A DNA stretch of 64,000 nucleotides from Bifidobacterium sp. GTDB lineage: Bacteria > Actinomycetota > Actinomycetes > Actinomycetales > Bifidobacteriaceae. Position numbers and translations under genes: made by a program. A model generated the notes under the pieces. That model had not been told where the DNA came from, ran no database searches, and worked only from the letters and a program-made list of their open reading frames with translations. Positions 1 to 64,000 of this stretch are shown here, one piece after another (the first letter of the stretch is position 1; the number at the start of each line of letters is the position of its first letter). The stretch spans positions 930,001 through 994,000 of the forward strand of contig NZ_JALCLM010000001.1 in the NCBI RefSeq assembly GCF_022647885.1, in the 5' to 3' direction.

Positions 1-26
1 GTTTTCATGAAATAACTCATGAAAAC
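1..26. terminator. Hairpin at the window edge
   Basis: GTTTTCATGA (1-10) is followed after six bases by its exact reverse complement (17-26). A ten base-pair stem with a six-base loop is consistent with the end of a transcript entering from the left. The upstream gene is outside the window, so the role is inferred. Confidence 0.4.
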
Positions 27-62
27 AGGGCACATTGTGATATTTACACAGCTCATTGTCGA

Positions 63-161
63 TTGTGTAGGGATTATCAGATAGTCGGTCACTATAAACA
101 TTGAAAAATCGCCGTATACCAACGCTTACTACTCGCGGTATACGGCGAAATCCCTACACAA
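63..161. repeat. TIR element copy 1 (99 bp)
   Basis: TTGTGTAGGGATT (63-75) is matched by the exact inverse AATCCCTACACAA (149-161). Inside is a second perfect inverted repeat, CGCCGTATACC (110-120) against GGTATACGGCG (137-147), so one strand could fold almost end to end. It lies just 3' of phoU. It is one of six such elements in the window; see copies at 8972, 13628, 29753, 35829 and 58493. There is no transposase gene and no clear target-site duplication. The function is unknown. Confidence 0.8.
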
Positions 162-180
162 ACGTCAAACTGCTAGAAAC

Positions 181-852
181 TCAGTCTGGGTCTTCGCCAC
201 TTGGCTCTTTGCTGGGGTCAAATCCTGAAACTATGTACACAACGCGACGTGCAGCGGACACAGCGTGGTCTCCGAGTCGCTCCATGAAGCGTGCAAGCAG
301 AACCATATCAATCATCTGCTGCTTAGATCCTGACCATTCGTCCGAAAGGGCCAAATCAAAGGTCTGATGATGCAAATTGTCGAGTTTGTCATCATCAACG
401 ATGATCTGTTCGGCAGTTGTGGCATCTTTATCAGCGAGCATAGAGACTAAGCGATCCGCAGTCATATCTAGGAATTGCTGCATCTGAGTAAACAACTCCT
501 GAGTTTCAGGGGGCAGCGTTGGCTGTGGGTAAGTGCGACGAGCAGTTTCGGCGATATGCCTCGCCAAATCGCCCATACGCTCAAAGGTGGCCGAAAGTCT
601 CAACGTAGAAACAATCACACGCAAATCAGTTGCCACAGGACTTTGTTTAGCTAAGAGCCTGATGCATTGATCGATAACGCTGGATTCTAGAGCATCGATT
701 TCAATATCTCCATCGATGACCGTCTGCGCTGCCTCAACATCTGATTTAAGAAGTGCACTGCCTGCGCCGTGGATAGCTCGGCTAACATCCTGTGCCATTC
801 GGTCAAGGTCATCTGCGACCTGTTTCAACTCCTCGTTGAAAATAACGCGCAT
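181..852 (-). CDS. phoU: Phosphate transport system regulator PhoU
   Basis: This 223-residue protein is all-helical with the two repeated PhoU three-helix bundles, roughly residues 10-95 and 115-205. The acidic, metal-binding type helices are visible, for example FERMGDLARHIAET near 110 and FMERLGDHAVSAARRV near 190. PhoU proteins bind the Pst phosphate importer and the phosphate sensor kinase and hold the Pho regulon off when phosphate is plentiful; this is known of the family. The length is normal for actinobacterial PhoU/PhoY. The gene is transcribed away from the SenX3-like sensor gene at 1082, which supports a phosphate-signalling context. No pst genes are in view. Confidence 0.93.
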   Translation of the reverse strand: MRVIFNEELKQVADDLDRMAQDVSRAIHGAGSALLKSDVEAAQTVIDGDIEIDALESSVIDQCIRLLAKQSPVATDLRVIVSTLRLSATFERMGDLARHIAETARRTYPQPTLPPETQELFTQMQQFLDMTADRLVSMLADKDATTAEQIIVDDDKLDNLHHQTFDLALSDEWSGSKQQMIDMVLLARFMERLGDHAVSAARRVVYIVSGFDPSKEPSGEDPD

Positions 853-1081
853 TTTCCGCTACCCTCTCTCGTGACCTGTTACATATCCACGACAAGTCTA
901 TAGGTTATGTACCCCAGAGGCACGCTGGTACCGGAAAAAACACTGCGAGTTAGCTCACTGTTCATACAACGACACCCTCGATTCATGCTGTGCTCGTGCT
1001 AGCTAAGAGTATCCACGGGTACAATGTGTGCACAGACAGATGTCGGTATCGACGGCCAAGAGCGTTCGGAGGCAGACACCT

Positions 1082-2239
1082 ATGAGTTCCTTGGGAACCA
1101 AGCTTCATAGTTTTTTTAGTGCAAGAGGCAACGAGGAGGGATCAGATAGCTTTGATGACATTGACGATTCCACCGCTACACTGCTATCGATGCTTCCCAC
1201 CGCCCCGATTGTTGTAGACAATACCAATGAGGTTGTTCGATCCAATCCTGAGGCATACCGTTTGGGTCTGGTCCGCAATGATGCTGTTATTGAGCCCAAG
1301 GTGCTCGAAGCAATAGAACGAGTGAGAATCTCAGGGGGAAAATATCATCTGGACGTCACCACTGAAACGCCACAAGAATTTCTCAACGAATCAACTGCTG
1401 AAACTAACCGACGAGAGATTAGTGACCGCAGTGCATCCACAACTCACAGTGAGGTATCACGCCCTAACTGGATTCATGTAACTGTTGGTCGCATCAGCGA
1501 CGCCTTTGTTGTGGTGTTGGTCGACGATGTTAGTGAAAGTATCAGATTCTCACAGACTAGAGATGCCTTTATCGAAAATGTTTCTGAGCAGCTGACTAAA
1601 CCAATTCAAGCACTGCAACATTTGGCATTACGACTGGAAAGTGGCCAAGAACCACAAGAGCTCATCGCCAATGACGCTAAGTTACTACGCCAATATTGCT
1701 TGCATTTGGAACACACCATTGCGGATTTAATGCTACTGATTAAAGCACAAGAGAAAGTCGTCCCTAACGACACCAATCGTATTAAGCTCTTGAATCTGGT
1801 ACAAGGCGTCGTAACCTCATTGCAGCCTAGCGCCCAGCAAGCCGCAATACACCTCAATATAGGGGGAGACCCCAAAGTGGCAGTCAATGCAGATGCACAG
1901 CAGATTACCGCGGCAATACATAAATTAATCGAAAATGCTATTGCCTACTCACCTCAGGGTGCTGCTGTCAACGTCGCTGTTGAGACAACCGTAGATGGCA
2001 CACATGCAGTAGTCAGAGTAATCGATCAGGGTAATGGAATTGTCAAAGCGGAACGAGAGCGAATTTTTGAGCGCTTCTATCGAGGCAGCAACCAGAATGA
2101 GCGCACTTCTGATGGAGTCGGTCTCGGTCTAGCAATCGTCAAGCACGTGGCACTGACTCATCACGGTTCTGTAACTGTATGGAGCGCCCCACGGCAAGGC
2201 AGCACATTCAGCCTCATATTGCCCTTAGCCAACGCCTAA
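1082..2239 (+). CDS. SenX3-like sensor kinase lacking the phospho-acceptor His and membrane anchor
   Basis: From the ATG at 1082, nine bases after GGAGG (1068-1072), the product has 385 residues; GTG 1028 is an alternative start. It matches mycobacterial SenX3: a PAS-like part (about 30-165, with VVDN...GLVR), a dimerisation helix region and an ATPase domain with DQGNGI, ERFYRG and GVGLGLAIVKH. SenX3 normally has two N-terminal membrane helices; none is present here. In the H-box, where the family has VSHELKTP, this protein reads VSEQLTKP, so the phosphorylated His is Glu (codon 1586-1588, residue 169). The ATP-binding boxes are intact. It may act as a regulator or phosphatase rather than a kinase, which is inference. 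No response regulator gene is adjacent; phoU is divergent. Confidence 0.85.
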   Translation: MSSLGTKLHSFFSARGNEEGSDSFDDIDDSTATLLSMLPTAPIVVDNTNEVVRSNPEAYRLGLVRNDAVIEPKVLEAIERVRISGGKYHLDVTTETPQEFLNESTAETNRREISDRSASTTHSEVSRPNWIHVTVGRISDAFVVVLVDDVSESIRFSQTRDAFIENVSEQLTKPIQALQHLALRLESGQEPQELIANDAKLLRQYCLHLEHTIADLMLLIKAQEKVVPNDTNRIKLLNLVQGVVTSLQPSAQQAAIHLNIGGDPKVAVNADAQQITAAIHKLIENAIAYSPQGAAVNVAVETTVDGTHAVVRVIDQGNGIVKAERERIFERFYRGSNQNERTSDGVGLGLAIVKHVALTHHGSVTVWSAPRQGSTFSLILPLANA

Positions 2240-2291
2240 GATCAATGTTTTAGCAGCGTCTCAGTGTTTCAACGTCTCGACAAGCGTAGTG

Positions 2292-2546
2292 CTATTCGCC
2301 TAAACGACGGTATTCTTTGCGATTGATACGTTCCCAAATCAGCAACATTAAGCCAATAACCACACCAGATGCGCAAACCAATGCAGGTCCCAGAGGTTCA
2401 ATGTCAGCAAGCCAAAGGCAGACAGTGATAATCAAAGCGAGGGACCACAGACTGGTACCTACGACAAAAACCTTACGCAAATCGACTTGAATCGGTTTCG
2501 GCGACGGTCTGCGTGTCTCTGGCTGAAAGATTGGAGCGAGCCTCAT
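2292..2546 (-). CDS. DUF2530-type small membrane protein
   Basis: An 84-residue protein with a basic N-terminus and two membrane helices (about 29-47 and 53-70), ending in a charged RINRKEYRRLGE tail. Size and layout fit the actinobacterial DUF2530 family, whose function is unknown. It is convergent with the SenX3-like gene and divergent from manA. The start is uncertain because no strong ribosome site is visible. Confidence 0.65.
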   Translation of the reverse strand: MRLAPIFQPETRRPSPKPIQVDLRKVFVVGTSLWSLALIITVCLWLADIEPLGPALVCASGVVIGLMLLIWERINRKEYRRLGE

Positions 2547-2655
2547 ACCAACACCATAGCGCGCAGGGTAACCTTGATTCGAGTTTGTGCATGCGGCCGA
2601 GTGTCGAATACCATACGGTAGAAGCTGTCAAAGACGGATTGCAGAGGGGGACTGG

Positions 2656-4122
2656 GTGTATCGGATTCAGCCAGTACAGAAACCATATGCATGGGGATCT
2701 CTGAATCGTTTGCAGACCATGTTTCACCTCAACGATAACGATAAACCTACTGCGCTCGCAGAGATGTGGTTCAGTGGGCATCGTCAGTCGCCATCAATGC
2801 TGTTATTGCCTGATGGATCTTCTCAGGATGTCCCTGGGGTCATTAGACGACATCCTGAAGAGATGCTTGGGGATAATGCATCGCATCTATTCGGTCCTGT
2901 AATGCCTTACTTATTTAAAATCATTTCGGCGCGTATACCGCTCTCTCTGCAGGTGCACCCTTTGGATTTCCAAGCCCGCGCTGGTTTTAATCGGGAGAAT
3001 GCCCAAGGCATACCTCTAAATGCCCCTGAACGCTCCTTCAAAGACACTTTGGCTAAGAATGAGATGGTGGTAGCGCTTGAGCCTTTCGAAGCAGCTGTGG
3101 GGTTCGCTCCGATTGCTTCACAAATGCGTTTGCTTACTTCTATGCAACACCCACTTGCTCAACGCATGGCATCGATTCTTGCAGGTTCATATGGCTCATA
3201 TGACGATCAATCGCTTAATAACATAGATGACACCGATGAGCTCACCATTGAGCTCATTGATCAGATGATGCCGTTAAGTGCTATTACCTGGCCGGATTCC
3301 AGGAAGCGATTATTTAGGGCGTTCACTGCTGCAATCACGGCTCCAAAGCAGTTTGGGGAAGGCATCGAAGGAGCGTTGGTGGCTTTAGATCAGTCCGCGG
3401 AATTTGCGATGCATGCCGCTATATCTAATGCACTTCAAGCTGCAAGAGCTTTCCCGTCGGATCCCTCGGTCCTGTGCATGTTGATGATGAATCCCGTGTC
3501 GTTAGAAGAGGGAGAATCTGTCTATATTCCTGCTGGTACACCTCACGCCTATATCCACGGTACGGCAGCCGAAATAATGAACAATTCAGATAATGTGTTA
3601 CGGGGAGGTATGACTGCCAAGCACAAGGATATTGGCAATTTGCTGCACAGTCTCAACTGCCAAACAGGTTCACCAATAGACCCGTCAAACACGCCCTTCG
3701 GTTTTTTGTCAAACCAGAATTTGGTGACATACAAGCCACATATTAATGAATTTATGCTGGCTTATGGTCGTGTCGATGACAGCACGCCGTCATGGGCTAT
3801 TGTCGGTCGACTGGTGCGACGCTACGGAGAATTATTGCAACGATTACGACCTCAACCGGTCTTGCGTCAGCGCGTCCAACTACCTAAGAGCGGGCCTAGA
3901 GTGTTGCTGTGTACTGAGGGTGCAATTCAATGCTCCACGTTGACTGAGTCGATGGTGCTGAGTCAAGGGGAAGCAGTGTTTATCCCTGCCTGTGATGGAC
4001 GAGTTGATATTCGTGCTGCCACCGAGACGCTAGAAACTAGACACTCTGATGCAGCAACTGCTGACGAGATATCTCGCTCGAGTTCCAAAGGCTCGTATCT
4101 ACTGGCGTCAACCCCGTTCTAA
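2656..4122 (+). CDS. manA: Mannose-6-phosphate isomerase, class I
   Basis: Interconverts mannose 6-phosphate and fructose 6-phosphate with zinc. I chose GTG 2656 because it follows AGAGGGGG (2643-2650) and begins the family's normal N-terminus (YRIQPVQKPYAWGS); the frame is open further upstream. The product has 488 residues, longer than the usual 390-450. Family motifs are AEMWFSGH (35-42), QVHP with zinc ligands Gln99 and His101, Glu136 in the KNEM segment, and GTPHAY with His297, followed by NNSDNVLRGGMTAKH. All zinc ligands are present. It would feed mannose into the fructose 6-phosphate phosphoketolase route typical of bifidobacteria (family knowledge). It stands alone and divergent from the DUF2530 gene. 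Confidence 0.92.
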   Translation: MYRIQPVQKPYAWGSLNRLQTMFHLNDNDKPTALAEMWFSGHRQSPSMLLLPDGSSQDVPGVIRRHPEEMLGDNASHLFGPVMPYLFKIISARIPLSLQVHPLDFQARAGFNRENAQGIPLNAPERSFKDTLAKNEMVVALEPFEAAVGFAPIASQMRLLTSMQHPLAQRMASILAGSYGSYDDQSLNNIDDTDELTIELIDQMMPLSAITWPDSRKRLFRAFTAAITAPKQFGEGIEGALVALDQSAEFAMHAAISNALQAARAFPSDPSVLCMLMMNPVSLEEGESVYIPAGTPHAYIHGTAAEIMNNSDNVLRGGMTAKHKDIGNLLHSLNCQTGSPIDPSNTPFGFLSNQNLVTYKPHINEFMLAYGRVDDSTPSWAIVGRLVRRYGELLQRLRPQPVLRQRVQLPKSGPRVLLCTEGAIQCSTLTESMVLSQGEAVFIPACDGRVDIRAATETLETRHSDAATADEISRSSSKGSYLLASTPF

Positions 4123-4250
4123 TCCTTCACGATGTCTGTAGTGATTGAGGAATACGGGGATTCGGGGATACTTAGAGCTATCAGAACGATGCGTGCAGCT
4201 GCTCTGTGCTCTCGCAGCTGCCCTTCATATTCGAAGTCTTTCAGTCAGAG

Positions 4251-5393
4251 TTACAGACGCTCGGTGACGTAGTCAATGCACTGCGTAAGCTTTTTCACAT
4301 CATCAGGGTCAACTGATGGAAACACGCCGATACGTAGTTGGTTACGTCCGAGTTTGCGGTAGCCGGCCGTATCAACGATGCCATTGGCTCGCAGTGAACT
4401 AATAATCTCGTCTGCACTAAATTGATCATCGATATCGATGGTGACCACGCTGTTTGAACGTGCGGCAATATCAGTGACGAAGGGTTGCGCAAAAGATGAA
4501 GCCTCAGCCCAACGATACAAATAGTCGGAAGACTCGGTGCAACGTGCCTCAGTCCAGGGCATGCCACCTTGTTCATTCATCCATCTGACCTGCTGGTCCA
4601 TCAAAGCTATCGTGGCTATCGAAGGTGTATTCAGTGTCTGTTCTTTGCGCGAGTTCGAGAGTGCGGTACTCAGTGAGAGAAATGCGGGAATCCAACGATG
4701 AGAACCTGCCTGTTTGGCCTCTGCTTCTACGCGCTCTGCTCTCTCAATGGCATCAGGGGAGAGTACTGCAAACCAAAGCCCTCCATCGGACCCAAAAGCT
4801 TTTTGTGGAGAAAAATAATACACATCAGTTTGTGTGATGTCGATGTGTAAAGCACCTGCGGCACTGGTGCCATCAACGATCGTGAGAGCCCCATTCTCGG
4901 CACTCCCTGGAATCCGTTGAACGGGGGCAGCAACACCTGTTGATGTTTCATTATGAGCCCAGCAATAGACGTCTGCGTCTTCGCAGAAGTCAGGAATCCT
5001 ATATGTACCGGGGTCAGACTCAAAGACGTAAGTCTTGTCGATAAATGGCGTATTGGCAGCTTCTTGAGCGAATTTGCGGCTAAATGATCCATACACGCCA
5101 AAGGCGGGGCGCTGCTCTATAAGACTGGCGCAAACGATATCCCAGAAAGCACTTGCTCCGCCATTACCTAGAGCGATTTCGTAGCCATCGGGCACTGAAA
5201 ACAGTTGGGAAAGACCTTGACGAATTGATGCTACTACTTGGCGTACCGGCTGTTGACGATGTGAGGTTCCTAAGAGCGTATTCCACTCCCCGCTCAGCGC
5301 CTCAATCTGTGCACGTCGTATTTTGCTGGGGCCTGAACCGAATCTTCCATCGTTAGGCAGTAACTCTTCAGGGATTTCCACACTGTTGGTCAT
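4251..5393 (-). CDS. serC: Phosphoserine aminotransferase (actinobacterial type)
   Basis: PLP enzyme of serine synthesis, converting 3-phosphohydroxypyruvate and glutamate to phosphoserine. The sequence opens with the actinobacterial signature DGRFGSGPSK and contains SPQKAFGSDGG, whose Lys (residue 198) would carry PLP. The C-terminal small domain ends with IGVFPSVDPDDV. I prefer the start giving MTNSVEIPEE (380 residues); starts 9-18 bases further upstream are possible, and none has a strong ribosome site. No serA or serB is nearby. Confidence 0.92.
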   Translation of the reverse strand: MTNSVEIPEELLPNDGRFGSGPSKIRRAQIEALSGEWNTLLGTSHRQQPVRQVVASIRQGLSQLFSVPDGYEIALGNGGASAFWDIVCASLIEQRPAFGVYGSFSRKFAQEAANTPFIDKTYVFESDPGTYRIPDFCEDADVYCWAHNETSTGVAAPVQRIPGSAENGALTIVDGTSAAGALHIDITQTDVYYFSPQKAFGSDGGLWFAVLSPDAIERAERVEAEAKQAGSHRWIPAFLSLSTALSNSRKEQTLNTPSIATIALMDQQVRWMNEQGGMPWTEARCTESSDYLYRWAEASSFAQPFVTDIAARSNSVVTIDIDDQFSADEIISSLRANGIVDTAGYRKLGRNQLRIGVFPSVDPDDVKKLTQCIDYVTERL

Positions 5394-5793
5394 ACGCAAC
5401 ACCATATCCACACCGATGGATTCTCAGAGGGCTTACGATGCTTTCAATAGCGTTTTGTTTCAAAGAGCCAAGCACAAATTTCGGGATTATTGGCCTTAAC
5501 TCATGGTGCTGAGTGTTGAATCCGCATGAGAAAGGCAATAATTTCTAAAAATTAGACACACCGAAAAGTATTGAGTGAACGATAGATGTTTACAGAATTT
5601 TTTCTCGAAGGCATCGTCATTGAAATTTCAGGGTTTTCGACGCGAAATAGACCTCATACACGGGATATTTGCCGTTATCTGGACAGCACTCCGTTGGACT
5701 TTCGTAACCGATACGTTGTAATCTGCTTTCTTGTGATGGTTACGTGATGGATTTCACATGTGCCCAAATGTACCTGTACAGGAGATTGTTTAT
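5394..5793. other. Gene-free promoter region, about 400 bp
   Basis: Divergent spacer between serC and the CHAP protein gene. It is AT-rich and must hold promoters for both. I looked for a cyclic-di-AMP riboswitch, known ahead of actinobacterial wall hydrolase genes, and did not see its conserved sequence. No open frame or repeat stands out. AGGAG at 5780-5784 is the ribosome site of the next gene. Confidence 0.4.
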
Positions 5794-6735
5794 ATGAAGA
5801 ATGCCGCGCACCAAACGAGGAGATCCTCACATGCGCACGCAAGAACTTCTGCAGTGTCATCATTGCGCGCTAATACCACCAGAGCTGTTTCTCGCAGAGC
5901 GACCCAAAGCGTGGAAGCTTTAAACGCCCTTGATATGGCGTTGGCTGAAAAACTTAATGAAGTTGCTCCTCCTTCTCGCAAAGCAATGAGGCTTGCCGCT
6001 AAACATCATGCACAAAAGGCGCATTTGCTTGCCGGAACCGCAATGGCCGCTCTACTTGGTACGGCTGCCACCTCCATTGCTATGGCCTCTCCAAAGTCGC
6101 AGAAGGCTTCTGTTGCAAGCAGCAGCACCACAAGTTCTCTGGTCTCCAATGCTCAGAGCTCCACAACATCGTCTGCTGCCTCGCGTTCACAAGCCAGGGT
6201 TTCTCTTAATGAGCAGGTTTCATCTTCGGCTAATAGTGGCTCTGAGGGCACTTGGGCAATGGGAGACACCACGGTGACTTCATCAGAAGTTTCACGAGCT
6301 AAAGCTGATAACGATGTAGTATCTAAACTTTTGGATGTTAATAAAGATGTGCTGCCTTCGGGGTTCAACCCCAATCACGCCACTGGGGACAGCGGCAATG
6401 CCTACTCATTTAGTCAATGCACATGGTGGGTGTATGTCCGCAGACATCAGCTTGGACTTCCTGTCGGCTCGCATTTTGGCGATGGACATCAATGGGCTAG
6501 CTCAGCACAAGCTCTAGGGTATTGGGTTGATAACACGCCACGTAATGTTGGTGACATTATGGTGTTTCGTACTGGTCAAGAGGGATCTTCCTCTGCATAT
6601 GGGCATGTGGCAATAGTTGAGAAAATCAATGCCGACGGGTCCGTGGTTACATCCGAATGTGGTTCGTCATACAACGGCAAGACTTTTACTCGAACCTTTA
6701 CCAACGTTCACGATTTCCAATATATCCACTACTGA
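5794..6735 (+). CDS. Exported CHAP-domain peptidoglycan hydrolase
   Basis: ATG 5794 follows AGGAG by nine bases and gives 313 residues. A long basic N-terminal region precedes one hydrophobic segment (about 55-75, LLAGTAMAALLGTAATSIAMA), so export is by an unusually long signal or a membrane anchor. A Ser/Thr/Ala-rich linker (about 78-170) leads to a C-terminal CHAP domain with catalytic Cys209 (SFSQCTWWV) and His271 (GHVAIVEKI). CHAP domains cleave amide bonds in peptidoglycan. The next gene encodes an NlpC/P60 hydrolase, so the pair probably works in cell separation or wall turnover. Cleavage specificity is not predictable from sequence. Confidence 0.88.
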   Translation: MKNAAHQTRRSSHAHARTSAVSSLRANTTRAVSRRATQSVEALNALDMALAEKLNEVAPPSRKAMRLAAKHHAQKAHLLAGTAMAALLGTAATSIAMASPKSQKASVASSSTTSSLVSNAQSSTTSSAASRSQARVSLNEQVSSSANSGSEGTWAMGDTTVTSSEVSRAKADNDVVSKLLDVNKDVLPSGFNPNHATGDSGNAYSFSQCTWWVYVRRHQLGLPVGSHFGDGHQWASSAQALGYWVDNTPRNVGDIMVFRTGQEGSSSAYGHVAIVEKINADGSVVTSECGSSYNGKTFTRTFTNVHDFQYIHY

Positions 6736-6902
6736 GTTTCGTATTCTGTATATATGCAGAGTCACACTAGCTATTGCTTTGGTGTTCGTTTATGCGTAGT
6801 TGGGCGTGTCGTGCTGTAGTTCCCGAATTACAGAGCTTCGTCTAATAATTTCGGTGGGCGATAAGCAGTCTTGCAAGATTCATATGCTATTGTGTGGGAT
6901 TG

Positions 6903-7661
6903 ATGAAGACCATACGAAAGCATATTGTTATTCTTGCGGCGGTTGCTGTCGCAGGTTCACTACTTTCCTTTACCGCGCCTATGGCAAATGCGGCCGATAA
7001 GGATGGTGTCACATCTTCGCGTTCCTTCCCGAAGATCAACAAGACCAAGAAGGATCTGCTCGCAGAATCCAAATCGGTTGATGTTGAAAAAACATCAAAC
7101 TGGGGTGGCCTCGGCACTATGAGTGTGCCGAAAACGAAATCTACTGCGGAACAGCAAGCAGAAGAGCGGGCTGCTCAAGAGCAAGCAGCACGGGAGCAGG
7201 CGGCTGCTGAAGCCGCTGAGGCTGCAGCACAATCGGCAGCGGCAAGTCGTAATCAAACTCGTACCGATACGACGAGCACTACAACCACCACCACGTCAAC
7301 AGTGAGTGCCAGTTCTAGCGCAATAGTGTCGTATGCTAATCAGTTTGTTGGGGTGTCTCCATATGTGTATGGAGGATCAAGCCCCACTAGTGGTTGGGAT
7401 TGTTCAGGATTTACACAATATGTCTTTGCACATTTTGGTATTTCTCTGCCGCGCACATCTGGCGCGCAAGCCAGTGTTGGCACAGCGGTGGCAAGCTTGG
7501 CGGATGCCCAGCCTGGAGATCTTATTGCTAACAGCACCCATGTCGGCATTTATGCTGGTAATGGCATGGTAGTTAATGCTTTGAAGCCTTCTGTTGGCAC
7601 AGCATATACACCAGTTCAGTATGCATTCTCGGGTGGTTATTCCATTCGACGCGTAATGTGA
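6903..7661 (+). CDS. Secreted NlpC/P60 endopeptidase
   Basis: The product has 252 residues from ATG 6903; GTG 6894 is another start. A signal peptide (1-28, ending MANA-AD) is followed by an Ala/Gln/Glu-rich probable coiled coil (about 75-118), a Thr/Ser-rich linker and an NlpC/P60 domain (about 140-252). Catalytic Cys167 sits in WDCSGF and His213 in THVGIYAG; the third position appears to be Asn (VVNAL), which the family tolerates. Such enzymes cut peptide stems in peptidoglycan. It follows the CHAP gene with a 167 bp gap and ends before a terminator, so it may have its own promoter. Confidence 0.9.
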   Translation: MKTIRKHIVILAAVAVAGSLLSFTAPMANAADKDGVTSSRSFPKINKTKKDLLAESKSVDVEKTSNWGGLGTMSVPKTKSTAEQQAEERAAQEQAAREQAAAEAAEAAAQSAAASRNQTRTDTTSTTTTTTSTVSASSSAIVSYANQFVGVSPYVYGGSSPTSGWDCSGFTQYVFAHFGISLPRTSGAQASVGTAVASLADAQPGDLIANSTHVGIYAGNGMVVNALKPSVGTAYTPVQYAFSGGYSIRRVM

Positions 7662-7692
7662 GTTCTCAAGACCAAATTTAACTGTGCATCTA

Positions 7693-7735
7693 AGCACGTG
7701 TAGACCTTGATTTTCAAGGTTGCGCGTGCTTTTTT
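7693..7735 (+). terminator. Intrinsic terminator after the NlpC/P60 gene
   Basis: AGCACG (7693) pairs with CGTGCT (7725-7730). Inside it ACCTTGA pairs with TCAAGGT, and T6 follows at 7730-7735. This is a classic Rho-independent terminator. Confidence 0.85.
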
Positions 7736-7854
7736 GTACTGTTTTATGCGTATGTATAGCTAAAGCGAGTGTTCTCACTAAGCTTGCCGCGCTATTGTAT
7801 TAAGTGGGTGAATAGCGCTCAGCTGCACTATTCAAAGACCATAGGGAGGTCGTC

Positions 7855-8925
7855 ATGGTGAATGATAAGGCCATACTCGTCGGGGTTGATGGGTCGGATG
7901 CAAGTTATAAAGCTGCATGGTGGGCAGCGAACTATGCTAAGCATGCAGGACTAACGTTACAAATCGTCTGTGCTTATTCTTTGCCAAGTTATGCGGCGGT
8001 GTCATTCGATGCCACCTACACCGCTCTTGGTGATGATAAGGCTGCACATAACGATGCTCAGGAGATATTGTCAAAGGCCAAAGCCATCGCTGATGAACAA
8101 GGCGTGGAAGCCACCACGTTGATTGTTACAGGCGATCCTGCTTCTGTGTTTGTTGAGCTGTCTAGGAACTACAATCTCATTGTGATTGGCAACCGTGGCA
8201 AGGGCGGCTTGGCTGAGCGTCTGTTGGGAACCACCAGTTCGAGTCTTCCCGCATATGCATACTGCCCAATCATCGTGGTGCCATATACCGATGATGACGG
8301 AAAATTGATGCATTTGAACAACACGATTACTAGGGTCGCTGTTGGTTCAGATGAAACGCGTTGGGGTATTAAAGCTTTGGAGATTGCCGCTGCTTTTGCC
8401 AATAGCTGGGGTGCTGAGCTGGACGTTATGCTTGCTGTACCTAGCATCGATGGATTGACGGGTTCAGATTCTGATGAAGAACATGGCATCATGGAATCGT
8501 ATATGGAAGATTTGGATTTGCGAATCAAGCCTTTGCAAAATGCTTATCCTGAACTTCGCATCTTTAAGTCCATTGTTCCTGGATCAGCTGTGCAAGCGTT
8601 AACGAAGGCGAGCCACGAACATGATGTCGTGGTTGTCGGATCTCGTGGTAGAGGTGGCTTTACAGGCTTACTACTCGGTTCCACCAGCCAAGGTTTGTTA
8701 CAACATGCAGTAAGTCCTGTATATGTTGTTCCTCGCAAATATGTTGAGGCATCCGAGTCTGGTAAGACTCCTAATTCGCCTGCAGATGTGCCGATCATGT
8801 CTCTGGAAGAGATTAGTGGAGTACACCAAGTTGATATACCGCCAGCAGATGCTCAGCTTGCTAGAGATATCGACACCATAATCGATCCTCTGCGTCAAGA
8901 TGAGGGTGAGAAGAAACCTGAATAG
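7855..8925 (+). CDS. Tandem universal stress protein (two UspA domains)
   Basis: ATG 7855 is preceded by AGGGAGG. The 356-residue protein holds two Usp folds, about 5-145 and 160-300, with a 55-residue acidic tail. Both domains carry the ATP-binding loop: GNRGKGG...GTTSSSL in the first and GSRGRGG...GSTSQGL in the second, each ending in a VVP strand. Family members bind ATP and help survival of stress; the exact role is unknown. It is a stand-alone gene with its own promoter region after the upstream terminator, and it is convergent with the OsmC gene. Confidence 0.9.
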   Translation: MVNDKAILVGVDGSDASYKAAWWAANYAKHAGLTLQIVCAYSLPSYAAVSFDATYTALGDDKAAHNDAQEILSKAKAIADEQGVEATTLIVTGDPASVFVELSRNYNLIVIGNRGKGGLAERLLGTTSSSLPAYAYCPIIVVPYTDDDGKLMHLNNTITRVAVGSDETRWGIKALEIAAAFANSWGAELDVMLAVPSIDGLTGSDSDEEHGIMESYMEDLDLRIKPLQNAYPELRIFKSIVPGSAVQALTKASHEHDVVVVGSRGRGGFTGLLLGSTSQGLLQHAVSPVYVVPRKYVEASESGKTPNSPADVPIMSLEEISGVHQVDIPPADAQLARDIDTIIDPLRQDEGEKKPE

Positions 8926-8971
8926 CTGCTCGTTCGGGCTATTCGGGGTGCAGTGAGGCATCGAAACTACG

Positions 8972-9093
8972 TTTGTGTAGGGTTTGCCAAGTAGCTTCTG
9001 CGGATGTCAGTGCTGAGATCCTTGCTGTTGCGCCATTTGACGTTCGGCGGCGGGACTGGCTACGGCCCGTTTGAGGAATAATCCCTACACAAA
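8972..9093. repeat. TIR element copy 2 (122 bp)
   Basis: TTTGTGTAGGG (8972-8982) and CCCTACACAAA (9083-9093) are exact inverse arms. The left arm continues TTTGCCAAGTA, closely like the copy at 35829, and the centre holds TTGCGCCATTT (9028-9038), related to the core ATTCCGCCATT of other copies. It lies between the convergent uspA and osmC genes, 3' of both. No gene is inside it. Function unknown. Confidence 0.8.
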
Positions 9094-9152
9094 ACAAAAA
9101 GAGACCGTGGATGCGACGTTAAGAAGCAATTTAACGTCGCATCCACGGTCTC
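9093..9152 (-). terminator. Terminator of the OsmC gene, 22-bp perfect stem
   Basis: Positions 9101-9122 pair without mismatch with 9131-9152 around an eight-base loop. On the minus strand the stem is followed by TTTTTGTTTT, so it ends osmC transcription 25 bases past the stop. It abuts TIR element copy 2. Confidence 0.88.
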
Positions 9153-9176
9153 TGCTGTTGCAGACGGCCGTTTTGT

Positions 9177-9590
9177 TTAGTGGCGGACAGTAACCTGCAT
9201 GCGTACTGGGGTTTCGCGCTCTAAGGTGTGCTTTACCGTGCATGACTTCTCAATGTGGCGAGTCATGCGTTCTTTGAGTTTTTCGGCATCTTCATCGCTG
9301 AGATCAGCATCACTGGCATCAACCGTGACTTGTTCAGTGAAAGCAAGGTATGTATCGTCCTCGGCATCGTAGTTGCCATCAATAACCACGTGGGCACCAG
9401 CACCTTTGCCGAGCACACTTTCAACGGCAAAATTGCTGGACAGTGCTGCACAACCACCGAGAGCGATTTTAATCAAATCGCCAGGTGTGAAGACTCCTTT
9501 ACCTTTGCCGAACTTCAGATGGGCTCCGTCCTCAGAAAAAGCATCCCAAGAACCATCCTTATTGCGTTCAACCCATAGCCTCTTGCCCAT
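9177..9590 (-). CDS. OsmC/Ohr family peroxide-detoxifying protein
   Basis: The start at 9590 is set by GGAGGAGTC directly before ATG; the product then has 137 residues and opens MGKRLWVERNKDGSW. The two redox cysteines of the family are visible in LGGCAALS and KSCTVKHTL. OsmC/Ohr proteins reduce organic hydroperoxides through this cysteine pair, usually with a lipoyl or thiol reductant; this is family knowledge. The central acidic helix (DADLSDEDAEKLKERM) is normal. It is followed by a strong terminator and is monocistronic. Confidence 0.88.
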   Translation of the reverse strand: MGKRLWVERNKDGSWDAFSEDGAHLKFGKGKGVFTPGDLIKIALGGCAALSSNFAVESVLGKGAGAHVVIDGNYDAEDDTYLAFTEQVTVDASDADLSDEDAEKLKERMTRHIEKSCTVKHTLERETPVRMQVTVRH

Positions 9591-9830
9591 GACTCCTCCA
9601 AACTTGTGTGACTCATATCTAGTCATTCACCATGCAGATGTGTCGGTCACATCCTGACTCTTCCAATCTAGTGTCCAACATCGTCAAAAGGAGAATTCTT
9701 CTCACAGCTGCTCGGTTGTTGTAGTATTCGATTCCGATTGAGAGTCAGGGTGCCGTTGAACGTGTGAAAAAGTGATGAGCTGGAGGCTAAGAATCGCTTG
9801 AGTGTCAAAGAATGCGTTAGATTAGACATC

Positions 9831-10706
9831 ATGGCTTTAACAGAACAAGAGTTGGCTGATATTCGTTCTAGGATTCCCCAGCGTCCGGACACTAACATTC
9901 CAATGCCATACGAAGACTTGGTGCGTAAAATCCTTCTTGAAGGAACACTGAAGTCAGATCGAACTGGTACGGGAACGATTTCCTTATTTGGCCAGCAGAT
10001 TCGTTTCGATCTTCATGATTCTTTCCCACTACTGACCACGAAAACGGTATTTTTCAAAGGCTTAGCATACGAGCTGCTGTGGTTTTTGAAGGGTTCTAGT
10101 AATATCCGCTGGCTCCAAGAACATAACGTTCATATCTGGGATGAATGGGCTGACCCAGAGACGGGTGAGCTTGGCCCGGTGTATGGCGTGCAGTGGAGAA
10201 GTTGGCCTGCGCCGACGGCCGATAACCCCGCGAGAACCATTGACCAAATCTCAAACGTACTGAATCTAGTCAAGAAGCAACCAGATTCTCGGCGCATGGT
10301 GGTTAGTGCATGGAATCCCGCCGAGGTTGAGAATATGGCTCTGCCCCCATGCCACGCATTGTTCCAGTTCTATGTAGCTGATGGGAAATTGAGTTGCCAG
10401 CTATATCAGCGTTCTTGCGATATGTTCCTGGGCGTGCCATTCAATATAGCTTCGTATTCCTTGCTCACTCTGATGATTGCACAACAGGCAGGTCTTGAAC
10501 CTGGAGAGTTTGTTTGGACCGGAGGAGACTGCCATATATATGACAACCATATCGATCAGGTTCTTGAACAACTGTCGCGAGCACCCTATCCGTATCCGAC
10601 TGTGGAGTTGCGTAAGGCTGGTTCATTATTCGATTACCAATACGAAGATTTCACTGTTTCGGGCTATCAACACCACCCCAGTATCAAGGCTCCGGTTGCG
10701 GTCTGA
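9831..10706 (+). CDS. thyA: Thymidylate synthase
   Basis: Methylates dUMP to dTMP with methylene-tetrahydrofolate, producing dihydrofolate. From ATG 9831 the protein has 291 residues. Conserved parts are SDRTGTGT near 45, the nucleophile loop [10 protein letters not shown] with Cys174, the phosphate-binding [12 protein letters not shown] and the nucleotide-binding [10 protein letters not shown]. It is complete. dfrA follows 52 bp downstream, which recycles the dihydrofolate. This active folate use contrasts with the degenerate folate-synthesis ORF at 53881. Confidence 0.97.
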
Positions 10707-10758
10707 GGGCATCATTACAATACTTTTCGACACAGTTTAATAAGGAGTAATTGTTTAG

Positions 10759-11433
10759 ATGGAGCATGACAGTAGCAGTCGTAGCGGCTATCACGAACCT
10801 AAGCCCGGTAGGACCGGGCATGCCGATGACGAAGAAGAATGGGACAATTCGGAAATAACTCCGAGAAAACCATATTCAGTCAATCTCATATGGGCTCAGG
10901 CCCATGACACTCACGGTCGTGACGGTGCGATCGGTTTTGAAGGGTCCATGCCTTGGCATCTGTCTGAGGACTTGCAGCGTTTCAAAGAGCTCACTATTTC
11001 ACACCCAGTGATAATGGGCCGTAAAACTTGGGAATCATTGCAAGAACGGTATAGACCGCTGAGCAATAGGGACAACATCGTTGTATCTCGCCAGCCGCAC
11101 TATGAAGCAGCAGGCGCCACAGTCGTCGATGATATTGAAGCGGCTCTAGAGATTGCCCGCCAAGAATCCATACCAGACGATGGTATGGACCGTTCTGAGA
11201 TTTGGGTTATCGGGGGAGCACAGCTTTTCGATGATGTCATCTCACAAGCAGATAAAGCTTTTGTCACTGTGATTGATGCAGCAGTCCAAGCTGATACGTA
11301 TGCGCCTGATATTGCTGAACTCGTTGATGCAGGACTATGGCGCATTAGTGAATCTGGTGAGTGGCGTAGCCCCAACAAGCACAGTGCTGTAGTTCGTCGA
11401 TTCCGATTCATGAACTATGTGAAAGCCCAATAG
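10759..11433 (+). CDS. dfrA: Dihydrofolate reductase
   Basis: Reduces dihydrofolate to tetrahydrofolate with NADPH. ATG 10759 follows AAGGAG. A charged 35-residue N-terminal extension precedes the DHFR fold: VNLIWAQAHD, GAIGFEGSMPWHLSEDLQRFKELT (with the substrate-binding acidic residue), MGRKTWESL, and IWVIGGAQLF. At 224 residues it is longer than the usual 160-180 because of the extension and an insertion near 120-145. It sits in an apparent operon with thyA and possibly the phosphatase gene 29 bp downstream. Confidence 0.95.
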   Translation: MEHDSSSRSGYHEPKPGRTGHADDEEEWDNSEITPRKPYSVNLIWAQAHDTHGRDGAIGFEGSMPWHLSEDLQRFKELTISHPVIMGRKTWESLQERYRPLSNRDNIVVSRQPHYEAAGATVVDDIEAALEIARQESIPDDGMDRSEIWVIGGAQLFDDVISQADKAFVTVIDAAVQADTYAPDIAELVDAGLWRISESGEWRSPNKHSAVVRRFRFMNYVKAQ

Positions 11434-11462
11434 TCCACAAGGCATTTTAAGGAATGAGACAT

Positions 11463-11975
11463 ATGCAATCCAAACCTTATGTGGTTATGACCGTTTGCAC
11501 AGGCAATATTTGCCGGTCTCCAATGGCCCAAATTGTGCTTGCTGACTTTTTCGCAAAACAGGGCATCGGCACAGACTCAGTAATTGTTGATTCGAGTGGT
11601 GTGAGCGATGAAGAGTACGGTAATCCGATAGATCGACGCGCACGCAAAGTATTATTAGAGCGCGGATATACATTACCAGAGCATCATTTTGCTCACCGCA
11701 TCACGCACCAAGAAGCAATCGAGTCCGATCTACTGCTGCCAATGACAGTTGCGCATATGCGCTCATTGCTGCGACTTCTCCCTACAGAAAAACGTCAATC
11801 TGTGCACATGTATCGGAGCTTTGTTCCTGAGATTGCTCAGCTCGGGAAAACTCATGAGAGTGCTCTCGATTTGGCTGACCCTTGGTATGGTGGTCCAGAA
11901 GAGTTCGAGCTTGCTATTGATCAGATAGAACAGGCTGCACCATATATTGTTGACTGGGTATCTAAACAGATATAG
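11463..11975 (+). CDS. Low-molecular-weight protein tyrosine phosphatase
   Basis: ATG 11463 is nine bases after AAGGA (11449-11453); the ATG at 11454 abuts the ribosome site and is less likely. The product has 170 residues. The P-loop VCTGNICRSPMA carries the CX5R signature with nucleophile Cys, and the general-acid loop DLADPWYGG provides the Asp. Actinobacterial relatives act on phosphotyrosine and some are secreted; no signal peptide is present here. It follows dfrA closely and could be cotranscribed. The target is unknown. Confidence 0.92.
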   Translation: MQSKPYVVMTVCTGNICRSPMAQIVLADFFAKQGIGTDSVIVDSSGVSDEEYGNPIDRRARKVLLERGYTLPEHHFAHRITHQEAIESDLLLPMTVAHMRSLLRLLPTEKRQSVHMYRSFVPEIAQLGKTHESALDLADPWYGGPEEFELAIDQIEQAAPYIVDWVSKQI

Positions 11976-12021
11976 CTGTTATGAGTTTTCATGCAGGTGC
12001 CGGCGTGAGTACCGCCGTATG

Positions 12022-12096
12022 AACTGATGCAATCACTGGTGCTAGCTCAGCTATTGGGTCATATCTGAGCTAGTCGTAATCTGACTTGCATCAGTT
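12022..12096. other. Nested 75-nt hairpin downstream of the phosphatase gene
   Basis: AACTGATGCA (12022-12031) pairs with TGCATCAGTT (12087-12096), and inside it CTAGCTCAG (12042-12050) pairs with CTGAGCTAG (12065-12073). Both stems are perfect. There is no T run on either side, so it is not a standard terminator. It could be a processed 3' end, an attenuator or a small RNA. Confidence 0.45.
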
Positions 12097-12239
12097 AATC
12101 CACCCATGTGATTGTTGCCACAAGCAGCAGCGCTAGATGTGCAGGTGCACTCATGCCTCGCGACCGCCCCACACAAACCCTGTATGACTTGGCGTTTTCC
12201 TGTAGACTAGCGGTATGTAGCCAAAGGGGGTGGATCACG

Positions 12240-12437
12240 ATGAAGTGTAATCCGTTCTATGTTGAAAATGGTTTGCGTTCGAAGTTTTACCACGATGACG
12301 ATGAATGTCCGTTTGGCAAGCGCATACCTGTTTCAGATCGAATACCAGGAGAAGGTTCTCGGTTCCATTGCTGGGTTTGTGAGAGTTTACAAGTGGGGGA
12401 GCACGACGGTGCCAGGATGGACCCACCAGTGCTGTAA
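12240..12437 (+). CDS. Small cysteine-containing protein (65 aa), zinc-ribbon-like
   Basis: ATG 12240 lies nine bases after AAAGGGGG (12223-12230), a strong ribosome site. The protein opens MKCNPFYVENG, then has KFYHDDDECPFGKRIP and HCWVCESL. The CP..G and CWVC cysteines with nearby histidines suggest a zinc-binding knuckle, although a fold of this size is not certain. I do not recognise a named family. Its weak overlap with other frames and its ribosome site support it as real. Confidence 0.65.
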   Translation: MKCNPFYVENGLRSKFYHDDDECPFGKRIPVSDRIPGEGSRFHCWVCESLQVGEHDGARMDPPVL

Positions 12438-12555
12438 AAGCCTCTCAAGGCACCCGCTGTGGGCAGTTCGTACGGCAGTAATAGTGTTTTCAGTCAGTCG
12501 GAACTATAGGAGCTTCTGTGCCGTCTCGTAATGCTTTTGCTGAGTATGGTTGTCT

Positions 12556-12654
12556 GCTGTTTTCTGTTTAGCAAGTACCGTGTGCGCACTGCTAAACAGA
12601 AAACAGCGCGATATAGCACGTATGAGGGGTTCGCAGACGTTGAGGCTATATCGC
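12556..12654. other. Two consecutive perfect hairpins in a spacer
   Basis: An 18-base arm (12556-12573, GCTGTTTTCTGTTTAGCA) pairs exactly with 12590-12607 around 16 bases. It is directly followed by GCGATATAGC (12608-12617) pairing exactly with GCTATATCGC (12645-12654). The 255 bp spacer between the 65-aa gene and the convergent 92-aa gene holds no credible frame. Paired stems this strong suggest a bidirectional transcript end or a structured RNA. Confidence 0.5.
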
Positions 12655-12692
12655 ACTGTTCTGTGGAGATGTGTATGTGGTTATTGCGCGCT

Positions 12693-12971
12693 TTAGTGTA
12701 TATGCGAGTTTGCGTCTTCGCGCATTTGCTTGAGCATAGCTCTATAGTCTTCACGCTGATCTTCTCGGATTGACTGTGAATCGCGCTCAGCGTGGTTCAG
12801 CAGTACTCCGAGTTTGGCCTTGAACCCTTTAGCTTCACGGAATTCTTTGAAGTCTTCATTCTCGGAGCCTTTTATGGCTTCGAAGTTTTCTTTGTCAATT
12901 TCATGTTGGAGTTTCGCATCCTCCTGCATATTGTCATATGCTCGCTCAAAGAATGATTGTTCATTACTCAT
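12693..12971 (-). CDS. Hypothetical charged protein (92 aa)
   Basis: From the ATG at 12971, preceded by AAAGG, the product starts MSNEQSFFERAYDNMQEDAK and is almost wholly Glu, Lys, Asp and Gln-rich helix with coiled-coil character. No family is recognised. It lies 91 bp downstream of the membrane-protein gene ending at 13063 on the same strand, so the two may be cotranscribed. Confidence 0.55.
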   Translation of the reverse strand: MSNEQSFFERAYDNMQEDAKLQHEIDKENFEAIKGSENEDFKEFREAKGFKAKLGVLLNHAERDSQSIREDQREDYRAMLKQMREDANSHIH

Positions 12972-13062
12972 AATGATGTTGCCTTTCGGATAATACGATT
13001 GTGGATGTTGAGATTGTGGTGCAGCCGAGAAGCCCTGGTAATCCTGTTGATTGATTGCGTGC

Positions 13063-13434
13063 TTAGTCAGTTGATTGATTCCGCGACTGAAGCTGTGGTC
13101 GACTGGGCTGTAAATGCTGTGTCTCAAGACTGTTGCGTCTCAATTTGGTAATAATGAGGTTGATGGGGATTGATATCAGTATGACTGCAAGGCCAACAAT
13201 GACCAGCATCAGACCTTCGTCAGTGCCTGCTGACAGGAAGAATACGGAGCTTCCAGCTCCTATATTGAGCATGCCGACAGCAGCAAAGATGCATCCCAGA
13301 ATCATCCCAGGCATGCGGATTCTGCGATGTTGAGCTTGATAGGCGCGTATCTCTTCCTGCTGTTGAAAGAGGTGTCTAGCCCACATTGCGCTAACGACGT
13401 GTTGATCCTCTACGGTCATGGCCAAGTCATCCAT
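13063..13434 (-). CDS. Hypothetical two-helix membrane protein (123 aa)
   Basis: The start at 13434 is set by AGGGAAAGAAG before ATG. An N-terminal soluble helix rich in Gln and Arg (about 12-42) is followed by two membrane helices (about 46-70 and 75-98) and a Gln/Ser/Arg tail. No family is recognised. It probably forms an operon with the charged 92-residue protein downstream. Confidence 0.55.
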   Translation of the reverse strand: MDDLAMTVEDQHVVSAMWARHLFQQQEEIRAYQAQHRRIRMPGMILGCIFAAVGMLNIGAGSSVFFLSAGTDEGLMLVIVGLAVILISIPINLIITKLRRNSLETQHLQPSRPQLQSRNQSTD

Positions 13435-13627
13435 CTTCTTTCCCTCATATTCCCTCGTCGTCTCGTACATAGCTGATAGATAGTGGCTACGAGCAATCTT
13501 GATAGATACCAACATATGCCTGCTCTATTTGATGATTGTTGAAGAAGTATTTGAGAATTATTAAGTGCATATGTACCTGTTGGGAGAGTTGTGAACGCGA
13601 AACATGCATTCACTTGCGAGCAGTTTT

Positions 13628-13743
13628 CGTTTGTGTAGGGATTTTCGCTGATAACAGCGGGTTCTCGAATTTTAGATTGGCGGAATCGCGCGGTTTTACG
13701 ACTTTGAAGCAGGGGTGTCTGCAGATAAATCCCTACACAAACG
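13628..13743. repeat. TIR element copy 3 (116 bp), longest perfect arms
   Basis: CGTTTGTGTAGGGATTT (13628-13644) and its exact inverse (13727-13743) give 17-bp arms, the best of the six copies. On the minus strand the centre reads ATTCCGCCAATC (around 13675-13686), related to the core of copies 4 and 5, so this copy lies in the opposite orientation. It is 3' of the tRNA pair and 5' of the gene at 13434. The rest of the roughly 530-bp spacer holds the tRNA terminator and otherwise nothing I can name. Confidence 0.85.
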
Positions 13744-13913
13744 AATCATCATGCCGCTATAAGCGGAGGACTGGTGAGAAAGTGTGTGGATATGCCTATG
13801 AAAGGTCTCACATGTGCACATTTCAATTCAGATTGAAACAGAAAGGGCTCGTAAAAACATAGCTGCTGAAGGCACTCGATCTGTATGCATATTTCAAGGG
13901 TGGTGATGATATG

Positions 13914-13953
13914 AAAAATCCCTCACATAAGCACTTTCGTGATGTGAGGGATT
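13914..13953 (-). terminator. Terminator of tRNA-Phe
   Basis: AATCCCTCACAT (13917-13928) pairs with ATGTGAGGGATT (13942-13953), with CAC/GTG continuing the stem to a four-base loop. On the minus strand a T run (TTTTT) follows. It resembles the TIR arms only by chance (CCCTCAC rather than CCCTACAC). Confidence 0.85.
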
Positions 13954-13961
13954 CTTTCCAG

Positions 13962-14034
13962 TGGCTCCGAGCGGCATCGATCCGCTGACCTAGCGATTTT
14001 CAGTCGCTCGCTCTACCAACTGAGCTACAGAGCC
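13962..14034 (-). tRNA. tRNA-Phe (GAA)
   Basis: The minus strand folds as GGCTCTG/CGGAGCC acceptor, GCTC/GAGC D arm, AGCGA-CTGAAAA-TCGCT anticodon arm with GAA, and AGCGG-ATCGATG-CCGCT T arm (loop lacks the usual TTC start). Discriminator A. CCA is not encoded. Confidence 0.95.
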
Positions 14035-14046
14035 AATGAATAGTTG

Positions 14047-14070
14047 AAAAAACCCGGCGAACCGGGTTCC
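14047..14070 (-). terminator. Hairpin with T run between the two tRNA genes
   Basis: AACCCGG and CCGGGTT pair around a short CGAA loop; on the minus strand TTTTTTC follows. It would end the tRNA-Asp transcript, so tRNA-Phe may need its own promoter or depend on read-through. Confidence 0.75.
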
Positions 14071-14084
14071 AATTACTACTCAAG

Positions 14085-14158
14085 CGACCCCGGCCGGACT
14101 TGAACCGGTGACCTCCGCCGTGACAGGGCGGCGCTCTAACCAGCTGAGCTACGGGGCC
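14085..14158 (-). tRNA. tRNA-Asp (GTC)
   Basis: The minus strand gives acceptor GGCCCCG/CGGGGTC with one G-T pair, D arm GCTC/GAGC, anticodon arm CCGCC-CTGTCAC-GGCGG with GTC, and T arm ACCGG-TTCAAGT-CCGGC region. Discriminator G73, as expected for Asp. CCA is not encoded. Confidence 0.95.
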
Positions 14159-14265
14159 GTGGCTACAAAAAGCAGCCAAGTGGATATCTTACAAGAAACT
14201 GCGCGACATGCAAATTCTGTGCCGATATGATGCGATTTCGGCGTGTCGTTAGCATCTCTTTTTGG

Positions 14266-15141
14266 CTACTTTTCAGTGATATGGCCGCCAAATTGCCCGC
14301 GAAGTGCAGAGACAACTTTGAGCGCGTCATCACTGCCACCACGCGAAGTTTGGCGAGCAAAGAGTGCGGCTGCTGTTGCAGGGACAGGAACGCCAAGATC
14401 AAGAGCTGCATCGACCATCCAGCGTGCTTCGCCTGATTCATTTGCTACGGGTGGCATTGAAGCAAGGTTGGGATCTTTTTTCAGAGCTAAAGCCAACAGA
14501 TCAAGCAGCCAAGATTTGATGACTGTTCCAGAAGTCCATGAGTCGATGACTTCTGTGGGGTTATCGATCAGGTCGCTATGAGTCATGGTTGCGTACCCTT
14601 CACCCAGAGCTTGCATCATCCCATATTCGATACCGTTATGAACCATCTTTGCAAAGTGTCCGGCACCAACAGGACCTGCGAGTACGAGCCCGGCATCTCC
14701 TTCGGGCTTGAGAGCATTAAAAAATGGCAGGGCTATGTCGAAATCTTCTGTGCTGCCGCCAACCATCAGCGCATAGCCATTCTTTGGGCCCCAAACGCCG
14801 CCAGAGACACCAGCCTCCATGAAGTGCACGCCATGCGCAGCAAGCTCTTGCTCATGAGGAGCGTCATCCGAGTATTTCGTGTTGCCACCGTCAATGACTA
14901 AGTCGCCAGCTGACAACAAAGTGCTGAGCGCAGTTATGGTCGAATCTGTAGGTATTCCTGCGGGTAGCATCACCCAGATCACTCGTGGGGCTTGCAGTGT
15001 CTCAACTAACTCTTCGAGTGATTCAACATCGCGCCCCGAGTCGGGTGCGCGGTCATAGCCCACAATGGTGTGTCCTGCTTCGCGGATTCGAGAAGCCATA
15101 TTGCCGCCCATGCGGCCTAGTCCAATCATGCCCAGTTGCAT
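14266..15141 (-). CDS. gnd: 6-phosphogluconate dehydrogenase, decarboxylating (short GntZ/YqeC type)
   Basis: Oxidises 6-phosphogluconate to ribulose 5-phosphate and CO2. The start at 15141 follows AGAAGG and begins MQLGMIGLGRMGGNMA, the Rossmann GxGxMG motif. With 291 residues it is the short class rather than the 470-residue enzyme. Catalytic parts are EAGVSGGVWGPKNG near 125, GHFAKMVHNGIEYG near 182 with the Lys and Asn, and the C-terminal ARQTSRGG. It is the last gene of the gntK-gntP-gnd run, so gluconate is imported, phosphorylated and oxidised by one operon. Cofactor preference (NAD or NADP) is not decided by inspection. Confidence 0.92.
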   Translation of the reverse strand: MQLGMIGLGRMGGNMASRIREAGHTIVGYDRAPDSGRDVESLEELVETLQAPRVIWVMLPAGIPTDSTITALSTLLSAGDLVIDGGNTKYSDDAPHEQELAAHGVHFMEAGVSGGVWGPKNGYALMVGGSTEDFDIALPFFNALKPEGDAGLVLAGPVGAGHFAKMVHNGIEYGMMQALGEGYATMTHSDLIDNPTEVIDSWTSGTVIKSWLLDLLALALKKDPNLASMPPVANESGEARWMVDAALDLGVPVPATAAALFARQTSRGGSDDALKVVSALRGQFGGHITEK

Positions 15142-15231
15142 AGTGCCTTCTTTCTTGTTGTGTGGTGTCACTGGTAATAACACATGTTGTGACGATTGAT
15201 GTGACGCTTGTTATGTGATGTCGTCAAACTG

Positions 15232-16560
15232 CTACACGACCAGTGAAAGTAGCAGGGTGAAGATTAATCCGATAACAGAGAGCACGGTTTCCATCAATGT
15301 CCAGGTTTTGAATGTTTGCCCAACACTCATGCCGAAGTATTCCTTAACCATCCAGAATCCAGCGTCGTTGAGATGGGAGAAGATGACTGAGCCTGCTCCT
15401 ATGGCTAGCACTAGCAAGCACAGGTGAGTTGGGCTGAGTCCACTTGCAAGGGGCACCATGATACCCGATGCAGTTACGGTTGCGACTGTTGCAGAGCCTG
15501 TGGCAACACGAATAAGCACGGCGACCAACCATCCTGCGATTAAGGGATTGAGCGACGAGCTAGAGATACCTTGCGCAATCACATCACCGATGCCTGAATC
15601 AACCAGAGTTTGTTTGAAGCCGCCGCCGGCTCCCACAATGAGGAGGATGCCAGACACGGAGCCAATCGACGTGCCTACGATTGAGTTGAGTTTGTCACGC
15701 CCTGCACCGTGCATCGTACCCAGTACGATCATCGCGACGAGAGTGGTGATAAGTAGCGCTTCCAAAGGCTGCCCAATAAACACGAAGAATTTTCCAACAG
15801 GATTGCCCGTTTGTCCTGTGAGATCGATGATGCTACCTGCAAGCATCAGCACCACAGGCAGTAATATAACGCTCAAAGCTGCACCAAATGACGGTTTGCT
15901 GCTCTGAGACTCTGCTGTTTCCTTTACCTTAGTATCCTCAGGAGCCATGATGGGCACCCAACGAACCATGAGTTTTGCGAGCAACGGACCCGAGATAATC
16001 ACAGTTGGTATAGCGACCAACAGACCAAGTCCAAGAGTTAAGCCGAGATTAGCGTGAAGAGCGCTAATTGCAGCCAATGGTCCTGGATGTGGGGGGAGAA
16101 AAGCATGCAAGGTTGATAAGCCTGCTAAGGCTGGTATTCCCAGAAGGATGACAGGTTTGTTTGCCCTATGTGCGGCAAAAATCACCACTGGTATCAGAAT
16201 GACCACGCCCACTTCAAAAAACAGTGGAATACCTACAGCAAAGGCGATGAGCGCCATGGCCCAAGGGAGCAGGTGTGAAGGTGTTTTGCTTAAAATTGTG
16301 TCAACGATGACATCAGCGCCGCCCGATACGGTGAGTAGCGTACCGATGATGCCACCTAAAGCAATGAGAATGCCTACGCTTGAAACGGTTGAGCCAAGTC
16401 CGTCGGTAAAACTAGTAAAGGATTTGTCATAACTAATCCCCGCGGATACAGCCATAACGAAGGACCCCAGCATCAATGCTAAGAATGGGTGTAGCTTGAC
16501 GACGGAAATCAATATAACAATCACCAAAATGCCGAGTAATGCGGCAATTATGAGGTTCAT
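15232..16560 (-). CDS. gntP: Gluconate:H+ symporter, GntP family
   Basis: A 442-residue integral membrane protein with 12 or more helices. AAGGAG precedes ATG 16560. GntP family features include LHPFLALMLGSF near 25, GGIIGTLLTVSGGAD near 70, LPPHPGPLAAISAL near 160 and SHLNDAGFWMVKEYFG near 390. GntP carriers import gluconate and related sugar acids with protons. It lies between the gluconokinase and 6-phosphogluconate dehydrogenase genes on the same strand, which makes gluconate the best substrate guess. Confidence 0.94.
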   Translation of the reverse strand: MNLIIAALLGILVIVILISVVKLHPFLALMLGSFVMAVSAGISYDKSFTSFTDGLGSTVSSVGILIALGGIIGTLLTVSGGADVIVDTILSKTPSHLLPWAMALIAFAVGIPLFFEVGVVILIPVVIFAAHRANKPVILLGIPALAGLSTLHAFLPPHPGPLAAISALHANLGLTLGLGLLVAIPTVIISGPLLAKLMVRWVPIMAPEDTKVKETAESQSSKPSFGAALSVILLPVVLMLAGSIIDLTGQTGNPVGKFFVFIGQPLEALLITTLVAMIVLGTMHGAGRDKLNSIVGTSIGSVSGILLIVGAGGGFKQTLVDSGIGDVIAQGISSSSLNPLIAGWLVAVLIRVATGSATVATVTASGIMVPLASGLSPTHLCLLVLAIGAGSVIFSHLNDAGFWMVKEYFGMSVGQTFKTWTLMETVLSVIGLIFTLLLSLVV

Positions 16561-16606
16561 AGAATCACTCCTTTGTGTTCAATGATTTGTTTGAGACTGC
16601 TTTGAT

Positions 16607-16639
16607 TGCATGCCAATGCCTGATTCGTATTGGCATGCA
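16607..16639. promoter_or_regulatory. Perfect inverted repeat between gntK and gntP
   Basis: TGCATGCCAAT (16607-16617) and ATTGGCATGCA (16629-16639) are exact inverse copies around 11 bases. It stands in the 142-bp gap ahead of gntP. It may be an mRNA-processing hairpin that sets different kinase and transporter levels, or a repressor site. No T run is present. Confidence 0.45.
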
Positions 16640-16702
16640 TCTCAACTTGCGTGTGTCTAGTCGCTGTTGAAGAACGATATCTGGCAATGAGGCTGAGGGT
16701 AC

Positions 16703-17257
16703 TCAACGGACCAAGGACTCTTCCTTAGAGGCATGTTTTTGTACAGCTTGAATGGCTCGATCGATCATCTCCTGCTGGCTTCCTTCAATGGACACTTCAA
16801 TGCCAGGTTCGTCAGCTTGCAGAGCTTCGAGTATGGCGAATTGACTTGGCAAGAGTGCTGGGGGCATGAAATGCCCTTTTCTGTGAGCTAGACGATCCTG
16901 TATGAGTGCTTGTGAGCCGACTAAGTGCACGAAAAACACTGGAACATCTTTGCGCAGGATATCTCTATATGAGCGTTTGAGCGCTGAACTAGAAACCACT
17001 GTGGATTCTCCAAGTGTTTGTCGACCGAGCATCCACCGGTTAATTACTTCAAGCCAAGGGCGGCGATCCTCATCTGTGAGGGGAATGCCGTGCGACATTT
17101 TTTCGATATTTGCTTTGGGATGGAAATCATCTCCTTCAGCCATAGTGAAGCCGAGCTGGTCCCTGATGGCTTCAGCGACTGTGGATTTGCCACACCCTGC
17201 CACGCCCATCACCACAACGTGAACCGGACGTTTATTCTCATTTGTGCGAATGACCAT
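16703..17257 (-). CDS. gntK: Gluconokinase
   Basis: Phosphorylates gluconate to 6-phosphogluconate. The 184-residue product has the P-loop GVAGCGKSTVAE, the substrate loop EGDDFHPKANIEKMSHGIPLTDEDRRPWL, SSALKRSYRDILR and the lid HRKGHFMPPALLPSQFAILE, all standard for the GntK family. It is the first gene of the gluconate operon and starts 182 bp from the divergent GntR-family gene, whose product is the likely regulator. Confidence 0.95.
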   Translation of the reverse strand: MVIRTNENKRPVHVVVMGVAGCGKSTVAEAIRDQLGFTMAEGDDFHPKANIEKMSHGIPLTDEDRRPWLEVINRWMLGRQTLGESTVVSSSALKRSYRDILRKDVPVFFVHLVGSQALIQDRLAHRKGHFMPPALLPSQFAILEALQADEPGIEVSIEGSQQEMIDRAIQAVQKHASKEESLVR

Positions 17258-17364
17258 TACTGTTCTTACCTGCCTTCTGCGTCGTTGCAGTTTGTACGAT
17301 GTCGGGATATTGCGTAATGTCTACATCCCGAATTGCTTGACACCTCACATAGTAATCAAATAAA

Positions 17365-17431
17365 GAGTACCAATCAAATTAAAAAGAGTACTTAATGAGC
17401 AATATCACATTATGAAGCCTCATTGGTACTC
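17365..17431. promoter_or_regulatory. Three GAGTAC-type sites, candidate GntR operators
   Basis: GAGTACCAAT (17365-17374), GAGTACTTAA (17386-17395) and the inverted ATTGGTACTC (17422-17431) lie in the gntK/gntR divergent spacer. The outer two are exact inverse copies. The third site ends eight bases before the regulator's start codon. FadR-type GntR proteins bind short inverted half-sites and commonly control themselves and the neighbouring catabolic operon, so these are the likely operators. The binding itself is inferred. Confidence 0.6.
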
Positions 17432-17439
17432 TCATAACT

Positions 17440-18159
17440 ATGGCGAACTTTGGAGATGGAGAACCTGCTCAGACGGTGTTGATGCACATGCCGGTGGCGC
17501 AAGAATTGGCTATTGACATCATCGAGGGGCGTTGGATTGTTGGTGAGTCAATGACACTCGAACAGATTCAACAACGTTTCTCGATTTCTAGGACCGTTGC
17601 TAGGGAGGTAGCGAGACAACTCCAGTCCGTTGATGCTGTGCAGGTCAGAAAACGTCTGGGCATCGTAGCTCAACCAGTGGGCGATTGGGCCGCGTTAAAT
17701 CCACAAGTTGTCAATTGGAAACTTCACTCAAATCAGCGTAGAAAACAACTCATCTCTCTCACAGAGTTGAGGCTTGCGGTGGAACCTGCAGCTGCTGCAG
17801 GAGCCGCAGTGAATGCTCCTATAGAGGTGAAAGCCAAAGTGGCGGCATTGGCTGTAGAAATGAGAAAGACAGGGGAGCAAGGAAATTTGGAAGAATTCCA
17901 TAACTTCGATATCCAATTTCATTCACTCCTGCTCAAATATAGCGGCAACGAGTTATTTGCAGGACTTTCGGACATCGTTTCAACGATTCTTCGAGGAAGA
18001 GTTGAAATAGGAATGTATCCTCAACAACCTGCCCCCGAAGCTTTAGATGCCCACCAAGAAGTCGCTGACGGAGTACTGCACGGTGAGCCTGCAACAGCAC
18101 GAGAAGGTATGCGTCGTATAGTCGATGAGGTCGATGCTGCCGTATCAAATGATCTGTAA
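17440..18159 (+). CDS. GntR-family regulator (FadR subfamily), probable gluconate repressor
   Basis: The 239-residue protein has an N-terminal winged helix (about 15-75: LAIDIIEGRW...MTLEQIQQRFSISRTVAREVARQL) and an FCD ligand domain (about 95-225) with the metal/ligand residues in FDIQFHSLLL and DAHQEVADGVLHG. No ribosome site precedes ATG 17440; translation may be leaderless. It is divergent from the gluconate operon, with candidate operators between. The ligand is probably gluconate or 6-phosphogluconate (inference from context). Confidence 0.88.
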   Translation: MANFGDGEPAQTVLMHMPVAQELAIDIIEGRWIVGESMTLEQIQQRFSISRTVAREVARQLQSVDAVQVRKRLGIVAQPVGDWAALNPQVVNWKLHSNQRRKQLISLTELRLAVEPAAAAGAAVNAPIEVKAKVAALAVEMRKTGEQGNLEEFHNFDIQFHSLLLKYSGNELFAGLSDIVSTILRGRVEIGMYPQQPAPEALDAHQEVADGVLHGEPATAREGMRRIVDEVDAAVSNDL

Positions 18160-18580
18160 ATATGCTTGATCTGTAAATATGCTTTTGTGCAGCTACGCTT
18201 ATGTGTACTGTTCCTTGCCAGGTCGCTGCTCACGTAGCATTGCTTATCTCTGAGTTGCACCTCTGGTAATTGTGCTGTGTGACATCAGTATTTCTTTCTC
18301 TTTCTCCTACTTGGCTATGTGTCAAAACGCTGCCTTCGACACGTATTGCTTGATTGTCGCAACAATATGGTGCAGTGGGAGTGTTGAAAATCAACGGAGT
18401 GTCGAAGTTTTTACATAACGTAGTTAATGTATTAGCATAGTTAACACTTAGTAAAAAATAGGTTATGAAGCAATGGGTTCACAGCTGAACTGATTACTTC
18501 TGCTGTGGTCGAGGTTATATGCCGCAGTACCTTTCCTTCTGTGCACTCCAGCTCGAGGATGAGCCGGAAAGGAGTAGACG
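18160..18580. promoter_or_regulatory. Promoter region of the sugar-ABC operon
   Basis: This 421-bp gene-free stretch has GTTGAAAATCAAC, a 13-base palindrome (18383-18395), and a little further on two TAGTTAA words in an AT-rich segment (about 18420-18442) that could be promoter or operator parts. AAAGGAG before 18581 is the ribosome site. No regulator gene for the sugar operon is adjacent. Confidence 0.4.
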
Positions 18581-20131
18581 ATGAGCAGTAATGTCTCAAC
18601 ACACGACAACATCTTGGAAATGCAGAGCATCACGAAAGAATTTACCGGGGTGCGCGCACTTGGCAAGGTCACCTTGAAAGTGAAACGAGGTGAAGTCCAC
18701 GCTATTTGCGGAGAGAACGGCGCTGGAAAATCAACGCTGATGAAAGTGCTCTCTGGTGTATATCCTTATGGCACGTATTCAGGAGACATCGTATTTTCAG
18801 GCAAAGTTGCCAAGTTCCATTCGATAAAGGAATCAGAGAAATCAGGCATCGTCATTATTCACCAAGAATTGGCGTTAATCCCTGAACTCTCGATTGCGGA
18901 GAATATCTTCCTCGGGAATGAGCTAGTTACAGCTGGGCTTATTGACTGGAGCGGCACGCAAACTCGTACTAGCGATCTTCTCGCCCGCGTAGGGTTAGAT
19001 GCCGATCCTTCCACACCTATTAAAAATCTTGGTGTAGGTCAACAGCAGCTCGTGGAAATTGCTAAAGCCTTGTCAAAAAACGTGAGCCTATTGATTCTCG
19101 ATGAACCCACGTCTGCTCTGAATGAAGAGGACTCAGCAAATCTGCTGAATCTGATGCGTTCACTGCGCAGTAAAGGCATAACCTGCATCATGATCTCGCA
19201 CAAGCTCAATGAGATCGCTGAGATTTCCGACGCTATCACGGTGATTCGTGACGGTAAGACGGTAGGCGAGATTGCCGTTGAGAATGGTCATGTTGACGAA
19301 GACACCATTATTAAGGCCATGGTTGGTAGATCACTAGATAATCGCTATCCAACGCACGAGTCGAAGGTGGGGGACGTTATCTTCAAAGTCAGTGATTGGA
19401 CGGTTGAAGACCCAAACGTTCCCGGTCGTTTGCTCTGCGACCACATTAACTTTGAAATTCGTGCAGGTGAAATCGTGGGTTTTGCCGGTCTGATGGGCGC
19501 TGGTCGAACCGAAATGGCTCGTTCTCTTTTTGGCAAAAATTACGGCATATACAAAGGTGGTTCGGTCACCATTCGCGGGAAGCGCACAGTATTTAACTCG
19601 GTCAGTGAAGCTATTAAAAACGGTCTTGCATATGTGCCAGAAGATCGCAAGCTGCTGGGTCTGAATCTGCTCGATAGCATCGAAGAAACTACAGTTTCTG
19701 CAAATATGCGCAAAATTTTGACGCATAATCTCATTGACTTCTCCAAACAACGTACCGTCGCTGAACGATATCGCGAGAGCTTAAAAATTAAGGCTCATGC
19801 CGTCGACGTTGGGGTATCCACGTTGTCGGGAGGGAACCAGCAGAAAGTCGTGATTTCCAAGTGGATGTTCCCTGATCCTGATGTGTTGATTCTTGACGAG
19901 CCCACCCGAGGAATTGACGTTGGTGCAAAATACGAGATTTACAAACTCGTCCATCAGTTAGCAGACGAAGGCAAAGCCGTCATTTTCATATCTTCTGAGC
20001 TCCCAGAAATTCTGGGTATGACCGACAGAATCTACACCATTTGTGAGGGTCATATCTCTGGAGAAGTGCAGACCAAAGATGCTGATCAGGAATCTCTGAT
20101 GCGCATGATGACCACCACCCTTGCGGCTTAG
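18581..20131 (+). CDS. Monosaccharide ABC importer, tandem ATP-binding protein (MmsA/GguA/XylG type)
   Basis: The 516-residue protein has two nucleotide-binding domains, about 10-245 and 265-510. The first has Walker A GENGAGKST, a signature of the form LGVGQQQLVEIAKAL and Walker B LLILDEPTSAL. The second has the degenerate P-loop GLMGAGRTEMARS usual in this family, signature LSGGNQQKVVISKW and LILDEPTRGIDVGAK. It powers uptake of a monosaccharide by the permease and binding protein encoded downstream. The fructanase gene after the operon suggests fructose as the substrate, like the bifidobacterial Fru importer (inference). Confidence 0.93.
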   Translation: MSSNVSTHDNILEMQSITKEFTGVRALGKVTLKVKRGEVHAICGENGAGKSTLMKVLSGVYPYGTYSGDIVFSGKVAKFHSIKESEKSGIVIIHQELALIPELSIAENIFLGNELVTAGLIDWSGTQTRTSDLLARVGLDADPSTPIKNLGVGQQQLVEIAKALSKNVSLLILDEPTSALNEEDSANLLNLMRSLRSKGITCIMISHKLNEIAEISDAITVIRDGKTVGEIAVENGHVDEDTIIKAMVGRSLDNRYPTHESKVGDVIFKVSDWTVEDPNVPGRLLCDHINFEIRAGEIVGFAGLMGAGRTEMARSLFGKNYGIYKGGSVTIRGKRTVFNSVSEAIKNGLAYVPEDRKLLGLNLLDSIEETTVSANMRKILTHNLIDFSKQRTVAERYRESLKIKAHAVDVGVSTLSGGNQQKVVISKWMFPDPDVLILDEPTRGIDVGAKYEIYKLVHQLADEGKAVIFISSELPEILGMTDRIYTICEGHISGEVQTKDADQESLMRMMTTTLAA

Positions 20132-20215
20132 TCGCCCCCAAGATTCGCGTTCATTTTTCGGGGTATCAGTGCAATCTGCCCCAACCGATTTGTTGAAAGA
20201 GAGAGGTACCTTCGC

Positions 20216-21439
20216 ATGAAATATCTGAAACAGGTTCTCGGCAACGATTTGCGGCAAATACCTATGGTGTTGGCGCTGCTCGTATTACTGCTTGGCTTCC
20301 ATGTCATATCGGGAGGCAGAATGTTGACCTCATCGAATATGCAAAATCTCATATCAGGCAATGCCTACGTGTTAATTCTTGCGATAGGCATGCTGATGGT
20401 GATCGTTATTGGGCAAATTGATCTGTCAGTCGGTTCTGTTGCAGGATTCGTGGCCATGGTGGTGGCTATTTCCGCAAGAGACTTGCACTTGCCATGGTAT
20501 ATCGCAGTGCTTCTGGGCTTTGCCTTAGGGTTAGCTATTGGCGCGTGGCAAGGATTTTGGCTTTCGAAAATGGGGATTCCAGGCTTCATTTCAACACTTG
20601 CCGGAATGATGATTTTCCGCGGTGCAGTTATCTGGCTCTCAGGTTCGATTTCCGTCCCAGCACCTAAAGAACTTCAGTTTTTTGGCGCAGGCTATCTTCC
20701 CGAATGGGGTCCAGGCTGGACGAATATGAATAATTCGACTCTGCTTCTTGGGCTGATCGCTATAGCTTTTCTTGCTTGGTCACAAATCACCAAATATCAG
20801 CAGACCAAGAGCGAAGCAAATACTGCAACAATGCCTATGTGGCCAATGCTAGTCAGAGTTATCGGAGGAGGCGCTGCCATCGCCTATGTAACGTGGCTCT
20901 TTGGTTCAGGCCGCCCAGGAACATCCTTCCCTATACCAGGTTTAGTTCTTGTTGCTCTGATTGTGATTTACCACATAGTCACGGAACGCACGCGCTTTGG
21001 CCGTCATATCTATGCAGTCGGTGGTAACAAGCAGGCTGCAGCGCTTTCCGGAGTCAATGTGTCGAGAACTTATTTTGCTGCTATGGCGAATATGTCATTC
21101 CTTGCAGCTCTTGCCGGAGTGCTGTTTTTGGGGCGTGCGACTGCAGCAGGACCTGGTGATGGTACCAACTGGGAACTTGATGCCATTTCTGCAGTATTTA
21201 TCGGAGGCGCTGCAGTCTCAGGAGGTGTCGGCACCATTATGGCGACGATGGTCGGTGGTGTGTTGATTGCGGTGTTGAACTCTGGTCTCATGCTCATGGG
21301 TGTGGGAGCTGACAAAACACAGGTCATTAAAGGTTTGGTGCTGCTGCTGGCAGTGGCGATTGATGCGTTGAACAAGCAACAAGGACGACCATCAATCATC
21401 GGGAAAATCATGGAATCCTTCCAAAAAAAGGACAAGTGA
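20216..21439 (+). CDS. Monosaccharide ABC importer permease (MmsB/GguB/XylH type)
   Basis: A 407-residue membrane protein with about ten helices. The family signatures GQIDLSVGSVAGF near 65 and the coupling region ERTRFGRHIYAVGGNKQAAALSGVNV near 260 are present, and AVFIGGAAVSGGVGT near 330 is typical. It forms the channel with the tandem ATPase gene 84 bp upstream. A hairpin separates it from the binding-protein gene. Confidence 0.93.
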   Translation: MKYLKQVLGNDLRQIPMVLALLVLLLGFHVISGGRMLTSSNMQNLISGNAYVLILAIGMLMVIVIGQIDLSVGSVAGFVAMVVAISARDLHLPWYIAVLLGFALGLAIGAWQGFWLSKMGIPGFISTLAGMMIFRGAVIWLSGSISVPAPKELQFFGAGYLPEWGPGWTNMNNSTLLLGLIAIAFLAWSQITKYQQTKSEANTATMPMWPMLVRVIGGGAAIAYVTWLFGSGRPGTSFPIPGLVLVALIVIYHIVTERTRFGRHIYAVGGNKQAAALSGVNVSRTYFAAMANMSFLAALAGVLFLGRATAAGPGDGTNWELDAISAVFIGGAAVSGGVGTIMATMVGGVLIAVLNSGLMLMGVGADKTQVIKGLVLLLAVAIDALNKQQGRPSIIGKIMESFQKKDK

Positions 21440-21452
21440 CCACAGCAGAACG

Positions 21453-21488
21453 TTGTATTGCCTCCTCAATGACGAGGCAGCAATACAA
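21453..21488 (+). promoter_or_regulatory. Intercistronic hairpin before the binding-protein gene
   Basis: TTGTATTGC (21453-21461) pairs with GCAATACAA (21480-21488), with CTC/GAG extending the stem inside. There is no T run. Such hairpins between permease and binding-protein genes often stabilise or end part of the message so that binding protein is made in excess; that role is inferred. Confidence 0.5.
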
Positions 21489-21526
21489 AGCACAAAGCAA
21501 CAGCAGTAGAACAGAAAGGAAGACAG

Positions 21527-22615
21527 ATGAAGGTTAAGAAAGTAGTTACAGCAATTGCAGCGATTGTAGCAGTAGGCACTCTGGCAGCTTGCGGAGGTAG
21601 CAGCAGGTCAGATAGCGGAACTGTCTCGGGAGAAAAGGGTTTCGCTGCTGATGCAACGATCGGTGTTTCGTTGCCGTGGCTTGGCACACAGAATTGGAAA
21701 GAAGCTGAAACCATGTTCAACGATCAGCTGACTGCCGCTGGTTTTAAGCCCCTCATTCAAGCTGCAGACCAAAAGGTACCTCAGCAGCAGCAACAAATCG
21801 AGGCAATGATTGAGCAAGGAGCTAAGGTAATTGTCGTTGGTCCTATTGATGGTACCCAACTCGGTTCTGTGCTCAGCAAAGCTAAAGAAGCTGGTGTTGC
21901 GGTTATTGGGTATGACCGGCTTATTGAAAATACTGATGCTGTGGATGCCGTTGTACAGTTTGGTTCTATCAAAACTGGCGAATTGCAAGCAGAGTCGCTC
22001 CTTGAAGGTCTGAAGGCTAAGAAGGGCGATGGTCCTTACAATATTGAGCTCTTCGGCGGTGGACCGGCTGATCCGAATGCTCCGAACTTCTTCAAGGGTG
22101 CCATGTCCGTACTGCAGCCAAAGATTGACGACGGTACGCTGACCGTGGTTTCCGGTCAGACTGAGTTCACGCAGGTCGCTACTCCCGACTGGGATAACAG
22201 TAAGGCGCAGCAGCGCATGGATTCTCTGCTCTCGGGCAACTACTCCGACAAGAAAATCGACGGCGTGCTCTCGCCGAACGACGGCATCGCACGAGCCATC
22301 GTGACCGCTTGCGAGCAGGCTGGTCAGGATATTCCCGTGGTCACCGGTCTGGATGCCGAGAACGAATCGGTGACGTGGATATGGGAAGGCAAGCAATGGT
22401 CAACCGTTGCCAAGCCGACCGATGCCCTGGTCGCCAAGAGCGTCGAACTCATTCAGGCATTGCAGGCAGGCAAGGATTTGCCGACCGCCGACGACACAGC
22501 CGACAACGGTTCCATCGATGTGCCGCTCTACGAGCTTTCGCCGGTTGTGGTAACCAAAGACAATGCCAAGGAAGTCTTTGCTGACGATGCCGACCGTTTG
22601 GCATTGCTGAAGTAG
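21527..22615 (+). CDS. Monosaccharide-binding lipoprotein (ChvE-like), composition-mosaic gene
   Basis: The 362-residue lipoprotein has a signal peptide ending in the lipobox LAAC-GG (Cys22). The periplasmic-binding fold follows, with VSLPWLGTQNW, QVEAMIEQGAKVIVVGPIDG-type strands, VIGYDRLIENT and SPNDGIARAIVTAC, as in ChvE/multiple-monosaccharide binders. It delivers sugar to the permease encoded upstream. Base use changes inside the gene: hand counts give about 43-48% GC for 21841-22020 and about 53-70% for the 60-base blocks sampled from 22021 on. This points to a recombination join near 22020, and the GC-rich sequence continues into the fructanase. Confidence 0.93.
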   Translation: MKVKKVVTAIAAIVAVGTLAACGGSSRSDSGTVSGEKGFAADATIGVSLPWLGTQNWKEAETMFNDQLTAAGFKPLIQAADQKVPQQQQQIEAMIEQGAKVIVVGPIDGTQLGSVLSKAKEAGVAVIGYDRLIENTDAVDAVVQFGSIKTGELQAESLLEGLKAKKGDGPYNIELFGGGPADPNAPNFFKGAMSVLQPKIDDGTLTVVSGQTEFTQVATPDWDNSKAQQRMDSLLSGNYSDKKIDGVLSPNDGIARAIVTACEQAGQDIPVVTGLDAENESVTWIWEGKQWSTVAKPTDALVAKSVELIQALQAGKDLPTADDTADNGSIDVPLYELSPVVVTKDNAKEVFADDADRLALLK

Positions 22616-22704
22616 GGGTTGTCAGTTGGCAGCAACTATCTGCATCAAACGGTGATTGAAATATGGACGTGGTCTCGTCCGTATGCAGCAGTGTTGTAAC
22701 AACA

Positions 22705-22741
22705 AGCCGGAATATGTATCACAGGTATGTATTCCGGCTTT
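22705..22741 (+). terminator. Terminator after the sugar-ABC operon
   Basis: AGCCGGAATA (22705-22714) pairs exactly with TATTCCGGCT (22730-22739), followed by a short T run. It would separate the importer from the fructanase gene, which is therefore likely to have its own promoter or rely on read-through. Confidence 0.75.
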
Positions 22742-22846
22742 CCCCTCCCATCAGGCCACGATGAAGTCGATGGCCTGGCAATCCTCCTCGAGCTTACTTG
22801 CTATTCAACGATGAACAACATCAGTGGTATCGGAAGGAACAACAGA

Positions 22847-25800
22847 ATGAAACGCTTCATGACATCTGCGATGGCGGGTGTTGCGGCTTTATGCATTTCA
22901 GCCGGATTCGTGGGCACTGCAACGGCGCAGACGGCCACGGACTTTACTGAGCGACCGAGCGGCAGTTTAATGACCGCAAGCAACAACGAGATCTCCGTTC
23001 CTAAGCAGAACGGTGATCACTTCATAACATGGAATGAAAGTCCATCGGATGCCAAAGCTTTCGTCTACGAGGCTGATGTAGTACTTCGAGATGAAGGCAG
23101 TCGCAGTGCTGCACTGCTATTCGGCGTGCAGAATGCCAGTGACCCGGGGAGTGGCACATGGTATGCAGCGAATTTCGATAAGGACGCCGAATCCAACAAA
23201 TCCCGTGTATTCCGAGTGTCTCCCGAACAGGCACTTCAGGAGTGGGTCGTGCCGGGCGGTGATTGGTCCGCTTTGAATTTCGATGGCTCCGTGCACCTTC
23301 GTCTGCAGGTCAGCGAAAACGGCAAGTTCAACTACGCCATTAGTAACACCGGAGCCGAATTGGGTAACGGATATCAGGTCTCGGGCGATCTTACTGCCAA
23401 CGGCAGCTCTTGGAATGGCGGCACTCTGGGTCTGCTGACTTGGGAGTCGGGTGCCGTATTTAGCAATGTCGAATACCGTGCACTGTCTGGCTCCGGTACG
23501 CATTCGCCAGAAGGCTCCAACGGCACCGGACTCGGTGATTTCACTTACAGTAGCGGATATTGGGAATACGCGGAAAACGGTATTCGGGGCATCTCCAATC
23601 TCGAAGGCACTGGTCTGCATGATTCCTTCCTGTATTCGGATACGGACACCTTCACCGATGGTGTGTACAGCTCGACCGTGACTTTCAACCAACCTCGCGG
23701 TGCGGCAACGATGGTGTTTCGTGCAGCTGGGGGAGTGACTGACTCCTGTTCGAGCGGGAATTGTTCCTACGCCGCCAATATCAATTACGACAGCGGTAAG
23801 GCTCGCTTGTTCAAATTCGAGAACGGCAACGCCATTGATTTGCAAACCGAACTGGATGTTGAAAGAAAGCCCAGCTACACCATCGCTGTGCATACCATCG
23901 GCAAACACGTCGTGGTGTACATCGATGGAGTGTTGGCCTTCAATACGGCCGACTATCTGCTTCGCGGTGTGGAACATGCGGCGGATGCCGGTGTGGGGAT
24001 GACTATTCTCGGTCAGAATGACGCGTATTTGGAAGGCAAGATAGGACTGCTGACCTTCAACGGTGATGTCAGCTACTCCAACTTGACGTATCAAGCTATT
24101 ACCGAGCAAAATTCACCGCAGTTGAGCGGGCTGGGTGTCGCTGCGAATGGTTCTGGCACTGCCGAAGCGCCCACTCCTTTTGACGACAACCAGTACGTCT
24201 ACATTCAATATGTCAGTGCCGACACGAGCAATATCGATATATCTGCTCCGGTGAAGAATGCCGCTACCTCGGTGACGGTCAGAAATGCGGGCGGAGAGCC
24301 GGTCGAGCTCACGAATCTTCCTCTTGCCGTTGGCAAGAACGTTTTCACCATCGAAACAGACAATAACGGTGCCAAACTCGTGTATCGCCTGATGATTCAC
24401 AGGTATGACCCGAACGTCGACTACTACGATGAGACCTACCGCAGCCAATACCATTACTCCGTCAAGGAGGGCTGGGCGAACGACCCCAACGGTATGGTCT
24501 ACTTCAACGGCGAGTACCACCTCTTCTACCAGTTCTATAACGACACGGTCTGGGGCCCGATGCACTGGGCGCACTCGGTGAGCACCGACCTGATTCATTG
24601 GGAGGACCAGCCCATCACCTTCTATCCTGATGAGTACGGGGCGATGTTTTCCGGTAGTGCCGTCGTGGATGCAGGCAATGCTTCCGGACTGTGCGGCGAT
24701 GGCTATACACAAGACTGTCTGGTGGCCATCATCACCACGGATGGCAACGGGCAGCGCGTCATGGTGGCGTCCAGCAAAGATGGCGATACATGGACCAAGC
24801 ACGAGGGCATCGTCAAGGATTGGTCCGAGGACGGCCTGAACAGCAAGGATTTCCGTGATCCCAAGGTCTTCCGTTATCAGGGCACCTGGTTCATGGTGAT
24901 TGCCGGCGGGCCACTGCGTATCTATTCATCAACAAATCTTGTCGATTGGCAGCCCGAGACGCTGTACGGCGATTTGCATACCGAATGCCCTGATTTGTTC
25001 ATGCTGCCCTTCAACGATGGTGATACCACGGTGTACAAGTGGGTGCTCAGTCGTGGTGGGCGTACCTACAAAATCGGTGATTTCAAGCAGGTCGAAGGCA
25101 AGTGGGCATTTGTTCCAGACTCGCAATATGCCGACAACGATGCCAACGGGGTGATGAATCTTGCCCGCGACGCCTATGCGGCACAGACCTATTACCAAGG
25201 TGAATTCGTCGAAAGCGAAGCCAATCCAGAGGTCATCGCCATCCAATGGATGAACACTTGGGAGGACTACTGCAATAAGGTAGCGCAGGCTTTGGTGAAC
25301 TCAGGCCAGCACTTCAACGGCAGTTTTGATCTACAACTCAAGATGGGTTTGACTAAGGATGCAAGCGGCAAGTATCTGCTCACCAGCACGCCGCTTGACG
25401 CTTATCAGGAGCTCCGCATGGGAGTTCATGCCAAATCAGGCCAATACAGGGTTGTTCCTGGCGGAGCGAACGTCATGGCAGGATTCACGGGCAATCAGTA
25501 CGAAATGACTGTGAAACTCACCCCACAAGCAGGAGCCACCGAGGCGGGTGTCGTCGTATTGATGAGTGACGACTTCAACAACGGCACCTCGATTACCTAC
25601 AACTGGTCAACGAAAACGCTTGCGGTAAATCGTGAGAATGCGCATGCCATGTACGTTTCGGACAATTTCCAGGATTATGCGCAGCAAGTATCCGTGAAGC
25701 CTGCGGAGGATGGAAGAGTTACTCTGCATATCTTCGTGGACCGTTCATCAGTCGAGGTTTTTGCTGATGATTACACGATGGCTGCTTCCGTCCAGGTATT

Positions 25801-26662
25801 GCCGGACGAGTCATGGCAAGGTCTGAACATCTGGGCGGCAAACGGGAACGTAGAGGCAGATGTGAACATCTACCCCCTGCAAGGTATCTGGGCGGACAAT
25901 CAGCTCCCCGAGGCTACGGTGTCTTCCATGGCGGTCACTTCGCAGCCGACAAAAACCATCTACCAGAACACCGATACCGAGATTGATGCAACAGGTCTTG
26001 AAGTCACGGCGGAATTGTCGAACGGGACCCAGCGCGTATTGCAAGCTTCGGAGTATGATTTCGACTTCGATTTCAGCTCGCCTGGAACGAGGGATGTGAC
26101 CGTGAAATTGAAAGCGGACGGAAGTGTCACCACGGCATTTCAAGTTACCGTCGAAGCAGTCAAACCTGAACCTGAGCCAAGTGATTCGCCGGTGAAGTCC
26201 ATCGCAATAACCACGCTGCCAACGAAACGTAGTTATGCGCAGGGAATGCTTGCTCTCGACACGACGGGTCTGGCAGTAACCGCGACTTTGGAGGATGACA
26301 GCACTCGTGTGCTGAAAGCCTCGGAGTATCAGATTATCGGTTTCAGCGCTGCCACTGCTGGTACAAAGCCTTTGACGATATCGCTTCTTGGATCGAAGAA
26401 GGCTATTACCACTCGTTTCAGTGTGGTGATTAGCAATGCAGTGGATGGTGCACCAGTGAGCAAAACGCAGCTGAATACCATGATTACTTTGGCGAAAAAA
26501 GCCAAACAGGCAAAGTTCACTGCAGCTACATGGGATCCGATGAATGCCTTGCTCACGGCTGCGAACGGTGTTAAATCGAACGGTCTAGCAACACAAGATG
26601 CGGTTGATCTGGCTTACTGCGATCTGATGGATGCCTACAACGCTCTGGTAATTCGTTTGTAG
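22847..26662 (+). CDS. Large secreted GH32 fructanase with lectin-like, Ig-like and FIVAR domains
   Basis: ATG 22847 follows AAGGA by eight bases; 1271 residues. Order: signal peptide (about 1-28), two similar concanavalin-like repeats (about 30-215 and 225-425, each with a LLTxxGxVxxSNxxYxA ending), a cadherin-like sandwich (about 430-520), the GH32 five-blade catalytic domain with nucleophile Asp546 in WANDPNG, Asp671 in FRDPK and acid/base Glu713 in TECPD, the GH32 C-terminal sandwich, two Ig-like repeats (about 1025-1195) and a FIVAR module (about 1205-1271). It hydrolyses levan or inulin-type fructans outside the cell; the exact linkage is not readable. There is no LPXTG, so attachment would be through FIVAR or Ig domains. 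GC is clearly above the flanks, suggesting transfer. Confidence 0.93.
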   Translation: MKRFMTSAMAGVAALCISAGFVGTATAQTATDFTERPSGSLMTASNNEISVPKQNGDHFITWNESPSDAKAFVYEADVVLRDEGSRSAALLFGVQNASDPGSGTWYAANFDKDAESNKSRVFRVSPEQALQEWVVPGGDWSALNFDGSVHLRLQVSENGKFNYAISNTGAELGNGYQVSGDLTANGSSWNGGTLGLLTWESGAVFSNVEYRALSGSGTHSPEGSNGTGLGDFTYSSGYWEYAENGIRGISNLEGTGLHDSFLYSDTDTFTDGVYSSTVTFNQPRGAATMVFRAAGGVTDSCSSGNCSYAANINYDSGKARLFKFENGNAIDLQTELDVERKPSYTIAVHTIGKHVVVYIDGVLAFNTADYLLRGVEHAADAGVGMTILGQNDAYLEGKIGLLTFNGDVSYSNLTYQAITEQNSPQLSGLGVAANGSGTAEAPTPFDDNQYVYIQYVSADTSNIDISAPVKNAATSVTVRNAGGEPVELTNLPLAVGKNVFTIETDNNGAKLVYRLMIHRYDPNVDYYDETYRSQYHYSVKEGWANDPNGMVYFNGEYHLFYQFYNDTVWGPMHWAHSVSTDLIHWEDQPITFYPDEYGAMFSGSAVVDAGNASGLCGDGYTQDCLVAIITTDGNGQRVMVASSKDGDTWTKHEGIVKDWSEDGLNSKDFRDPKVFRYQGTWFMVIAGGPLRIYSSTNLVDWQPETLYGDLHTECPDLFMLPFNDGDTTVYKWVLSRGGRTYKIGDFKQVEGKWAFVPDSQYADNDANGVMNLARDAYAAQTYYQGEFVESEANPEVIAIQWMNTWEDYCNKVAQALVNSGQHFNGSFDLQLKMGLTKDASGKYLLTSTPLDAYQELRMGVHAKSGQYRVVPGGANVMAGFTGNQYEMTVKLTPQAGATEAGVVVLMSDDFNNGTSITYNWSTKTLAVNRENAHAMYVSDNFQDYAQQVSVKPAEDGRVTLHIFVDRSSVEVFADDYTMAASVQVLPDESWQGLNIWAANGNVEADVNIYPLQGIWADNQLPEATVSSMAVTSQPTKTIYQNTDTEIDATGLEVTAELSNGTQRVLQASEYDFDFDFSSPGTRDVTVKLKADGSVTTAFQVTVEAVKPEPEPSDSPVKSIAITTLPTKRSYAQGMLALDTTGLAVTATLEDDSTRVLKASEYQIIGFSAATAGTKPLTISLLGSKKAITTRFSVVISNAVDGAPVSKTQLNTMITLAKKAKQAKFTAATWDPMNALLTAANGVKSNGLATQDAVDLAYCDLMDAYNALVIRL

Positions 26663-26781
26663 TGTCCTGTTGCGTTCGGTTACTTTGCCGCATGATTTGC
26701 GGAGTATCTCACGCTTGGTGAATGATGCGGCAAAACCAATGTTTCGATAACGCCAAACCGAGCAGATTGGAGGTACATACG

Positions 26782-27495
26782 ATGTCAGCTCAAGAACATC
26801 AAGAGCACGATGTGCACAAAGATGGCAAAGTATTCACCCGATTGCTTGGCTTGCTTCAACGGATAAGAGCCCGATATCAAACAATTTCAACCCCCTTAGC
26901 GTGGGTAACAATCGTTGTACTCTGGGCATTAGCTGGTGTAGCAGGAGTTTCAATCGCCAATTCCACATATCGAGTATTCGGTGATGTAATCATTACTGCG
27001 CTCGGTTTAGACTCTTTCGACATTATGGTTAGTGGCTCGTCTGATGTGAATTGGAACCCTGACAGTAGTGCTGTGAGTGATTGGGAACAAGGGACAGCTG
27101 AACCTTATATCGTGGATGTTCCAGAAGCTTCAGCGCTCCTAATTCCTGGAACAACCATATGGAATTCAGTCTTGGTCAAGAACACATCACAGTCAGCATC
27201 TGGGAGTTTGAAAGTTAGCATACGCGATGCTTATCGTGCAGATTCTTCTGTGAATCTCTTTACTCATACGACTTTTTCTCTTGAGTGCGACGGCGTGACC
27301 TTGCTAGATCAAGTGCCAGGAAGCGATTTGGAGAGCATGACAGGGTTGAGCATAACTCGGGTTCTCAACGTCGAGGACGTGATGTTATGCCATGTGGGTG
27401 TTGCACTCAGGCCAGAGGTATTCAGTGACAACTCCGTCACACAGCGGCGAGCAAGAGTAATTCCTCAGTTGCTGTTCGAAGGAGTACAACGATGA
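26782..27495 (+). CDS. Exported TasA/camelysin-like protein A (237 aa)
   Basis: GGAGG precedes ATG 26782 by eight bases. A charged N-terminus is followed by one hydrophobic segment (about 40-65, WVTIVVLWALAGVAGVSIANS) and then an extracellular part beginning SFDIMVSGSSDVNW. A beta-rich region with IPGTTIWNSVLVKNTSQSASGSLKV follows. The arrangement matches the product at 28322: membrane segment, D(F/Y)xI-VS...W, then PG...V-V-N-S. No strong named family is recognised. Its gene overlaps the next by four bases and lies in the same run as a SipW-type signal peptidase, so it is probably a SipW-processed or anchored partner (inference). Confidence 0.6.
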   Translation: MSAQEHQEHDVHKDGKVFTRLLGLLQRIRARYQTISTPLAWVTIVVLWALAGVAGVSIANSTYRVFGDVIITALGLDSFDIMVSGSSDVNWNPDSSAVSDWEQGTAEPYIVDVPEASALLIPGTTIWNSVLVKNTSQSASGSLKVSIRDAYRADSSVNLFTHTTFSLECDGVTLLDQVPGSDLESMTGLSITRVLNVEDVMLCHVGVALRPEVFSDNSVTQRRARVIPQLLFEGVQR

Positions 27496-28172
27496 GGTTG
27501 TTACGAGTTGTTTTGCGAAATATTCAGGCGTTCCTTCACATCCTTGTTTGCGTAGTCCTTGCAGTATTAACGGGGTGTTTGTCATTAAGCCTTGTTGCTT
27601 TGGGCTCATATGACTACACGGACTTTGCCTATGCGCAGGATGACCGAATGGATGCATCACTGAGTATTGATATGCCGTTACCAGGGGAGTCAGTCGAATG
27701 GCGTATGTCTAGCGGAGCGGTCATCTATGACGCGTCGGATATTACTTTCCAGATTATCGAGATTACTGATGTGTATAGCGAAGTTGAACGGTGGGTGAGC
27801 GTTGACATCATTGACGAGTCACAAGGCTCCGCGAATGTTGTTGCTTCTGGTGTATCGCTCAGCCAGCTTCGGCAGTTTTCCTTCGAATGCCCACACGCTT
27901 CTGATAACGGATGCATATTGACTGCAGCACTACATATGAATCGTGATGCTGGAGATGAAGTTAGAGGCCGGCGTATCTCTATCCGGTGGATGTTTACAGT
28001 TCAAGATTTGGCAAAAGAGCAGTCAAGTATTGCTGATGATACGCAGTTGCTTGGAAGAACAGGCATATCAGTAGCCATGGGAGTTCTTGGCGTAGCGACG
28101 TTGACATTAATAGGGGTCGTATTCGCGATCGTACATCGAAGGCTGCAGAGAAAGGAGACAACAGCACAATAA
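27492..28172 (+). CDS. Exported protein B with N- and C-terminal membrane segments (226 aa)
   Basis: ATG 27492 overlaps the previous stop (ATGA) and is preceded by GAAGGAG. Membrane segments occur at about 14-40 and 190-214, with a basic tail RRLQRKETTAQ inside the cell. The part between is beta-rich with two cysteines in FECPHASDNGC that could form a disulfide. Its exposed region opens DASLSIDMPLPGESVEW, resembling the start of proteins A and C of this locus. It may be the membrane base of a surface assembly, but no family is recognised. Confidence 0.6.
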   Translation: MRLLRVVLRNIQAFLHILVCVVLAVLTGCLSLSLVALGSYDYTDFAYAQDDRMDASLSIDMPLPGESVEWRMSSGAVIYDASDITFQIIEITDVYSEVERWVSVDIIDESQGSANVVASGVSLSQLRQFSFECPHASDNGCILTAALHMNRDAGDEVRGRRISIRWMFTVQDLAKEQSSIADDTQLLGRTGISVAMGVLGVATLTLIGVVFAIVHRRLQRKETTAQ

Positions 28173-28277
28173 CAATCAGCGCTTGCTCAGCGCTGAAATG
28201 TCACGATGGATTCCACTTAGTGTCGAGTGAATTTATTGAGCTCACTCAACTCATGAATAAACAGATAACCAGATAAA

Positions 28278-28309
28278 CAAACAAGCAAACAAGCAAACAA
28301 GCAAACTAG
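28278..28309 (+). repeat. Tandem 8-bp repeat (CAAACAAG) ahead of a surface-protein gene
   Basis: Three perfect CAAACAAG units (28278-28301) and a fourth altered unit CAAACTAG (28302-28309) lie 12 bases before the start at 28322. No good ribosome site separates them from the start. A change in copy number would alter leader spacing and could vary expression; that is inference. Confidence 0.8.
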
Positions 28310-28321
28310 AGAAATGGGACA

Positions 28322-29062
28322 ATGATGTCATTCTTACAACGACCAGGTATGAAGCGCGGACTGCTGGCTGCCGGTGCACTACTTGGAGTATTTACCCTGA
28401 TTACAGCTGCAACGTTAACAGATTTTGCCAATGTGAATCTTGGAGCGAATGGTTTTGCGCCAGCCAGTGATTACAACATTCAGGTCAGCATAACTAAAGA
28501 GACTGCCCTTGACGACGTGGCATGGGTGGAAGGTGATGATGAGGAAGGTGCAGGTGTAAACATCACCAATGAAACCGAATTTGCTTTAGCTATGCAATCC
28601 ATGGAACCAGGCGATGCATTGACCTTCGTGATTCCGGTACGCAATGCCAGCGAGGACTGGGCGTCTACATTGAGTATGAATTTCAAAGAAGTGCAATCGA
28701 CCAGTGAAGCTGCTGAAAGCGATCAAAATATTCTCGATGCTAAAGAAGCTTTTATTCAAGCGCTGGAACTATCGCATTGCATGACCGATACTCCGCTCGC
28801 AGCCTGCGATGACGACGGAGATTTTTCAACAGCAGTCTCACTAACCGGCGAAAATACTAGCAGCACGCCGGTCGAATTGATTGGTGATACAACACCTTTG
28901 GCTGCATACGATGGTTCTGCTGATGTGCTGTATAACAGCGGCGCCGGTAATGCAACATTCGTAGTGGTGAAGGTCGCCTTGGATGACGCGGCAGATCTAG
29001 CAGATTTCGTTGGTGGGAGCGCGGATATTCAGGTGCAATTCACCGGTGAATCTGTGGCCTAA
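28322..29062 (+). CDS. SipW-dependent TasA/camelysin-like secreted protein C (246 aa)
   Basis: The N-terminus MKRGLLAAGALLGVFTLITAATLTDF is an atypical signal peptide like those handled by SipW, with cleavage probably near ATLTDFANVN. The mature part is acidic and beta-rich: YNIQVSITKE, MEPGDALTFVIPVRNASEDW and a repetitive Asp/Ala/Thr C-terminus, with a single Cys pair (HCMTD...ACDDD). This fits the TasA/camelysin group, which build surface fibres in Bacillus, although sequence identity looks low. The gene is directly upstream of the signal peptidase gene. ATG 28325 is an equal start choice. Confidence 0.72.
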   Translation: MMSFLQRPGMKRGLLAAGALLGVFTLITAATLTDFANVNLGANGFAPASDYNIQVSITKETALDDVAWVEGDDEEGAGVNITNETEFALAMQSMEPGDALTFVIPVRNASEDWASTLSMNFKEVQSTSEAAESDQNILDAKEAFIQALELSHCMTDTPLAACDDDGDFSTAVSLTGENTSSTPVELIGDTTPLAAYDGSADVLYNSGAGNATFVVVKVALDDAADLADFVGGSADIQVQFTGESVA

Positions 29063-29099
29063 ACGTTTCTATCAGCAGTGCAGCGGAGGTGAGTAGATT

Positions 29100-29690
29100 A
29101 TGGGTGACGGGATTAAAGCAGTAATGACGGATGTCGTCGATACTGGGATGGGTACCATGCCGAAGGCACGCAACAATCCTGTTGTGCGCATCTATCTCCG
29201 CTTGAGATCAATGCTACTCACCGTTATGGCGTGCATTGGTGTGATATCAATAGTGTTGTTTATAGGAGCGGCGGCGTTTGGATTGCGGCCTATGGTGGTG
29301 ATTTCCGGTTCAATGGAACCGGAAATCACTGTGGGGTCGTTGATTCTCTCTATCGAAACACCGGCTACATCTCTTAAACTGGGAGATGTTATTACTGTCA
29401 GTCGCAGTGGAAGCCAGCGTTTAGTGACTCATAGAATTATCGAAGCAGGCGACTGCGCAGGGGAGCGGTGCTCTTTCATATTGAAGGGTGACGCCAATAT
29501 TGCACGCGACCCTCATCAAGTGCTTATTGAGTCAGCTCCTCGTATGTGGATAGCGCTTTCTGGTATTGGATACGCCATTGTCTGGATGCGTACTTTGCCT
29601 GGGTTGATTACCTTAGCCGTGGTGATTGTGGCACTGATAATGTTGCTAATTATTGTGCCAAAAGATACCAAAAAACCAATAAATAGCTAA
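29100..29690 (+). CDS. sipW: Signal peptidase I, ER/SipW type
   Basis: A 196-residue membrane protein with helices at about 37-58 and 163-188. The catalytic serine is Ser71 in SGSMEP and, as in the archaeal/ER type, a histidine (His111 in LVTHRI) takes the place of the usual Lys. The GD box FILKGDANIARDP follows. In Bacillus, SipW cleaves only TasA, TapA and a few others. Its place at the end of a run of three exported-protein genes argues that they are its substrates. Confidence 0.88.
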   Translation: MGDGIKAVMTDVVDTGMGTMPKARNNPVVRIYLRLRSMLLTVMACIGVISIVLFIGAAAFGLRPMVVISGSMEPEITVGSLILSIETPATSLKLGDVITVSRSGSQRLVTHRIIEAGDCAGERCSFILKGDANIARDPHQVLIESAPRMWIALSGIGYAIVWMRTLPGLITLAVVIVALIMLLIIVPKDTKKPINS

Positions 29691-29752
29691 TTATTTAACA
29701 AACTCGTTCATATATGCATGTCCGCATGGTCAATTACGGGTTGCGATTCCAT

Positions 29753-29850
29753 TTGTGTAGGGATTTAGGCGCATATAGTAAGTATCGAGTGCGGAATTCC
29801 GCCATTTTTCAACGCTGATACTTCGGGTAAGCCTAAAAATCCCTACACAA
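29753..29850. repeat. TIR element copy 4 (98 bp)
   Basis: TTGTGTAGGGATT (29753-29765) and AATCCCTACACAA (29838-29850) are exact inverse arms, with TAGGC/GCCTA continuing the pairing. Inside, AGTATC pairs with GATACT, and GCGGAATTCCGC forms a small hairpin that overlaps the core ATTCCGCCATT (29796-29806). It is 3' of both convergent genes. Function unknown. Confidence 0.82.
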
Positions 29851-29872
29851 CTGAAAAGTATTGTTATAGCAG

Positions 29873-30586
29873 TTACTTAAGCTGCGAATTCGGCGATTCG
29901 ATATATGTGCGCAGCGCACTATCTATGGTGTCAGATTCGTCGCTGTAGCACCCGTAACCACTTGAGCTGCTGCACGAAGGATCACTGTAGTAGTCATAAT
30001 CTGAAGATGCTGCCAAACCTATGCCCCAAATAAGCAATCCCACAAATATCGCAATAATGATTGTGAAGATGCCTCCAACGACTGTTCCGGCAATAGCAAA
30101 ACCATTGCCTCGTTCGCGGGATTTATGTATCTGTACTAAGGCAATAATGGAAATCACTAATCCGGCAGGTGCAAAAACAAAGCAGAGAGCGAAACCAACG
30201 ATCGCCATGACATTCCAAGGTGCATTTTGTGACACCCCATAAGCCTGATTAGGCACATAGTATGGTTGCTGCGGAAAGACTTGTTGACTGTACGATTGCT
30301 GCACATAAGGCTGCTGTGGCTTAGGCGCATACGGATTCTGGTTCGCGTATCGGGGATCATTTGCAGTTTGAGAAGATTGCTGCTGGTACTGCTCTCCGCC
30401 CTGACTGTAATAGGGCTGCGTCGACGGTGCAGACTGTCCATATTGTTGCTGAGGGGCATACGGTGATGGTTCAGGGTTTTCTGGATTCTGAGCCGGTGAG
30501 CCTGGAGTATAGGAACTCTGTCTGTACGAGTCAGACGTCGGCTGCTGCGGCGCATTATCTTGTGGATTGCCAAAATTATCGGTCAT
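29873..30586 (-). CDS. DUF4190-type membrane protein with Pro/Gln-rich cytoplasmic region
   Basis: From ATG 30586 the product (237 residues) opens MTDNFGNPQDNAPQQ. The first 120 residues are low-complexity Gln, Pro, Tyr and Ser. Two membrane helices (about 128-150 and 168-193) frame the DUF4190 hinge IHKSRERGNGFAIAGTVVGG. A short Cys/Ser/Tyr tail follows. The family is widespread in actinobacteria; its function is unknown. Longer starts are unlikely because a strong inverted repeat occupies the upstream region. Confidence 0.72.
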   Translation of the reverse strand: MTDNFGNPQDNAPQQPTSDSYRQSSYTPGSPAQNPENPEPSPYAPQQQYGQSAPSTQPYYSQGGEQYQQQSSQTANDPRYANQNPYAPKPQQPYVQQSYSQQVFPQQPYYVPNQAYGVSQNAPWNVMAIVGFALCFVFAPAGLVISIIALVQIHKSRERGNGFAIAGTVVGGIFTIIIAIFVGLLIWGIGLAASSDYDYYSDPSCSSSSGYGCYSDESDTIDSALRTYIESPNSQLK

Positions 30587-30634
30587 ATGGCAAAGTGTAA
30601 TCGCTCCCACCCGTGTATTGTCTGGGAGAACATC

Positions 30635-30706
30635 AGATAAGTGCATTACCACCGCCGATATTGACAGAAATCTTGTGTTCTATCGGCGATGGTAATGCAC
30701 TTATCT
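30635..30706. terminator. 26-bp inverted repeat downstream of galE
   Basis: 30635-30660 pairs with 30681-30706 with a single mismatch (25 of 26) around a 20-base loop. It lies 34 bases past the galE stop and just upstream of the DUF4190 gene. No T run follows on the minus strand, so termination is likely but the exact type is unclear. Confidence 0.6.
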
Positions 30707-30739
30707 CAATCGTGTTTCAACTATGAGCTACTCGAGTAA

Positions 30740-31750
30740 TCAGTCAGCTTGCTTCCAAGTGTTGACGTCAATGTGATGTTCAGGGTTCGCCTGCCATGCT
30801 TCCCATGCAGATCGAACGATGTCTTCCACACCATATTTCGCATGCCAATTCATAGATTCATTAATGCGTTTCGGTGAGCCAATGAGATGCGGTGGGTCTC
30901 CAGCTCGACGTTCTTTAATTGCTTCTGTGAAGGGCAATCCAGTGACTTTCTTAACTTCGTCTACGATTTGACGCACTGAGGTTCCTTCGCCTGTACCAAC
31001 GTTGAAGGCATCATATTCTCGTTCATCTTTGTCGAGATAGTTCAGGGCAGCGAGATGGGCATCGGCGAGATCGGATACGTGAATATAGTCGCGCACACAA
31101 GTGCCATCTGGTGTGGGGTAATCATCGCCGAAGATTGCGGGAGCTTTGCCCTGCTTTAAGCGGTCAAAGAGCATAGGTATGAGATTCAGAATTGCTGGAT
31201 CTTCAAGCTCGACTGGACCGCACCCAGCAACGTTGAAGTAACGAAGTGCACAGAAACGAATGCCGAATGGTTGTTCGCAGGCGCGTGCCATCCACTCACC
31301 GAAGAGTTTGGTTTGTCCGTAAGGGTTGATGGGGATCATGGGAATCACGTCTTCTGGAACCACATCAACAGGTGGAACGCCATAAGTTGCTGCTGAGCTT
31401 GAGAAGACCAGTTTTTTCACTCCGGCATCAGCCATGCCTTGAAGCACATTGAGCATGCCGTTGATGTTTTGCTGGAAATACCACAGCGGTTTTTCGACGG
31501 ATTCTCCAACTTGTTTGCGTGCTGCAAAGTGGATTACCGCATCGACCTTATGCTCGGTGAGGATTTGAGCGATGATCTTATCGGAGCCTGGGGCAGAGAT
31601 GTCTGCACCATAAAGGCGCGAACCCTCGATGCGAGTAGACTTGCCATAGCTGAGATCATCAATCACGATTACTTGTTCGCCAGCTTCGTGAAGCGCATGA
31701 ACAACGTGCGCACCGATGTAGCCGCAACCTCCAGTGACGAGAACTGTCAT
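30740..31750 (-). CDS. galE: UDP-glucose 4-epimerase
   Basis: Interconverts UDP-galactose and UDP-glucose, the key step of the Leloir and lacto-N-biose routes in bifidobacteria. The start at 31750 follows AAGGAAGG. The 336-residue SDR protein has the NAD motif TGGCGYIGAH (6-15), the catalytic Ser region FSSSAATYG and YGQTKLFGEWM with the Tyr/Lys pair. All family features are intact. It is divergent from trmB and stands alone. Confidence 0.96.
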   Translation of the reverse strand: MTVLVTGGCGYIGAHVVHALHEAGEQVIVIDDLSYGKSTRIEGSRLYGADISAPGSDKIIAQILTEHKVDAVIHFAARKQVGESVEKPLWYFQQNINGMLNVLQGMADAGVKKLVFSSSAATYGVPPVDVVPEDVIPMIPINPYGQTKLFGEWMARACEQPFGIRFCALRYFNVAGCGPVELEDPAILNLIPMLFDRLKQGKAPAIFGDDYPTPDGTCVRDYIHVSDLADAHLAALNYLDKDEREYDAFNVGTGEGTSVRQIVDEVKKVTGLPFTEAIKERRAGDPPHLIGSPKRINESMNWHAKYGVEDIVRSAWEAWQANPEHHIDVNTWKQAD

Positions 31751-31922
31751 ATCTGGCCTTCCTTGATAGAGCGAAGGCGAACGAGAAAAGCACAACCTCT
31801 GTTCGCTTATGCTCGAATATGTTACCTTTTTAGCACTTTAAGTGTATCACATGAACAAGATTGAACATTTGAATTTGGACGATACTCTTGTAAGCATATT
31901 GAGTATGTGTAAGCAGTGATAT

Positions 31923-31939
31923 CACGGCATGATGCCGTG
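31923..31939 (+). promoter_or_regulatory. 17-base palindrome before the trmB ribosome site
   Basis: CACGGCAT and ATGCCGTG flank a single G, immediately before AAGGAG. It could be an operator, or a leader hairpin that limits access to the ribosome site. No factor is known to bind it. Confidence 0.45.
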
Positions 31940-31951
31940 CAAGGAGTAGAT

Positions 31952-32803
31952 ATGAGCGTAGAGGCAGAACCACTGTCTATAGCATCGCCATCTGTAGATG
32001 ACGCCAAGAGTGGACCGCGTCGTGAAGTGTTATCTTTTGTCAGGCGCTCTGGACGTTTAGATAAACGCTTGCAGAAAGCTTGGGATTGTTATGCTGATGA
32101 ATATCTCATCCCTCTCAATGAATCGGAGTCATCGCTTAATGTACGTGAGCAGTTGATATTCGATGTAGAGACGATTAAGCAATATTGGGGGAATCATAAT
32201 CCACTTATCGTGGAAGTAGGCACAGGACAGGGTGAGAATATCGTGGCAGCGGCGGCTGCACATCCTGAATTGAACTTCCTCGCATTAGAAGTCTATGACC
32301 CAGGTATTGCCCACACGCTCTTGTTAGCTGGAAAACAGGGGCTGCATAATCTGCGCATCGGGCAGCTGAATGCTCCCGATATCTTTGCACATATGCAAGA
32401 GGGAATTATTGCCGAGGTATGGACCTTCTTTCCTGACCCTTGGCCAAAGATGAAGCATCATAAAAGACGTATTATCCAGGACTCCTTCGCGAGAGCGGTG
32501 AGCGCTGCGCTCGCGCCGCAAGGGTTTTGGCGAATTGCGACTGACATTGAGGACTACGCCCTGCACATTCATGAAGTACTCGACGAGATGGACTGCTTTA
32601 CCAATGTCGGTAATCTGACGGTATCGCTCCCGATCGAGCATGTCGGTAAAGGCACTGCCGGACAGGCAGTAAATCTTCCTCATAAGGACTTCATCGAGTC
32701 CGAGCGATTCGAGGGACGAGTCCTGACCAACTTCGAGAACAAGGGCATTACCGCAGGACGGGCAATCCACGATTTCACTTATCGTGCCAAAGCGACTTCG
32801 TGA
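31952..32803 (+). CDS. trmB: tRNA (guanine-N7)-methyltransferase
   Basis: Methylates G46 of tRNAs with S-adenosylmethionine. ATG 31952 follows AAGGAG by five bases; 283 residues. Motifs include the SAM-binding [15 protein letters not shown] near 90, [15 protein letters not shown], and the signature [17 protein letters not shown] near 160. A 60-residue N-terminal extension is longer than in E. coli. The gene ends before a strong terminator. Confidence 0.95.
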
Positions 32804-32827
32804 AGCCCCACGCATAGTTAAAAAACC

Positions 32828-32896
32828 AAACTGTGCATGTTGACACGTGAGGAAGAAAATATTCACTTCCTCACGTGCCGACATGCACAGTTTTGT
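32828..32896 (+). terminator. Long terminator after trmB
   Basis: AAACTGTGCATGT (32828-32840) pairs with ACATGCACAGTTT (32881-32893), and CACGTGAGGAAG (32844-32855) pairs with CTTCCTCACGTG (32866-32877), separated by a small internal bulge. TTTTGTTG follows. The mirror side has an A run, so it could also work on the other strand. Confidence 0.85.
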
Positions 32897-32995
32897 TGTA
32901 TAGATTGCTGACAGACATTATTGCGTTTGCTTGAATGCACGACGCGACTCACCGGTTTGCCCTAGTCCTATAAATCGCGTATTATGAACTCGTTT

Positions 32996-33070
32996 GCCCC
33001 CGTCGTCTAACGGTTAGGACATCAGACTTTCACTCTGACAACGAGAGTTCGACTCTCTCCGGGGGTACCA
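32996..33070 (+). tRNA. tRNA-Glu (TTC)
   Basis: Acceptor GCCCCCG/CGGGGGT (first pair G-T), D arm GTCT/GGAC, anticodon arm TCAGA-CTTTCAC-TCTGA with TTC, and T arm GAGAG-TTCGACT-CTCTC, then A and encoded CCA. This is the only one of the three tRNAs here with CCA in the DNA. Confidence 0.95.
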
Positions 33071-33322
33071 CTTAGGGTATGTAATTGCAATATTTCAGTT
33101 TTCTCTCGCATTTTTTCTTGATTCAATATATACATAGATGGTGATTGTCTATAGCGTTCGACGCTCAAGAATTCCTTTGTTTTCAACGTTTGCGTGAACT
33201 GGTGTGTACTCGTCGCGCACGCTAGTGTGAGACTTACGGGTCTGCGACAGCGTTCAATGACTTTTCAAACAGTCGGCTCCGTTGGCTGACTAGTTGTATT
33301 CGCCTTCGTGACTCAATAAGAG

Positions 33323-33802
33323 TCATACTGTTTTACGGTAGATAAATTGTTTACCTTTTGCGCCCTGATATGTTCTAGAGATTTTGGTAAAGCCGCTGCG
33401 CTCATAAAGTTGCTGAGCGGGCTTATTGCGTTCATTGACGCCAAGCACTAGTTCGTGAATATCGCTAAAATTGCCACGAACATAGTCTGGCAGCAACGTC
33501 ATGGCTTGAAGTGCGAACCCTCTGCGGTGAAAACGATCATCGGTTGAAAAGCTTCTGATGAGTAAACTGTCGGAGCGATCTGTGTACCGATATTTGTCAT
33601 CGCCATAATCCAATACCAAAAACGTGGGAATTTCCCGATCTGATGTCACCAGAAGAATCGGGTGATACCCCTTGGCAGATAGCGACACATGGATAGCGTG
33701 TGCGGGAGAACCAGTAAAGCTCAGATCAGCTAATTGAAAATGCTCCAATGACTCCTTGAATGCTGAGTTATATGCAGTCAACATAGGGTATTGATGTGTC
33801 AT
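33323..33802 (-). CDS. GNAT-family N-acetyltransferase
   Basis: GGAGGT precedes the ATG at 33802; 159 residues. The acetyl-CoA-binding motif A appears as LIRSFSTDDRFHRRGFALQAM near 82, and the later VNERNKPAQQLYERSGFTK is the usual motif B with the conserved Asn and Tyr. The substrate is unknown. It lies 26 bp downstream of the HxlR regulator gene on the same strand, so the pair is probably cotranscribed and may belong to the same response as the divergent OYE gene. Confidence 0.88.
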   Translation of the reverse strand: MTHQYPMLTAYNSAFKESLEHFQLADLSFTGSPAHAIHVSLSAKGYHPILLVTSDREIPTFLVLDYGDDKYRYTDRSDSLLIRSFSTDDRFHRRGFALQAMTLLPDYVRGNFSDIHELVLGVNERNKPAQQLYERSGFTKISRTYQGAKGKQFIYRKTV

Positions 33803-33828
33803 CACACCACCTCCGTTCTTTCCTAGTG

Positions 33829-34203
33829 TCAGTACTGAAGATATCCACGGTGATCGTTATTGAGAAGAGCGACATCTTCCCCTCGAGATTGCCGTGCTTG
33901 TATCTGTGATTCGCCCCATTCAGACATCGTTAACAGAACTTCGCGCAGACTTTTCCCTGTTGGAGTGATGGAGTATTCCACCCGTGGCGGTACCTCCGCA
34001 TATACAGTTCGCTGCACGATGCCATCTCTTTCAAGCTCACGAAGTTGCTGAGTTAACATCTTCTGGGTAATGCCGCAAATTTTGCGAGATAGTTCACCAG
34101 GACGTTGTGGTCCATTGCCAAGGTGACACAGAATAAGAGGTTTCCATTTTCCGCCGATAGCTTCAAGCGTTGCCTCGATCCCCAAACGATATTCTTTTGC
34201 CAT
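33829..34203 (-). CDS. HxlR-family transcriptional regulator
   Basis: The 124-residue winged-helix protein has the HxlR signature IEATLEAIGGKWKPLILCHLGNGPQRPGEL and the recognition helix ITQKMLTQQLRELERDGIVQR. Many redox-sensing members carry a Cys-Pro just before this signature; here that position is RL, so any sensing would have to use another residue (one Cys in LILCHL, one in KICGIT). It is divergent from the old-yellow-enzyme gene, the usual target in such pairs. An AGTAGGTACT palindrome lies between. Confidence 0.9.
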   Translation of the reverse strand: MAKEYRLGIEATLEAIGGKWKPLILCHLGNGPQRPGELSRKICGITQKMLTQQLRELERDGIVQRTVYAEVPPRVEYSITPTGKSLREVLLTMSEWGESQIQARQSRGEDVALLNNDHRGYLQY

Positions 34204-34255
34204 AATTCCTCCAATAAGAACAATACTGACGTTTTCACTACCATAGCCACTAAAA

Positions 34256-34265
34256 AGTAGGTACT
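34256..34265. promoter_or_regulatory. AGTAGGTACT palindrome, candidate HxlR site
   Basis: In the 142-bp spacer between the divergent HxlR and OYE genes, AGTAGGTACT is a short inverted repeat in an A-rich stretch. HxlR proteins often bind TACT/AGTA-type inverted sites, so it is a candidate operator; the evidence is only position and symmetry. Confidence 0.4.
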
Positions 34266-34345
34266 AGCTAAATACACGTCATCAGAGCATCATGCTAATC
34301 ATCGACCTGCCAACGGTAGGTCTGAACAACTATGGAGGATTCGGC

Positions 34346-35566
34346 ATGACAGAGAATGTGTTACAAGACTTTGTTTTCAACAACGGACTACGGTTGAGAA
34401 ATAGAGTGGTTATGAGTCCAATGACCACTATGGCTAGCTTCTACAATGGCATGGTTACACAAGATGAAATCGACTATTACGCGGCTCGAAGTAGTGGCCC
34501 AGGCATGGTTATCACAGGGGTAGCAAATGTCAGCGCAAGCGGTAAAGGATTTGAAGGAGAACTGTCTGTATCGCAGGACTCGATGATTCCAGGTTTGCAA
34601 GAAGTGGCTAACGCCATTAAGAAACATGGTGCGCTTGCGGTCTTACAAATTTTCCATGCTGGAAGGAAATCAAATAGCAGAATTCTCAGGGGCGAACATC
34701 CTAAAAGCGCCAGTGCAGTCGCTGCTGAATATCCGCAGGACTCAGAGATTCCTCAAGAACTGAGTGATAGTGAAATTCGTGAAATAATAGAGGATTTTGC
34801 GCAAGCTACCAGACGCGCCATTGCAGCAGGGTTTGACGGCGTTGAGCTTCATGGTGCTAACACCTACTTATTGCAACAGTTCTTTTCACCGCATTCAAAT
34901 CGTCGACAAGACCGCTGGGGAGGAGATTGTGATAAGCGAATGAATTTTGCTCTGGCGGTCATCTCATCAGTACATAAAGCGATTAGCACATATGCCGCCA
35001 GGCCGTTCTTGCTGGGGTATCGTCTCTCACCTGAGGAAATTGAAACTCCTGGAATACGGTTTCAAGATTCGTTGTATTTTGCTGAACAGATACGCGAACA
35101 TATCGATTATCTCCATTTATCAATGGGTAGCTATCAGCGAAGCTCACTAAACGATACGCAGGATCAAGAGCCATTGCAAGCAAAATTCGCTAGGGTCACC
35201 AAAGGGCATATTCCTCTGATCGGAGTCGGTTCTGTTGAAAGTCTCGAGGACGCCGAGGCGGCGCTTGCAGGTGGCGCAGACTTAGTGGCTTTGGGGCGGG
35301 AATTGCTCCGCGAACCACAATGGGTGCAAAAAATTTCCGCCCATGATTTTGCCAGCATTAGGACAACGATTAGCACCTCCGATATGGCAGAGCTAAGTAT
35401 CCCTCCTGTGATGCGTACTTATCTTCTGACAGCATTCCGGTCGGTAATGCATGTTGCAGATGACGAAATTCCGGCAACCAGAGGCGATATCAGCAGCGCA
35501 GACGAATCCCACGTGCAATACCGACATCAGATGGCACCGATGGAAGGATTTGAAAAAAAATTATGA
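34346..35566 (+). CDS. NADH:flavin oxidoreductase of the old yellow enzyme family
   Basis: ATG 34346 follows GGAGG by seven bases; 406 residues. The FMN-barrel motifs are clear: NRVVMSPMTTMAS near 20, LQIFHAGRKSN near 105, GVELHGANTYLLQQFFSPHSNRRQDRWGG near 175 with the substrate-binding His/Asn pair, and LGRELLREPQW near 320. There is no iron-sulfur domain, so it is a single-domain ene-reductase. Such enzymes reduce activated alkenes or quinones, often in stress defence. The divergent HxlR gene is the likely regulator. Confidence 0.92.
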   Translation: MTENVLQDFVFNNGLRLRNRVVMSPMTTMASFYNGMVTQDEIDYYAARSSGPGMVITGVANVSASGKGFEGELSVSQDSMIPGLQEVANAIKKHGALAVLQIFHAGRKSNSRILRGEHPKSASAVAAEYPQDSEIPQELSDSEIREIIEDFAQATRRAIAAGFDGVELHGANTYLLQQFFSPHSNRRQDRWGGDCDKRMNFALAVISSVHKAISTYAARPFLLGYRLSPEEIETPGIRFQDSLYFAEQIREHIDYLHLSMGSYQRSSLNDTQDQEPLQAKFARVTKGHIPLIGVGSVESLEDAEAALAGGADLVALGRELLREPQWVQKISAHDFASIRTTISTSDMAELSIPPVMRTYLLTAFRSVMHVADDEIPATRGDISSADESHVQYRHQMAPMEGFEKKL

Positions 35567-35828
35567 GAAGGAGAAAAGTTAGCAGGCACTGTGCATAGGC
35601 ATGGTGCATAGACGCCGTATATAAATACTGTTATCACTCTTCTTTGAAGGCTCTCTCCATTACTGATGCAGTTACAAACTCAGAGTATCTCACTGGTATC
35701 TAGAGGCCGAGTAGGTTTTATCTCATATCTGGAAGAACTCAGGTCGAGAACCTGCTGCAAATGAGAAAGCTGGCTCGAAAAAGGAGGATTTTGGTATAAA
35801 TATCCACTCGTTGTGAGACTGAGCACGG

Positions 35829-35951
35829 TTGTGTAGTGATTGCCAAGTATAAAGCTATAATTCATTCACGAAAAATGCTGGTATTCCGCCATTCCTGCGT
35901 CCGTAGAGGCAGCGAATACTTCCAGTCTTGTCAATAATCCCTACACAAACG
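35829..35951. repeat. TIR element copy 5 (about 120 bp)
   Basis: The left arm TTGTGTAGTGATT (35829-35841) has one change from the consensus; the right arm AATCCCTACACAA (35936-35948) is perfect and is followed by ACG as in copies 1 and 3. The centre carries ATTCCGCCATT (35883-35893), and TTGCCAAGTA after the left arm matches copy 2. It lies within the 600-bp spacer 35567-36165 between the convergent OYE and DUF308 genes; apart from this element and the hairpin at 36095 I see no gene there. Confidence 0.78.
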
Positions 35952-36094
35952 AAACCCAGAATGGAATTGGCCCAAATTGAGCCTGCACAGAGATAAAAAA
36001 CAGCACAATGTAAACAACAATTACCAAATAGCGCACAATCAATCAAAGCTGCAACCGCATCCTAGCTATGAGCGCGAATAAATCTTGAATATTT

Positions 36095-36138
36095 GGTGTT
36101 TTGGCAATTCTCAATATCTTGAGAATTGCCAAAACACC
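36095..36138. terminator. 20-bp perfect hairpin downstream of the DUF308 gene
   Basis: 36095-36114 pairs exactly with 36119-36138 around a four-base loop. It lies 28 bases past the DUF308 stop. There is only a weak T tract on the minus strand, yet stem length and position make a transcript end likely. Confidence 0.7.
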
Positions 36139-36165
36139 CTCTCTGAGACTATTTGTTTGTGGTTT

Positions 36166-36678
36166 CTAGAAGGCTGCAGCGAGATATGAGGTACCAGAAA
36201 ACAGGAAGTATGTCCCAACAAGGAAGGCCAAGGTAATCGCTGAAGAAACAGGATTAAATAGCAGAACGATACCTAGAATCACACCTAAAATATTCATGAA
36301 GACATCGAAGCGGTAATAACTCGTGGCTTTAACTTTGTAAACGCTCGAAACGGCCAGCTCAAACAGAGAATCTAGAATGAACCAGATAGCAAAGAGATAG
36401 GGGAGCGCAATAACCCCTACGTTAGCGTTGAATAGTAGAAATATGCCGAGCAGAATATCTACAATGCCGAGTACCAGGATATAGATATTTTTCGCACCGG
36501 TGAAGTCATCAAGCTTTCTTCTGAAAACCAATTCCGATATACCTTTGAGAATCGCCAAAATAGCAAAAACATAAACAATGGCTACCAAATTGCTGGCTGG
36601 ATTGCTGAATGAAATCAGCGCGGTAATGATGAAGAGTATCCCTACAAAGAAATAATCCCAATTAATTTTTCTTGTCAT
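36166..36678 (-). CDS. DUF308 / HdeD-like membrane protein
   Basis: The start at 36678 follows AAGGGAGAAG; 170 residues. Six membrane helices in three hairpins are visible, each with the DUF308 pattern of a short polar turn such as NPASN, NANVG and NPVSS. HdeD in E. coli is linked to acid resistance, but the family is broad and the role here is unknown. Base use is AT-rich. The gene is monocistronic. Confidence 0.85.
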   Translation of the reverse strand: MTRKINWDYFFVGILFIITALISFSNPASNLVAIVYVFAILAILKGISELVFRRKLDDFTGAKNIYILVLGIVDILLGIFLLFNANVGVIALPYLFAIWFILDSLFELAVSSVYKVKATSYYRFDVFMNILGVILGIVLLFNPVSSAITLAFLVGTYFLFSGTSYLAAAF

Positions 36679-36886
36679 ATATATCTTCTCCCTTGGATCT
36701 GTGGATGCGCGTTGACCACGCATACATCGGATTCCTCATCTTCAGTCTAGGCGTAGATGAAGCAACGCATCATCTACGCCTTTGAGTATCTCCATAGGCA
36801 ACAAACAGTCTCAGGCTCACTATTGCTCACAAGTGTTCATTGACCGTTTATGTGAGTTCACCTTTTTATCGATATGAGAGAAAGCA

Positions 36887-37855
36887 CTAAGCAACTTCTG
36901 GTAGTGATACGGCTGAGGGCAGAGGCTCATTGCTTTGAGGAAGTAGCGCATTCGTGATGCAACCGTTGTCGATGGATTGCAGAGCTTGTTCTAATGGCAC
37001 ACTGAGATGTCCGTGTTGATTCATCCAAGTGGTATATGAGCGCACCATGGAGAGATTGGCAGTGCCCCAACGACCGGTTGAGTCAAACCATGAGGGCAGT
37101 ACTGAGCGCAACGATACCGTGAGCACTTCGGGGTCAATGTGGCATAGTGCTGGTTGTAGCGCATTTACTGCGGCCTGTTCATCTTCCCGAACCATGCGAT
37201 AACCGCGTTCGGTGGCAGTGACAAAGTTTTGCACCACTTGTGGGTTGCGGTCAAGGAATTCGCGTCTGACGCACAGATAGTAAGAGTGGTGCGGGGCAAC
37301 GTCAATCGAGTCAAAAGGTAATGTCACCACCTGTTCGAAAGGTTGCGATCCTTGGAATGGTTCCCACCAAGCCACATTGATGAATGCGTCACATTTACCT
37401 CGTTCGACTGAACGTATATCTGGCTCCCATTCACCTGGGTCTGTGGTGATGACTTTGGAGAAGTCCCCGCCGTCCTTGCTCACCGCTTGTTCCAGTTCAG
37501 TGTAGAGACGCTTAACTCCCATCGGAATACATACTCGTTTACCTTCGAGATCTTTGAAGCGTGTAATTCCTGTCGATGTGTTGGTGATGATGCCGCCAAT
37601 CTGGCATTGATTCATCACTGCTACGGAAATCAACGAGGCTTCATCGTGTTGATGAAACAGGAGTTGATTCAGTCTTAGCAAAGCAATGTCGCATTCGCCG
37701 CGTGCCAACAGGTAAGCAGGATCTCCGCGGAAGAAGTCTCCGCTAGCGAACTCGGGATCAATGCCAACTTCTTGATATAGCCCTGCTGCTCGAGCAAGAT
37801 ACATTCCGGCGTGATTAGTCCAGGGATGAACATATTCGAGTCTGACTTTCAACAT
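36887..37855 (-). CDS. THI5/NMT1-type binding protein without a signal peptide
   Basis: AAGGAG precedes ATG 37855; 322 residues. The fold is that of type-2 binding proteins related to SsuA/THI5: EYVHPWTNHAGMYLARAAGLYQE at 7-29, GECDIALLRLNQ near 52, and FKDLEGKRVCIPMG near 100. It has no signal peptide or lipobox, and no ABC permease or ATPase gene is adjacent. So it is either a cytoplasmic ligand-binding protein or an HMP-synthase-like THI5 relative; the Cys-rich motif of yeast THI5 is not seen. The APH-type kinase gene lies upstream on the same strand. No TPP riboswitch was found. Confidence 0.72.
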   Translation of the reverse strand: MLKVRLEYVHPWTNHAGMYLARAAGLYQEVGIDPEFASGDFFRGDPAYLLARGECDIALLRLNQLLFHQHDEASLISVAVMNQCQIGGIITNTSTGITRFKDLEGKRVCIPMGVKRLYTELEQAVSKDGGDFSKVITTDPGEWEPDIRSVERGKCDAFINVAWWEPFQGSQPFEQVVTLPFDSIDVAPHHSYYLCVRREFLDRNPQVVQNFVTATERGYRMVREDEQAAVNALQPALCHIDPEVLTVSLRSVLPSWFDSTGRWGTANLSMVRSYTTWMNQHGHLSVPLEQALQSIDNGCITNALLPQSNEPLPSAVSLPEVA

Positions 37856-38056
37856 TATTTCTCCTTAATTAAGGTTGGATTTCTTGAAAAATCGATGATG
37901 CGGTGATGCTGAGATATTGCTTGCTGAGATTGTTGGTTGACAAGATTGTTGTGCGCCGGTGCAGAGTCACCCAGGTGAGTGTGCACCAGTGTTCTACGAG
38001 ACAAATATTCCTAGTGCACGTTGTTTTGGTACCGGCTGAGCTGCTTCTGCTGCGTA

Positions 38057-39223
38057 CTATCTAGCGCATTTTTCGAGGCACTCGCGTATGTCTTTGAGTA
38101 AGGATTGCCCTGAAGGAGTTGAGAACCAGCGAGTATGTGCCAGAAAACAGGAGTCGTAGCACCAATCAGCATCTTGCAGACGGTTAGGAAGTTTCATGTA
38201 GTACTGCAGCCAGTTCAGGCCAGCTTCAGCTTGGCAGATAGCCAATATGTCTGGCAGTATAAGTCGTTCAATATCGCTCAAAGGGCGCACTGTGCAATAG
38301 CCTGTTATAAGTGCTGCGGCGACATCAGGCTGGTATGCTGCCTCGTTACCGTCCATAATGTCAACCCACTGTATGCAGTGTCGCTCTAATAGCATTGCGA
38401 GCTCGAAGATTGCAGTGTTTTGGTCTGATAGGCCGAAGTCAATAACGGCAGATGGGTGTTTGCCGTGCCATAGGAAATTCGAGATATGAGGATCGCCGTG
38501 CGTCCATCTTGCAGGCAGAGTCTGATACAACTTGCCTACACGACTGGCATATGGTTCAACTACCTGTACATCATGTGCAATATCGCGTTGCGTGAGTTCC
38601 AGATAGCGCCTAACGAGTGGACGTTGACTAAGCCATAGGTTGAGTGATTTGTGAATATCACCGGATGCAAACATGCCAAAGGTATTCGACATACCGTTGA
38701 TTGGTAAACGTGCCTCTGCAAATCCTACAGAGGCGCAATCAATGGATGCAACGTATGAGCCTAGTTCGTGTGCCTCTTCGAGATCAGAGGGAGAATCCCA
38801 ACTTAGGGCCTTCGCATAGCGGTCTTCACCCTCTACAGCGACATAGCATTCAAATGCTGCGTTACCTTGCACAGCTACAGTGTCATTGCTTGAATCGACG
38901 CTAAAAGCTGTGGAGGATTGGGAGTTGAAATGCAAGAATCGAGGTGCAGTAATACCATGATCGCCAAGATATTCGGCGTAGCGATGATATGGGGTGATGC
39001 TTGGAGTATCACGAATTGCACGATCATAGCGTTTGATAAATATAGGAGCGACATTGGTACTCACCAAGGATGCTGCTGCGGTTGGCCGAGCACTGTGTGA
39101 CAGTATTCTTTGTGCAACGACTGGTTCTGAAAGTGATGAACATAGTGCCTGCGCCTGATCAAGATCAACATCTGGCCAACGTTGCACAACCATATCGAGC
39201 TGAGGATTTCCCTTACTTTCCAT
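38057..39223 (-). CDS. Aminoglycoside-phosphotransferase-fold small-molecule kinase
   Basis: The 388-residue protein has the APH/choline-kinase core: THGDPHISNFLWHG near 247 with the catalytic Asp and Asn, VIDFGLSD near 265 with the metal-binding Asp, and FIKRYDRAI near 62, whose Lys would bind ATP. The family includes thiamine kinase, homoserine kinase and antibiotic kinases. Neighbouring the THI5-like gene hints at a pyrimidine or thiamine-related substrate, which is inference only. The start is weakly supported; a short upstream frame overlaps it. Confidence 0.75.
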   Translation of the reverse strand: MESKGNPQLDMVVQRWPDVDLDQAQALCSSLSEPVVAQRILSHSARPTAAASLVSTNVAPIFIKRYDRAIRDTPSITPYHRYAEYLGDHGITAPRFLHFNSQSSTAFSVDSSNDTVAVQGNAAFECYVAVEGEDRYAKALSWDSPSDLEEAHELGSYVASIDCASVGFAEARLPINGMSNTFGMFASGDIHKSLNLWLSQRPLVRRYLELTQRDIAHDVQVVEPYASRVGKLYQTLPARWTHGDPHISNFLWHGKHPSAVIDFGLSDQNTAIFELAMLLERHCIQWVDIMDGNEAAYQPDVAAALITGYCTVRPLSDIERLILPDILAICQAEAGLNWLQYYMKLPNRLQDADWCYDSCFLAHTRWFSTPSGQSLLKDIRECLEKCAR

Positions 39224-39566
39224 GATTGCTGCGAATCTCTTTAAGAGACAGACTGATATATTTCATAAACACTGGCGGCAGCAACGACATCTCTTGTTGC
39301 ACCAGGTGAATAGACCTACGGCAAAGGTGAACTACCATGTCTGACATCAACTCCCTGATTGCGATATGGTTGCACAGGGTCGTCAGCAAATAGATGACTT
39401 CGTTCGACGGTATTAGCCGTGTCACGTTCAACGGTCGGAGATTAAATCTCCCTCTCAGCTTTTCAGCTCCCGTGCATTGACAAGAACGAGCGTAGGCATA
39501 GATGCAGACAGTGCGAGTTTAGAGTTGCCTAGAATCGTCTATTCAAACAGACATAGCGTGTTGGAA
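39224..39566. other. Leader region of the APH-type kinase gene
   Basis: This 343-bp stretch has no established gene. On the minus strand AGGGAGTTGATGTC (39343-39356), identical to the leader of the glycerate kinase gene (41463-41476), precedes an ATG at 39338. The frame from there encodes 41 residues and ends at 39213, overlapping the kinase start by 11 bases, so a coupled leader peptide is possible. GGAGATTAAATCTCC (39437-39451) is a palindrome. Confidence 0.35.
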
Positions 39567-40106
39567 TCAAAGCTTTCGTACTAGCTCAAAGCGTTCAAGC
39601 ACAACAGGAGTCTCGTCGTTGAGAGTAAACCCCTCACCATATTCGGCTAAATACTCCTGCGAATTCCAAAACTTCTCATGAACCTGTCGCCAACCCGCAG
39701 CATCGGTGTAGCCTTCGCCTTCATCTTTGGCATGGTTGTCGTCAACATCAATGAATCGCGTAGTCGTTACGGCCGTATATCTCAGTATCGCTACATCTTT
39801 GCCGTCAGAATCGATGATTACACTGAGGTCGCCTGCCTTCGGTAACGCTTCGTTACTTAGCGCAAAGTCGCGATATAAGCTGGCAGTGCTGGTTTTTGCC
39901 CCAGAAAATATAGCCGCGATTAATGCGTCACGGATTGGTCCTGGGTAGGCGAATTCGTCTTTAGGAAGTTGAGCAATAGCTTCCTGAGATAATGCTTGTA
40001 CATCAATCTCAGATATTTGAGCTTCGTTTGGTGCTGCATGTGGTTCTTGCATTGCAGAGTTGTCTGTGCCGTTATCGGCGGTGTTGTGCTGTGTCTCATC
40101 AGTCAT
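39567..40106 (-). CDS. ASCH-domain protein
   Basis: A 179-residue protein with an acidic, Asn/Gln-rich N-terminus (1-45) and an ASCH fold (about 50-179). The conserved GAKTSTASL near 70 and the W..VHEKFW...Y pattern near 140 are visible. ASCH proteins are PUA-like and are thought to bind RNA or modified nucleosides; one member is an amidohydrolase of acetylcytidine. It is monocistronic and the role is unknown. Confidence 0.85.
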   Translation of the reverse strand: MTDETQHNTADNGTDNSAMQEPHAAPNEAQISEIDVQALSQEAIAQLPKDEFAYPGPIRDALIAAIFSGAKTSTASLYRDFALSNEALPKAGDLSVIIDSDGKDVAILRYTAVTTTRFIDVDDNHAKDEGEGYTDAAGWRQVHEKFWNSQEYLAEYGEGFTLNDETPVVLERFELVRKL

Positions 40107-40277
40107 GCCGCTTACTGTAACAGCCTAGTATGTGCAATCAATGAGTAAGCTAATGTTGGCTCACGGAAAGCTGATGTTTCGGCAGCAATTACCAATGCTC
40201 ATATCGCGCTGGATGTGAAACAACTACGTGAGGTAACTCATGCACAGCAGGTGACTGAAGATTCTCTGAGAAGAGGC

Positions 40278-41459
40278 TCACATGATAGCCCGCATAATGT
40301 TCTCACAACAGCGCTCGAGATGGTGAGCGGCCGTATTCATAGCGCAGTCTAGTGAGATTGCACCAGGAGAAATACTAAATATCGCGTCAATCCCTTGCTC
40401 ATAGAGGCTGTTGACGTCATTGCCTATTGCACCGCCAACAGCGATGACCTTACATGCTGGTGCCACGGATTTCACAGCTTTTGCAACACCTACAGGCGCT
40501 TTACCTCTGCTGGTTTGTGCGTCGATTCGCCCCTCGCCCACAAAGCAGTAATCTGCGTCAACGGCGTGTTCTGTAACGTGAAGATGTTGGATGACCATAT
40601 CTATACCGCTATGTATCGAAGCGTTCGTAAAAGCTAAACATCCTGCACCTAATCCGCCTGCAGCTCCAGAACCAGGGATATTAGCAATATCTTGATGAAG
40701 TTGAGTGCGAATAATGTCGGCATAATGGCACATTGCGCGATCTAATGTGTCGACCATATCGTGAGTGGCTCCTTTTTGTGGGCCAAACACTGCTGAAGCA
40801 CCATGACGTCCAGTGAGAGGATTATCAACGTCACTAGCCAACAATATGTTGACTGATGATAAGCGCTCATCGACATCTTTAAGATCAATGGTGCTTAGCG
40901 ACGCTAAAGCGGCACCTCCCCAATGGAGCTCATGTGCATTGCTATCGAGCAAGTGGACACCGAGCGCTTGCGCCATCCCCGCGCCACCATCGTTGCTGGC
41001 GCTCCCTCCTAAGCCAAGGATAATGGTCTGCGCTCCACGATCCAGCGCATCACGAATCATTTCACCGGTACCATATGACGTGGCGAAAAGTGGATTCATG
41101 GTTGTTGAATCCACATATTGCAAACCGCTAGCTGAGGCCATTTCCATAATTGCTGTATGGTCGCTGTCTAGAAATGCATATTCCGCATCGACGTGATTAC
41201 CTAACGGCCCAGTGACCCTCACTGTAACCATTTGCGGTGTTGCCTCATCGCTTACGCTGCGTGAAAGCGAGGTAGTACCTGAATATTGGAGGGGCTGATT
41301 GAGCAGTGCTGATACAGTTCCCTCCCCACCGTCAGCGAGTGGAATCAGCACACACGTGGCTGAAGGCAATGCACGGTGTATACCGCGCGATATGGCTTCA
41401 GCTGCTTGATGAGCACTCAGCGAACCCTTAAAAGAGTCAGGAGCGATGAGTATTTTCAT
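40278..41459 (-). CDS. Glycerate kinase (GarK/GlxK family)
   Basis: Phosphorylates D-glycerate. The 393-residue product has MKILIAPDSFKGSLSA at the start, PLADGGEGTVSAL near 41, LGLGGSASNDGGAGMAQALG near 150 and GRIDAQTSRGKAPVGVA near 300, all typical. AGGGAG lies upstream of ATG 41459. The product (2- or 3-phosphoglycerate) would join glycolysis. It is a single gene. The 14-base leader word shared with the APH-kinase region is noted elsewhere. Confidence 0.94.
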   Translation of the reverse strand: MKILIAPDSFKGSLSAHQAAEAISRGIHRALPSATCVLIPLADGGEGTVSALLNQPLQYSGTTSLSRSVSDEATPQMVTVRVTGPLGNHVDAEYAFLDSDHTAIMEMASASGLQYVDSTTMNPLFATSYGTGEMIRDALDRGAQTIILGLGGSASNDGGAGMAQALGVHLLDSNAHELHWGGAALASLSTIDLKDVDERLSSVNILLASDVDNPLTGRHGASAVFGPQKGATHDMVDTLDRAMCHYADIIRTQLHQDIANIPGSGAAGGLGAGCLAFTNASIHSGIDMVIQHLHVTEHAVDADYCFVGEGRIDAQTSRGKAPVGVAKAVKSVAPACKVIAVGGAIGNDVNSLYEQGIDAIFSISPGAISLDCAMNTAAHHLERCCENIMRAIM

Positions 41460-41524
41460 AGCGACATCAACTCCCTATTACACTCTCTCAAGGCCTGCTC
41501 TAGGTGTGCAGTTACACAGCAGAT

Positions 41525-41707
41525 TCAGAGTTCTGAGCTCTGATCATTGCTGTTGGAACTCTCTGGCAAGAGTCCGCAGCCAAGTCCAAGGAGCCCTGCA
41601 ATAAGACCGCAGATACCAGCGGCTGGACCAGGGGTGGCGATCGAAAGGGCTAGACTGACAGCTCCGAATGCAAGGCTGATGGCTCCAATAATGACTTTTA
41701 CGTGCAT
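41525..41707 (-). CDS. Small membrane protein (60 aa)
   Basis: AAGGGG precedes ATG 41707 by a normal distance. The protein is one or two tightly packed hydrophobic helices rich in Gly and Ala (about 4-47), with a hydrophilic Ser/Asn/Asp tail. It resembles the short actinobacterial small membrane proteins with Gly/Ala-rich hairpins. Unrecognised function. Confidence 0.6.
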   Translation of the reverse strand: MHVKVIIGAISLAFGAVSLALSIATPGPAAGICGLIAGLLGLGCGLLPESSNSNDQSSEL

Positions 41708-41829
41708 AATGCAATCCCCTTCGAAAAAATATCTGGAAGCACCAGATATTGTCGCTCTTCCAACGCATTCAGCTTAACAGCGTCTCATAACAACAACAGC
41801 GCAAGCGTTTGTGAGGGGAGGCAAAGAAG

Positions 41830-42108
41830 CTATCGTCCAATAACACTAACCACAACGGCAAAAATATACATCAGAGAAAAGATGATACCAATGGTGGCGA
41901 ATCCCTGAAATTGTTTTGATTGAGAAACCCCACATACGCCTAGTAACAACGACAATATCGCCAAAATCATCGTGCTGAGCAAAGGGTAAGGCAGGGCGGG
42001 ATGAATAATGGCGATGAAACCCAACACGAAAGAAGTAAAACTTAGGATTGAAATCCAAGTATTGCGCCGTTTGCGCAATTGCTTTCGAGTTTGGGCCATG
42101 TCCGTCAT
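41830..42108 (-). CDS. Small membrane protein (about 92 aa), DUF4190-like hairpin
   Basis: A basic N-terminus (RKQLRKRRN) is followed by three hydrophobic stretches, about 18-37, 42-58 and 68-88. The pattern of hairpin and small residues (GVCGVSQSKQFQGFATIGIIF) recalls half of a DUF4190 protein. Start ATG 42108 or 42099; neither has a good ribosome site. Function unknown. Confidence 0.6.
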   Translation of the reverse strand: MTDMAQTRKQLRKRRNTWISILSFTSFVLGFIAIIHPALPYPLLSTMILAILSLLLGVCGVSQSKQFQGFATIGIIFSLMYIFAVVVSVIGR

Positions 42109-42158
42109 TCTAACCAAGAATGGACGATGTGCGGAATGCCATTGACAGATTTGTAGAG

Positions 42159-43043
42159 TTAGTCAACCAAGTCTCCGTCATCACGACGAGCGATTTCGAT
42201 CTGTTCCCGCATCCATACGCGCTCAGCAGGGTTGATATCCATGCTGTCAAGATATTTCTGGTACACGGGGTAGAAGGTTCTGAGCACAGGGTACAAGGCA
42301 TAGAGCGTATGCTCAGGTTTTTCTGTTCTCCAATGTTGCGGATGTGCATCGAAAGTGTTTTTGAATCGCTTCATGTAGCTTCTAAACGATGAGAATGACG
42401 TATCCATACGTCGTGCGCTCATACCAGCGATCATACGAGGGGAGTAGACGGTTTTATACCCTTTACCTAATAAATGCAGTGATATATCGACATCTTCGTG
42501 CATTACATCAGATTCGTCACGGCATACTTGAGATGAGATGGTCTTCCAGGCAGAAGCTCGTATGGCCATGTTGGAGCCGAAGAGTAAATAGTGTCCGCCG
42601 TCAGCACGGTAGATATTTTGCCTAATCCTGTTGTCGCCTTTGAGACCAATCTTTTTTCCGGGCATGTCGTAATACACCACAGGGCCAGTAGCACCCATGG
42701 CATCAGGGTCCTCAGTGAAAATACCGGACACTACTTCAGCCCAATCAGGTTTCAACATGCTGTCAGCATCCACTCTGCCAAGCACATCGCCTGTGGCATG
42801 GTTGAGACCCCAGTTTCTGGTTGGTATCAGCCCCTGGTCATCATCCTGATGCAGTAGACGTACATTGGCGTCTGGGTGCTCTTTTATGAATTGTTGAGTA
42901 ACGCTAACGGTGTTATCAGTGGAACGATTGTCGACGACAATCACTTCGTGTGGAGGCACTGTTTGTCTGGTGGCATTCAGCAGGCAGTCCGTGATGCGTT
43001 CTTCTTCATTCCAAGCAGGAATGATTATCGAGACGGTCAGCAT
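42159..43043 (-). CDS. Glycosyltransferase family 2
   Basis: From ATG 43043 the product (294 residues) begins MLTVSIIIPAWNEEERI, the GT2 Rossmann start. VDNRSTDNT binds the nucleotide and GRVDADSMLKPDW contains the DxD-type metal site. The C-terminal part is helical and basic with no membrane helices, so it is a soluble transferase acting at the inner face. The acceptor and sugar are unknown. It is divergent from the AI-2E-family gene, and a further glycosyltransferase lies at 44671. Confidence 0.88.
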   Translation of the reverse strand: MLTVSIIIPAWNEEERITDCLLNATRQTVPPHEVIVVDNRSTDNTVSVTQQFIKEHPDANVRLLHQDDDQGLIPTRNWGLNHATGDVLGRVDADSMLKPDWAEVVSGIFTEDPDAMGATGPVVYYDMPGKKIGLKGDNRIRQNIYRADGGHYLLFGSNMAIRASAWKTISSQVCRDESDVMHEDVDISLHLLGKGYKTVYSPRMIAGMSARRMDTSFSSFRSYMKRFKNTFDAHPQHWRTEKPEHTLYALYPVLRTFYPVYQKYLDSMDINPAERVWMREQIEIARRDDGDLVD

Positions 43044-43156
43044 GTTCTCTAGGATACGTGCCCGGGCATACACGGGACGAATCGTGGCGTATGGAATGTC
43101 GACAATCGCTTGAGTCGTACGCGATAATCACTGATGATGTCAGTTCACAGGACATA

Positions 43157-44671
43157 ATGGTAGATATGAGCGCTCAAGATAACCAACAATTCGATCTAGC
43201 CTCGGTGTTCCCACACAAGGGTGATCCACGGCGTCCACCAGAGTGGTACGGCAGAGCACTCCTATACACCGGCATTGCGGTGTATCTGGCTTGGTTCATA
43301 TTCAGGTCTTGGGGCCAAGTAGAGTTTGTTGTTTTAGATATTGTGATCTCGATGTTCATAGCTCTGGCTATGGAACCCTTAGTGCAGAATTTGGTTCGTC
43401 ACGGATGGCGCAGAGGTGTAGCAGCAGCAGTATCGCTGGTGGTGCTCGTCATAGTGGCTATTGCGCTGCTGGTGATGTTTGGCAACATGTTTGTGCAACA
43501 GGTGACAGGCATGGCAGAGGGTCTACCTGATTTCTATGAGCAAATGTCGAAGACCATAGAGCAGCAGACTTCATGGCAGTTGCCAGCAATATCCGATCTC
43601 GGTAATGAGATAGTGAAAAATATTCAAAGTTCATGGGTTACTGATTTCGCCGGCCAAGCGATTTCGACAACAGTTGGTTTTATGAGCTTCCTGTTGAATT
43701 TCTTGACGGTACTTCTCGTTACGTATTACATCTGTGCAGCTGGCCCCAAAATGCGTAGAAGCATGTGCCAATGGATGAGTCAGAAAAGCCAACGTAAATT
43801 TGTGCTGGTTTGGACTGTTGCGCAAGACCAGATATCGAGCTTCCTATTTAGCCGCACGATTTTGGCAGTAATCAACAGTGTGTGCATGTCTATATTCATG
43901 GTCATTATGCATGTGCCCTACTGGTTACCGCTCGCAATTTTCTGTGGTTTGGTCTCGCAGTTTGTACCAACGATCGGTACTTACATCGGGGGAGCGTTAC
44001 CAATTCTCTTCGCTTGGGGCAGTAATGGATTGATGGTTGCGCTAAGCGTGTTGATCTTCATCGTGGTGTACCAGCAAATCGAGAATCTGATTTTCCTTCC
44101 AGCCGTTTCACAACGTACGATGGATCTCAACCCTGCAGTGGCATTCCTATCTGTGCTGGTCCTTGGTTCGGTATTCGGAGCTCTTGGTGCATTTTTGGCT
44201 CTACCAATCGCCGCGAGTTTCCAGGTCATTTTCAAAACGTATACAAAACGTTATGAACTTATAGATTCACCGTTGATGCAAGATCCGAAGCCTGTGAAGA
44301 AGTCCAAGGTTGTGGCTGGCGCAGAAGCATTTAACGAACATGTGATTCAGCCTGTTGCTCTGCATATACCGAGGGCTGCAAGCGGATCAAGTGCACGGGT
44401 AACTGTTGAAGATGAAGAGCTTACCAAGCTCCGTGACCAGATATATACGCCTCCCACATCCCAAGATTTGGATAGCTCTGAAACCATAGCTATCCCGAAG
44501 GGTGCCTTACGCGGCGGTGCGCTTCTTCAATCGTCCTTATCAGGCGGCGATGATGACCATGATAAGCAGGATAAAACCGACAGTGATCATACAGAAGATG
44601 ACAGTGCAGATGATGACCACTCCACTCATGACAATTCCACTGACGACAATCCAAGGAATAACTGGCGCTAA
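43157..44671 (+). CDS. AI-2E/PerM-family membrane protein with acidic His-rich tail
   Basis: I take ATG 43157 after AGGA (43149-43152); ATG 43166 is an alternative. The 504-residue protein has seven to eight helices and family motifs such as GLVSQFVPTIGTYIGGALPILFAW and QQIENLIFLPAVSQRTMDLNPAVAFLSVLVLG. The last 120 residues are hydrophilic, ending in a run of Asp, His, Ser and Thr that could bind metal. Members export autoinducer-2 or act as ion antiporters; which applies is unknown. Its stop overlaps the next start (TAATG), coupling it to a glycosyltransferase. Confidence 0.88.
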   Translation: MVDMSAQDNQQFDLASVFPHKGDPRRPPEWYGRALLYTGIAVYLAWFIFRSWGQVEFVVLDIVISMFIALAMEPLVQNLVRHGWRRGVAAAVSLVVLVIVAIALLVMFGNMFVQQVTGMAEGLPDFYEQMSKTIEQQTSWQLPAISDLGNEIVKNIQSSWVTDFAGQAISTTVGFMSFLLNFLTVLLVTYYICAAGPKMRRSMCQWMSQKSQRKFVLVWTVAQDQISSFLFSRTILAVINSVCMSIFMVIMHVPYWLPLAIFCGLVSQFVPTIGTYIGGALPILFAWGSNGLMVALSVLIFIVVYQQIENLIFLPAVSQRTMDLNPAVAFLSVLVLGSVFGALGAFLALPIAASFQVIFKTYTKRYELIDSPLMQDPKPVKKSKVVAGAEAFNEHVIQPVALHIPRAASGSSARVTVEDEELTKLRDQIYTPPTSQDLDSSETIAIPKGALRGGALLQSSLSGGDDDHDKQDKTDSDHTEDDSADDDHSTHDNSTDDNPRNNWR

Positions 44672-45897
44672 TGGCTCTTCTGAATATTCTCGATGTCATA
44701 TTGATGATTCTTGGCGTGGTTGGTATCTTGTACCAAGCCATATGCATTCTCACTTCATTTTTTTCGAAGCCGGTAACCTTCTCGCAAGCACCACAAAATA
44801 AACGATATGCGGTCCTTATCTCGGCTCGAAATGAAGAATTGGTGGTCGGCAATCTCATTGATTCTGTGAGAGCGCAGAGCTATCCGTCAGAGCTCATCGA
44901 TATTTGGCTTGTTGCAGACAACTGCACTGACGATACGGCAGGACTCGCACGTTCAAAGGGTTGCCACGTAGTGGTGCGCGACAATCTTCATGAAATCGGC
45001 AAAGGGTATGCACTAACCTACTTACTCAACCACATCATTGATTCACCGTATGCAAAAAGTTACGATGCGTTCTTCGTCTTTGATGCCGATAACCTACTCG
45101 ACAAGCATTACATCGAGGAAATGAATAAGGCATATCAGTCGGGCTTCAAAATTCTCACCAGCTACCGCAATTCCAAGAATTTTTCGGAGAATTGGGTGTC
45201 TTCCGGATCTGCGTTGTGGTACATCAGAGAATCCCGATTCTTGAACTCTTCGCGTATGGTTTTCGGATCCAGTTGTCACGTTGGAGGAACAGGGTTTATG
45301 TTCTCCAGAGAGATTATGGAGCGCAATAATGGCTGGAAATTCCATCTGCTAACAGAAGATTTGGAATTTACCATGGATTCTGTGCTCCATGGTGACCGTA
45401 TTGGATACTGCGGTACGGCAATTTTGTATGACGAACAACCTGTAACGTTCCGGCAGAGTTGGCGTCAGCGCGTGCGTTGGAGTAAAGGTTTCTTGCAGGT
45501 GTTCCGCTACTATGGGCCAAGTTTGATTCAGAGAGCGATTCAAGAGCGGGATTTTTCTGCAGTAGATTTGACCTTATTGATATGCCCATTTGCAGCTTTT
45601 GGAGCTATTAGAGTGTTTCTGGGAGCATTGTTCGCTGCGTTTGGATTTGTCTCTTGGGGTGGGCAAATCTCTGCTTTGAGCGGCTGGGCGAGTGGAATAG
45701 CGTTGAGTATCCTGACGATGATGGGCCTAGCAGCCTTAACCATCATTGCCGAGCGTAATCGTATCGGAGCTTCTAATAAGGAACTCTTTGCTTACTGCTT
45801 GAGTTTTCCTGTATACATGCTCAGCTACATACCGATTTCTTTCCTTGCCATTTTTTCGAAGCCAGAGTGGAAACCAATTCAGCATAAAGGTCAATAG
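44671..45897 (+). CDS. Membrane processive-type glycosyltransferase (GT2)
   Basis: The 408-residue protein has an N-terminal membrane helix, a cytoplasmic GT2 domain with LISARNEE, VADNCTDDTA, FVFDADNLLD (DxD) and LLTEDLEFTMD (TED), then SWRQRVRWSKG, the Q..RW motif of polymerising enzymes such as BcsA and HasA, and three or four C-terminal helices. These features suggest synthesis and export of a polysaccharide or glycolipid. It is translationally coupled to the AI-2E-family gene. No c-di-GMP PilZ domain is present. Confidence 0.88.
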   Translation: MALLNILDVILMILGVVGILYQAICILTSFFSKPVTFSQAPQNKRYAVLISARNEELVVGNLIDSVRAQSYPSELIDIWLVADNCTDDTAGLARSKGCHVVVRDNLHEIGKGYALTYLLNHIIDSPYAKSYDAFFVFDADNLLDKHYIEEMNKAYQSGFKILTSYRNSKNFSENWVSSGSALWYIRESRFLNSSRMVFGSSCHVGGTGFMFSREIMERNNGWKFHLLTEDLEFTMDSVLHGDRIGYCGTAILYDEQPVTFRQSWRQRVRWSKGFLQVFRYYGPSLIQRAIQERDFSAVDLTLLICPFAAFGAIRVFLGALFAAFGFVSWGGQISALSGWASGIALSILTMMGLAALTIIAERNRIGASNKELFAYCLSFPVYMLSYIPISFLAIFSKPEWKPIQHKGQ

Positions 45898-45978
45898 ATT
45901 TCGACTGCAGCGTGGTTAATGCTGGTTGGAAGGCTGCGGAGAGTGCTACGCGCCTGAACAGCTTGCTATGGTTGAGGT

Positions 45979-46965
45979 ATGAGTACACCATATGAGTCAA
46001 TGCCCACCAATCAACCCCAATCAGGCGTTTATCAAGCGCAGCCTGCAATGCAGCCACAGGCGCAACCCACATTTGCTGCGATGAATCCCGATCCCAATGC
46101 CGCTGTGTCTATTCGCGGATTAGCTAAGCAGTTTGATGGGAAAGTTGCTGTTAACGGACTGTCTCTGGATATTCCTGTGGGCTCTTTCTACGGTTTAGTT
46201 GGGCCAAATGGTGCAGGAAAGACCACCACGCTGAACATGGTTACAGGTCTGCTGATCCCCGACGCAGGTGTAGCAATGGTGCTTGGCAACAATGTTTGGG
46301 CTGACACGAATCATGTTAAACGCATTATTGGCGTGATGCCGCAGTCTGAGCAGATCTTTGACAGACTTACAGGTTTACAGCTTCTCGTATATTCAGGGAT
46401 GCTCAGGGGAATGTCACGAGCCGAGGTTACCTCGCGCGCACAAGACTTACTCAACGCTTTTGATTTGCAAAATTCTGCGAATGTGATGGTTAGTGACTAT
46501 TCAGCAGGTATGACAAAGAAAATATGCCTTGCCACTGCGATGATTCATAGTCCACGAATTCTTGTACTCGATGAACCGTTTGAATCTGTTGATCCGGTTT
46601 CGAGCGCGAATCTCAAAGACATTCTTATCGAATATGCACAAACTGGCGGTACGGTAATTATTTCTTCGCATGTTATGGCGTTAGTTGAGAAGATGTGCAC
46701 TCACGTAGCAATTATTAATCAAGGCCAAGTTGCCGCAGCAGGAACCGTACACGAGGTGGCTGCAGGTGAAGAATTGGAAGATCGCTTCCTTGATTTGGTT
46801 GGCGGACGTCACGCGGCTGCACACCTTGCTTGGCTAGACGGTGGTGCTGGCGTCGGTGCTGCTGTTCCTTCGTCACCGGCGTATGGCGGTAACCCGTTAG
46901 AACCTTCAACGAATTCCAATTCAACTGCCGCTGCAAACACCTCTGATGGATCGGTGAGTGAGTGA
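45979..46965 (+). CDS. ABC exporter ATP-binding protein
   Basis: The 328-residue protein opens with a Gln/Pro-rich 35-residue extension, followed by one ATPase domain (about 38-255): Walker A GPNGAGKTTT, a Q-loop MPQSEQIF, a divergent signature YSAGMTKKI in place of LSGGM, and Walker B ILVLDEPFESVDP. A Ser/Asn-rich C-terminal tail follows. It belongs to the ABC-2-like drug or lipid exporter group. The start overlaps a GAGGT ribosome site and is uncertain. The permease gene overlaps its stop. Confidence 0.88.
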   Translation: MSTPYESMPTNQPQSGVYQAQPAMQPQAQPTFAAMNPDPNAAVSIRGLAKQFDGKVAVNGLSLDIPVGSFYGLVGPNGAGKTTTLNMVTGLLIPDAGVAMVLGNNVWADTNHVKRIIGVMPQSEQIFDRLTGLQLLVYSGMLRGMSRAEVTSRAQDLLNAFDLQNSANVMVSDYSAGMTKKICLATAMIHSPRILVLDEPFESVDPVSSANLKDILIEYAQTGGTVIISSHVMALVEKMCTHVAIINQGQVAAAGTVHEVAAGEELEDRFLDLVGGRHAAAHLAWLDGGAGVGAAVPSSPAYGGNPLEPSTNSNSTAAANTSDGSVSE

Positions 46966-48596
46966 TGAACAGCATATTCACCATCGTTCGTTTGAGATGG
47001 GCCTTGACAATTGCTGCTATGCGCAAATCCTCTTGGCAGCTTATTGGCTACATTTTCAGCATGCTGATGGGTATTTCTCTTGTAGTAGCAATCGGCGCAG
47101 CTGCTTGGTTTCTAGGCAAACTTGACTTCAATGGCGGAAATTCTTGGAATTTTGAACTGATGTATACCATCATTGTCATTGGTGGTTCCCTAGCCAGCTT
47201 GCTATGCGCTTTGGTGCAGGTAATGCTCATCGGTGAGGGATCCACTCTCAATCCCAAGAAGTTCGCGCTATTTGGTATTCCTGATAGCAAGCTGCAAAGT
47301 GGTTTGACTCTGGCAGGGCTCAGTGGCATTCCAGCAATTGCTGGTTTGCTGTCGCTATTCCTTCTCACTCTGTCCTACAGAAGTCTTGGTGTGGGAATGA
47401 TAGTTGTAGGCATCTTTGCTGCACCTCTGGCTGTGGTCACCATAATGAGTGTCTCAAAATTGGTCATTTCTTTAGCTTCTACGATGATGCACTCGCGTCG
47501 AAGCCAAGCTGTGCTATACATCGTGGTCATGGTGGTGATTATTGGGCTGAGTAATACGCCAAACATCATCATGAACTCCGGTGATCCCACTCATTTGACT
47601 TTGGAACCATTCACGATGGTGGCGCAAATCTTTTCCTGGACACCGTTTGGAGCGCCATTCCAGCTGCCTTTTGATGTACAGTCAGCAGACTGGTTGGCAT
47701 TAATCATCCGTGTGGTCATTATTATTGCCACCTGGCTGGTGTGCTTTCTGGGTGGTGTGTGGTGCCTTGCACGCGATCGACGATTTGCTGGTGAGGCTGA
47801 ACAAGCAAAAAGTCTCAAAGGGGTTGGTCCCTTCGCTTGGATGCCTGATTCTTCATCAGGAGCGATTTCTGCTCGCCTGCTCAGTTATTTGCGCAGGGAT
47901 CCAAGGCAAGCGATGTTTTTACTCTTCCCTGTGATATTCCTAGTGTTATTCGCGTTGCAGTCATCTAATGTTCCTGAATTGGTATGGATGGCACCAGCAT
48001 TCTCTGCCTTGTTCCTGATGATGGCGGAAGCAAACGGTCTCGCGTATGACGGCCGTGGTTTTATCATGCAAGCAATTATTGGCGTTCGCGGAAAGGATGA
48101 TCGTATTGGCCGCGTTCGAGTGTATTGCACTCTGGGCACCGTGTATCTACTGTTGACTTGTGTAGTGGCATTCATCGTTGCGCATTCTTGGACAAGTGCA
48201 AGTGGAGTTACTATCGCAATCGTCGTTACTGGATGCTCTCTAGGGCTTTTCTTAGCAGGTCTGGGACTAGCTGAGATTTTCTCCTGCATATTCTTGTATC
48301 CGGTAGCAAGTATGGACAAGCCTTTTTCTTCACCACAAGGTCGCGCATTAGCGCAAGGATTCTTCCCATTCATCCATATGTTTGCTTGCGTAGCTGCCAT
48401 GGTGCCGACTGGAATTGTGGCTATCGTGTTGGCGATTAGCTCTGCAAATAGTTTGTGGTGGGTGCTGGCTCCTGTTGCTGTGCTCAACGGAGTGCTGTTC
48501 CTCTGCCTCGGAGTGTTGCTTGGGGGTAAGCTGATGGACGCACGTTTGTTGAAGATCGTGAGCACGCTCGATGGTTTCGCCTCGTTGCAGAAATGA
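46965..48596 (+). CDS. ABC exporter permease (about 12 helices)
   Basis: The start overlaps the ATPase stop (TGATG; GTG 46962 is another choice). The 543-residue membrane protein has two sets of six helices in the pattern of two-gene actinobacterial exporters, with cytoplasmic linkers near 255-300. The substrate is unknown. It follows the ATPase in one operon and ends nine bases before dacB, so the three may be transcribed together. Confidence 0.85.
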   Translation: MNSIFTIVRLRWALTIAAMRKSSWQLIGYIFSMLMGISLVVAIGAAAWFLGKLDFNGGNSWNFELMYTIIVIGGSLASLLCALVQVMLIGEGSTLNPKKFALFGIPDSKLQSGLTLAGLSGIPAIAGLLSLFLLTLSYRSLGVGMIVVGIFAAPLAVVTIMSVSKLVISLASTMMHSRRSQAVLYIVVMVVIIGLSNTPNIIMNSGDPTHLTLEPFTMVAQIFSWTPFGAPFQLPFDVQSADWLALIIRVVIIIATWLVCFLGGVWCLARDRRFAGEAEQAKSLKGVGPFAWMPDSSSGAISARLLSYLRRDPRQAMFLLFPVIFLVLFALQSSNVPELVWMAPAFSALFLMMAEANGLAYDGRGFIMQAIIGVRGKDDRIGRVRVYCTLGTVYLLLTCVVAFIVAHSWTSASGVTIAIVVTGCSLGLFLAGLGLAEIFSCIFLYPVASMDKPFSSPQGRALAQGFFPFIHMFACVAAMVPTGIVAIVLAISSANSLWWVLAPVAVLNGVLFLCLGVLLGGKLMDARLLKIVSTLDGFASLQK

Positions 48597-48605
48597 GTAA
48601 TACGC

Positions 48606-50072
48606 TTGTCTGAAAGTCATAAGGAAAGCACCACACCCGTCTTACGTCGTAACCATAGACGGGTGTTGACTATATCTTGTAGTGTCATGGTTACTCTAGC
48701 GTTGTGCGTGACGTATATTGTGGCTGACGCTTTCGATATAGTTCCAGGTTCACTCACCTTTGTTGGTGTGGATCGTCCTAGTTTTTCTAGTGCCCAACAA
48801 GCTTATAAAAGTTCAACTCTGTTCACATCTATAGAAAAAAATCGCGCAGTAGACTCAGCGCAAGCTGCATCTGTGGTGAAGGAATTGCTCGCTGCTGAGG
48901 GCTTGGGCAGTGATGTATCAGTGGTCATAGCTGACGCTTCAGGCAAGGTTAGTGCAGAGCACAACAGCAGTGTTGCGCGTGAACCCGCATCAACACTCAA
49001 GACTCTCACCGCTTTCACAGCTTCATCAGTGTTGGATATGAATGCCACACTCGATACTGAAGTGTATTTGAATCAAAGTGAGAGCGATGGCGTTGCTCAA
49101 CTGGTGCTCAAGGGTAACGGAGATATGCTGCTGTCGGACGGGGACAACGATGCAGCTCATATCAATGGACGTGCCGGATTAGGGACTCTAGCCAAGGAAA
49201 GTGCTCAGGCCCTTACGGCGCGAGGCATAACCACCGTGCGCTTGTCATACGACGATTCACTATTTGGCTCAGACAGAAAACCTACAGGCATAGAAGAAAA
49301 TGATGCTGAGTGGCGATATTTCACGCCAATTTCCTCAATGGCGGTTGACGGTGGACGTCAATGGACTGATACGGCACGTGACAGTAACCCTGACGTTGAA
49401 TCAAGCTATCCGACTCGGTCTACACAAACAGCTCTCGATGCAGCAACAACATTTGCTGCGAAACTACGTAGCAATGGTATTAAGGTCGATGCTGAGCCTA
49501 GTGCTGCAACAGCACCCGCCAATATTTCTCCATTAGTAAAGGTCAGTTCCGCGAAGCTGTCTGAAATCATGGCGTTTATGTTGCGTAACTCTGACAACAC
49601 TGAAGCTGAGTTGCTGGGCAGACTGAGCGCTATCAAACTCGGCACAGGTAATAGCTCAGCAGGAGCAGTGAAAGCTGTTGAACAGACTCTCAGTGGCAAC
49701 TCAATTAACACCACTAGTTTGCATATGGCAGATTGTTCGGGTTTATCTCCAGGGTCGAAGGTGACTGCAACCACCTTGGATGAGATTCAACATCGCTTCA
49801 TCGAGTCAGGAAATTCTACAGCTGCAGCTGCCGAAGCTTTGTCCGTTACCGGTTTGGTTGGTACTGCAGCTGATCGTGCCACTAATGCCTCAGCGAATGG
49901 ATTGCTGCGTGTAAAAACAGGTACGTTAAGCAACGTGACCTCTATGGCAGGGAATGTGTCACGAAGGGCAGGGGGAGCTCTAAGCTTTTCCGTGATTATC
50001 AACAATCCTGAAAACGCGTGGTCAGCTACCCAAGCGATTAACGCTTTTATGACAAAACTCCCTGAGTTATAG
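48606..50072 (+). CDS. dacB: D-alanyl-D-alanine carboxypeptidase (PBP4, S13 family)
   Basis: Trims peptidoglycan stem peptides. The 488-residue protein begins at TTG 48606 (no clear ribosome site), with one N-terminal membrane helix (about 20-42). The three active-site motifs are ASTLK (SxxK) near 120, NSDN (SxN) near 326 and KTGTLSN near 438. The insertion between the first two motifs is normal for S13. A carboxy- or endopeptidase role at the outer face is expected. tilS starts nine bases after its stop. Confidence 0.92.
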   Translation: MSESHKESTTPVLRRNHRRVLTISCSVMVTLALCVTYIVADAFDIVPGSLTFVGVDRPSFSSAQQAYKSSTLFTSIEKNRAVDSAQAASVVKELLAAEGLGSDVSVVIADASGKVSAEHNSSVAREPASTLKTLTAFTASSVLDMNATLDTEVYLNQSESDGVAQLVLKGNGDMLLSDGDNDAAHINGRAGLGTLAKESAQALTARGITTVRLSYDDSLFGSDRKPTGIEENDAEWRYFTPISSMAVDGGRQWTDTARDSNPDVESSYPTRSTQTALDAATTFAAKLRSNGIKVDAEPSAATAPANISPLVKVSSAKLSEIMAFMLRNSDNTEAELLGRLSAIKLGTGNSSAGAVKAVEQTLSGNSINTTSLHMADCSGLSPGSKVTATTLDEIQHRFIESGNSTAAAAEALSVTGLVGTAADRATNASANGLLRVKTGTLSNVTSMAGNVSRRAGGALSFSVIINNPENAWSATQAINAFMTKLPEL

Positions 50073-50081
50073 GATGACGCC

Positions 50082-51215
50082 ATGGCATATTCCGCAGATA
50101 TCAAGAGTTTGATCGGAGCAGTGCGTTCAAGTCTTGCTGCACAAGGCATCACACGTCAATCAGAGCAATATTCGCAACATGGACAACATCAGCCACAGCC
50201 GGATAGCCCTCTAGTTATGGTTGCCTGTTCTGGTGGCAGGGATTCGCTAGCTTTGGCGTGGGTAGCTCATACGGTTTGCGCGATGCTGGGTGTACGTTGC
50301 GGTGCTGTAATCATCGATCATGGATTATTCGAGACTTCCGCTCAGCTCACGCGTAAGGTTGTTGACAGTTGTGAGGATATCGGGCTCAAACCGGTAATCA
50401 GCCAGAGAATCCATGTGGTACCGACAGGACAGGGAACCGAGTCAGCAGCTCGTGAAGCCAGATACGCCGCAATTTGTGATGTTGCTCAAAATCTCAGTGC
50501 CGAGTTAGTGCTGCTGGCTCATACAGCAGACGATCAAGCTGAGACTGTGCTAATGGGGTTACTGCGCGGTGGTGGTCTTGGCGCCTTGGCTGGTATGCCG
50601 CAAAGTATGGTTCGTGCTGGTGTACATTTTCTTCGACCGCTTTTGGATAACAGCAGACGCCAGACTACACAAACATGCACAGATTTGAACCTCGACTGGT
50701 GGGATGATCCTACAAACGGCGAAAATATGGATGGCAAACTTGGCGTTGAGTATCCGCTGAGATCCCGTGTGCGCCATGACTTGATTCCCCAAATTGAGGA
50801 ATTCTGGGGGAGTAGTGTCGCACCTCAGCTTGCAGCTGGGGCAAAGTCTGCACAAATCGACTTGCAATATCTTGATAGTCTTGCTGGCGCAGCATTCGAA
50901 AAGTTGGTGAAATTTTCAAGTGCATCTGATTCGCTTGCAGGACGGCTCGTAAGTGATACTGCATCACCTATCACGCAGCTGTCGGTAGACGCTACAGCGA
51001 TTGCTAAGGAACACGCCGCTATGCGCTATCGCATATGGTCCCAGTGCCTGCAAACGCTGGATTTACCACCAGCACGCAAACATCTCGAGGCTTTGGACAA
51101 GCTAGCTGTTGATTGGCACGGCCAAGGTCCAATTGTGATATCTCGTGGATATTCTGCGTTGCGTAAGGGGCACGTCATTCTCATATGCAAAGATGGTTGG
51201 CATGCAAATCGCTGA
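50082..51215 (+). CDS. tilS: tRNA(Ile)-lysidine synthase
   Basis: Converts C34 of the CAU-anticodon tRNA-Ile to lysidine. ATG 50082 follows AGGATG. The 377-residue protein carries the PP-loop SGGRDSLALAW near 49, AREARYAAI near 126 and LAHTADDQAETVLMGLLRG near 146, all diagnostic. The C-terminal domain is shorter than in E. coli, as usual in actinobacteria. It overlaps the hpt gene by 14 bases, as in many actinobacterial tilS-hpt-ftsH operons. Confidence 0.95.
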   Translation: MAYSADIKSLIGAVRSSLAAQGITRQSEQYSQHGQHQPQPDSPLVMVACSGGRDSLALAWVAHTVCAMLGVRCGAVIIDHGLFETSAQLTRKVVDSCEDIGLKPVISQRIHVVPTGQGTESAAREARYAAICDVAQNLSAELVLLAHTADDQAETVLMGLLRGGGLGALAGMPQSMVRAGVHFLRPLLDNSRRQTTQTCTDLNLDWWDDPTNGENMDGKLGVEYPLRSRVRHDLIPQIEEFWGSSVAPQLAAGAKSAQIDLQYLDSLAGAAFEKLVKFSSASDSLAGRLVSDTASPITQLSVDATAIAKEHAAMRYRIWSQCLQTLDLPPARKHLEALDKLAVDWHGQGPIVISRGYSALRKGHVILICKDGWHANR

Positions 51216-51765
51216 TATTCAATCGGACATTGACCACGAGTTGGTTTCGAAAGACCAAATCGACGCGAAAATCAAATCGGTAGCTAAACAAGTAAGTATT
51301 GATTACGCAGATAACCCACCGCTGCTGGTGGCGGTGCTCAAAGGAGCAGTCAACACGCTAACAGCGTTCTCTCAGGCCTTGAGTATTCCTGTGCAGATGG
51401 ATTTTATGAGTCTTTCTAGCTATGGGAATGGAACAGAAAGTACTGGGACTATTACTGTTCGTCAGGATTTGAGTGTTGATGTTCGCGGCAGGCACATTCT
51501 TATTGTCGAGGATATTGTTGATTCAGGCCGAACATTACAGTGGCTTATGGGTGAGCTGAGAGATAGAGGAGCGGCTTCGGTGGAGGTTTTTGCTTTATTA
51601 GAAAAACCTGCACGACGTGAAGTTGAATTCGATGTGAAATACCGAGGTTTTGAGATTCCAGATGAGTTCGTAGTTGGTTTCGGTTTGGATTACTGCGAAG
51701 AGTACAGGAATCTCGATTCTATAGCGGTACTCAAACCACAGGTGTATCAAGGAGAACATGCATGA
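51202..51765 (+). CDS. hpt: Hypoxanthine phosphoribosyltransferase
   Basis: Salvages hypoxanthine and guanine with PRPP. The start MQIADIQSDIDH at 51202 matches the family N-terminus; ATG 51193 is also possible. The 187-residue product contains the PRPP loop ILIVEDIVDSGRTL near 99 and LLEKPARRE and DEFVVGFGLDYCEEYRNL at the base-binding end. It overlaps tilS upstream and ftsH downstream (ATGA), so all three are translationally coupled. Confidence 0.95.
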   Translation: MQIADIQSDIDHELVSKDQIDAKIKSVAKQVSIDYADNPPLLVAVLKGAVNTLTAFSQALSIPVQMDFMSLSSYGNGTESTGTITVRQDLSVDVRGRHILIVEDIVDSGRTLQWLMGELRDRGAASVEVFALLEKPARREVEFDVKYRGFEIPDEFVVGFGLDYCEEYRNLDSIAVLKPQVYQGEHA

Positions 51766-53861
51766 GCTATCCTCAAGGGCCGCAGCAGAGGCCGCCGGCA
51801 GGTAATGGCGGCAATCGGCCGGGGAACGGCAACAATCCCTTTAACAATCCAGGTCGTAACGACAATGGACGCAATACCAATGGACCCAATCAGCCGAACC
51901 GTCCACTGTGGCAAATGCCACTCGTGTGGTTGGTGGTTCTGGGTCTACTGTTTGCAGTTGCGTTGCAGCTATTCTCCATGGGCGGACCTAAGACCATTGA
52001 TACTAAAGATGGTTTTGATCTGCTGAGCAAGGGTGAAGTCACTTATGCTCAGATCACGGAAAACAAGCAGGTCGTCAATCTGAAGCTTAAAGATGACTTC
52101 GTCAAAACTGATGCCAGCACCGGAAAAACTGAGAACATGGGTAAGAACGTTCAGTTCTACTATGTCTTTGCTCAAGGTGGTCAGGTCGTCCAAGCTATAG
52201 ATAAAGCTGACCCCTCAGCTGGTTTCAATTCAGTGGTGCCACAGAGCAGCATTTGGTCAAGTCTGCTGGTCAGCATGTTGCCATTACTCATTATCATGGG
52301 TATTTTCTGGTTCTTTATGAATCGTATGCAGGGCAGTGGCGGCGGTCTGTTTGGTATGGGCGGTAAGAAGAATTCTGGAAAACTGCTTGACGGTAAAACG
52401 CCGAAAACAAAATTTGCGGATGTCGCTGGTGAGGCTGCAGCAGTTCAGGAAGTTGAGGAAATCAAAGACTTCCTCAAAGATCCCTCGAAGTACAAGGCAC
52501 TTGGGGCTCGAATTCCACGCGGTGTGTTGTTGTACGGTCCTCCAGGAACAGGTAAGACTCTGTTAGCAAGGGCTATCGCCGGTGAAGCTGCGGTACCGTT
52601 CTACTCCATGGCGGGTTCAGATTTTGTTGAGATGTTTGTTGGACTCGGCGCATCTCGAGTACGAGACCTCTTCGAAGAAGCCAAGAAGACCGCACCTGCC
52701 ATTATCTTCATCGATGAGATTGATGCAGTCGGTCGTCGACGTGGCTCTGGTATGGGCGGTGGCCACGATGAGCGTGAACAGACTCTGAATCAGCTGCTGG
52801 TTGAGATGGATGGATTCGACAACGATACGAATTTGATTATTATCGCGGCAACTAACCGTCCCGACGTGCTTGATCCCGCACTCTTACGTCCAGGCCGTTT
52901 TGATCGTCAGGTGGGTGTTGAGGCACCTGATCTCGAAGGCCGTGAGGCAATCCTTAAAGTTCATGCTAAAGGCAAGCCTTTCGTGCCAAACGTTGATTTG
53001 CATATGGTTGCAGTTCGTACTCCAGGATTCACCGGTGCAGATTTGGCAAATGTGCTCAACGAAGCAGCGTTGTTGACTGCGCGTTCAGACGCTCAGCTTA
53101 TTGATAACCGTGCGATTGATGAAGCTATTGACCGAGTTCAGGCAGGTCCACGACGTCAATCAAAGGGTATGGCTCTCAAAGAGCTTCGTAACACTGCCTA
53201 TCACGAGGGTGGACACGCTCTGGTAGCTGCAGCGTTGCACAATACTGATCCGGTAACCAAAGTAACTATTCTTCCTCGTGGGCGGGCATTGGGCTATACC
53301 GCGGTCATGCCAACCGAAGATAGATATTCACAGTCACGCAATGAGCTGCTCGATCAAATGGCATATGCGATGGGTGGAAGAGCTGCTGAGGAGATCGTAT
53401 TCCACGATCCAACAACAGGGGCTTCTAACGATATCGAGAAGGCCACCAGTATTGCACGAAAAATGGTTGTGGAATTTGGATTCTCCGCTCGTCTAGGCTC
53501 AATCAAGTGGGCCGATGACGATGACCAAACTACTGTGATGGATGGTTTGCAACCGCGAAAGTACTCGGACGAAACAGCTCGAGTTATCGATAGTGAAGTA
53601 TTAGATCTCGTTGAGAATGCTCATACGGAAGCTTGGAATATCATCACTGAGAACCGTCCTGTTCTCGATGAGCTTGTGCGTCAGCTGCTCGTCAAGGAAA
53701 CACTGAACGAGAAAGAGCTGAAAGACATTTTCAGCCAGCTGAAGATGTCGCCCGAACGCCGTGTGTGGTTGTCAAACGATCAAAGGCCCGATTCTCATAT
53801 TCCTCCGGTTGAGATTCCAGAATCGCTCAAACGCGATGCAGGACTGCAGCCGGGAGAATGA
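51762..53861 (+). CDS. ftsH: ATP-dependent zinc metalloprotease FtsH
   Basis: Membrane AAA protease that degrades misfolded membrane proteins. AAGGAG precedes ATG 51762. The 699-residue protein starts with an Asn/Gly/Pro-rich 45-residue segment, then helix 1 (about 48-70), an extracellular part and helix 2 (about 168-188), the AAA domain with GPPGTGKT from residue 259, [15 protein letters not shown] and the second region of homology [18 protein letters not shown], then the zinc motif HEGGH near 480. All active residues are intact. It is fourth in the dacB-tilS-hpt-ftsH run. Confidence 0.96.
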
Positions 53862-53880
53862 TATTGGTATAGATCCACAT

Positions 53881-54924
53881 ATGGATGAGATACGACTGAC
53901 GGGGATTCAACCCAGCGGTGTTACTAGTAGTAACACCGTAGGCGTTGAGTCCCCGTCGTTATGGGCTGACGTAACCATGATGCTTGATTTGCATGAAGCA
54001 GGTAGCAGCGGCGATATCACCACGACTGTGGACTATGAACAAATAGCTAGGCGTGTGGCTACGGTCTTAGATATTAGCCAGCATGAACTTCTCGAAGCCA
54101 CGGCTCAGAACGTGGCTGAATCAGTATTGCTCTCACACAGGGTGCACGAAGTGGTAGTAACTCTTCATCAGCATCGCGCGATGCAAGGGCTGAGCTTACA
54201 AAACGTCTCAGTGAGTATCACTCGCACTCAATCACAGCATCAAGATTCGCGAGTGTCTGCAGCTGCACTGGCGAGTGCTGACCTCAGTAGTGCAGCTCAA
54301 CAAGATGCTCGAGACGGGGATAGTCTCAGGCAGTTGTATGAGGGTGAGCACAACACTTCTGGCGCTGATAGCCAATCACCCGATACAGGGTTATCCACTG
54401 CGACCCGACATCATGCATTTATTGCTATGTCTACGAGTAGTTCCACTACCGCTAACCAGCTACTGCGAATGTCTATTGTGATGTTGGACGGAGTGCCTGG
54501 GAGCCAGGTAATTGGTATTTCACCTCTGTATGGGTATCAATCATCTTCTGGGCTTAGTCGTGCTAGCGCCGTAGTCATGATTGACTGTGTGACGGGAGTT
54601 GAGGAGCTTCAGAGCGTCATACACTCGATTGTCCTCGCTCTGACTCAACAATCTCAAGAGGATGCGCATTTGCCGCAAGAGGTAACTATACGGCTACTCA
54701 GCTATGACGGTCAGAAATTCGTCGCAACAGCGGGCGGTGCAGAAAGCTATCTGCAAGATTATCCTGAGATAGGTGAAGCGTGGGCAGATTTGGATCAGAG
54801 TGTGCATCATAATCATCCAAGTACGTCGACTGATGAGATCAGCAGAAGCGATCGAGATATCAGGGAGCCTATCGCGAGCGTTACAAAAATATCTGATGAC
54901 TGGATTCTTGGAGGAATGGCATGA
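53881..54924 (+). CDS. Degenerate FolB-FolK fusion (probably no longer a folate enzyme)
   Basis: From ATG 53881 the product has 347 residues. Residues 1-115 align with actinobacterial dihydroneopterin aldolase (MDEIRLTGI start; VDYEQIARRV; LLEATAQNVAE) and keep Tyr52 and Glu72. The HG(V)xxxER motif is gone and the catalytic Lys of HKP is Gln (HQH, 96-98). Residues 178-285 follow HPPK (ISPLYGYQ, ASAVVMIDCVTGVEEL) but lack the GSNLGDR loop and the whole R...DLDLL motif. The 65 residues between are Ser/Gln-rich. The frame is open, so it is either a relic kept for another role or recent decay. Its place between ftsH and DUF3180 is the ancestral folate-gene position. Confidence 0.7.
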   Translation: MDEIRLTGIQPSGVTSSNTVGVESPSLWADVTMMLDLHEAGSSGDITTTVDYEQIARRVATVLDISQHELLEATAQNVAESVLLSHRVHEVVVTLHQHRAMQGLSLQNVSVSITRTQSQHQDSRVSAAALASADLSSAAQQDARDGDSLRQLYEGEHNTSGADSQSPDTGLSTATRHHAFIAMSTSSSTTANQLLRMSIVMLDGVPGSQVIGISPLYGYQSSSGLSRASAVVMIDCVTGVEELQSVIHSIVLALTQQSQEDAHLPQEVTIRLLSYDGQKFVATAGGAESYLQDYPEIGEAWADLDQSVHHNHPSTSTDEISRSDRDIREPIASVTKISDDWILGGMA

Positions 54925-55454
54925 AGGCACGTCGTACACCTTGGTGGTATTACCTTATTGCCGCTTTGCTGGGAGCCTTTGCAGGTGCTGGGCTTGTCCG
55001 TCTTACACAAAGTAGTCAAATCAATGTGCTCGGAGCGCCTTGGTTTGTGTCAGCGATGTTAGTGTTAATCGCTGCGATAGTGCTCTATATGGCATGGCAA
55101 GTGCATCTCTATGTCACAGGAAAAAGACGGCAGATGGATGCTACCCGCGCCGTAAACACTTTAGTATTAGCGAAGGCACTTGGTATCGCCGGCGCAGCTC
55201 TATTCGGTTGGTATGGCGGTCAACTACTCATGAGCCTCTCTCACGCAGAAGCCCCCTTTTATGCTGAGGTAATCAAAGAATGTCTGTTTGCTGCAGGAGC
55301 TGCTGTGATTGATATGGTTATCGGCATTATCGCTGAACGGTGGTGTCAGTTGCCACCCAATCAAGGCCCCGAACATCCCAAGGTGAAAGCGGCGCAGCGT
55401 CGAAGTAACGTTGCTAATACTGCCAACAACGAGTGCTCTGAACACCAAAGCTAA
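54921..55454 (+). CDS. DUF3180 membrane protein
   Basis: The start overlaps the preceding stop (ATGA), with GGAGG just upstream. The 177-residue protein has four membrane helices (about 10-28, 40-60, 82-105 and 122-142) and a hydrophilic tail. DUF3180 commonly follows folK in actinobacteria, which supports the identity given to the previous gene. Function unknown. Confidence 0.88.
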   Translation: MKARRTPWWYYLIAALLGAFAGAGLVRLTQSSQINVLGAPWFVSAMLVLIAAIVLYMAWQVHLYVTGKRRQMDATRAVNTLVLAKALGIAGAALFGWYGGQLLMSLSHAEAPFYAEVIKECLFAAGAAVIDMVIGIIAERWCQLPPNQGPEHPKVKAAQRRSNVANTANNECSEHQS

Positions 55455-55487
55455 CATCAATATCTTGGTGTCTCGCTAGACGAAAGC

Positions 55488-55544
55488 GCATAGTGCGATA
55501 CAGATAGCCCTCAAATCGAAGGTGCTACCGATACCGCACTATGC
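55488..55544. terminator. Bidirectional transcript-end hairpin
   Basis: GCATAGTGCG (55488-55497) pairs exactly with CGCACTATGC (55535-55544). It lies between the convergent DUF3180 and tesB genes. The loop is 37 bases and has weaker inner pairing. Confidence 0.6.
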
Positions 55545-55580
55545 AGCTTATTGCTAAGACTCGAAAAGTTGAGATTATAT

Positions 55581-56486
55581 TCAGGATTGTGGTACCCGAA
55601 TCATTGCTTCCTGCGCCATTGCTGCCACTAATACACCGTCTTGGGAATACACCTTGGATTGGCTAAGACCACGACCGTGAGCTGCCGTAGGTGTGTCTTG
55701 CACATACAGATGCCACTGACTCATATCGACATCTCGATACCACCACATGGAGTGATCAAGTGAAGCATATGAGATTCCTGGCGTCGTCATACTCAATCCT
55801 GCTCTACGTAGAACAGGTTCCATCATAATTTGGTCACACCCCAGTGCGAGCATGGCACGATTCATCATCTGCGACACCTCAGCGGTACCGTCGGTACGCA
55901 TCCACACCATCTGCTTGCCGGAGTCGTGAGACACTGCATGCTTGTCAACACCTAGGAGGATTGAGGGAGTGACGTGACGAATTTCAAAGGGAGATTTTGT
56001 CGCGTAATAATGTGCAAATTGCGATTTATCGGCATACGGCGCCATGAGTTCTTTAGCACTGGGTAAGCCCTCAGGATCTGGAATATTCTCAGGCATAGGA
56101 TCCGCGAATTCGACACCCTCTTGATCGGGAATCTGGAAGCTAGTGATAGCTGTAAGAATCGTCCCTTCAGACTGCGTGGCATTGACCCTACGTGCAGAGA
56201 ACGAACGACCATCACGCAAATTCTCAACATCGAAGAGTACATCTTGATGAATATCGCCTGCTGTTACAAAATATCCGTGAATCGAGTGGGGAAGACGGCC
56301 TTCTGGCACTGTTTTTCCAGCGGCAATAACCGATTGCGCAATGACCTGGCCGCCGTATACCCGACCAGTGGGGAAGAATAAACTTTCCCCATTCACATAT
56401 GTGTGACTACGATATGCTGACGGTTCACCGAGTTCCAACACCTTGACTAAATGCTCCAGAGGAGTCATCGTATCCGTATTTGGCAT
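55581..56486 (-). CDS. tesB: Acyl-CoA thioesterase II
   Basis: Hydrolyses fatty acyl-CoA. AAGGGG precedes ATG 56486; 301 residues, with the double-hotdog fold. The family landmarks are RVYGGQVIAQSV near 42, HGYFVTAGD near 70 and SLDHSMWWYRD near 240, whose Asp is catalytic. Bifidobacteria have little beta-oxidation, so its role may be fatty-acid supply or detoxification (inference). It is monocistronic. Confidence 0.93.
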   Translation of the reverse strand: MPNTDTMTPLEHLVKVLELGEPSAYRSHTYVNGESLFFPTGRVYGGQVIAQSVIAAGKTVPEGRLPHSIHGYFVTAGDIHQDVLFDVENLRDGRSFSARRVNATQSEGTILTAITSFQIPDQEGVEFADPMPENIPDPEGLPSAKELMAPYADKSQFAHYYATKSPFEIRHVTPSILLGVDKHAVSHDSGKQMVWMRTDGTAEVSQMMNRAMLALGCDQIMMEPVLRRAGLSMTTPGISYASLDHSMWWYRDVDMSQWHLYVQDTPTAAHGRGLSQSKVYSQDGVLVAAMAQEAMIRVPQS

Positions 56487-56675
56487 AGTTCCCCTTCATG
56501 TTTCTTCATCAGTACCGTTCATGAGCTTATCTAGCATGATCAGCTCATGAGTTCTGCTGAACAGTCTAACGGCAGGAGGTAAAAAGCTCTCCTCGTTTTG
56601 TAACGAAAAGATGCAGATAGGTAAACGTAGGATGACGAGTCGGCTACCTAAGAGTGGCCGACTCGTCGACATAAG

Positions 56676-58352
56676 CTACCGACGAAGCTTGCGATGCAAG
56701 CGGTGAGGTTTTGAAGCCTCTTCACCTAGACGACTCACTTTGTTTTCCTGATACGCCTGGAAATTACCTTCGAACCAATACCAGTTGGCAGGGTCCTCAT
56801 CAGTGCCTTCCCAAGCGAGAATATGGGTGCAAATACGGTCAAGGAACCAACGATCGTGGGAGATTACCACAGCGCAGCCAGGGAAGCCTAGCAAAGCATT
56901 TTCCAAACTTTCCAAGGTTTCTACATCAAGATCGTTAGTAGGCTCATCGAGTAAAAGCAGGTTGCCACCCTGCTTAAGTGTTAATGCAAGATTCAAACGA
57001 TTACGTTCACCACCAGACAACACGCCTGCAGGCTTCTGCTGATCTGAACCTTTGAAACCAAAGCTGGCCACGTATGCTCGAGTGGGTACTTCTACACCGG
57101 CTACTTCCATAAAATCAAGGCCGTCGGAGACGACTTCCCACAAAGTCTTGTCAGGATCAATGCCTTCACGATTCTGATCCACATAAGAAATTTTTACCGT
57201 ATCGCCAATCTCTAATGTGCCGCTGGTAATGTCTTCAAGACCGACGATGGTTTTAAACAGCGTAGATTTACCGACGCCGTTAGGACCAATCACACCAACA
57301 ATACCGTTTCGGGGCAAAGTGAAACTCAAATCATCGATGAGTACGCGATCGCCGAAAGCCTTATGAATATGATCAGCTTCCAATACTTTGGATCCCAGTC
57401 GTGGCCCCGGTGGAATCTGCACTTCAGAGAAGTCCAGTTTCTTGTTCTGACGCGCATCTGATTCCATTTGCTCGTAGCGTTCAAGACGAGCCTTGTTCTT
57501 TGCCTGTCGTGCCTTGGGGGAGCTGCGTACCCAGTCTAGTTCTGAGTTCAGTCGCTTAGAAAGTTTGGCATCTTTTTGACCTTGGACTTCAAGACGCTTG
57601 GCTTTAGTTTCCAAATAGGTGGTGTAGTTGCCTTGGTACGGATACAGATGGCCGCGGTCTACCTCACAGATCCACTCAGCAACATTGTCGAGGAAGTACC
57701 TATCGTGAGTCACTGCAAGCACAGCGCCTTTGTATGTGTGTAGGAACTGCTCAAGCCATAATATTGATTCGGCATCCAAATGGTTAGTTGGCTCGTCGAG
57801 AAGCAACAGGTCAGGGGCCTCAAGCAGCAACTTACATAGGGCTACTCGGCGACGCTCCCCACCGGAAAGTACCGTAACTGGAGTATCGGAGTCGGGGCAT
57901 TGCAACGCATCCATGGCTTGCTCAAGTTGACTATCAAGATCCCAAGCATCAGCGGCATCGATCTGCTCCTGCAAGGTACCCATTTCAGCCATAAGCTTGT
58001 CAAAATCAGCATTAGGGTCGGCCATTTCCTCACCGATGGCATTAAAACGTCTAATCTTGGCTTTCATTTCACCGAAAGCCTGCTCAATATTTTCGCCAAC
58101 GGTTTTATCTTCATCAAGCGGCGGCTCCTGTTGAAGAATCCCCACAGAATACCCTGGGGAGAGTTGTGCTTCGCCGTTCGAAACGGTATCAAGGCCCGCC
58201 ATGATCTTCAGCAAAGTTGACTTACCCATGCCGTTAGGGCCAACCACGCCGATTTTGGCTCCTGGAATGAAACTTAGTGTTACGTCGTCGAGGATTACTC
58301 GATCGCCGAATGCCTTGCGCGCTTTGATCATTTGGTAGATGAAATCAGCCAA
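56676..58352 (-). CDS. ettA: Energy-dependent translational throttle protein EttA (ABC-F)
   Basis: A TTG start at 58352, five bases after AGGA, gives 558 residues. There are two ATPase domains without membrane segments: GPNGMGKST (about 37-45), LSGGERRRVALC, DEPTNHLDAES, and GPNGVGKST (about 354-362), LSGGERNRLNLAL, DEPTNDLDVET. The basic linker between them (VQGQKDAKLSKRLNSELDWVRSSPKARQAKNKARL) is the P-site tRNA-interaction motif of ABC-F proteins. EttA gates elongation at the ribosome E site according to ATP level. The length and motifs match EttA closely. Confidence 0.95.
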   Translation of the reverse strand: MADFIYQMIKARKAFGDRVILDDVTLSFIPGAKIGVVGPNGMGKSTLLKIMAGLDTVSNGEAQLSPGYSVGILQQEPPLDEDKTVGENIEQAFGEMKAKIRRFNAIGEEMADPNADFDKLMAEMGTLQEQIDAADAWDLDSQLEQAMDALQCPDSDTPVTVLSGGERRRVALCKLLLEAPDLLLLDEPTNHLDAESILWLEQFLHTYKGAVLAVTHDRYFLDNVAEWICEVDRGHLYPYQGNYTTYLETKAKRLEVQGQKDAKLSKRLNSELDWVRSSPKARQAKNKARLERYEQMESDARQNKKLDFSEVQIPPGPRLGSKVLEADHIHKAFGDRVLIDDLSFTLPRNGIVGVIGPNGVGKSTLFKTIVGLEDITSGTLEIGDTVKISYVDQNREGIDPDKTLWEVVSDGLDFMEVAGVEVPTRAYVASFGFKGSDQQKPAGVLSGGERNRLNLALTLKQGGNLLLLDEPTNDLDVETLESLENALLGFPGCAVVISHDRWFLDRICTHILAWEGTDEDPANWYWFEGNFQAYQENKVSRLGEEASKPHRLHRKLRR

Positions 58353-58492
58353 CTTGTTCCTGCTCTCACATTGCTTGTTCTTGATTGTTTGTGCGATTGA
58401 TTTCCCTATAACAATCAGGTCTTAAATATCCGCTACAGCTTAGCTGAAATACTTGACTGCTGCATGGTTGCAGTTGTACTCGAGATATCCGT

Positions 58493-58600
58493 TTCTGTAG
58501 GGATTTCTATGCTAACTCAATGTATCAATTTTTCGCATCCTTGGAATCTCAACGATCTCAAGAAAGAAAACAACGTAGCTAACAAACAATCCCTACACAA
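58493..58600. repeat. TIR element copy 6 (108 bp)
   Basis: The left arm TTCTGTAGGGATT (58493-58505) has one change; the right arm AATCCCTACACAA (58588-58600) is exact. The central core seen in copies 2-5 is not clear here. It lies in the 316-bp spacer 58353-58668 downstream of prmC and upstream of ettA (both minus strand). No gene is visible in that spacer. Confidence 0.75.
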
Positions 58601-58668
58601 TCGAGAACTCTCGTCAATTACAGTGATAATTCAGGTGAAAAATAGTGATATTGCTGAAAGTGATGGAG

Positions 58669-59700
58669 TTACAGCGTCGCAACCAGAAAACGAGGACGTC
58701 CTGTTAAATCATCCGCGGTACGTGCATGTGTAAATCCGTGTTGACGAGCCTGATCGCATAGTGCTTTAGCTTGAGTGATGTCATGTTCCATAAGCAACAC
58801 ACCACCTTGATGCAGGAAGGATGAAGCTCTGCGAATAATCGCTGCAGGTATGCGCAGTCCATCAGCTGAGCCGCCATACAGTGCCATTGCTGGATCCCAA
58901 TCAACTACTTCAGGTTGAGTCGGAGCGTTATCTTCAGGAATATATGGTGGATTAGAAATCACCATATCGATAGAACCGTCCAGTTCATCAAGAGTGGCAG
59001 AGTCAGTGGCATCAGCCAAAGCAAGTTGGTATTGGGTAGGGGAGATGCCGGCATTGTCAATCAATGCGTCGCGGTTCTTAGCAGTCCACACGCTTGCGGC
59101 GGGACTGCGTTCCACAGCCCAGACTTGTGCCTTCGGGAGCTCTTTACACAGAGATAAGCCAATAACTCCACTACCGGCACATAAATCTACAATTCGCGGC
59201 TTCACGATGTGCTGTTGTTGTATCCAATCAATACCTGACTGAACAAGGCTTTCCGTTTCAGGTCGGGGTATAAACACCCCTGGACCCACTTGCACATCAA
59301 TGTATCGAAACCAAGTGTGTCCCTGTATGAGTTGCAAGGGCTCTCGCTGCATACGCCGGACAACCTGACTCGATAAATCGTTAAGTAACTTCTGGGGGGT
59401 TATTGGTGCTGCAGCAGCTGTTGAGGACAATTCTGGTGCTGATACAGGCATCATATCCACAACGGTTTTGTTAAGAATTTCTGCCATACGCAAATCAGCA
59501 AGGCTCATCGAGAAAGCTTCGGACACCAACATCCTCGCATCGTGCTCAGGCGTATCGATTCCTGCAGACAGCAACTGTCCGCTGATGCTACGCACAAGAC
59601 CGCTCAGCGTAGCAGTAAGTGCTGTGCTGAGATCCACATTGAGCTGATTACCACTGTTGCTCGATGCTTGTGCAAGTGGGCGTGGTGAGGAAGAATTCAC
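58669..59700 (-). CDS. prmC: Peptide chain release factor N5-glutamine methyltransferase
   Basis: Methylates the GGQ glutamine of release factors. The 343-residue protein has a helical N-terminal domain and a SAM domain with [14 protein letters not shown] near 165 and the catalytic [10 protein letters not shown] near 245. A Ser/Ala-rich insertion (about 85-105) is unusual. Its GTG start overlaps the prfA stop by four bases (GTGA), so enzyme and substrate are made together. Confidence 0.94.
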
Positions 59701-60788
59701 TGCTTACGTTCAAGTCTTTCGGCTTCATCCGCACTGATATCGGAGTTAATAATCTCTTGTAGGTCACCATCGAGTACTTGATCAAGGTTATAGGCCTTGT
59801 ATCCAGTACGGTGATCGACAATACGGTTTTCAGGGAAGTTGTAAGTGCGTATGCGCTCAGAGCGGTCAAGAGAACGGACCTGTGAGTGACGCATATCTGC
59901 GGCTTCTGCAGCATCTTGCTCGTGTTTCATAGCGAGAAGTCGTGACTTCAAAACACGCAGAGCAGCTTGCCGATTTTGAATCTGTGATTTCTGATCCTGC
60001 ATACTGACCACAATCCCCGTGGGGATATGGGTCATACGGACGGCTGAATACGTGGTGTTCACCGACTGCCCACCAGGACCGGAACTCATGAAGATGTCAA
60101 TCTTCAGATCCTTGGCGTCGATATCAATCTCGTCGTCATCTTCATCAGCTTCCGGAAACACAATCACACCAGCAGCCGAGGTTTGAATGCGGCCCTGTGA
60201 CTCGGTTACAGGGACACGTTGCACACGATGTACTCCACCTTCGTATTTCAAGCTTGCCCATACGCCATCAGCCGGAGCTACAGTGCCCTTTGAGCGAATA
60301 GCCAGCTGAATATCTTTGATACCACCAAGCTCTGTAGTATTTTCGTTCATCACTTCTGTGGACCAACCACGCTTTTCGGTATAACGGGTGTACATACGCA
60401 GCAAATCACCAGCGAACAGAGCAGCTTCTTCGCCACCGCTGCCAGCTTTAATTTCCATAATCGTATTGCGTGAATCGTCAGGGTCACGAGGAATCAATGC
60501 AGTGCGCAAACGTTCGGCAGCCTCAGGTATGTTGGCCTCTAATCGTTTGGCTTCTTCAGCAAAGTCGCTGTCTTCTGCCGCCATCTCTTGAGCTGCTTCG
60601 TAGTCATCTATAAGGTGTTGGTATTCACGATAAATGCTGACAATGGAACCAAGTTCCGCATGCCGGCGCCCAAGCTTACGCATAGCGTTCGGATCGGAGG
60701 CAACCGCAGGATCGCTCATCTGCTGCTCTATGCGTTGGTACTCGCTAAGAGCTGTAGCAGCTGCGGGAAATTGTTCATCGGATGGCAC
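59697..60788 (-). CDS. prfA: Peptide chain release factor 1
   Basis: Ends translation at UAA and UAG. GTG 60788 follows GAGGT. The 363-residue protein has the helical domain 1, [14 protein letters not shown] near 115, the codon-reading PVT in [15 protein letters not shown] near 185, and the catalytic GGQ in [16 protein letters not shown] near 237. No frameshift is needed, unlike prfB. It is coupled to prmC. Confidence 0.97.
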
Positions 60789-60852
60789 TCTTGACCTCTA
60801 ATCAATCAACATTACTTTTGCGCAGAAATACTGGCATGATTTACGGATATAT

Positions 60853-60908
60853 AAAAACGCCAGTCCAGTTTTAGACATGACAAACATGCCCAAACTGAGG
60901 CTGGCGTT
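60853..60908 (-). terminator. Terminator of rpmE
   Basis: AACGCCAG and CTGGCGTT form the base of the stem, with CAGTTT/AAACTG and CATG/CATG pairs above. On the minus strand TTTTTATAT follows. prfA lies beyond it and so may be separately transcribed. Confidence 0.8.
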
Positions 60909-60915
60909 ACACAAG

Positions 60916-61128
60916 CTACTTGTTCTTCTTACCGTAGCGAGCTTCGAAGCGTGCGACACGGCCACCCGTGTCGAGAATCTTCTGCTTGCCGGTATAGAAG
61001 GGATGGCACTTCGAGCAGACATCGACGGTCATGTGATCGCCTGCTGCAGTGGAGCGCGTAACAAAGCTATTGCCGCATGAGCACAGCACTTCTACTGCGT
61101 GATATTCAGGATGGATACCCTGCTTCAT
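60916..61128 (-). CDS. rpmE: Large-subunit ribosomal protein bL31 (zinc form)
   Basis: AGGAG lies five bases before ATG 61128. The 70-residue protein has the four zinc cysteines: CSCGNSF near 16 and [13 protein letters not shown] near 37. This is the zinc-binding C+ form; C- forms replace it in low zinc. No C- copy is in view. Confidence 0.97.
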
Positions 61129-61515
61129 GGTTACTCCTAGGGGTCAAGGGAACCGGGTCGCCATATCCTTGTGACAGACGTGAACCGGAACCTTCGAGAT
61201 TATACGTCGCGGGCGGGATTTGCGCCCCAAGCGCATGCTAGAAGCTCCAGTTCAGAGTGTGAATCCTGTCGAGACTGTGCAACTGCTCGCACGACACCCC
61301 GAAAGTCAGACCGCTCGCATACGGGAACACATACTTCCCTACTGATACATGAAGATGCACACTCGTAAAGATCATGCTGAGCACGAAAGAGCTTGTCCAT
61401 CACATACTTATACAATGAGTATAAATTGATGACAATCAAGCAGTCATTGTTTCCGTGCGACAACGACGTCCGCACAGCAGCATGACGCATATCTCTAAGC
61501 TGAAAGGTATCAACT
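61129..61515. promoter_or_regulatory. Gene-free divergent spacer before the AGE isomerase gene
   Basis: A 387-bp region divergent between rpmE and the isomerase gene. TTATAC (61408-61413) and GTATAA (61419-61424) form an inverted pair in an AT-rich stretch about 95 bases before the isomerase start and could be a -10 region with an operator. Nothing else is recognisable. AAAGG is the ribosome site ahead of 61516. Confidence 0.4.
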
Positions 61516-62790
61516 ATGGCAGTTGACCGGCAACAGGATCCAGAAGCATACGAATTTGGTAATGAGAAACACCACCAATACCTCGCCGAACTTCGCAAAG
61601 ATCTCTTAACGTTTGGACAGCATTTCGCCACCGCTCAAGGAGCTTCATACTACCTTGACTCTCTAGGAAAACCAGATACCCAACAAGGCATACACACCTG
61701 GATTTCCAGCCGAATGGCGCACGTTTATACCTTAGATGAGATTGAAGGGCACAGCGCAAGTGCATCGCTCGTAGATGCAGCTCTTGCAGGGCTGACCGGC
61801 TTGCTCCATGACGACGCTCATGGTGGATGGTATTCATCAATTGATGCCCATGGCATCCCACAACAACGCAAAGTCTGCTACGCCCATGCTTTTGTCATAT
61901 TGGCAGCTACATCAACCACACTAACAAGCCATCAGGGTGCCCGTAAATTGCTTGACGAGTCAGTCAATATATTTATGGAACACTTTTGGGATGATACACA
62001 AGGATTAACCGTCGATTCTTGGAACGAAGATTTTACACAAGCGGATTCATATCGTGGTCTTAATGCAAATATGCACACAGTCGAAGCATTTCTTGCACTC
62101 GCGGATGTACTTCATCAAGAAGAGTGGCGCAGGCGAGCTGGCAGAATCATCACCAGAGTCCTAGCTTGGGCAGAGCATAACCAGTGGCGTATCCCAGAAC
62201 ATTTCACGAGCGAATGGGAGCCATTGCTTGAATTCAACAATGATAAGAGAGACGATCAGTTCAAACCCTATGGCGCCACCCCAGGGCATGGCATCGAATG
62301 GTCACGGCTTATTACGCAGTATGCACTCAGTGCAGAATCGATTCCAAGCAGAGAACGAGACCGTCTTATTATCTTGGCTAGGCAACTGTTTGGAACAGCG
62401 CTTCACGATGCTTGGGCTAGCGCTCGCGGGAATCATCAAGGGCTGAGCTACACCACAGATTGGCAGGGAAACACGGTGGTGGGTGATCGTATGCACTGGA
62501 CCTTAGCTGAAGCTGTTAATGCTGCTGCCACTCTATATACAGTGACCGGCGATGAGGAATATGCCGACTGGTATCGCGTGTTCTGGCAATTTATTGATGA
62601 GTATCTAGTCGACCACGTTAACGGTTCCTGGTTCCATCAACTCAATGCTGAAAATCAAGTAATTGCAACGGTATGGAAAGGGAAACCTGATCTGTATCAC
62701 GCTGTGCAAGCAACACTCATACCGCAGTTGAGCCCCTCGATGTCTGTAGCATCCGCCCTGAAAGCTCAGCTTGAATCCATCTCTTTGTAA
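61516..62790 (+). CDS. AGE-family sugar isomerase/epimerase (YihS-like)
   Basis: The 424-residue protein is an alpha/alpha-barrel of the N-acylglucosamine 2-epimerase group. The signatures RMAHVYTL near 66, LNANMHTVEAFLAL near 180, PGHGIEWSRL near 255, RMHWTLAEAVNAA near 325 and GKPDLYHAVQATL near 393 place it near D-mannose isomerase and sulfoquinovose isomerase YihS rather than the GlcNAc epimerases. The basic and His residues of the active site are present. The substrate is probably mannose or a similar aldose. It is followed by a convergent SDR gene. Confidence 0.85.
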   Translation: MAVDRQQDPEAYEFGNEKHHQYLAELRKDLLTFGQHFATAQGASYYLDSLGKPDTQQGIHTWISSRMAHVYTLDEIEGHSASASLVDAALAGLTGLLHDDAHGGWYSSIDAHGIPQQRKVCYAHAFVILAATSTTLTSHQGARKLLDESVNIFMEHFWDDTQGLTVDSWNEDFTQADSYRGLNANMHTVEAFLALADVLHQEEWRRRAGRIITRVLAWAEHNQWRIPEHFTSEWEPLLEFNNDKRDDQFKPYGATPGHGIEWSRLITQYALSAESIPSRERDRLIILARQLFGTALHDAWASARGNHQGLSYTTDWQGNTVVGDRMHWTLAEAVNAAATLYTVTGDEEYADWYRVFWQFIDEYLVDHVNGSWFHQLNAENQVIATVWKGKPDLYHAVQATLIPQLSPSMSVASALKAQLESISL

Positions 62791-62825
62791 AACTCAACTC
62801 GGCATGAGAATGTGCGCTCAGTGCT

Positions 62826-63587
62826 TCACTCTTGCACTGGCTGACCGCTATAAATCTCGAAGCCTGCAGAGACGGGTATATTTTCTCCGGTGATGGGATT
62901 GGATTCATCAGAAGCCAGGAAGTACATGGTTCGCGCAACATCTTCTGGCTGAACTAGCCTGCCCAGAGGGCTGGCCTGCGTGAAGTCATCGATGACTGGC
63001 TGAGGATTGCTTTTGAACATCGGAGTCATTGTTGGTCCAGGATTAACATTATTCACGCGAATGCCATATTTTCCATAGTCAAGAGCCATAGCTCGCACCA
63101 GATTTACGACTGCACCTTTTGCTGCGTTATACACAGCCATGTTGTAGTCCCCCTGAAGACCGGGAATTGAAGCGGTGTTAACAATCGTTCCTGATTTACG
63201 TTCTATCATTTCTGGCACGAATGCCTTAGTTGTCAGAAAAATGGACTTCACATCAGTAGCCATAACCCGATCCCACGTAACTTCATCGAGTTCATGGACT
63301 GCACCTTTGGCAAAAATACCTGCGTTATTAATTACACTGTGGACTTGATGGAATTTGCGGTGAGTTGCTTCGGCAAGGTTGTTGACAGATTCCTCGCTAG
63401 AAACATCGCATTGTTCAAATGCCACTCGCTCAGGAGTAAATTGCGCAGATAGTTCGTTATATACTTCCTCACCCAGTGAAGCGTTGAAGTCGGCCATCAT
63501 GACATTCCAACCTTTGTTCAGGAACTGCTTCGAAGCACTTAATCCAATACCTGATACTCCGCCGGTGATTACGACTGTGTTGCTCAT
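62826..63587 (-). CDS. SDR-family oxidoreductase
   Basis: AGGGG precedes ATG 63587; 253 residues. The classical SDR motifs are TGGVSGIG (NAD(P) binding), NNAGIF, the catalytic Ser in NTAS and YNAAK. The acidic ADFN after the second strand suggests NAD preference. The substrate is unknown; a sugar alcohol or polyol is plausible beside a sugar isomerase. It is divergent from the partial transporter gene. Confidence 0.9.
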   Translation of the reverse strand: MSNTVVITGGVSGIGLSASKQFLNKGWNVMMADFNASLGEEVYNELSAQFTPERVAFEQCDVSSEESVNNLAEATHRKFHQVHSVINNAGIFAKGAVHELDEVTWDRVMATDVKSIFLTTKAFVPEMIERKSGTIVNTASIPGLQGDYNMAVYNAAKGAVVNLVRAMALDYGKYGIRVNNVNPGPTMTPMFKSNPQPVIDDFTQASPLGRLVQPEDVARTMYFLASDESNPITGENIPVSAGFEIYSGQPVQE

Positions 63588-63875
63588 CAACTGCCCCTAT
63601 CTCAAAAGAAAAAGTCTGACCGCATAAAGCTTGGTTCTAGTGCTACTTCTGAACTGCAGTTCGCTTCTCAGCCATGGCGTCACCCGACCAGATAACAGCG
63701 ATCGCATGTTCTGTGATGCTGCACCGCCGAATTGTGCTGATTACTTTTTGGAGTAGAACTATGTGAAACACCGTAGTGCTGCTGGTTGACGTATGAATCC
63801 GCTGGATGCTCTTCGAGGGATATAGGTCGATTGTTGTGAACTGGTGATGATGTCTGCGTAGAAAGGGCGACTGGA

Positions 63876-64000
63876 ATGAGCAAAAGAGCACATCTTTGGC
63901 GCTCTCAAGGATACCTAGCATGGTTTACAGCCGACACCGCTGTGGCTGTTGGATCGACTTTACGCGGTTTTGCAATTCCGCTCATTGCCTTTTCTGTTTC
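63876..64000 (+). CDS. Partial transporter, probable MFS family (N-terminus only)
   Basis: AAAGGG precedes ATG 63876 by nine bases. The 41 visible residues (MSKRAHLWRSQGYLAWFTADT...) lead into a hydrophobic helix with a GSTLRGFAIPLIAFSV pattern like the first helix of MFS drug exporters. The gene runs off the window. It is divergent from the SDR gene. Confidence 0.6.
   Translation, partial: MSKRAHLWRSQGYLAWFTADTAVAVGSTLRGFAIPLIAFSV

Follow-up and report, generated by a model that had tools for sequence, protein, structure and literature searches.

Paired-arm intergenic elements in a Bifidobacterium genome with lengths stepped by about one helical turn: putative double-stranded DNA sites of a sequence-specific protein

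What kind of intergenic element keeps both of its inverted ends while its interior diverges? The question is raised by positions 930001-994000 of a Bifidobacterium genome (G000; 2.34 Mb, one contig), a stretch of 64,000 nucleotides referred to here as the window. The closest named relative of this genome is B. psychraerophilum (one protein search, 84% identical). A preliminary description of the window had reported six pairs of inverted arms bounding diverged interiors, and had guessed at a structured RNA, a protein-bound site or a very old MITE group. All six arm pairs were present, as follows.

63 to 161, no strand assigned: element 1, 99 bp, both arms exact.
8973 to 9092, no strand assigned: element 2, 120 bp, left arm with one change.
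13631 to 13740, no strand assigned: element 3, 110 bp, both arms exact.
29753 to 29850, no strand assigned: element 4, 98 bp, both arms exact.
35829 to 35948, no strand assigned: element 5, 120 bp, left arm with one change.
58493 to 58600, no strand assigned: element 6, 108 bp, left arm with one change.

The right arm, AATCCCTACACAA, was exact in six of the six window copies and the left arm had a single change in copies 2, 5 and 6, both as had been described. The intervals first reported held for copies 1, 4, 5 and 6, with those for copies 2 and 3 being too wide by 2 to 6 bases. The 13-mer arm, allowing up to 3 mismatches, matched the window 31 times against 15.4 expected, and at least 31 matches were observed in 0 of 100 shuffles. 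At a threshold of one mismatch the arm matched the whole genome 105 times on the forward and 104 times on the reverse strand, against 1 and 0 times for the reversed pattern. A chance origin of the arms was ruled out by the window shuffles and this reversed-pattern control. The elements are not confined to the window, a possibility that the preliminary description had left standing, and represent a genome-wide family with 97 inverted pairs and three everted pairs (arms facing outward) in G000. In the stretches that were fetched, which cover about a quarter of G000, every arm lacking an inverted partner either belonged to an everted pair or stood alone with one mismatch. A second genome, G016, contained 74 and 75 arm matches per strand at the same threshold; 56 inverted pairs were collected from its fetched stretches, and 12 further pairs were found later. 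These two were the only carriers of the arms among 27 genus genomes, the other 25 having 0-2 matches per strand, as did their reversed-pattern controls; these 25 were scored for arm letters of the G000 type, and other dialects may occur there. No element was found by the arm-pair scan in a 24-kb locus of B. psychraerophilum (L025). Along the G000 chromosome the spacing of the elements had a CV of 0.98 against 0.98 for random placement, and the largest element-free gap (145 kb) was inside the random range. Marking of chromosome domains was rejected on this random spacing, with no positional zone evident.

To compare the two carriers, 39 ortholog pairs were picked by flank mapping and checked, drawn from the 56 collected G016 elements and leaving the 12 further ones out of the mapping. 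Approximately 42 of 46 mappable sites were common to both genomes, a biased figure because the G000 stretches had been fetched around their own elements. Arm identity over the 39 pairs was 0.957, with 12 pairs fully identical, a figure that is conditional and partly ascertained since the elements were located through their arms. Interior identity was 0.542 in ortholog pairs and 0.491 in random pairs, and identity of the 30-nt flanks was 0.519 and 0.455, respectively. From these comparisons the arms appear to be under constraint, as unconstrained pairs should not survive at this divergence. On its outer side the arm continues into a conserved CGT, with C at 0.89, G at 0.75-0.83 and T at 0.75-0.76.

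The element lengths were quantised, with nothing observed between classes in either genome. The G000 elements (n=97) measured 88 bp (2 copies), 98-99 bp (17), 108-110 bp (69) and 119-121 bp (9), and those of G016 (n=56) measured 88 bp (1), 97-98 bp (10), 107-111 bp (41) and 119-121 bp (4). The arm centres were spaced by approximately 7-11 whole helical turns, and their mean offset from whole turns (n=153) was 0.05 turn (sd 0.07) if a turn is taken as 10.6 bp and 0.13 turn if it is taken as 10.5 bp. The fitted length period was broad, with a strength of 0.89-0.93 over 10.4 to 11.2 bp and a best value of about 11. Rayleigh p-values for the lengths assume independent copies and are not to be taken literally; a test on the ortholog pairs, which has no need of that assumption, found the length class preserved in 35 of 39 pairs against 22.3 expected, a count that none of 20000 shuffles reached. 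Where orthologs differed in length class, the four changes were 9, 10, 10 and 13 bp. The everted pairs of G000 had spacings of 116, 116 and 74 bp, likewise close to whole turns, and 116, 116 and 74 bp were again measured at the orthologous G016 loci, where one arm of the 74-bp pair is degenerate (three mismatches). We propose that the lengths are quantised because the spacing is constrained to shifts of about one whole helical turn.

When G000 copies differing in length by 2 bp or less were compared, interior identity was 0.52 +/- 0.05, with one pair above 0.7, which agrees with the divergence described earlier and with the contrast then drawn to ordinary MITEs, whose copies keep their interior. 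The interiors are nevertheless not featureless. AT enrichment was observed at 12-15, 21-23, 31-33, 45-47 and 54-55 bp from either end, with peaks at about 13, 22, 32, 46 and 54 that correspond to steps of 8-14 bp, and the centre of the element carried variants of GGCGGAATTCCGCC. A structured RNA, or a bidirectional terminator, was considered as another reading. The six window copies folded better than shuffles (z of -2.3 to -7.6), with the arms contributing a good part of this, and perfect inner palindromes of 12-21 bp were observed in 13 of 153 copies against a maximum of 7 bp in 459 shuffles. However, palindromy was no higher within the same element than across elements (0.381 versus 0.388 in G000; 0.363 versus 0.355 in G016), and of the 32 changed cells in the arm helix (69 aligned copies) 28 broke the pairing and two were compensatory. 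The covariation check that had been proposed along with the structured-RNA guess came out against it, and we rejected a structured RNA on the palindromy and the arm pair counts. Rfam gave four matches in the window at the gathering score, none of which fell on any of the six elements, and helical-turn steps in length would be unexpected for an RNA loop.

The gene context bears on the terminator side of this reading. A phoU-like gene (181-852, minus strand) has its 3' end 19 bp from element 1. Elements 2, 4 and 5 occupy convergent spacers, between a usp-like (7855-8925) and an osmC-like gene (9177-9626, minus), between ORFs 29100-29690 (plus) and 29873-30652 (minus), and between ORFs 34292-35566 (plus) and 36166-36723 (minus), respectively, and element 6 is flanked by two ORFs that are both on the minus strand. 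Genome-wide, 42 of the 97 G000 elements were convergent, 47 co-directional, 6 divergent and 2 unassigned, and the median distance to a 3' end, taken over the elements of both genomes together, was 36 bp (ORF calls from a simple script). In the stretches fetched around elements, convergent and divergent spacers numbered 39 and 5 with an element versus 43 and 59 without in G000 (p = 8e-8), and 26 and 4 versus 25 and 31 in G016 (p = 2e-4). Along with this position behind genes, terminator-like sites were commoner than in other spacers, at 12 of 119 3' ends with an element versus 10 of 243 without in G000 (p 0.03) and 11 of 70 versus 5 of 147 in G016 (p 0.004), an excess qualified by the greater length of the element spacers. 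Replacement of terminators by elements had been suggested by eye at two sites and was contradicted by the terminator scan and by fas-acpS (Pfam). There, the G000 element stands behind a terminator-like hairpin, and G016 and G024 have the hairpin alone; having both in G000, the element is no simple terminator substitute. Taken with the pairing counts, we regard a structured RNA or terminator as very improbable.

Related architectures were observed more widely in the family. The paired-arm pattern matched 7 of 189 family genomes, including G000 and G016. A second genus-level group (g5), which we guess to be Bifidobacterium in the wide sense as well, had the same core with an array of 19-bp iterons on each side of it, the two arrays pointing towards one another. 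The palindromic core was observed in 28 of the 189 genomes with 2 or fewer mismatches (reversed control 0), and a degenerate tandem 19-bp iteron pattern in 12 (control 0). We listed 79 iteron clusters from stretches of 13 genomes, and their iterons fell into dialects: TGTAGGGA in G055, G074, G079, G087, G092 and G107; TGCGGTAA or TGCGGTGA in G043, G076, G115 and G137; and AGCGGTGA in G056 and G108. The distance between the nearest facing iterons, measured unfiltered and without preset lengths, was 51-52 or 61-63 bp in 57 of the 79 clusters and one 19-bp iteron more (70-71 or 81 bp) in 16, while the remaining six had 32 bp (three clusters), 89 bp (one) or none (two). The core therefore steps by about one turn and the iterons by 19 bp. 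Loci with both flanking genes homologous but with unlike dialects were observed for G076/G107 and for G055/G108/G137. In the three both-flank comparisons of the latter, core identity was 0.67-0.71 against a background of 0.55 +/- 0.10, and over all ten comparable pairs, most with one flank matched, it was 0.53-0.79, with the core lengths picked from allowed values. A switch of dialect in place is suggested, rather than proven, by the alignment of these few loci.

The elements are gained and lost. Counterparts in G016 were observed for two of the six window elements, the window being a sample that was not chosen for its elements. These were element 1 (C2:220998, 98 bp, mapped via the right flank) and element 2 (C2:230108, 121 bp). 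For elements 3-5, whose places fall within 27 kb of G016, no counterpart was found there, and element 6 was missing from the orthologous spacer, which is shorter; both flanks anchored the places of elements 3 and 6, and the right flank alone those of 4 and 5. In the B. psychraerophilum locus element 3 was likewise without a counterpart at the orthologous place, and a plain hairpin stood at the place of element 4. One G016 element had no counterpart in the window. Comparison of G055 with the close species G087 showed one element missing along with its surroundings (215 versus 34 bp), leaving a place in G087 that is not a clean empty site, and another that has shrunk, as judged by eye, to a short inverted vestige of the outer iterons. 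Near-identical copies included an inverted pair in G000 (1180818/1190325, 0.94) and, in G016, a direct pair (C1:133551/137458, 0.96) and an inverted pair (C2:55126/75266, 0.85). From the presence/absence sites and the near-identical copies it follows that copies come and go and that copying between elements happens, and a mobile reading is therefore possible.

One form of mobility would be recombination sites that let gene cassettes in and out. A 4-kb cassette of LacI, sugar-transport and GH32 genes (Pfam) lies in G016 between two near-identical direct copies, and at the same place G000 has a single element and no cassette. This was the single case among the compared loci, however, homologous recombination between identical copies suffices for it, and the 39 common elements sit at matching flanks in both species; we give this reading very little credence. 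A stronger competitor is a REPIN-like element that is non-autonomous and moves slowly. Its trans-acting transposase would need both ends in helical register, the interior would be free to drift, and copies would be kept or lost mostly neutrally. According to Bertels and Rainey (2011, PMC3116915), REPINs are inverted REP doublets with invariant 16-bp ends and a spacer. The elements share with these the extragenic dispersal, the inverted conserved 16-bp ends about a variable spacer and a proposed co-evolution with a trans-acting factor (PMC3116915). An enzyme requiring both ends in register would account for geometry and turnover together, and the near-identical pairs in G000 and G016, the presence/absence differences (G055 versus G087, fas-acpS and four of the six window sites), and a patchy distribution with arm or iteron letters common to two genus-level groups fit it as well. 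Unlike REPINs, the elements show no palindromic REP unit and no conserved hairpin with compensatory changes, and they have helical-turn length steps and relatives with tandem 19-bp iterons and a common central core. Arms kept at 39 common sites while interiors are near background are also unlike neutral leftovers. The Y1/RAYT transposase (PF01797) was found in 0 of 27 genus genomes (control, 5 of 14 named genomes), which rules out a REPIN with RAYT in these genomes and covers this one transposase family. No target-site duplication was seen by eye at the inspected copies, where flanks had diverged and the absent site in G087 was unclean. We judge a REPIN-type element possible but rather unlikely. 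The earlier guess of a very old MITE group is a possible reading: the elements recall MITEs in being short, intergenic and inverted at the ends, in numbering in the tens and in being gained and lost, with near-identical pairs in a few cases, but the copies do not share their interior, target duplications were unseen at the copies inspected and a matching transposase was not found (one family searched).

We conclude that these are probably DNA-level nucleoprotein sites rather than structured RNAs or ordinary MITEs, and of the three guesses first made a protein-bound site, still putative, fits best. We find it somewhat probable that each element is a double-stranded DNA site of a putative sequence-specific protein. 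This protein would contact two copies of the 16-bp recognition sequence CGTTTGTGTAGGGATT, both from one face of the helix, and the intervening DNA would be bent or wrapped, aided by the AT blocks placed about a turn apart and by the central core related to AAATGGCGGAATTCCGCCATTT, with changes in arm spacing tolerated at about whole turns. Whole-turn sites in either orientation together with AT blocks are what would be selected by a protein complex that bridges or wraps about 75-120 bp. Relatives would carry this architecture as 19-bp iteron arrays on either side of the core in species-specific sequences, which are expected if the specificity of the protein drifts and the sites follow, giving rise to dialects. 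Copy number, quantised spacing, the conservation of arms over interiors, the common core and the dialects are the observations from which we infer protein binding, bridging or wrapping. As to function, the elements might tentatively be seen as transcriptional or topological barriers behind genes. It is similarly doubtful, though conceivable, that they form, in bifidobacteria, a genome-wide set of architectural, insulator-like sites behind genes, in which a protein clamps two arms in helical register about a bendable core, and reader and sites co-evolve, the recognition sequence shifting into species dialects while core and geometry stay. No convincing partner was found among the neighbours of large arrays (by eye) or the ten window neighbours, and the GntR-aminotransferase genes (MocR-type, Pfam) beside elements in G055 and G074 were unconvincing.

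Several known systems resemble these proposed sites in part. BIMEs and the gyrase- and IHF-bound repeats of enterobacteria are protein-bound DNA behind genes, often between convergent ones. The elements share this placement, with protein binding here putative, but lack REP palindromes and have invariant arms of 13-16 bp. Iteron arrays of plasmid origins and centromeres have direct iterons of about 19 bp next to an AT-rich or palindromic core, whereas here there are many chromosomal copies, each with its iterons on opposite sides of the core and turned towards one another; no Rep or Par genes were recognised in the few neighbourhoods examined. The matS, Noc and parS sites are chromosomal, sequence-specific and multi-copy, yet are single short sites, in contrast to two sites in helical register about a core with no positional zone. 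We found no description of the arms or iterons in the open-access literature searched, including that on bifidobacterial repeat families. Phage and plasmid records searched with one iteron array gave no match, no viral contig matched the tandem TGTAGGGA pattern, and the sole viral match for the paired arms (L185) looked by eye like a different repeat.

The elements amount to a natural experiment in which many sites change length by about whole helical turns, and the species dialects should reveal the reader protein through co-variation. Were the reader architectural, a major gut genus would gain a further level of chromosome organisation; a transposase-like reader would make this a REPIN-like system acting on double-stranded, helically phased DNA.

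Positions common to both genus-level groups were limited to few loci, no more than a rough (uncomputed) chance estimate, so we make no claim from them. The same arm and iteron letters were observed in the two groups, with a patchy distribution. Dialects were also mixed now and then, with one TGCGGTGA iteron observed in G055.

Paired arms pointing outward were observed twice on contig C1 of both the source genome (G000) and the second species carrying the same arms (G016), with a spacing of 116 bp common to the two species and a hairpin adjoining each pair:

C1:353494-353622, everted arm pair, G000
C1:573942-574070, everted arm pair, G000
C1:235402-235530, everted arm pair, G016
C1:442963-443091, everted arm pair, G016

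In G016, a cassette of LacI regulator, sugar-transport and GH32 genes (C1:133551-137565, equivalent to L125:13552-17566) sat between two element copies in direct orientation and nearly identical in sequence, the second of which appeared by eye to have its central palindrome flipped. The corresponding place in G000 held a single element and no cassette.

Further features were found within the window:

9100-9153, near-perfect long inverted repeat, after element 2
30635-30706, near-perfect long inverted repeat
32819-32902, near-perfect long inverted repeat
36095-36138, near-perfect long inverted repeat, after element 5
61149-61194, L31-Actinobacteria ribosomal protein leader (match to Rfam RF03158)

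Among the relatives, the core was observed between AAGTCGGTAGATAGG arms at one locus common to three species (G122, G124 and G128; L219-L221), and no 19-bp iterons were seen around it there. A palindromic repeat distinct from the arm elements and about 114 bp long (GGCTCCCCTC...GAGGGGAGCC) occurred in many places in G055, G087 and G092 (e.g. G087 L285, about 4625-4740), with dozens of matches across the G055 and G087 genomes. Inspection by eye of G017 (L310) revealed an inverted repeat of roughly 120 bp with arms of ~34 bp (GAGATTGTGAGTTTTGCGGCAATTGCGAAGTATAA) 3' of fas, possibly representing a further element family.
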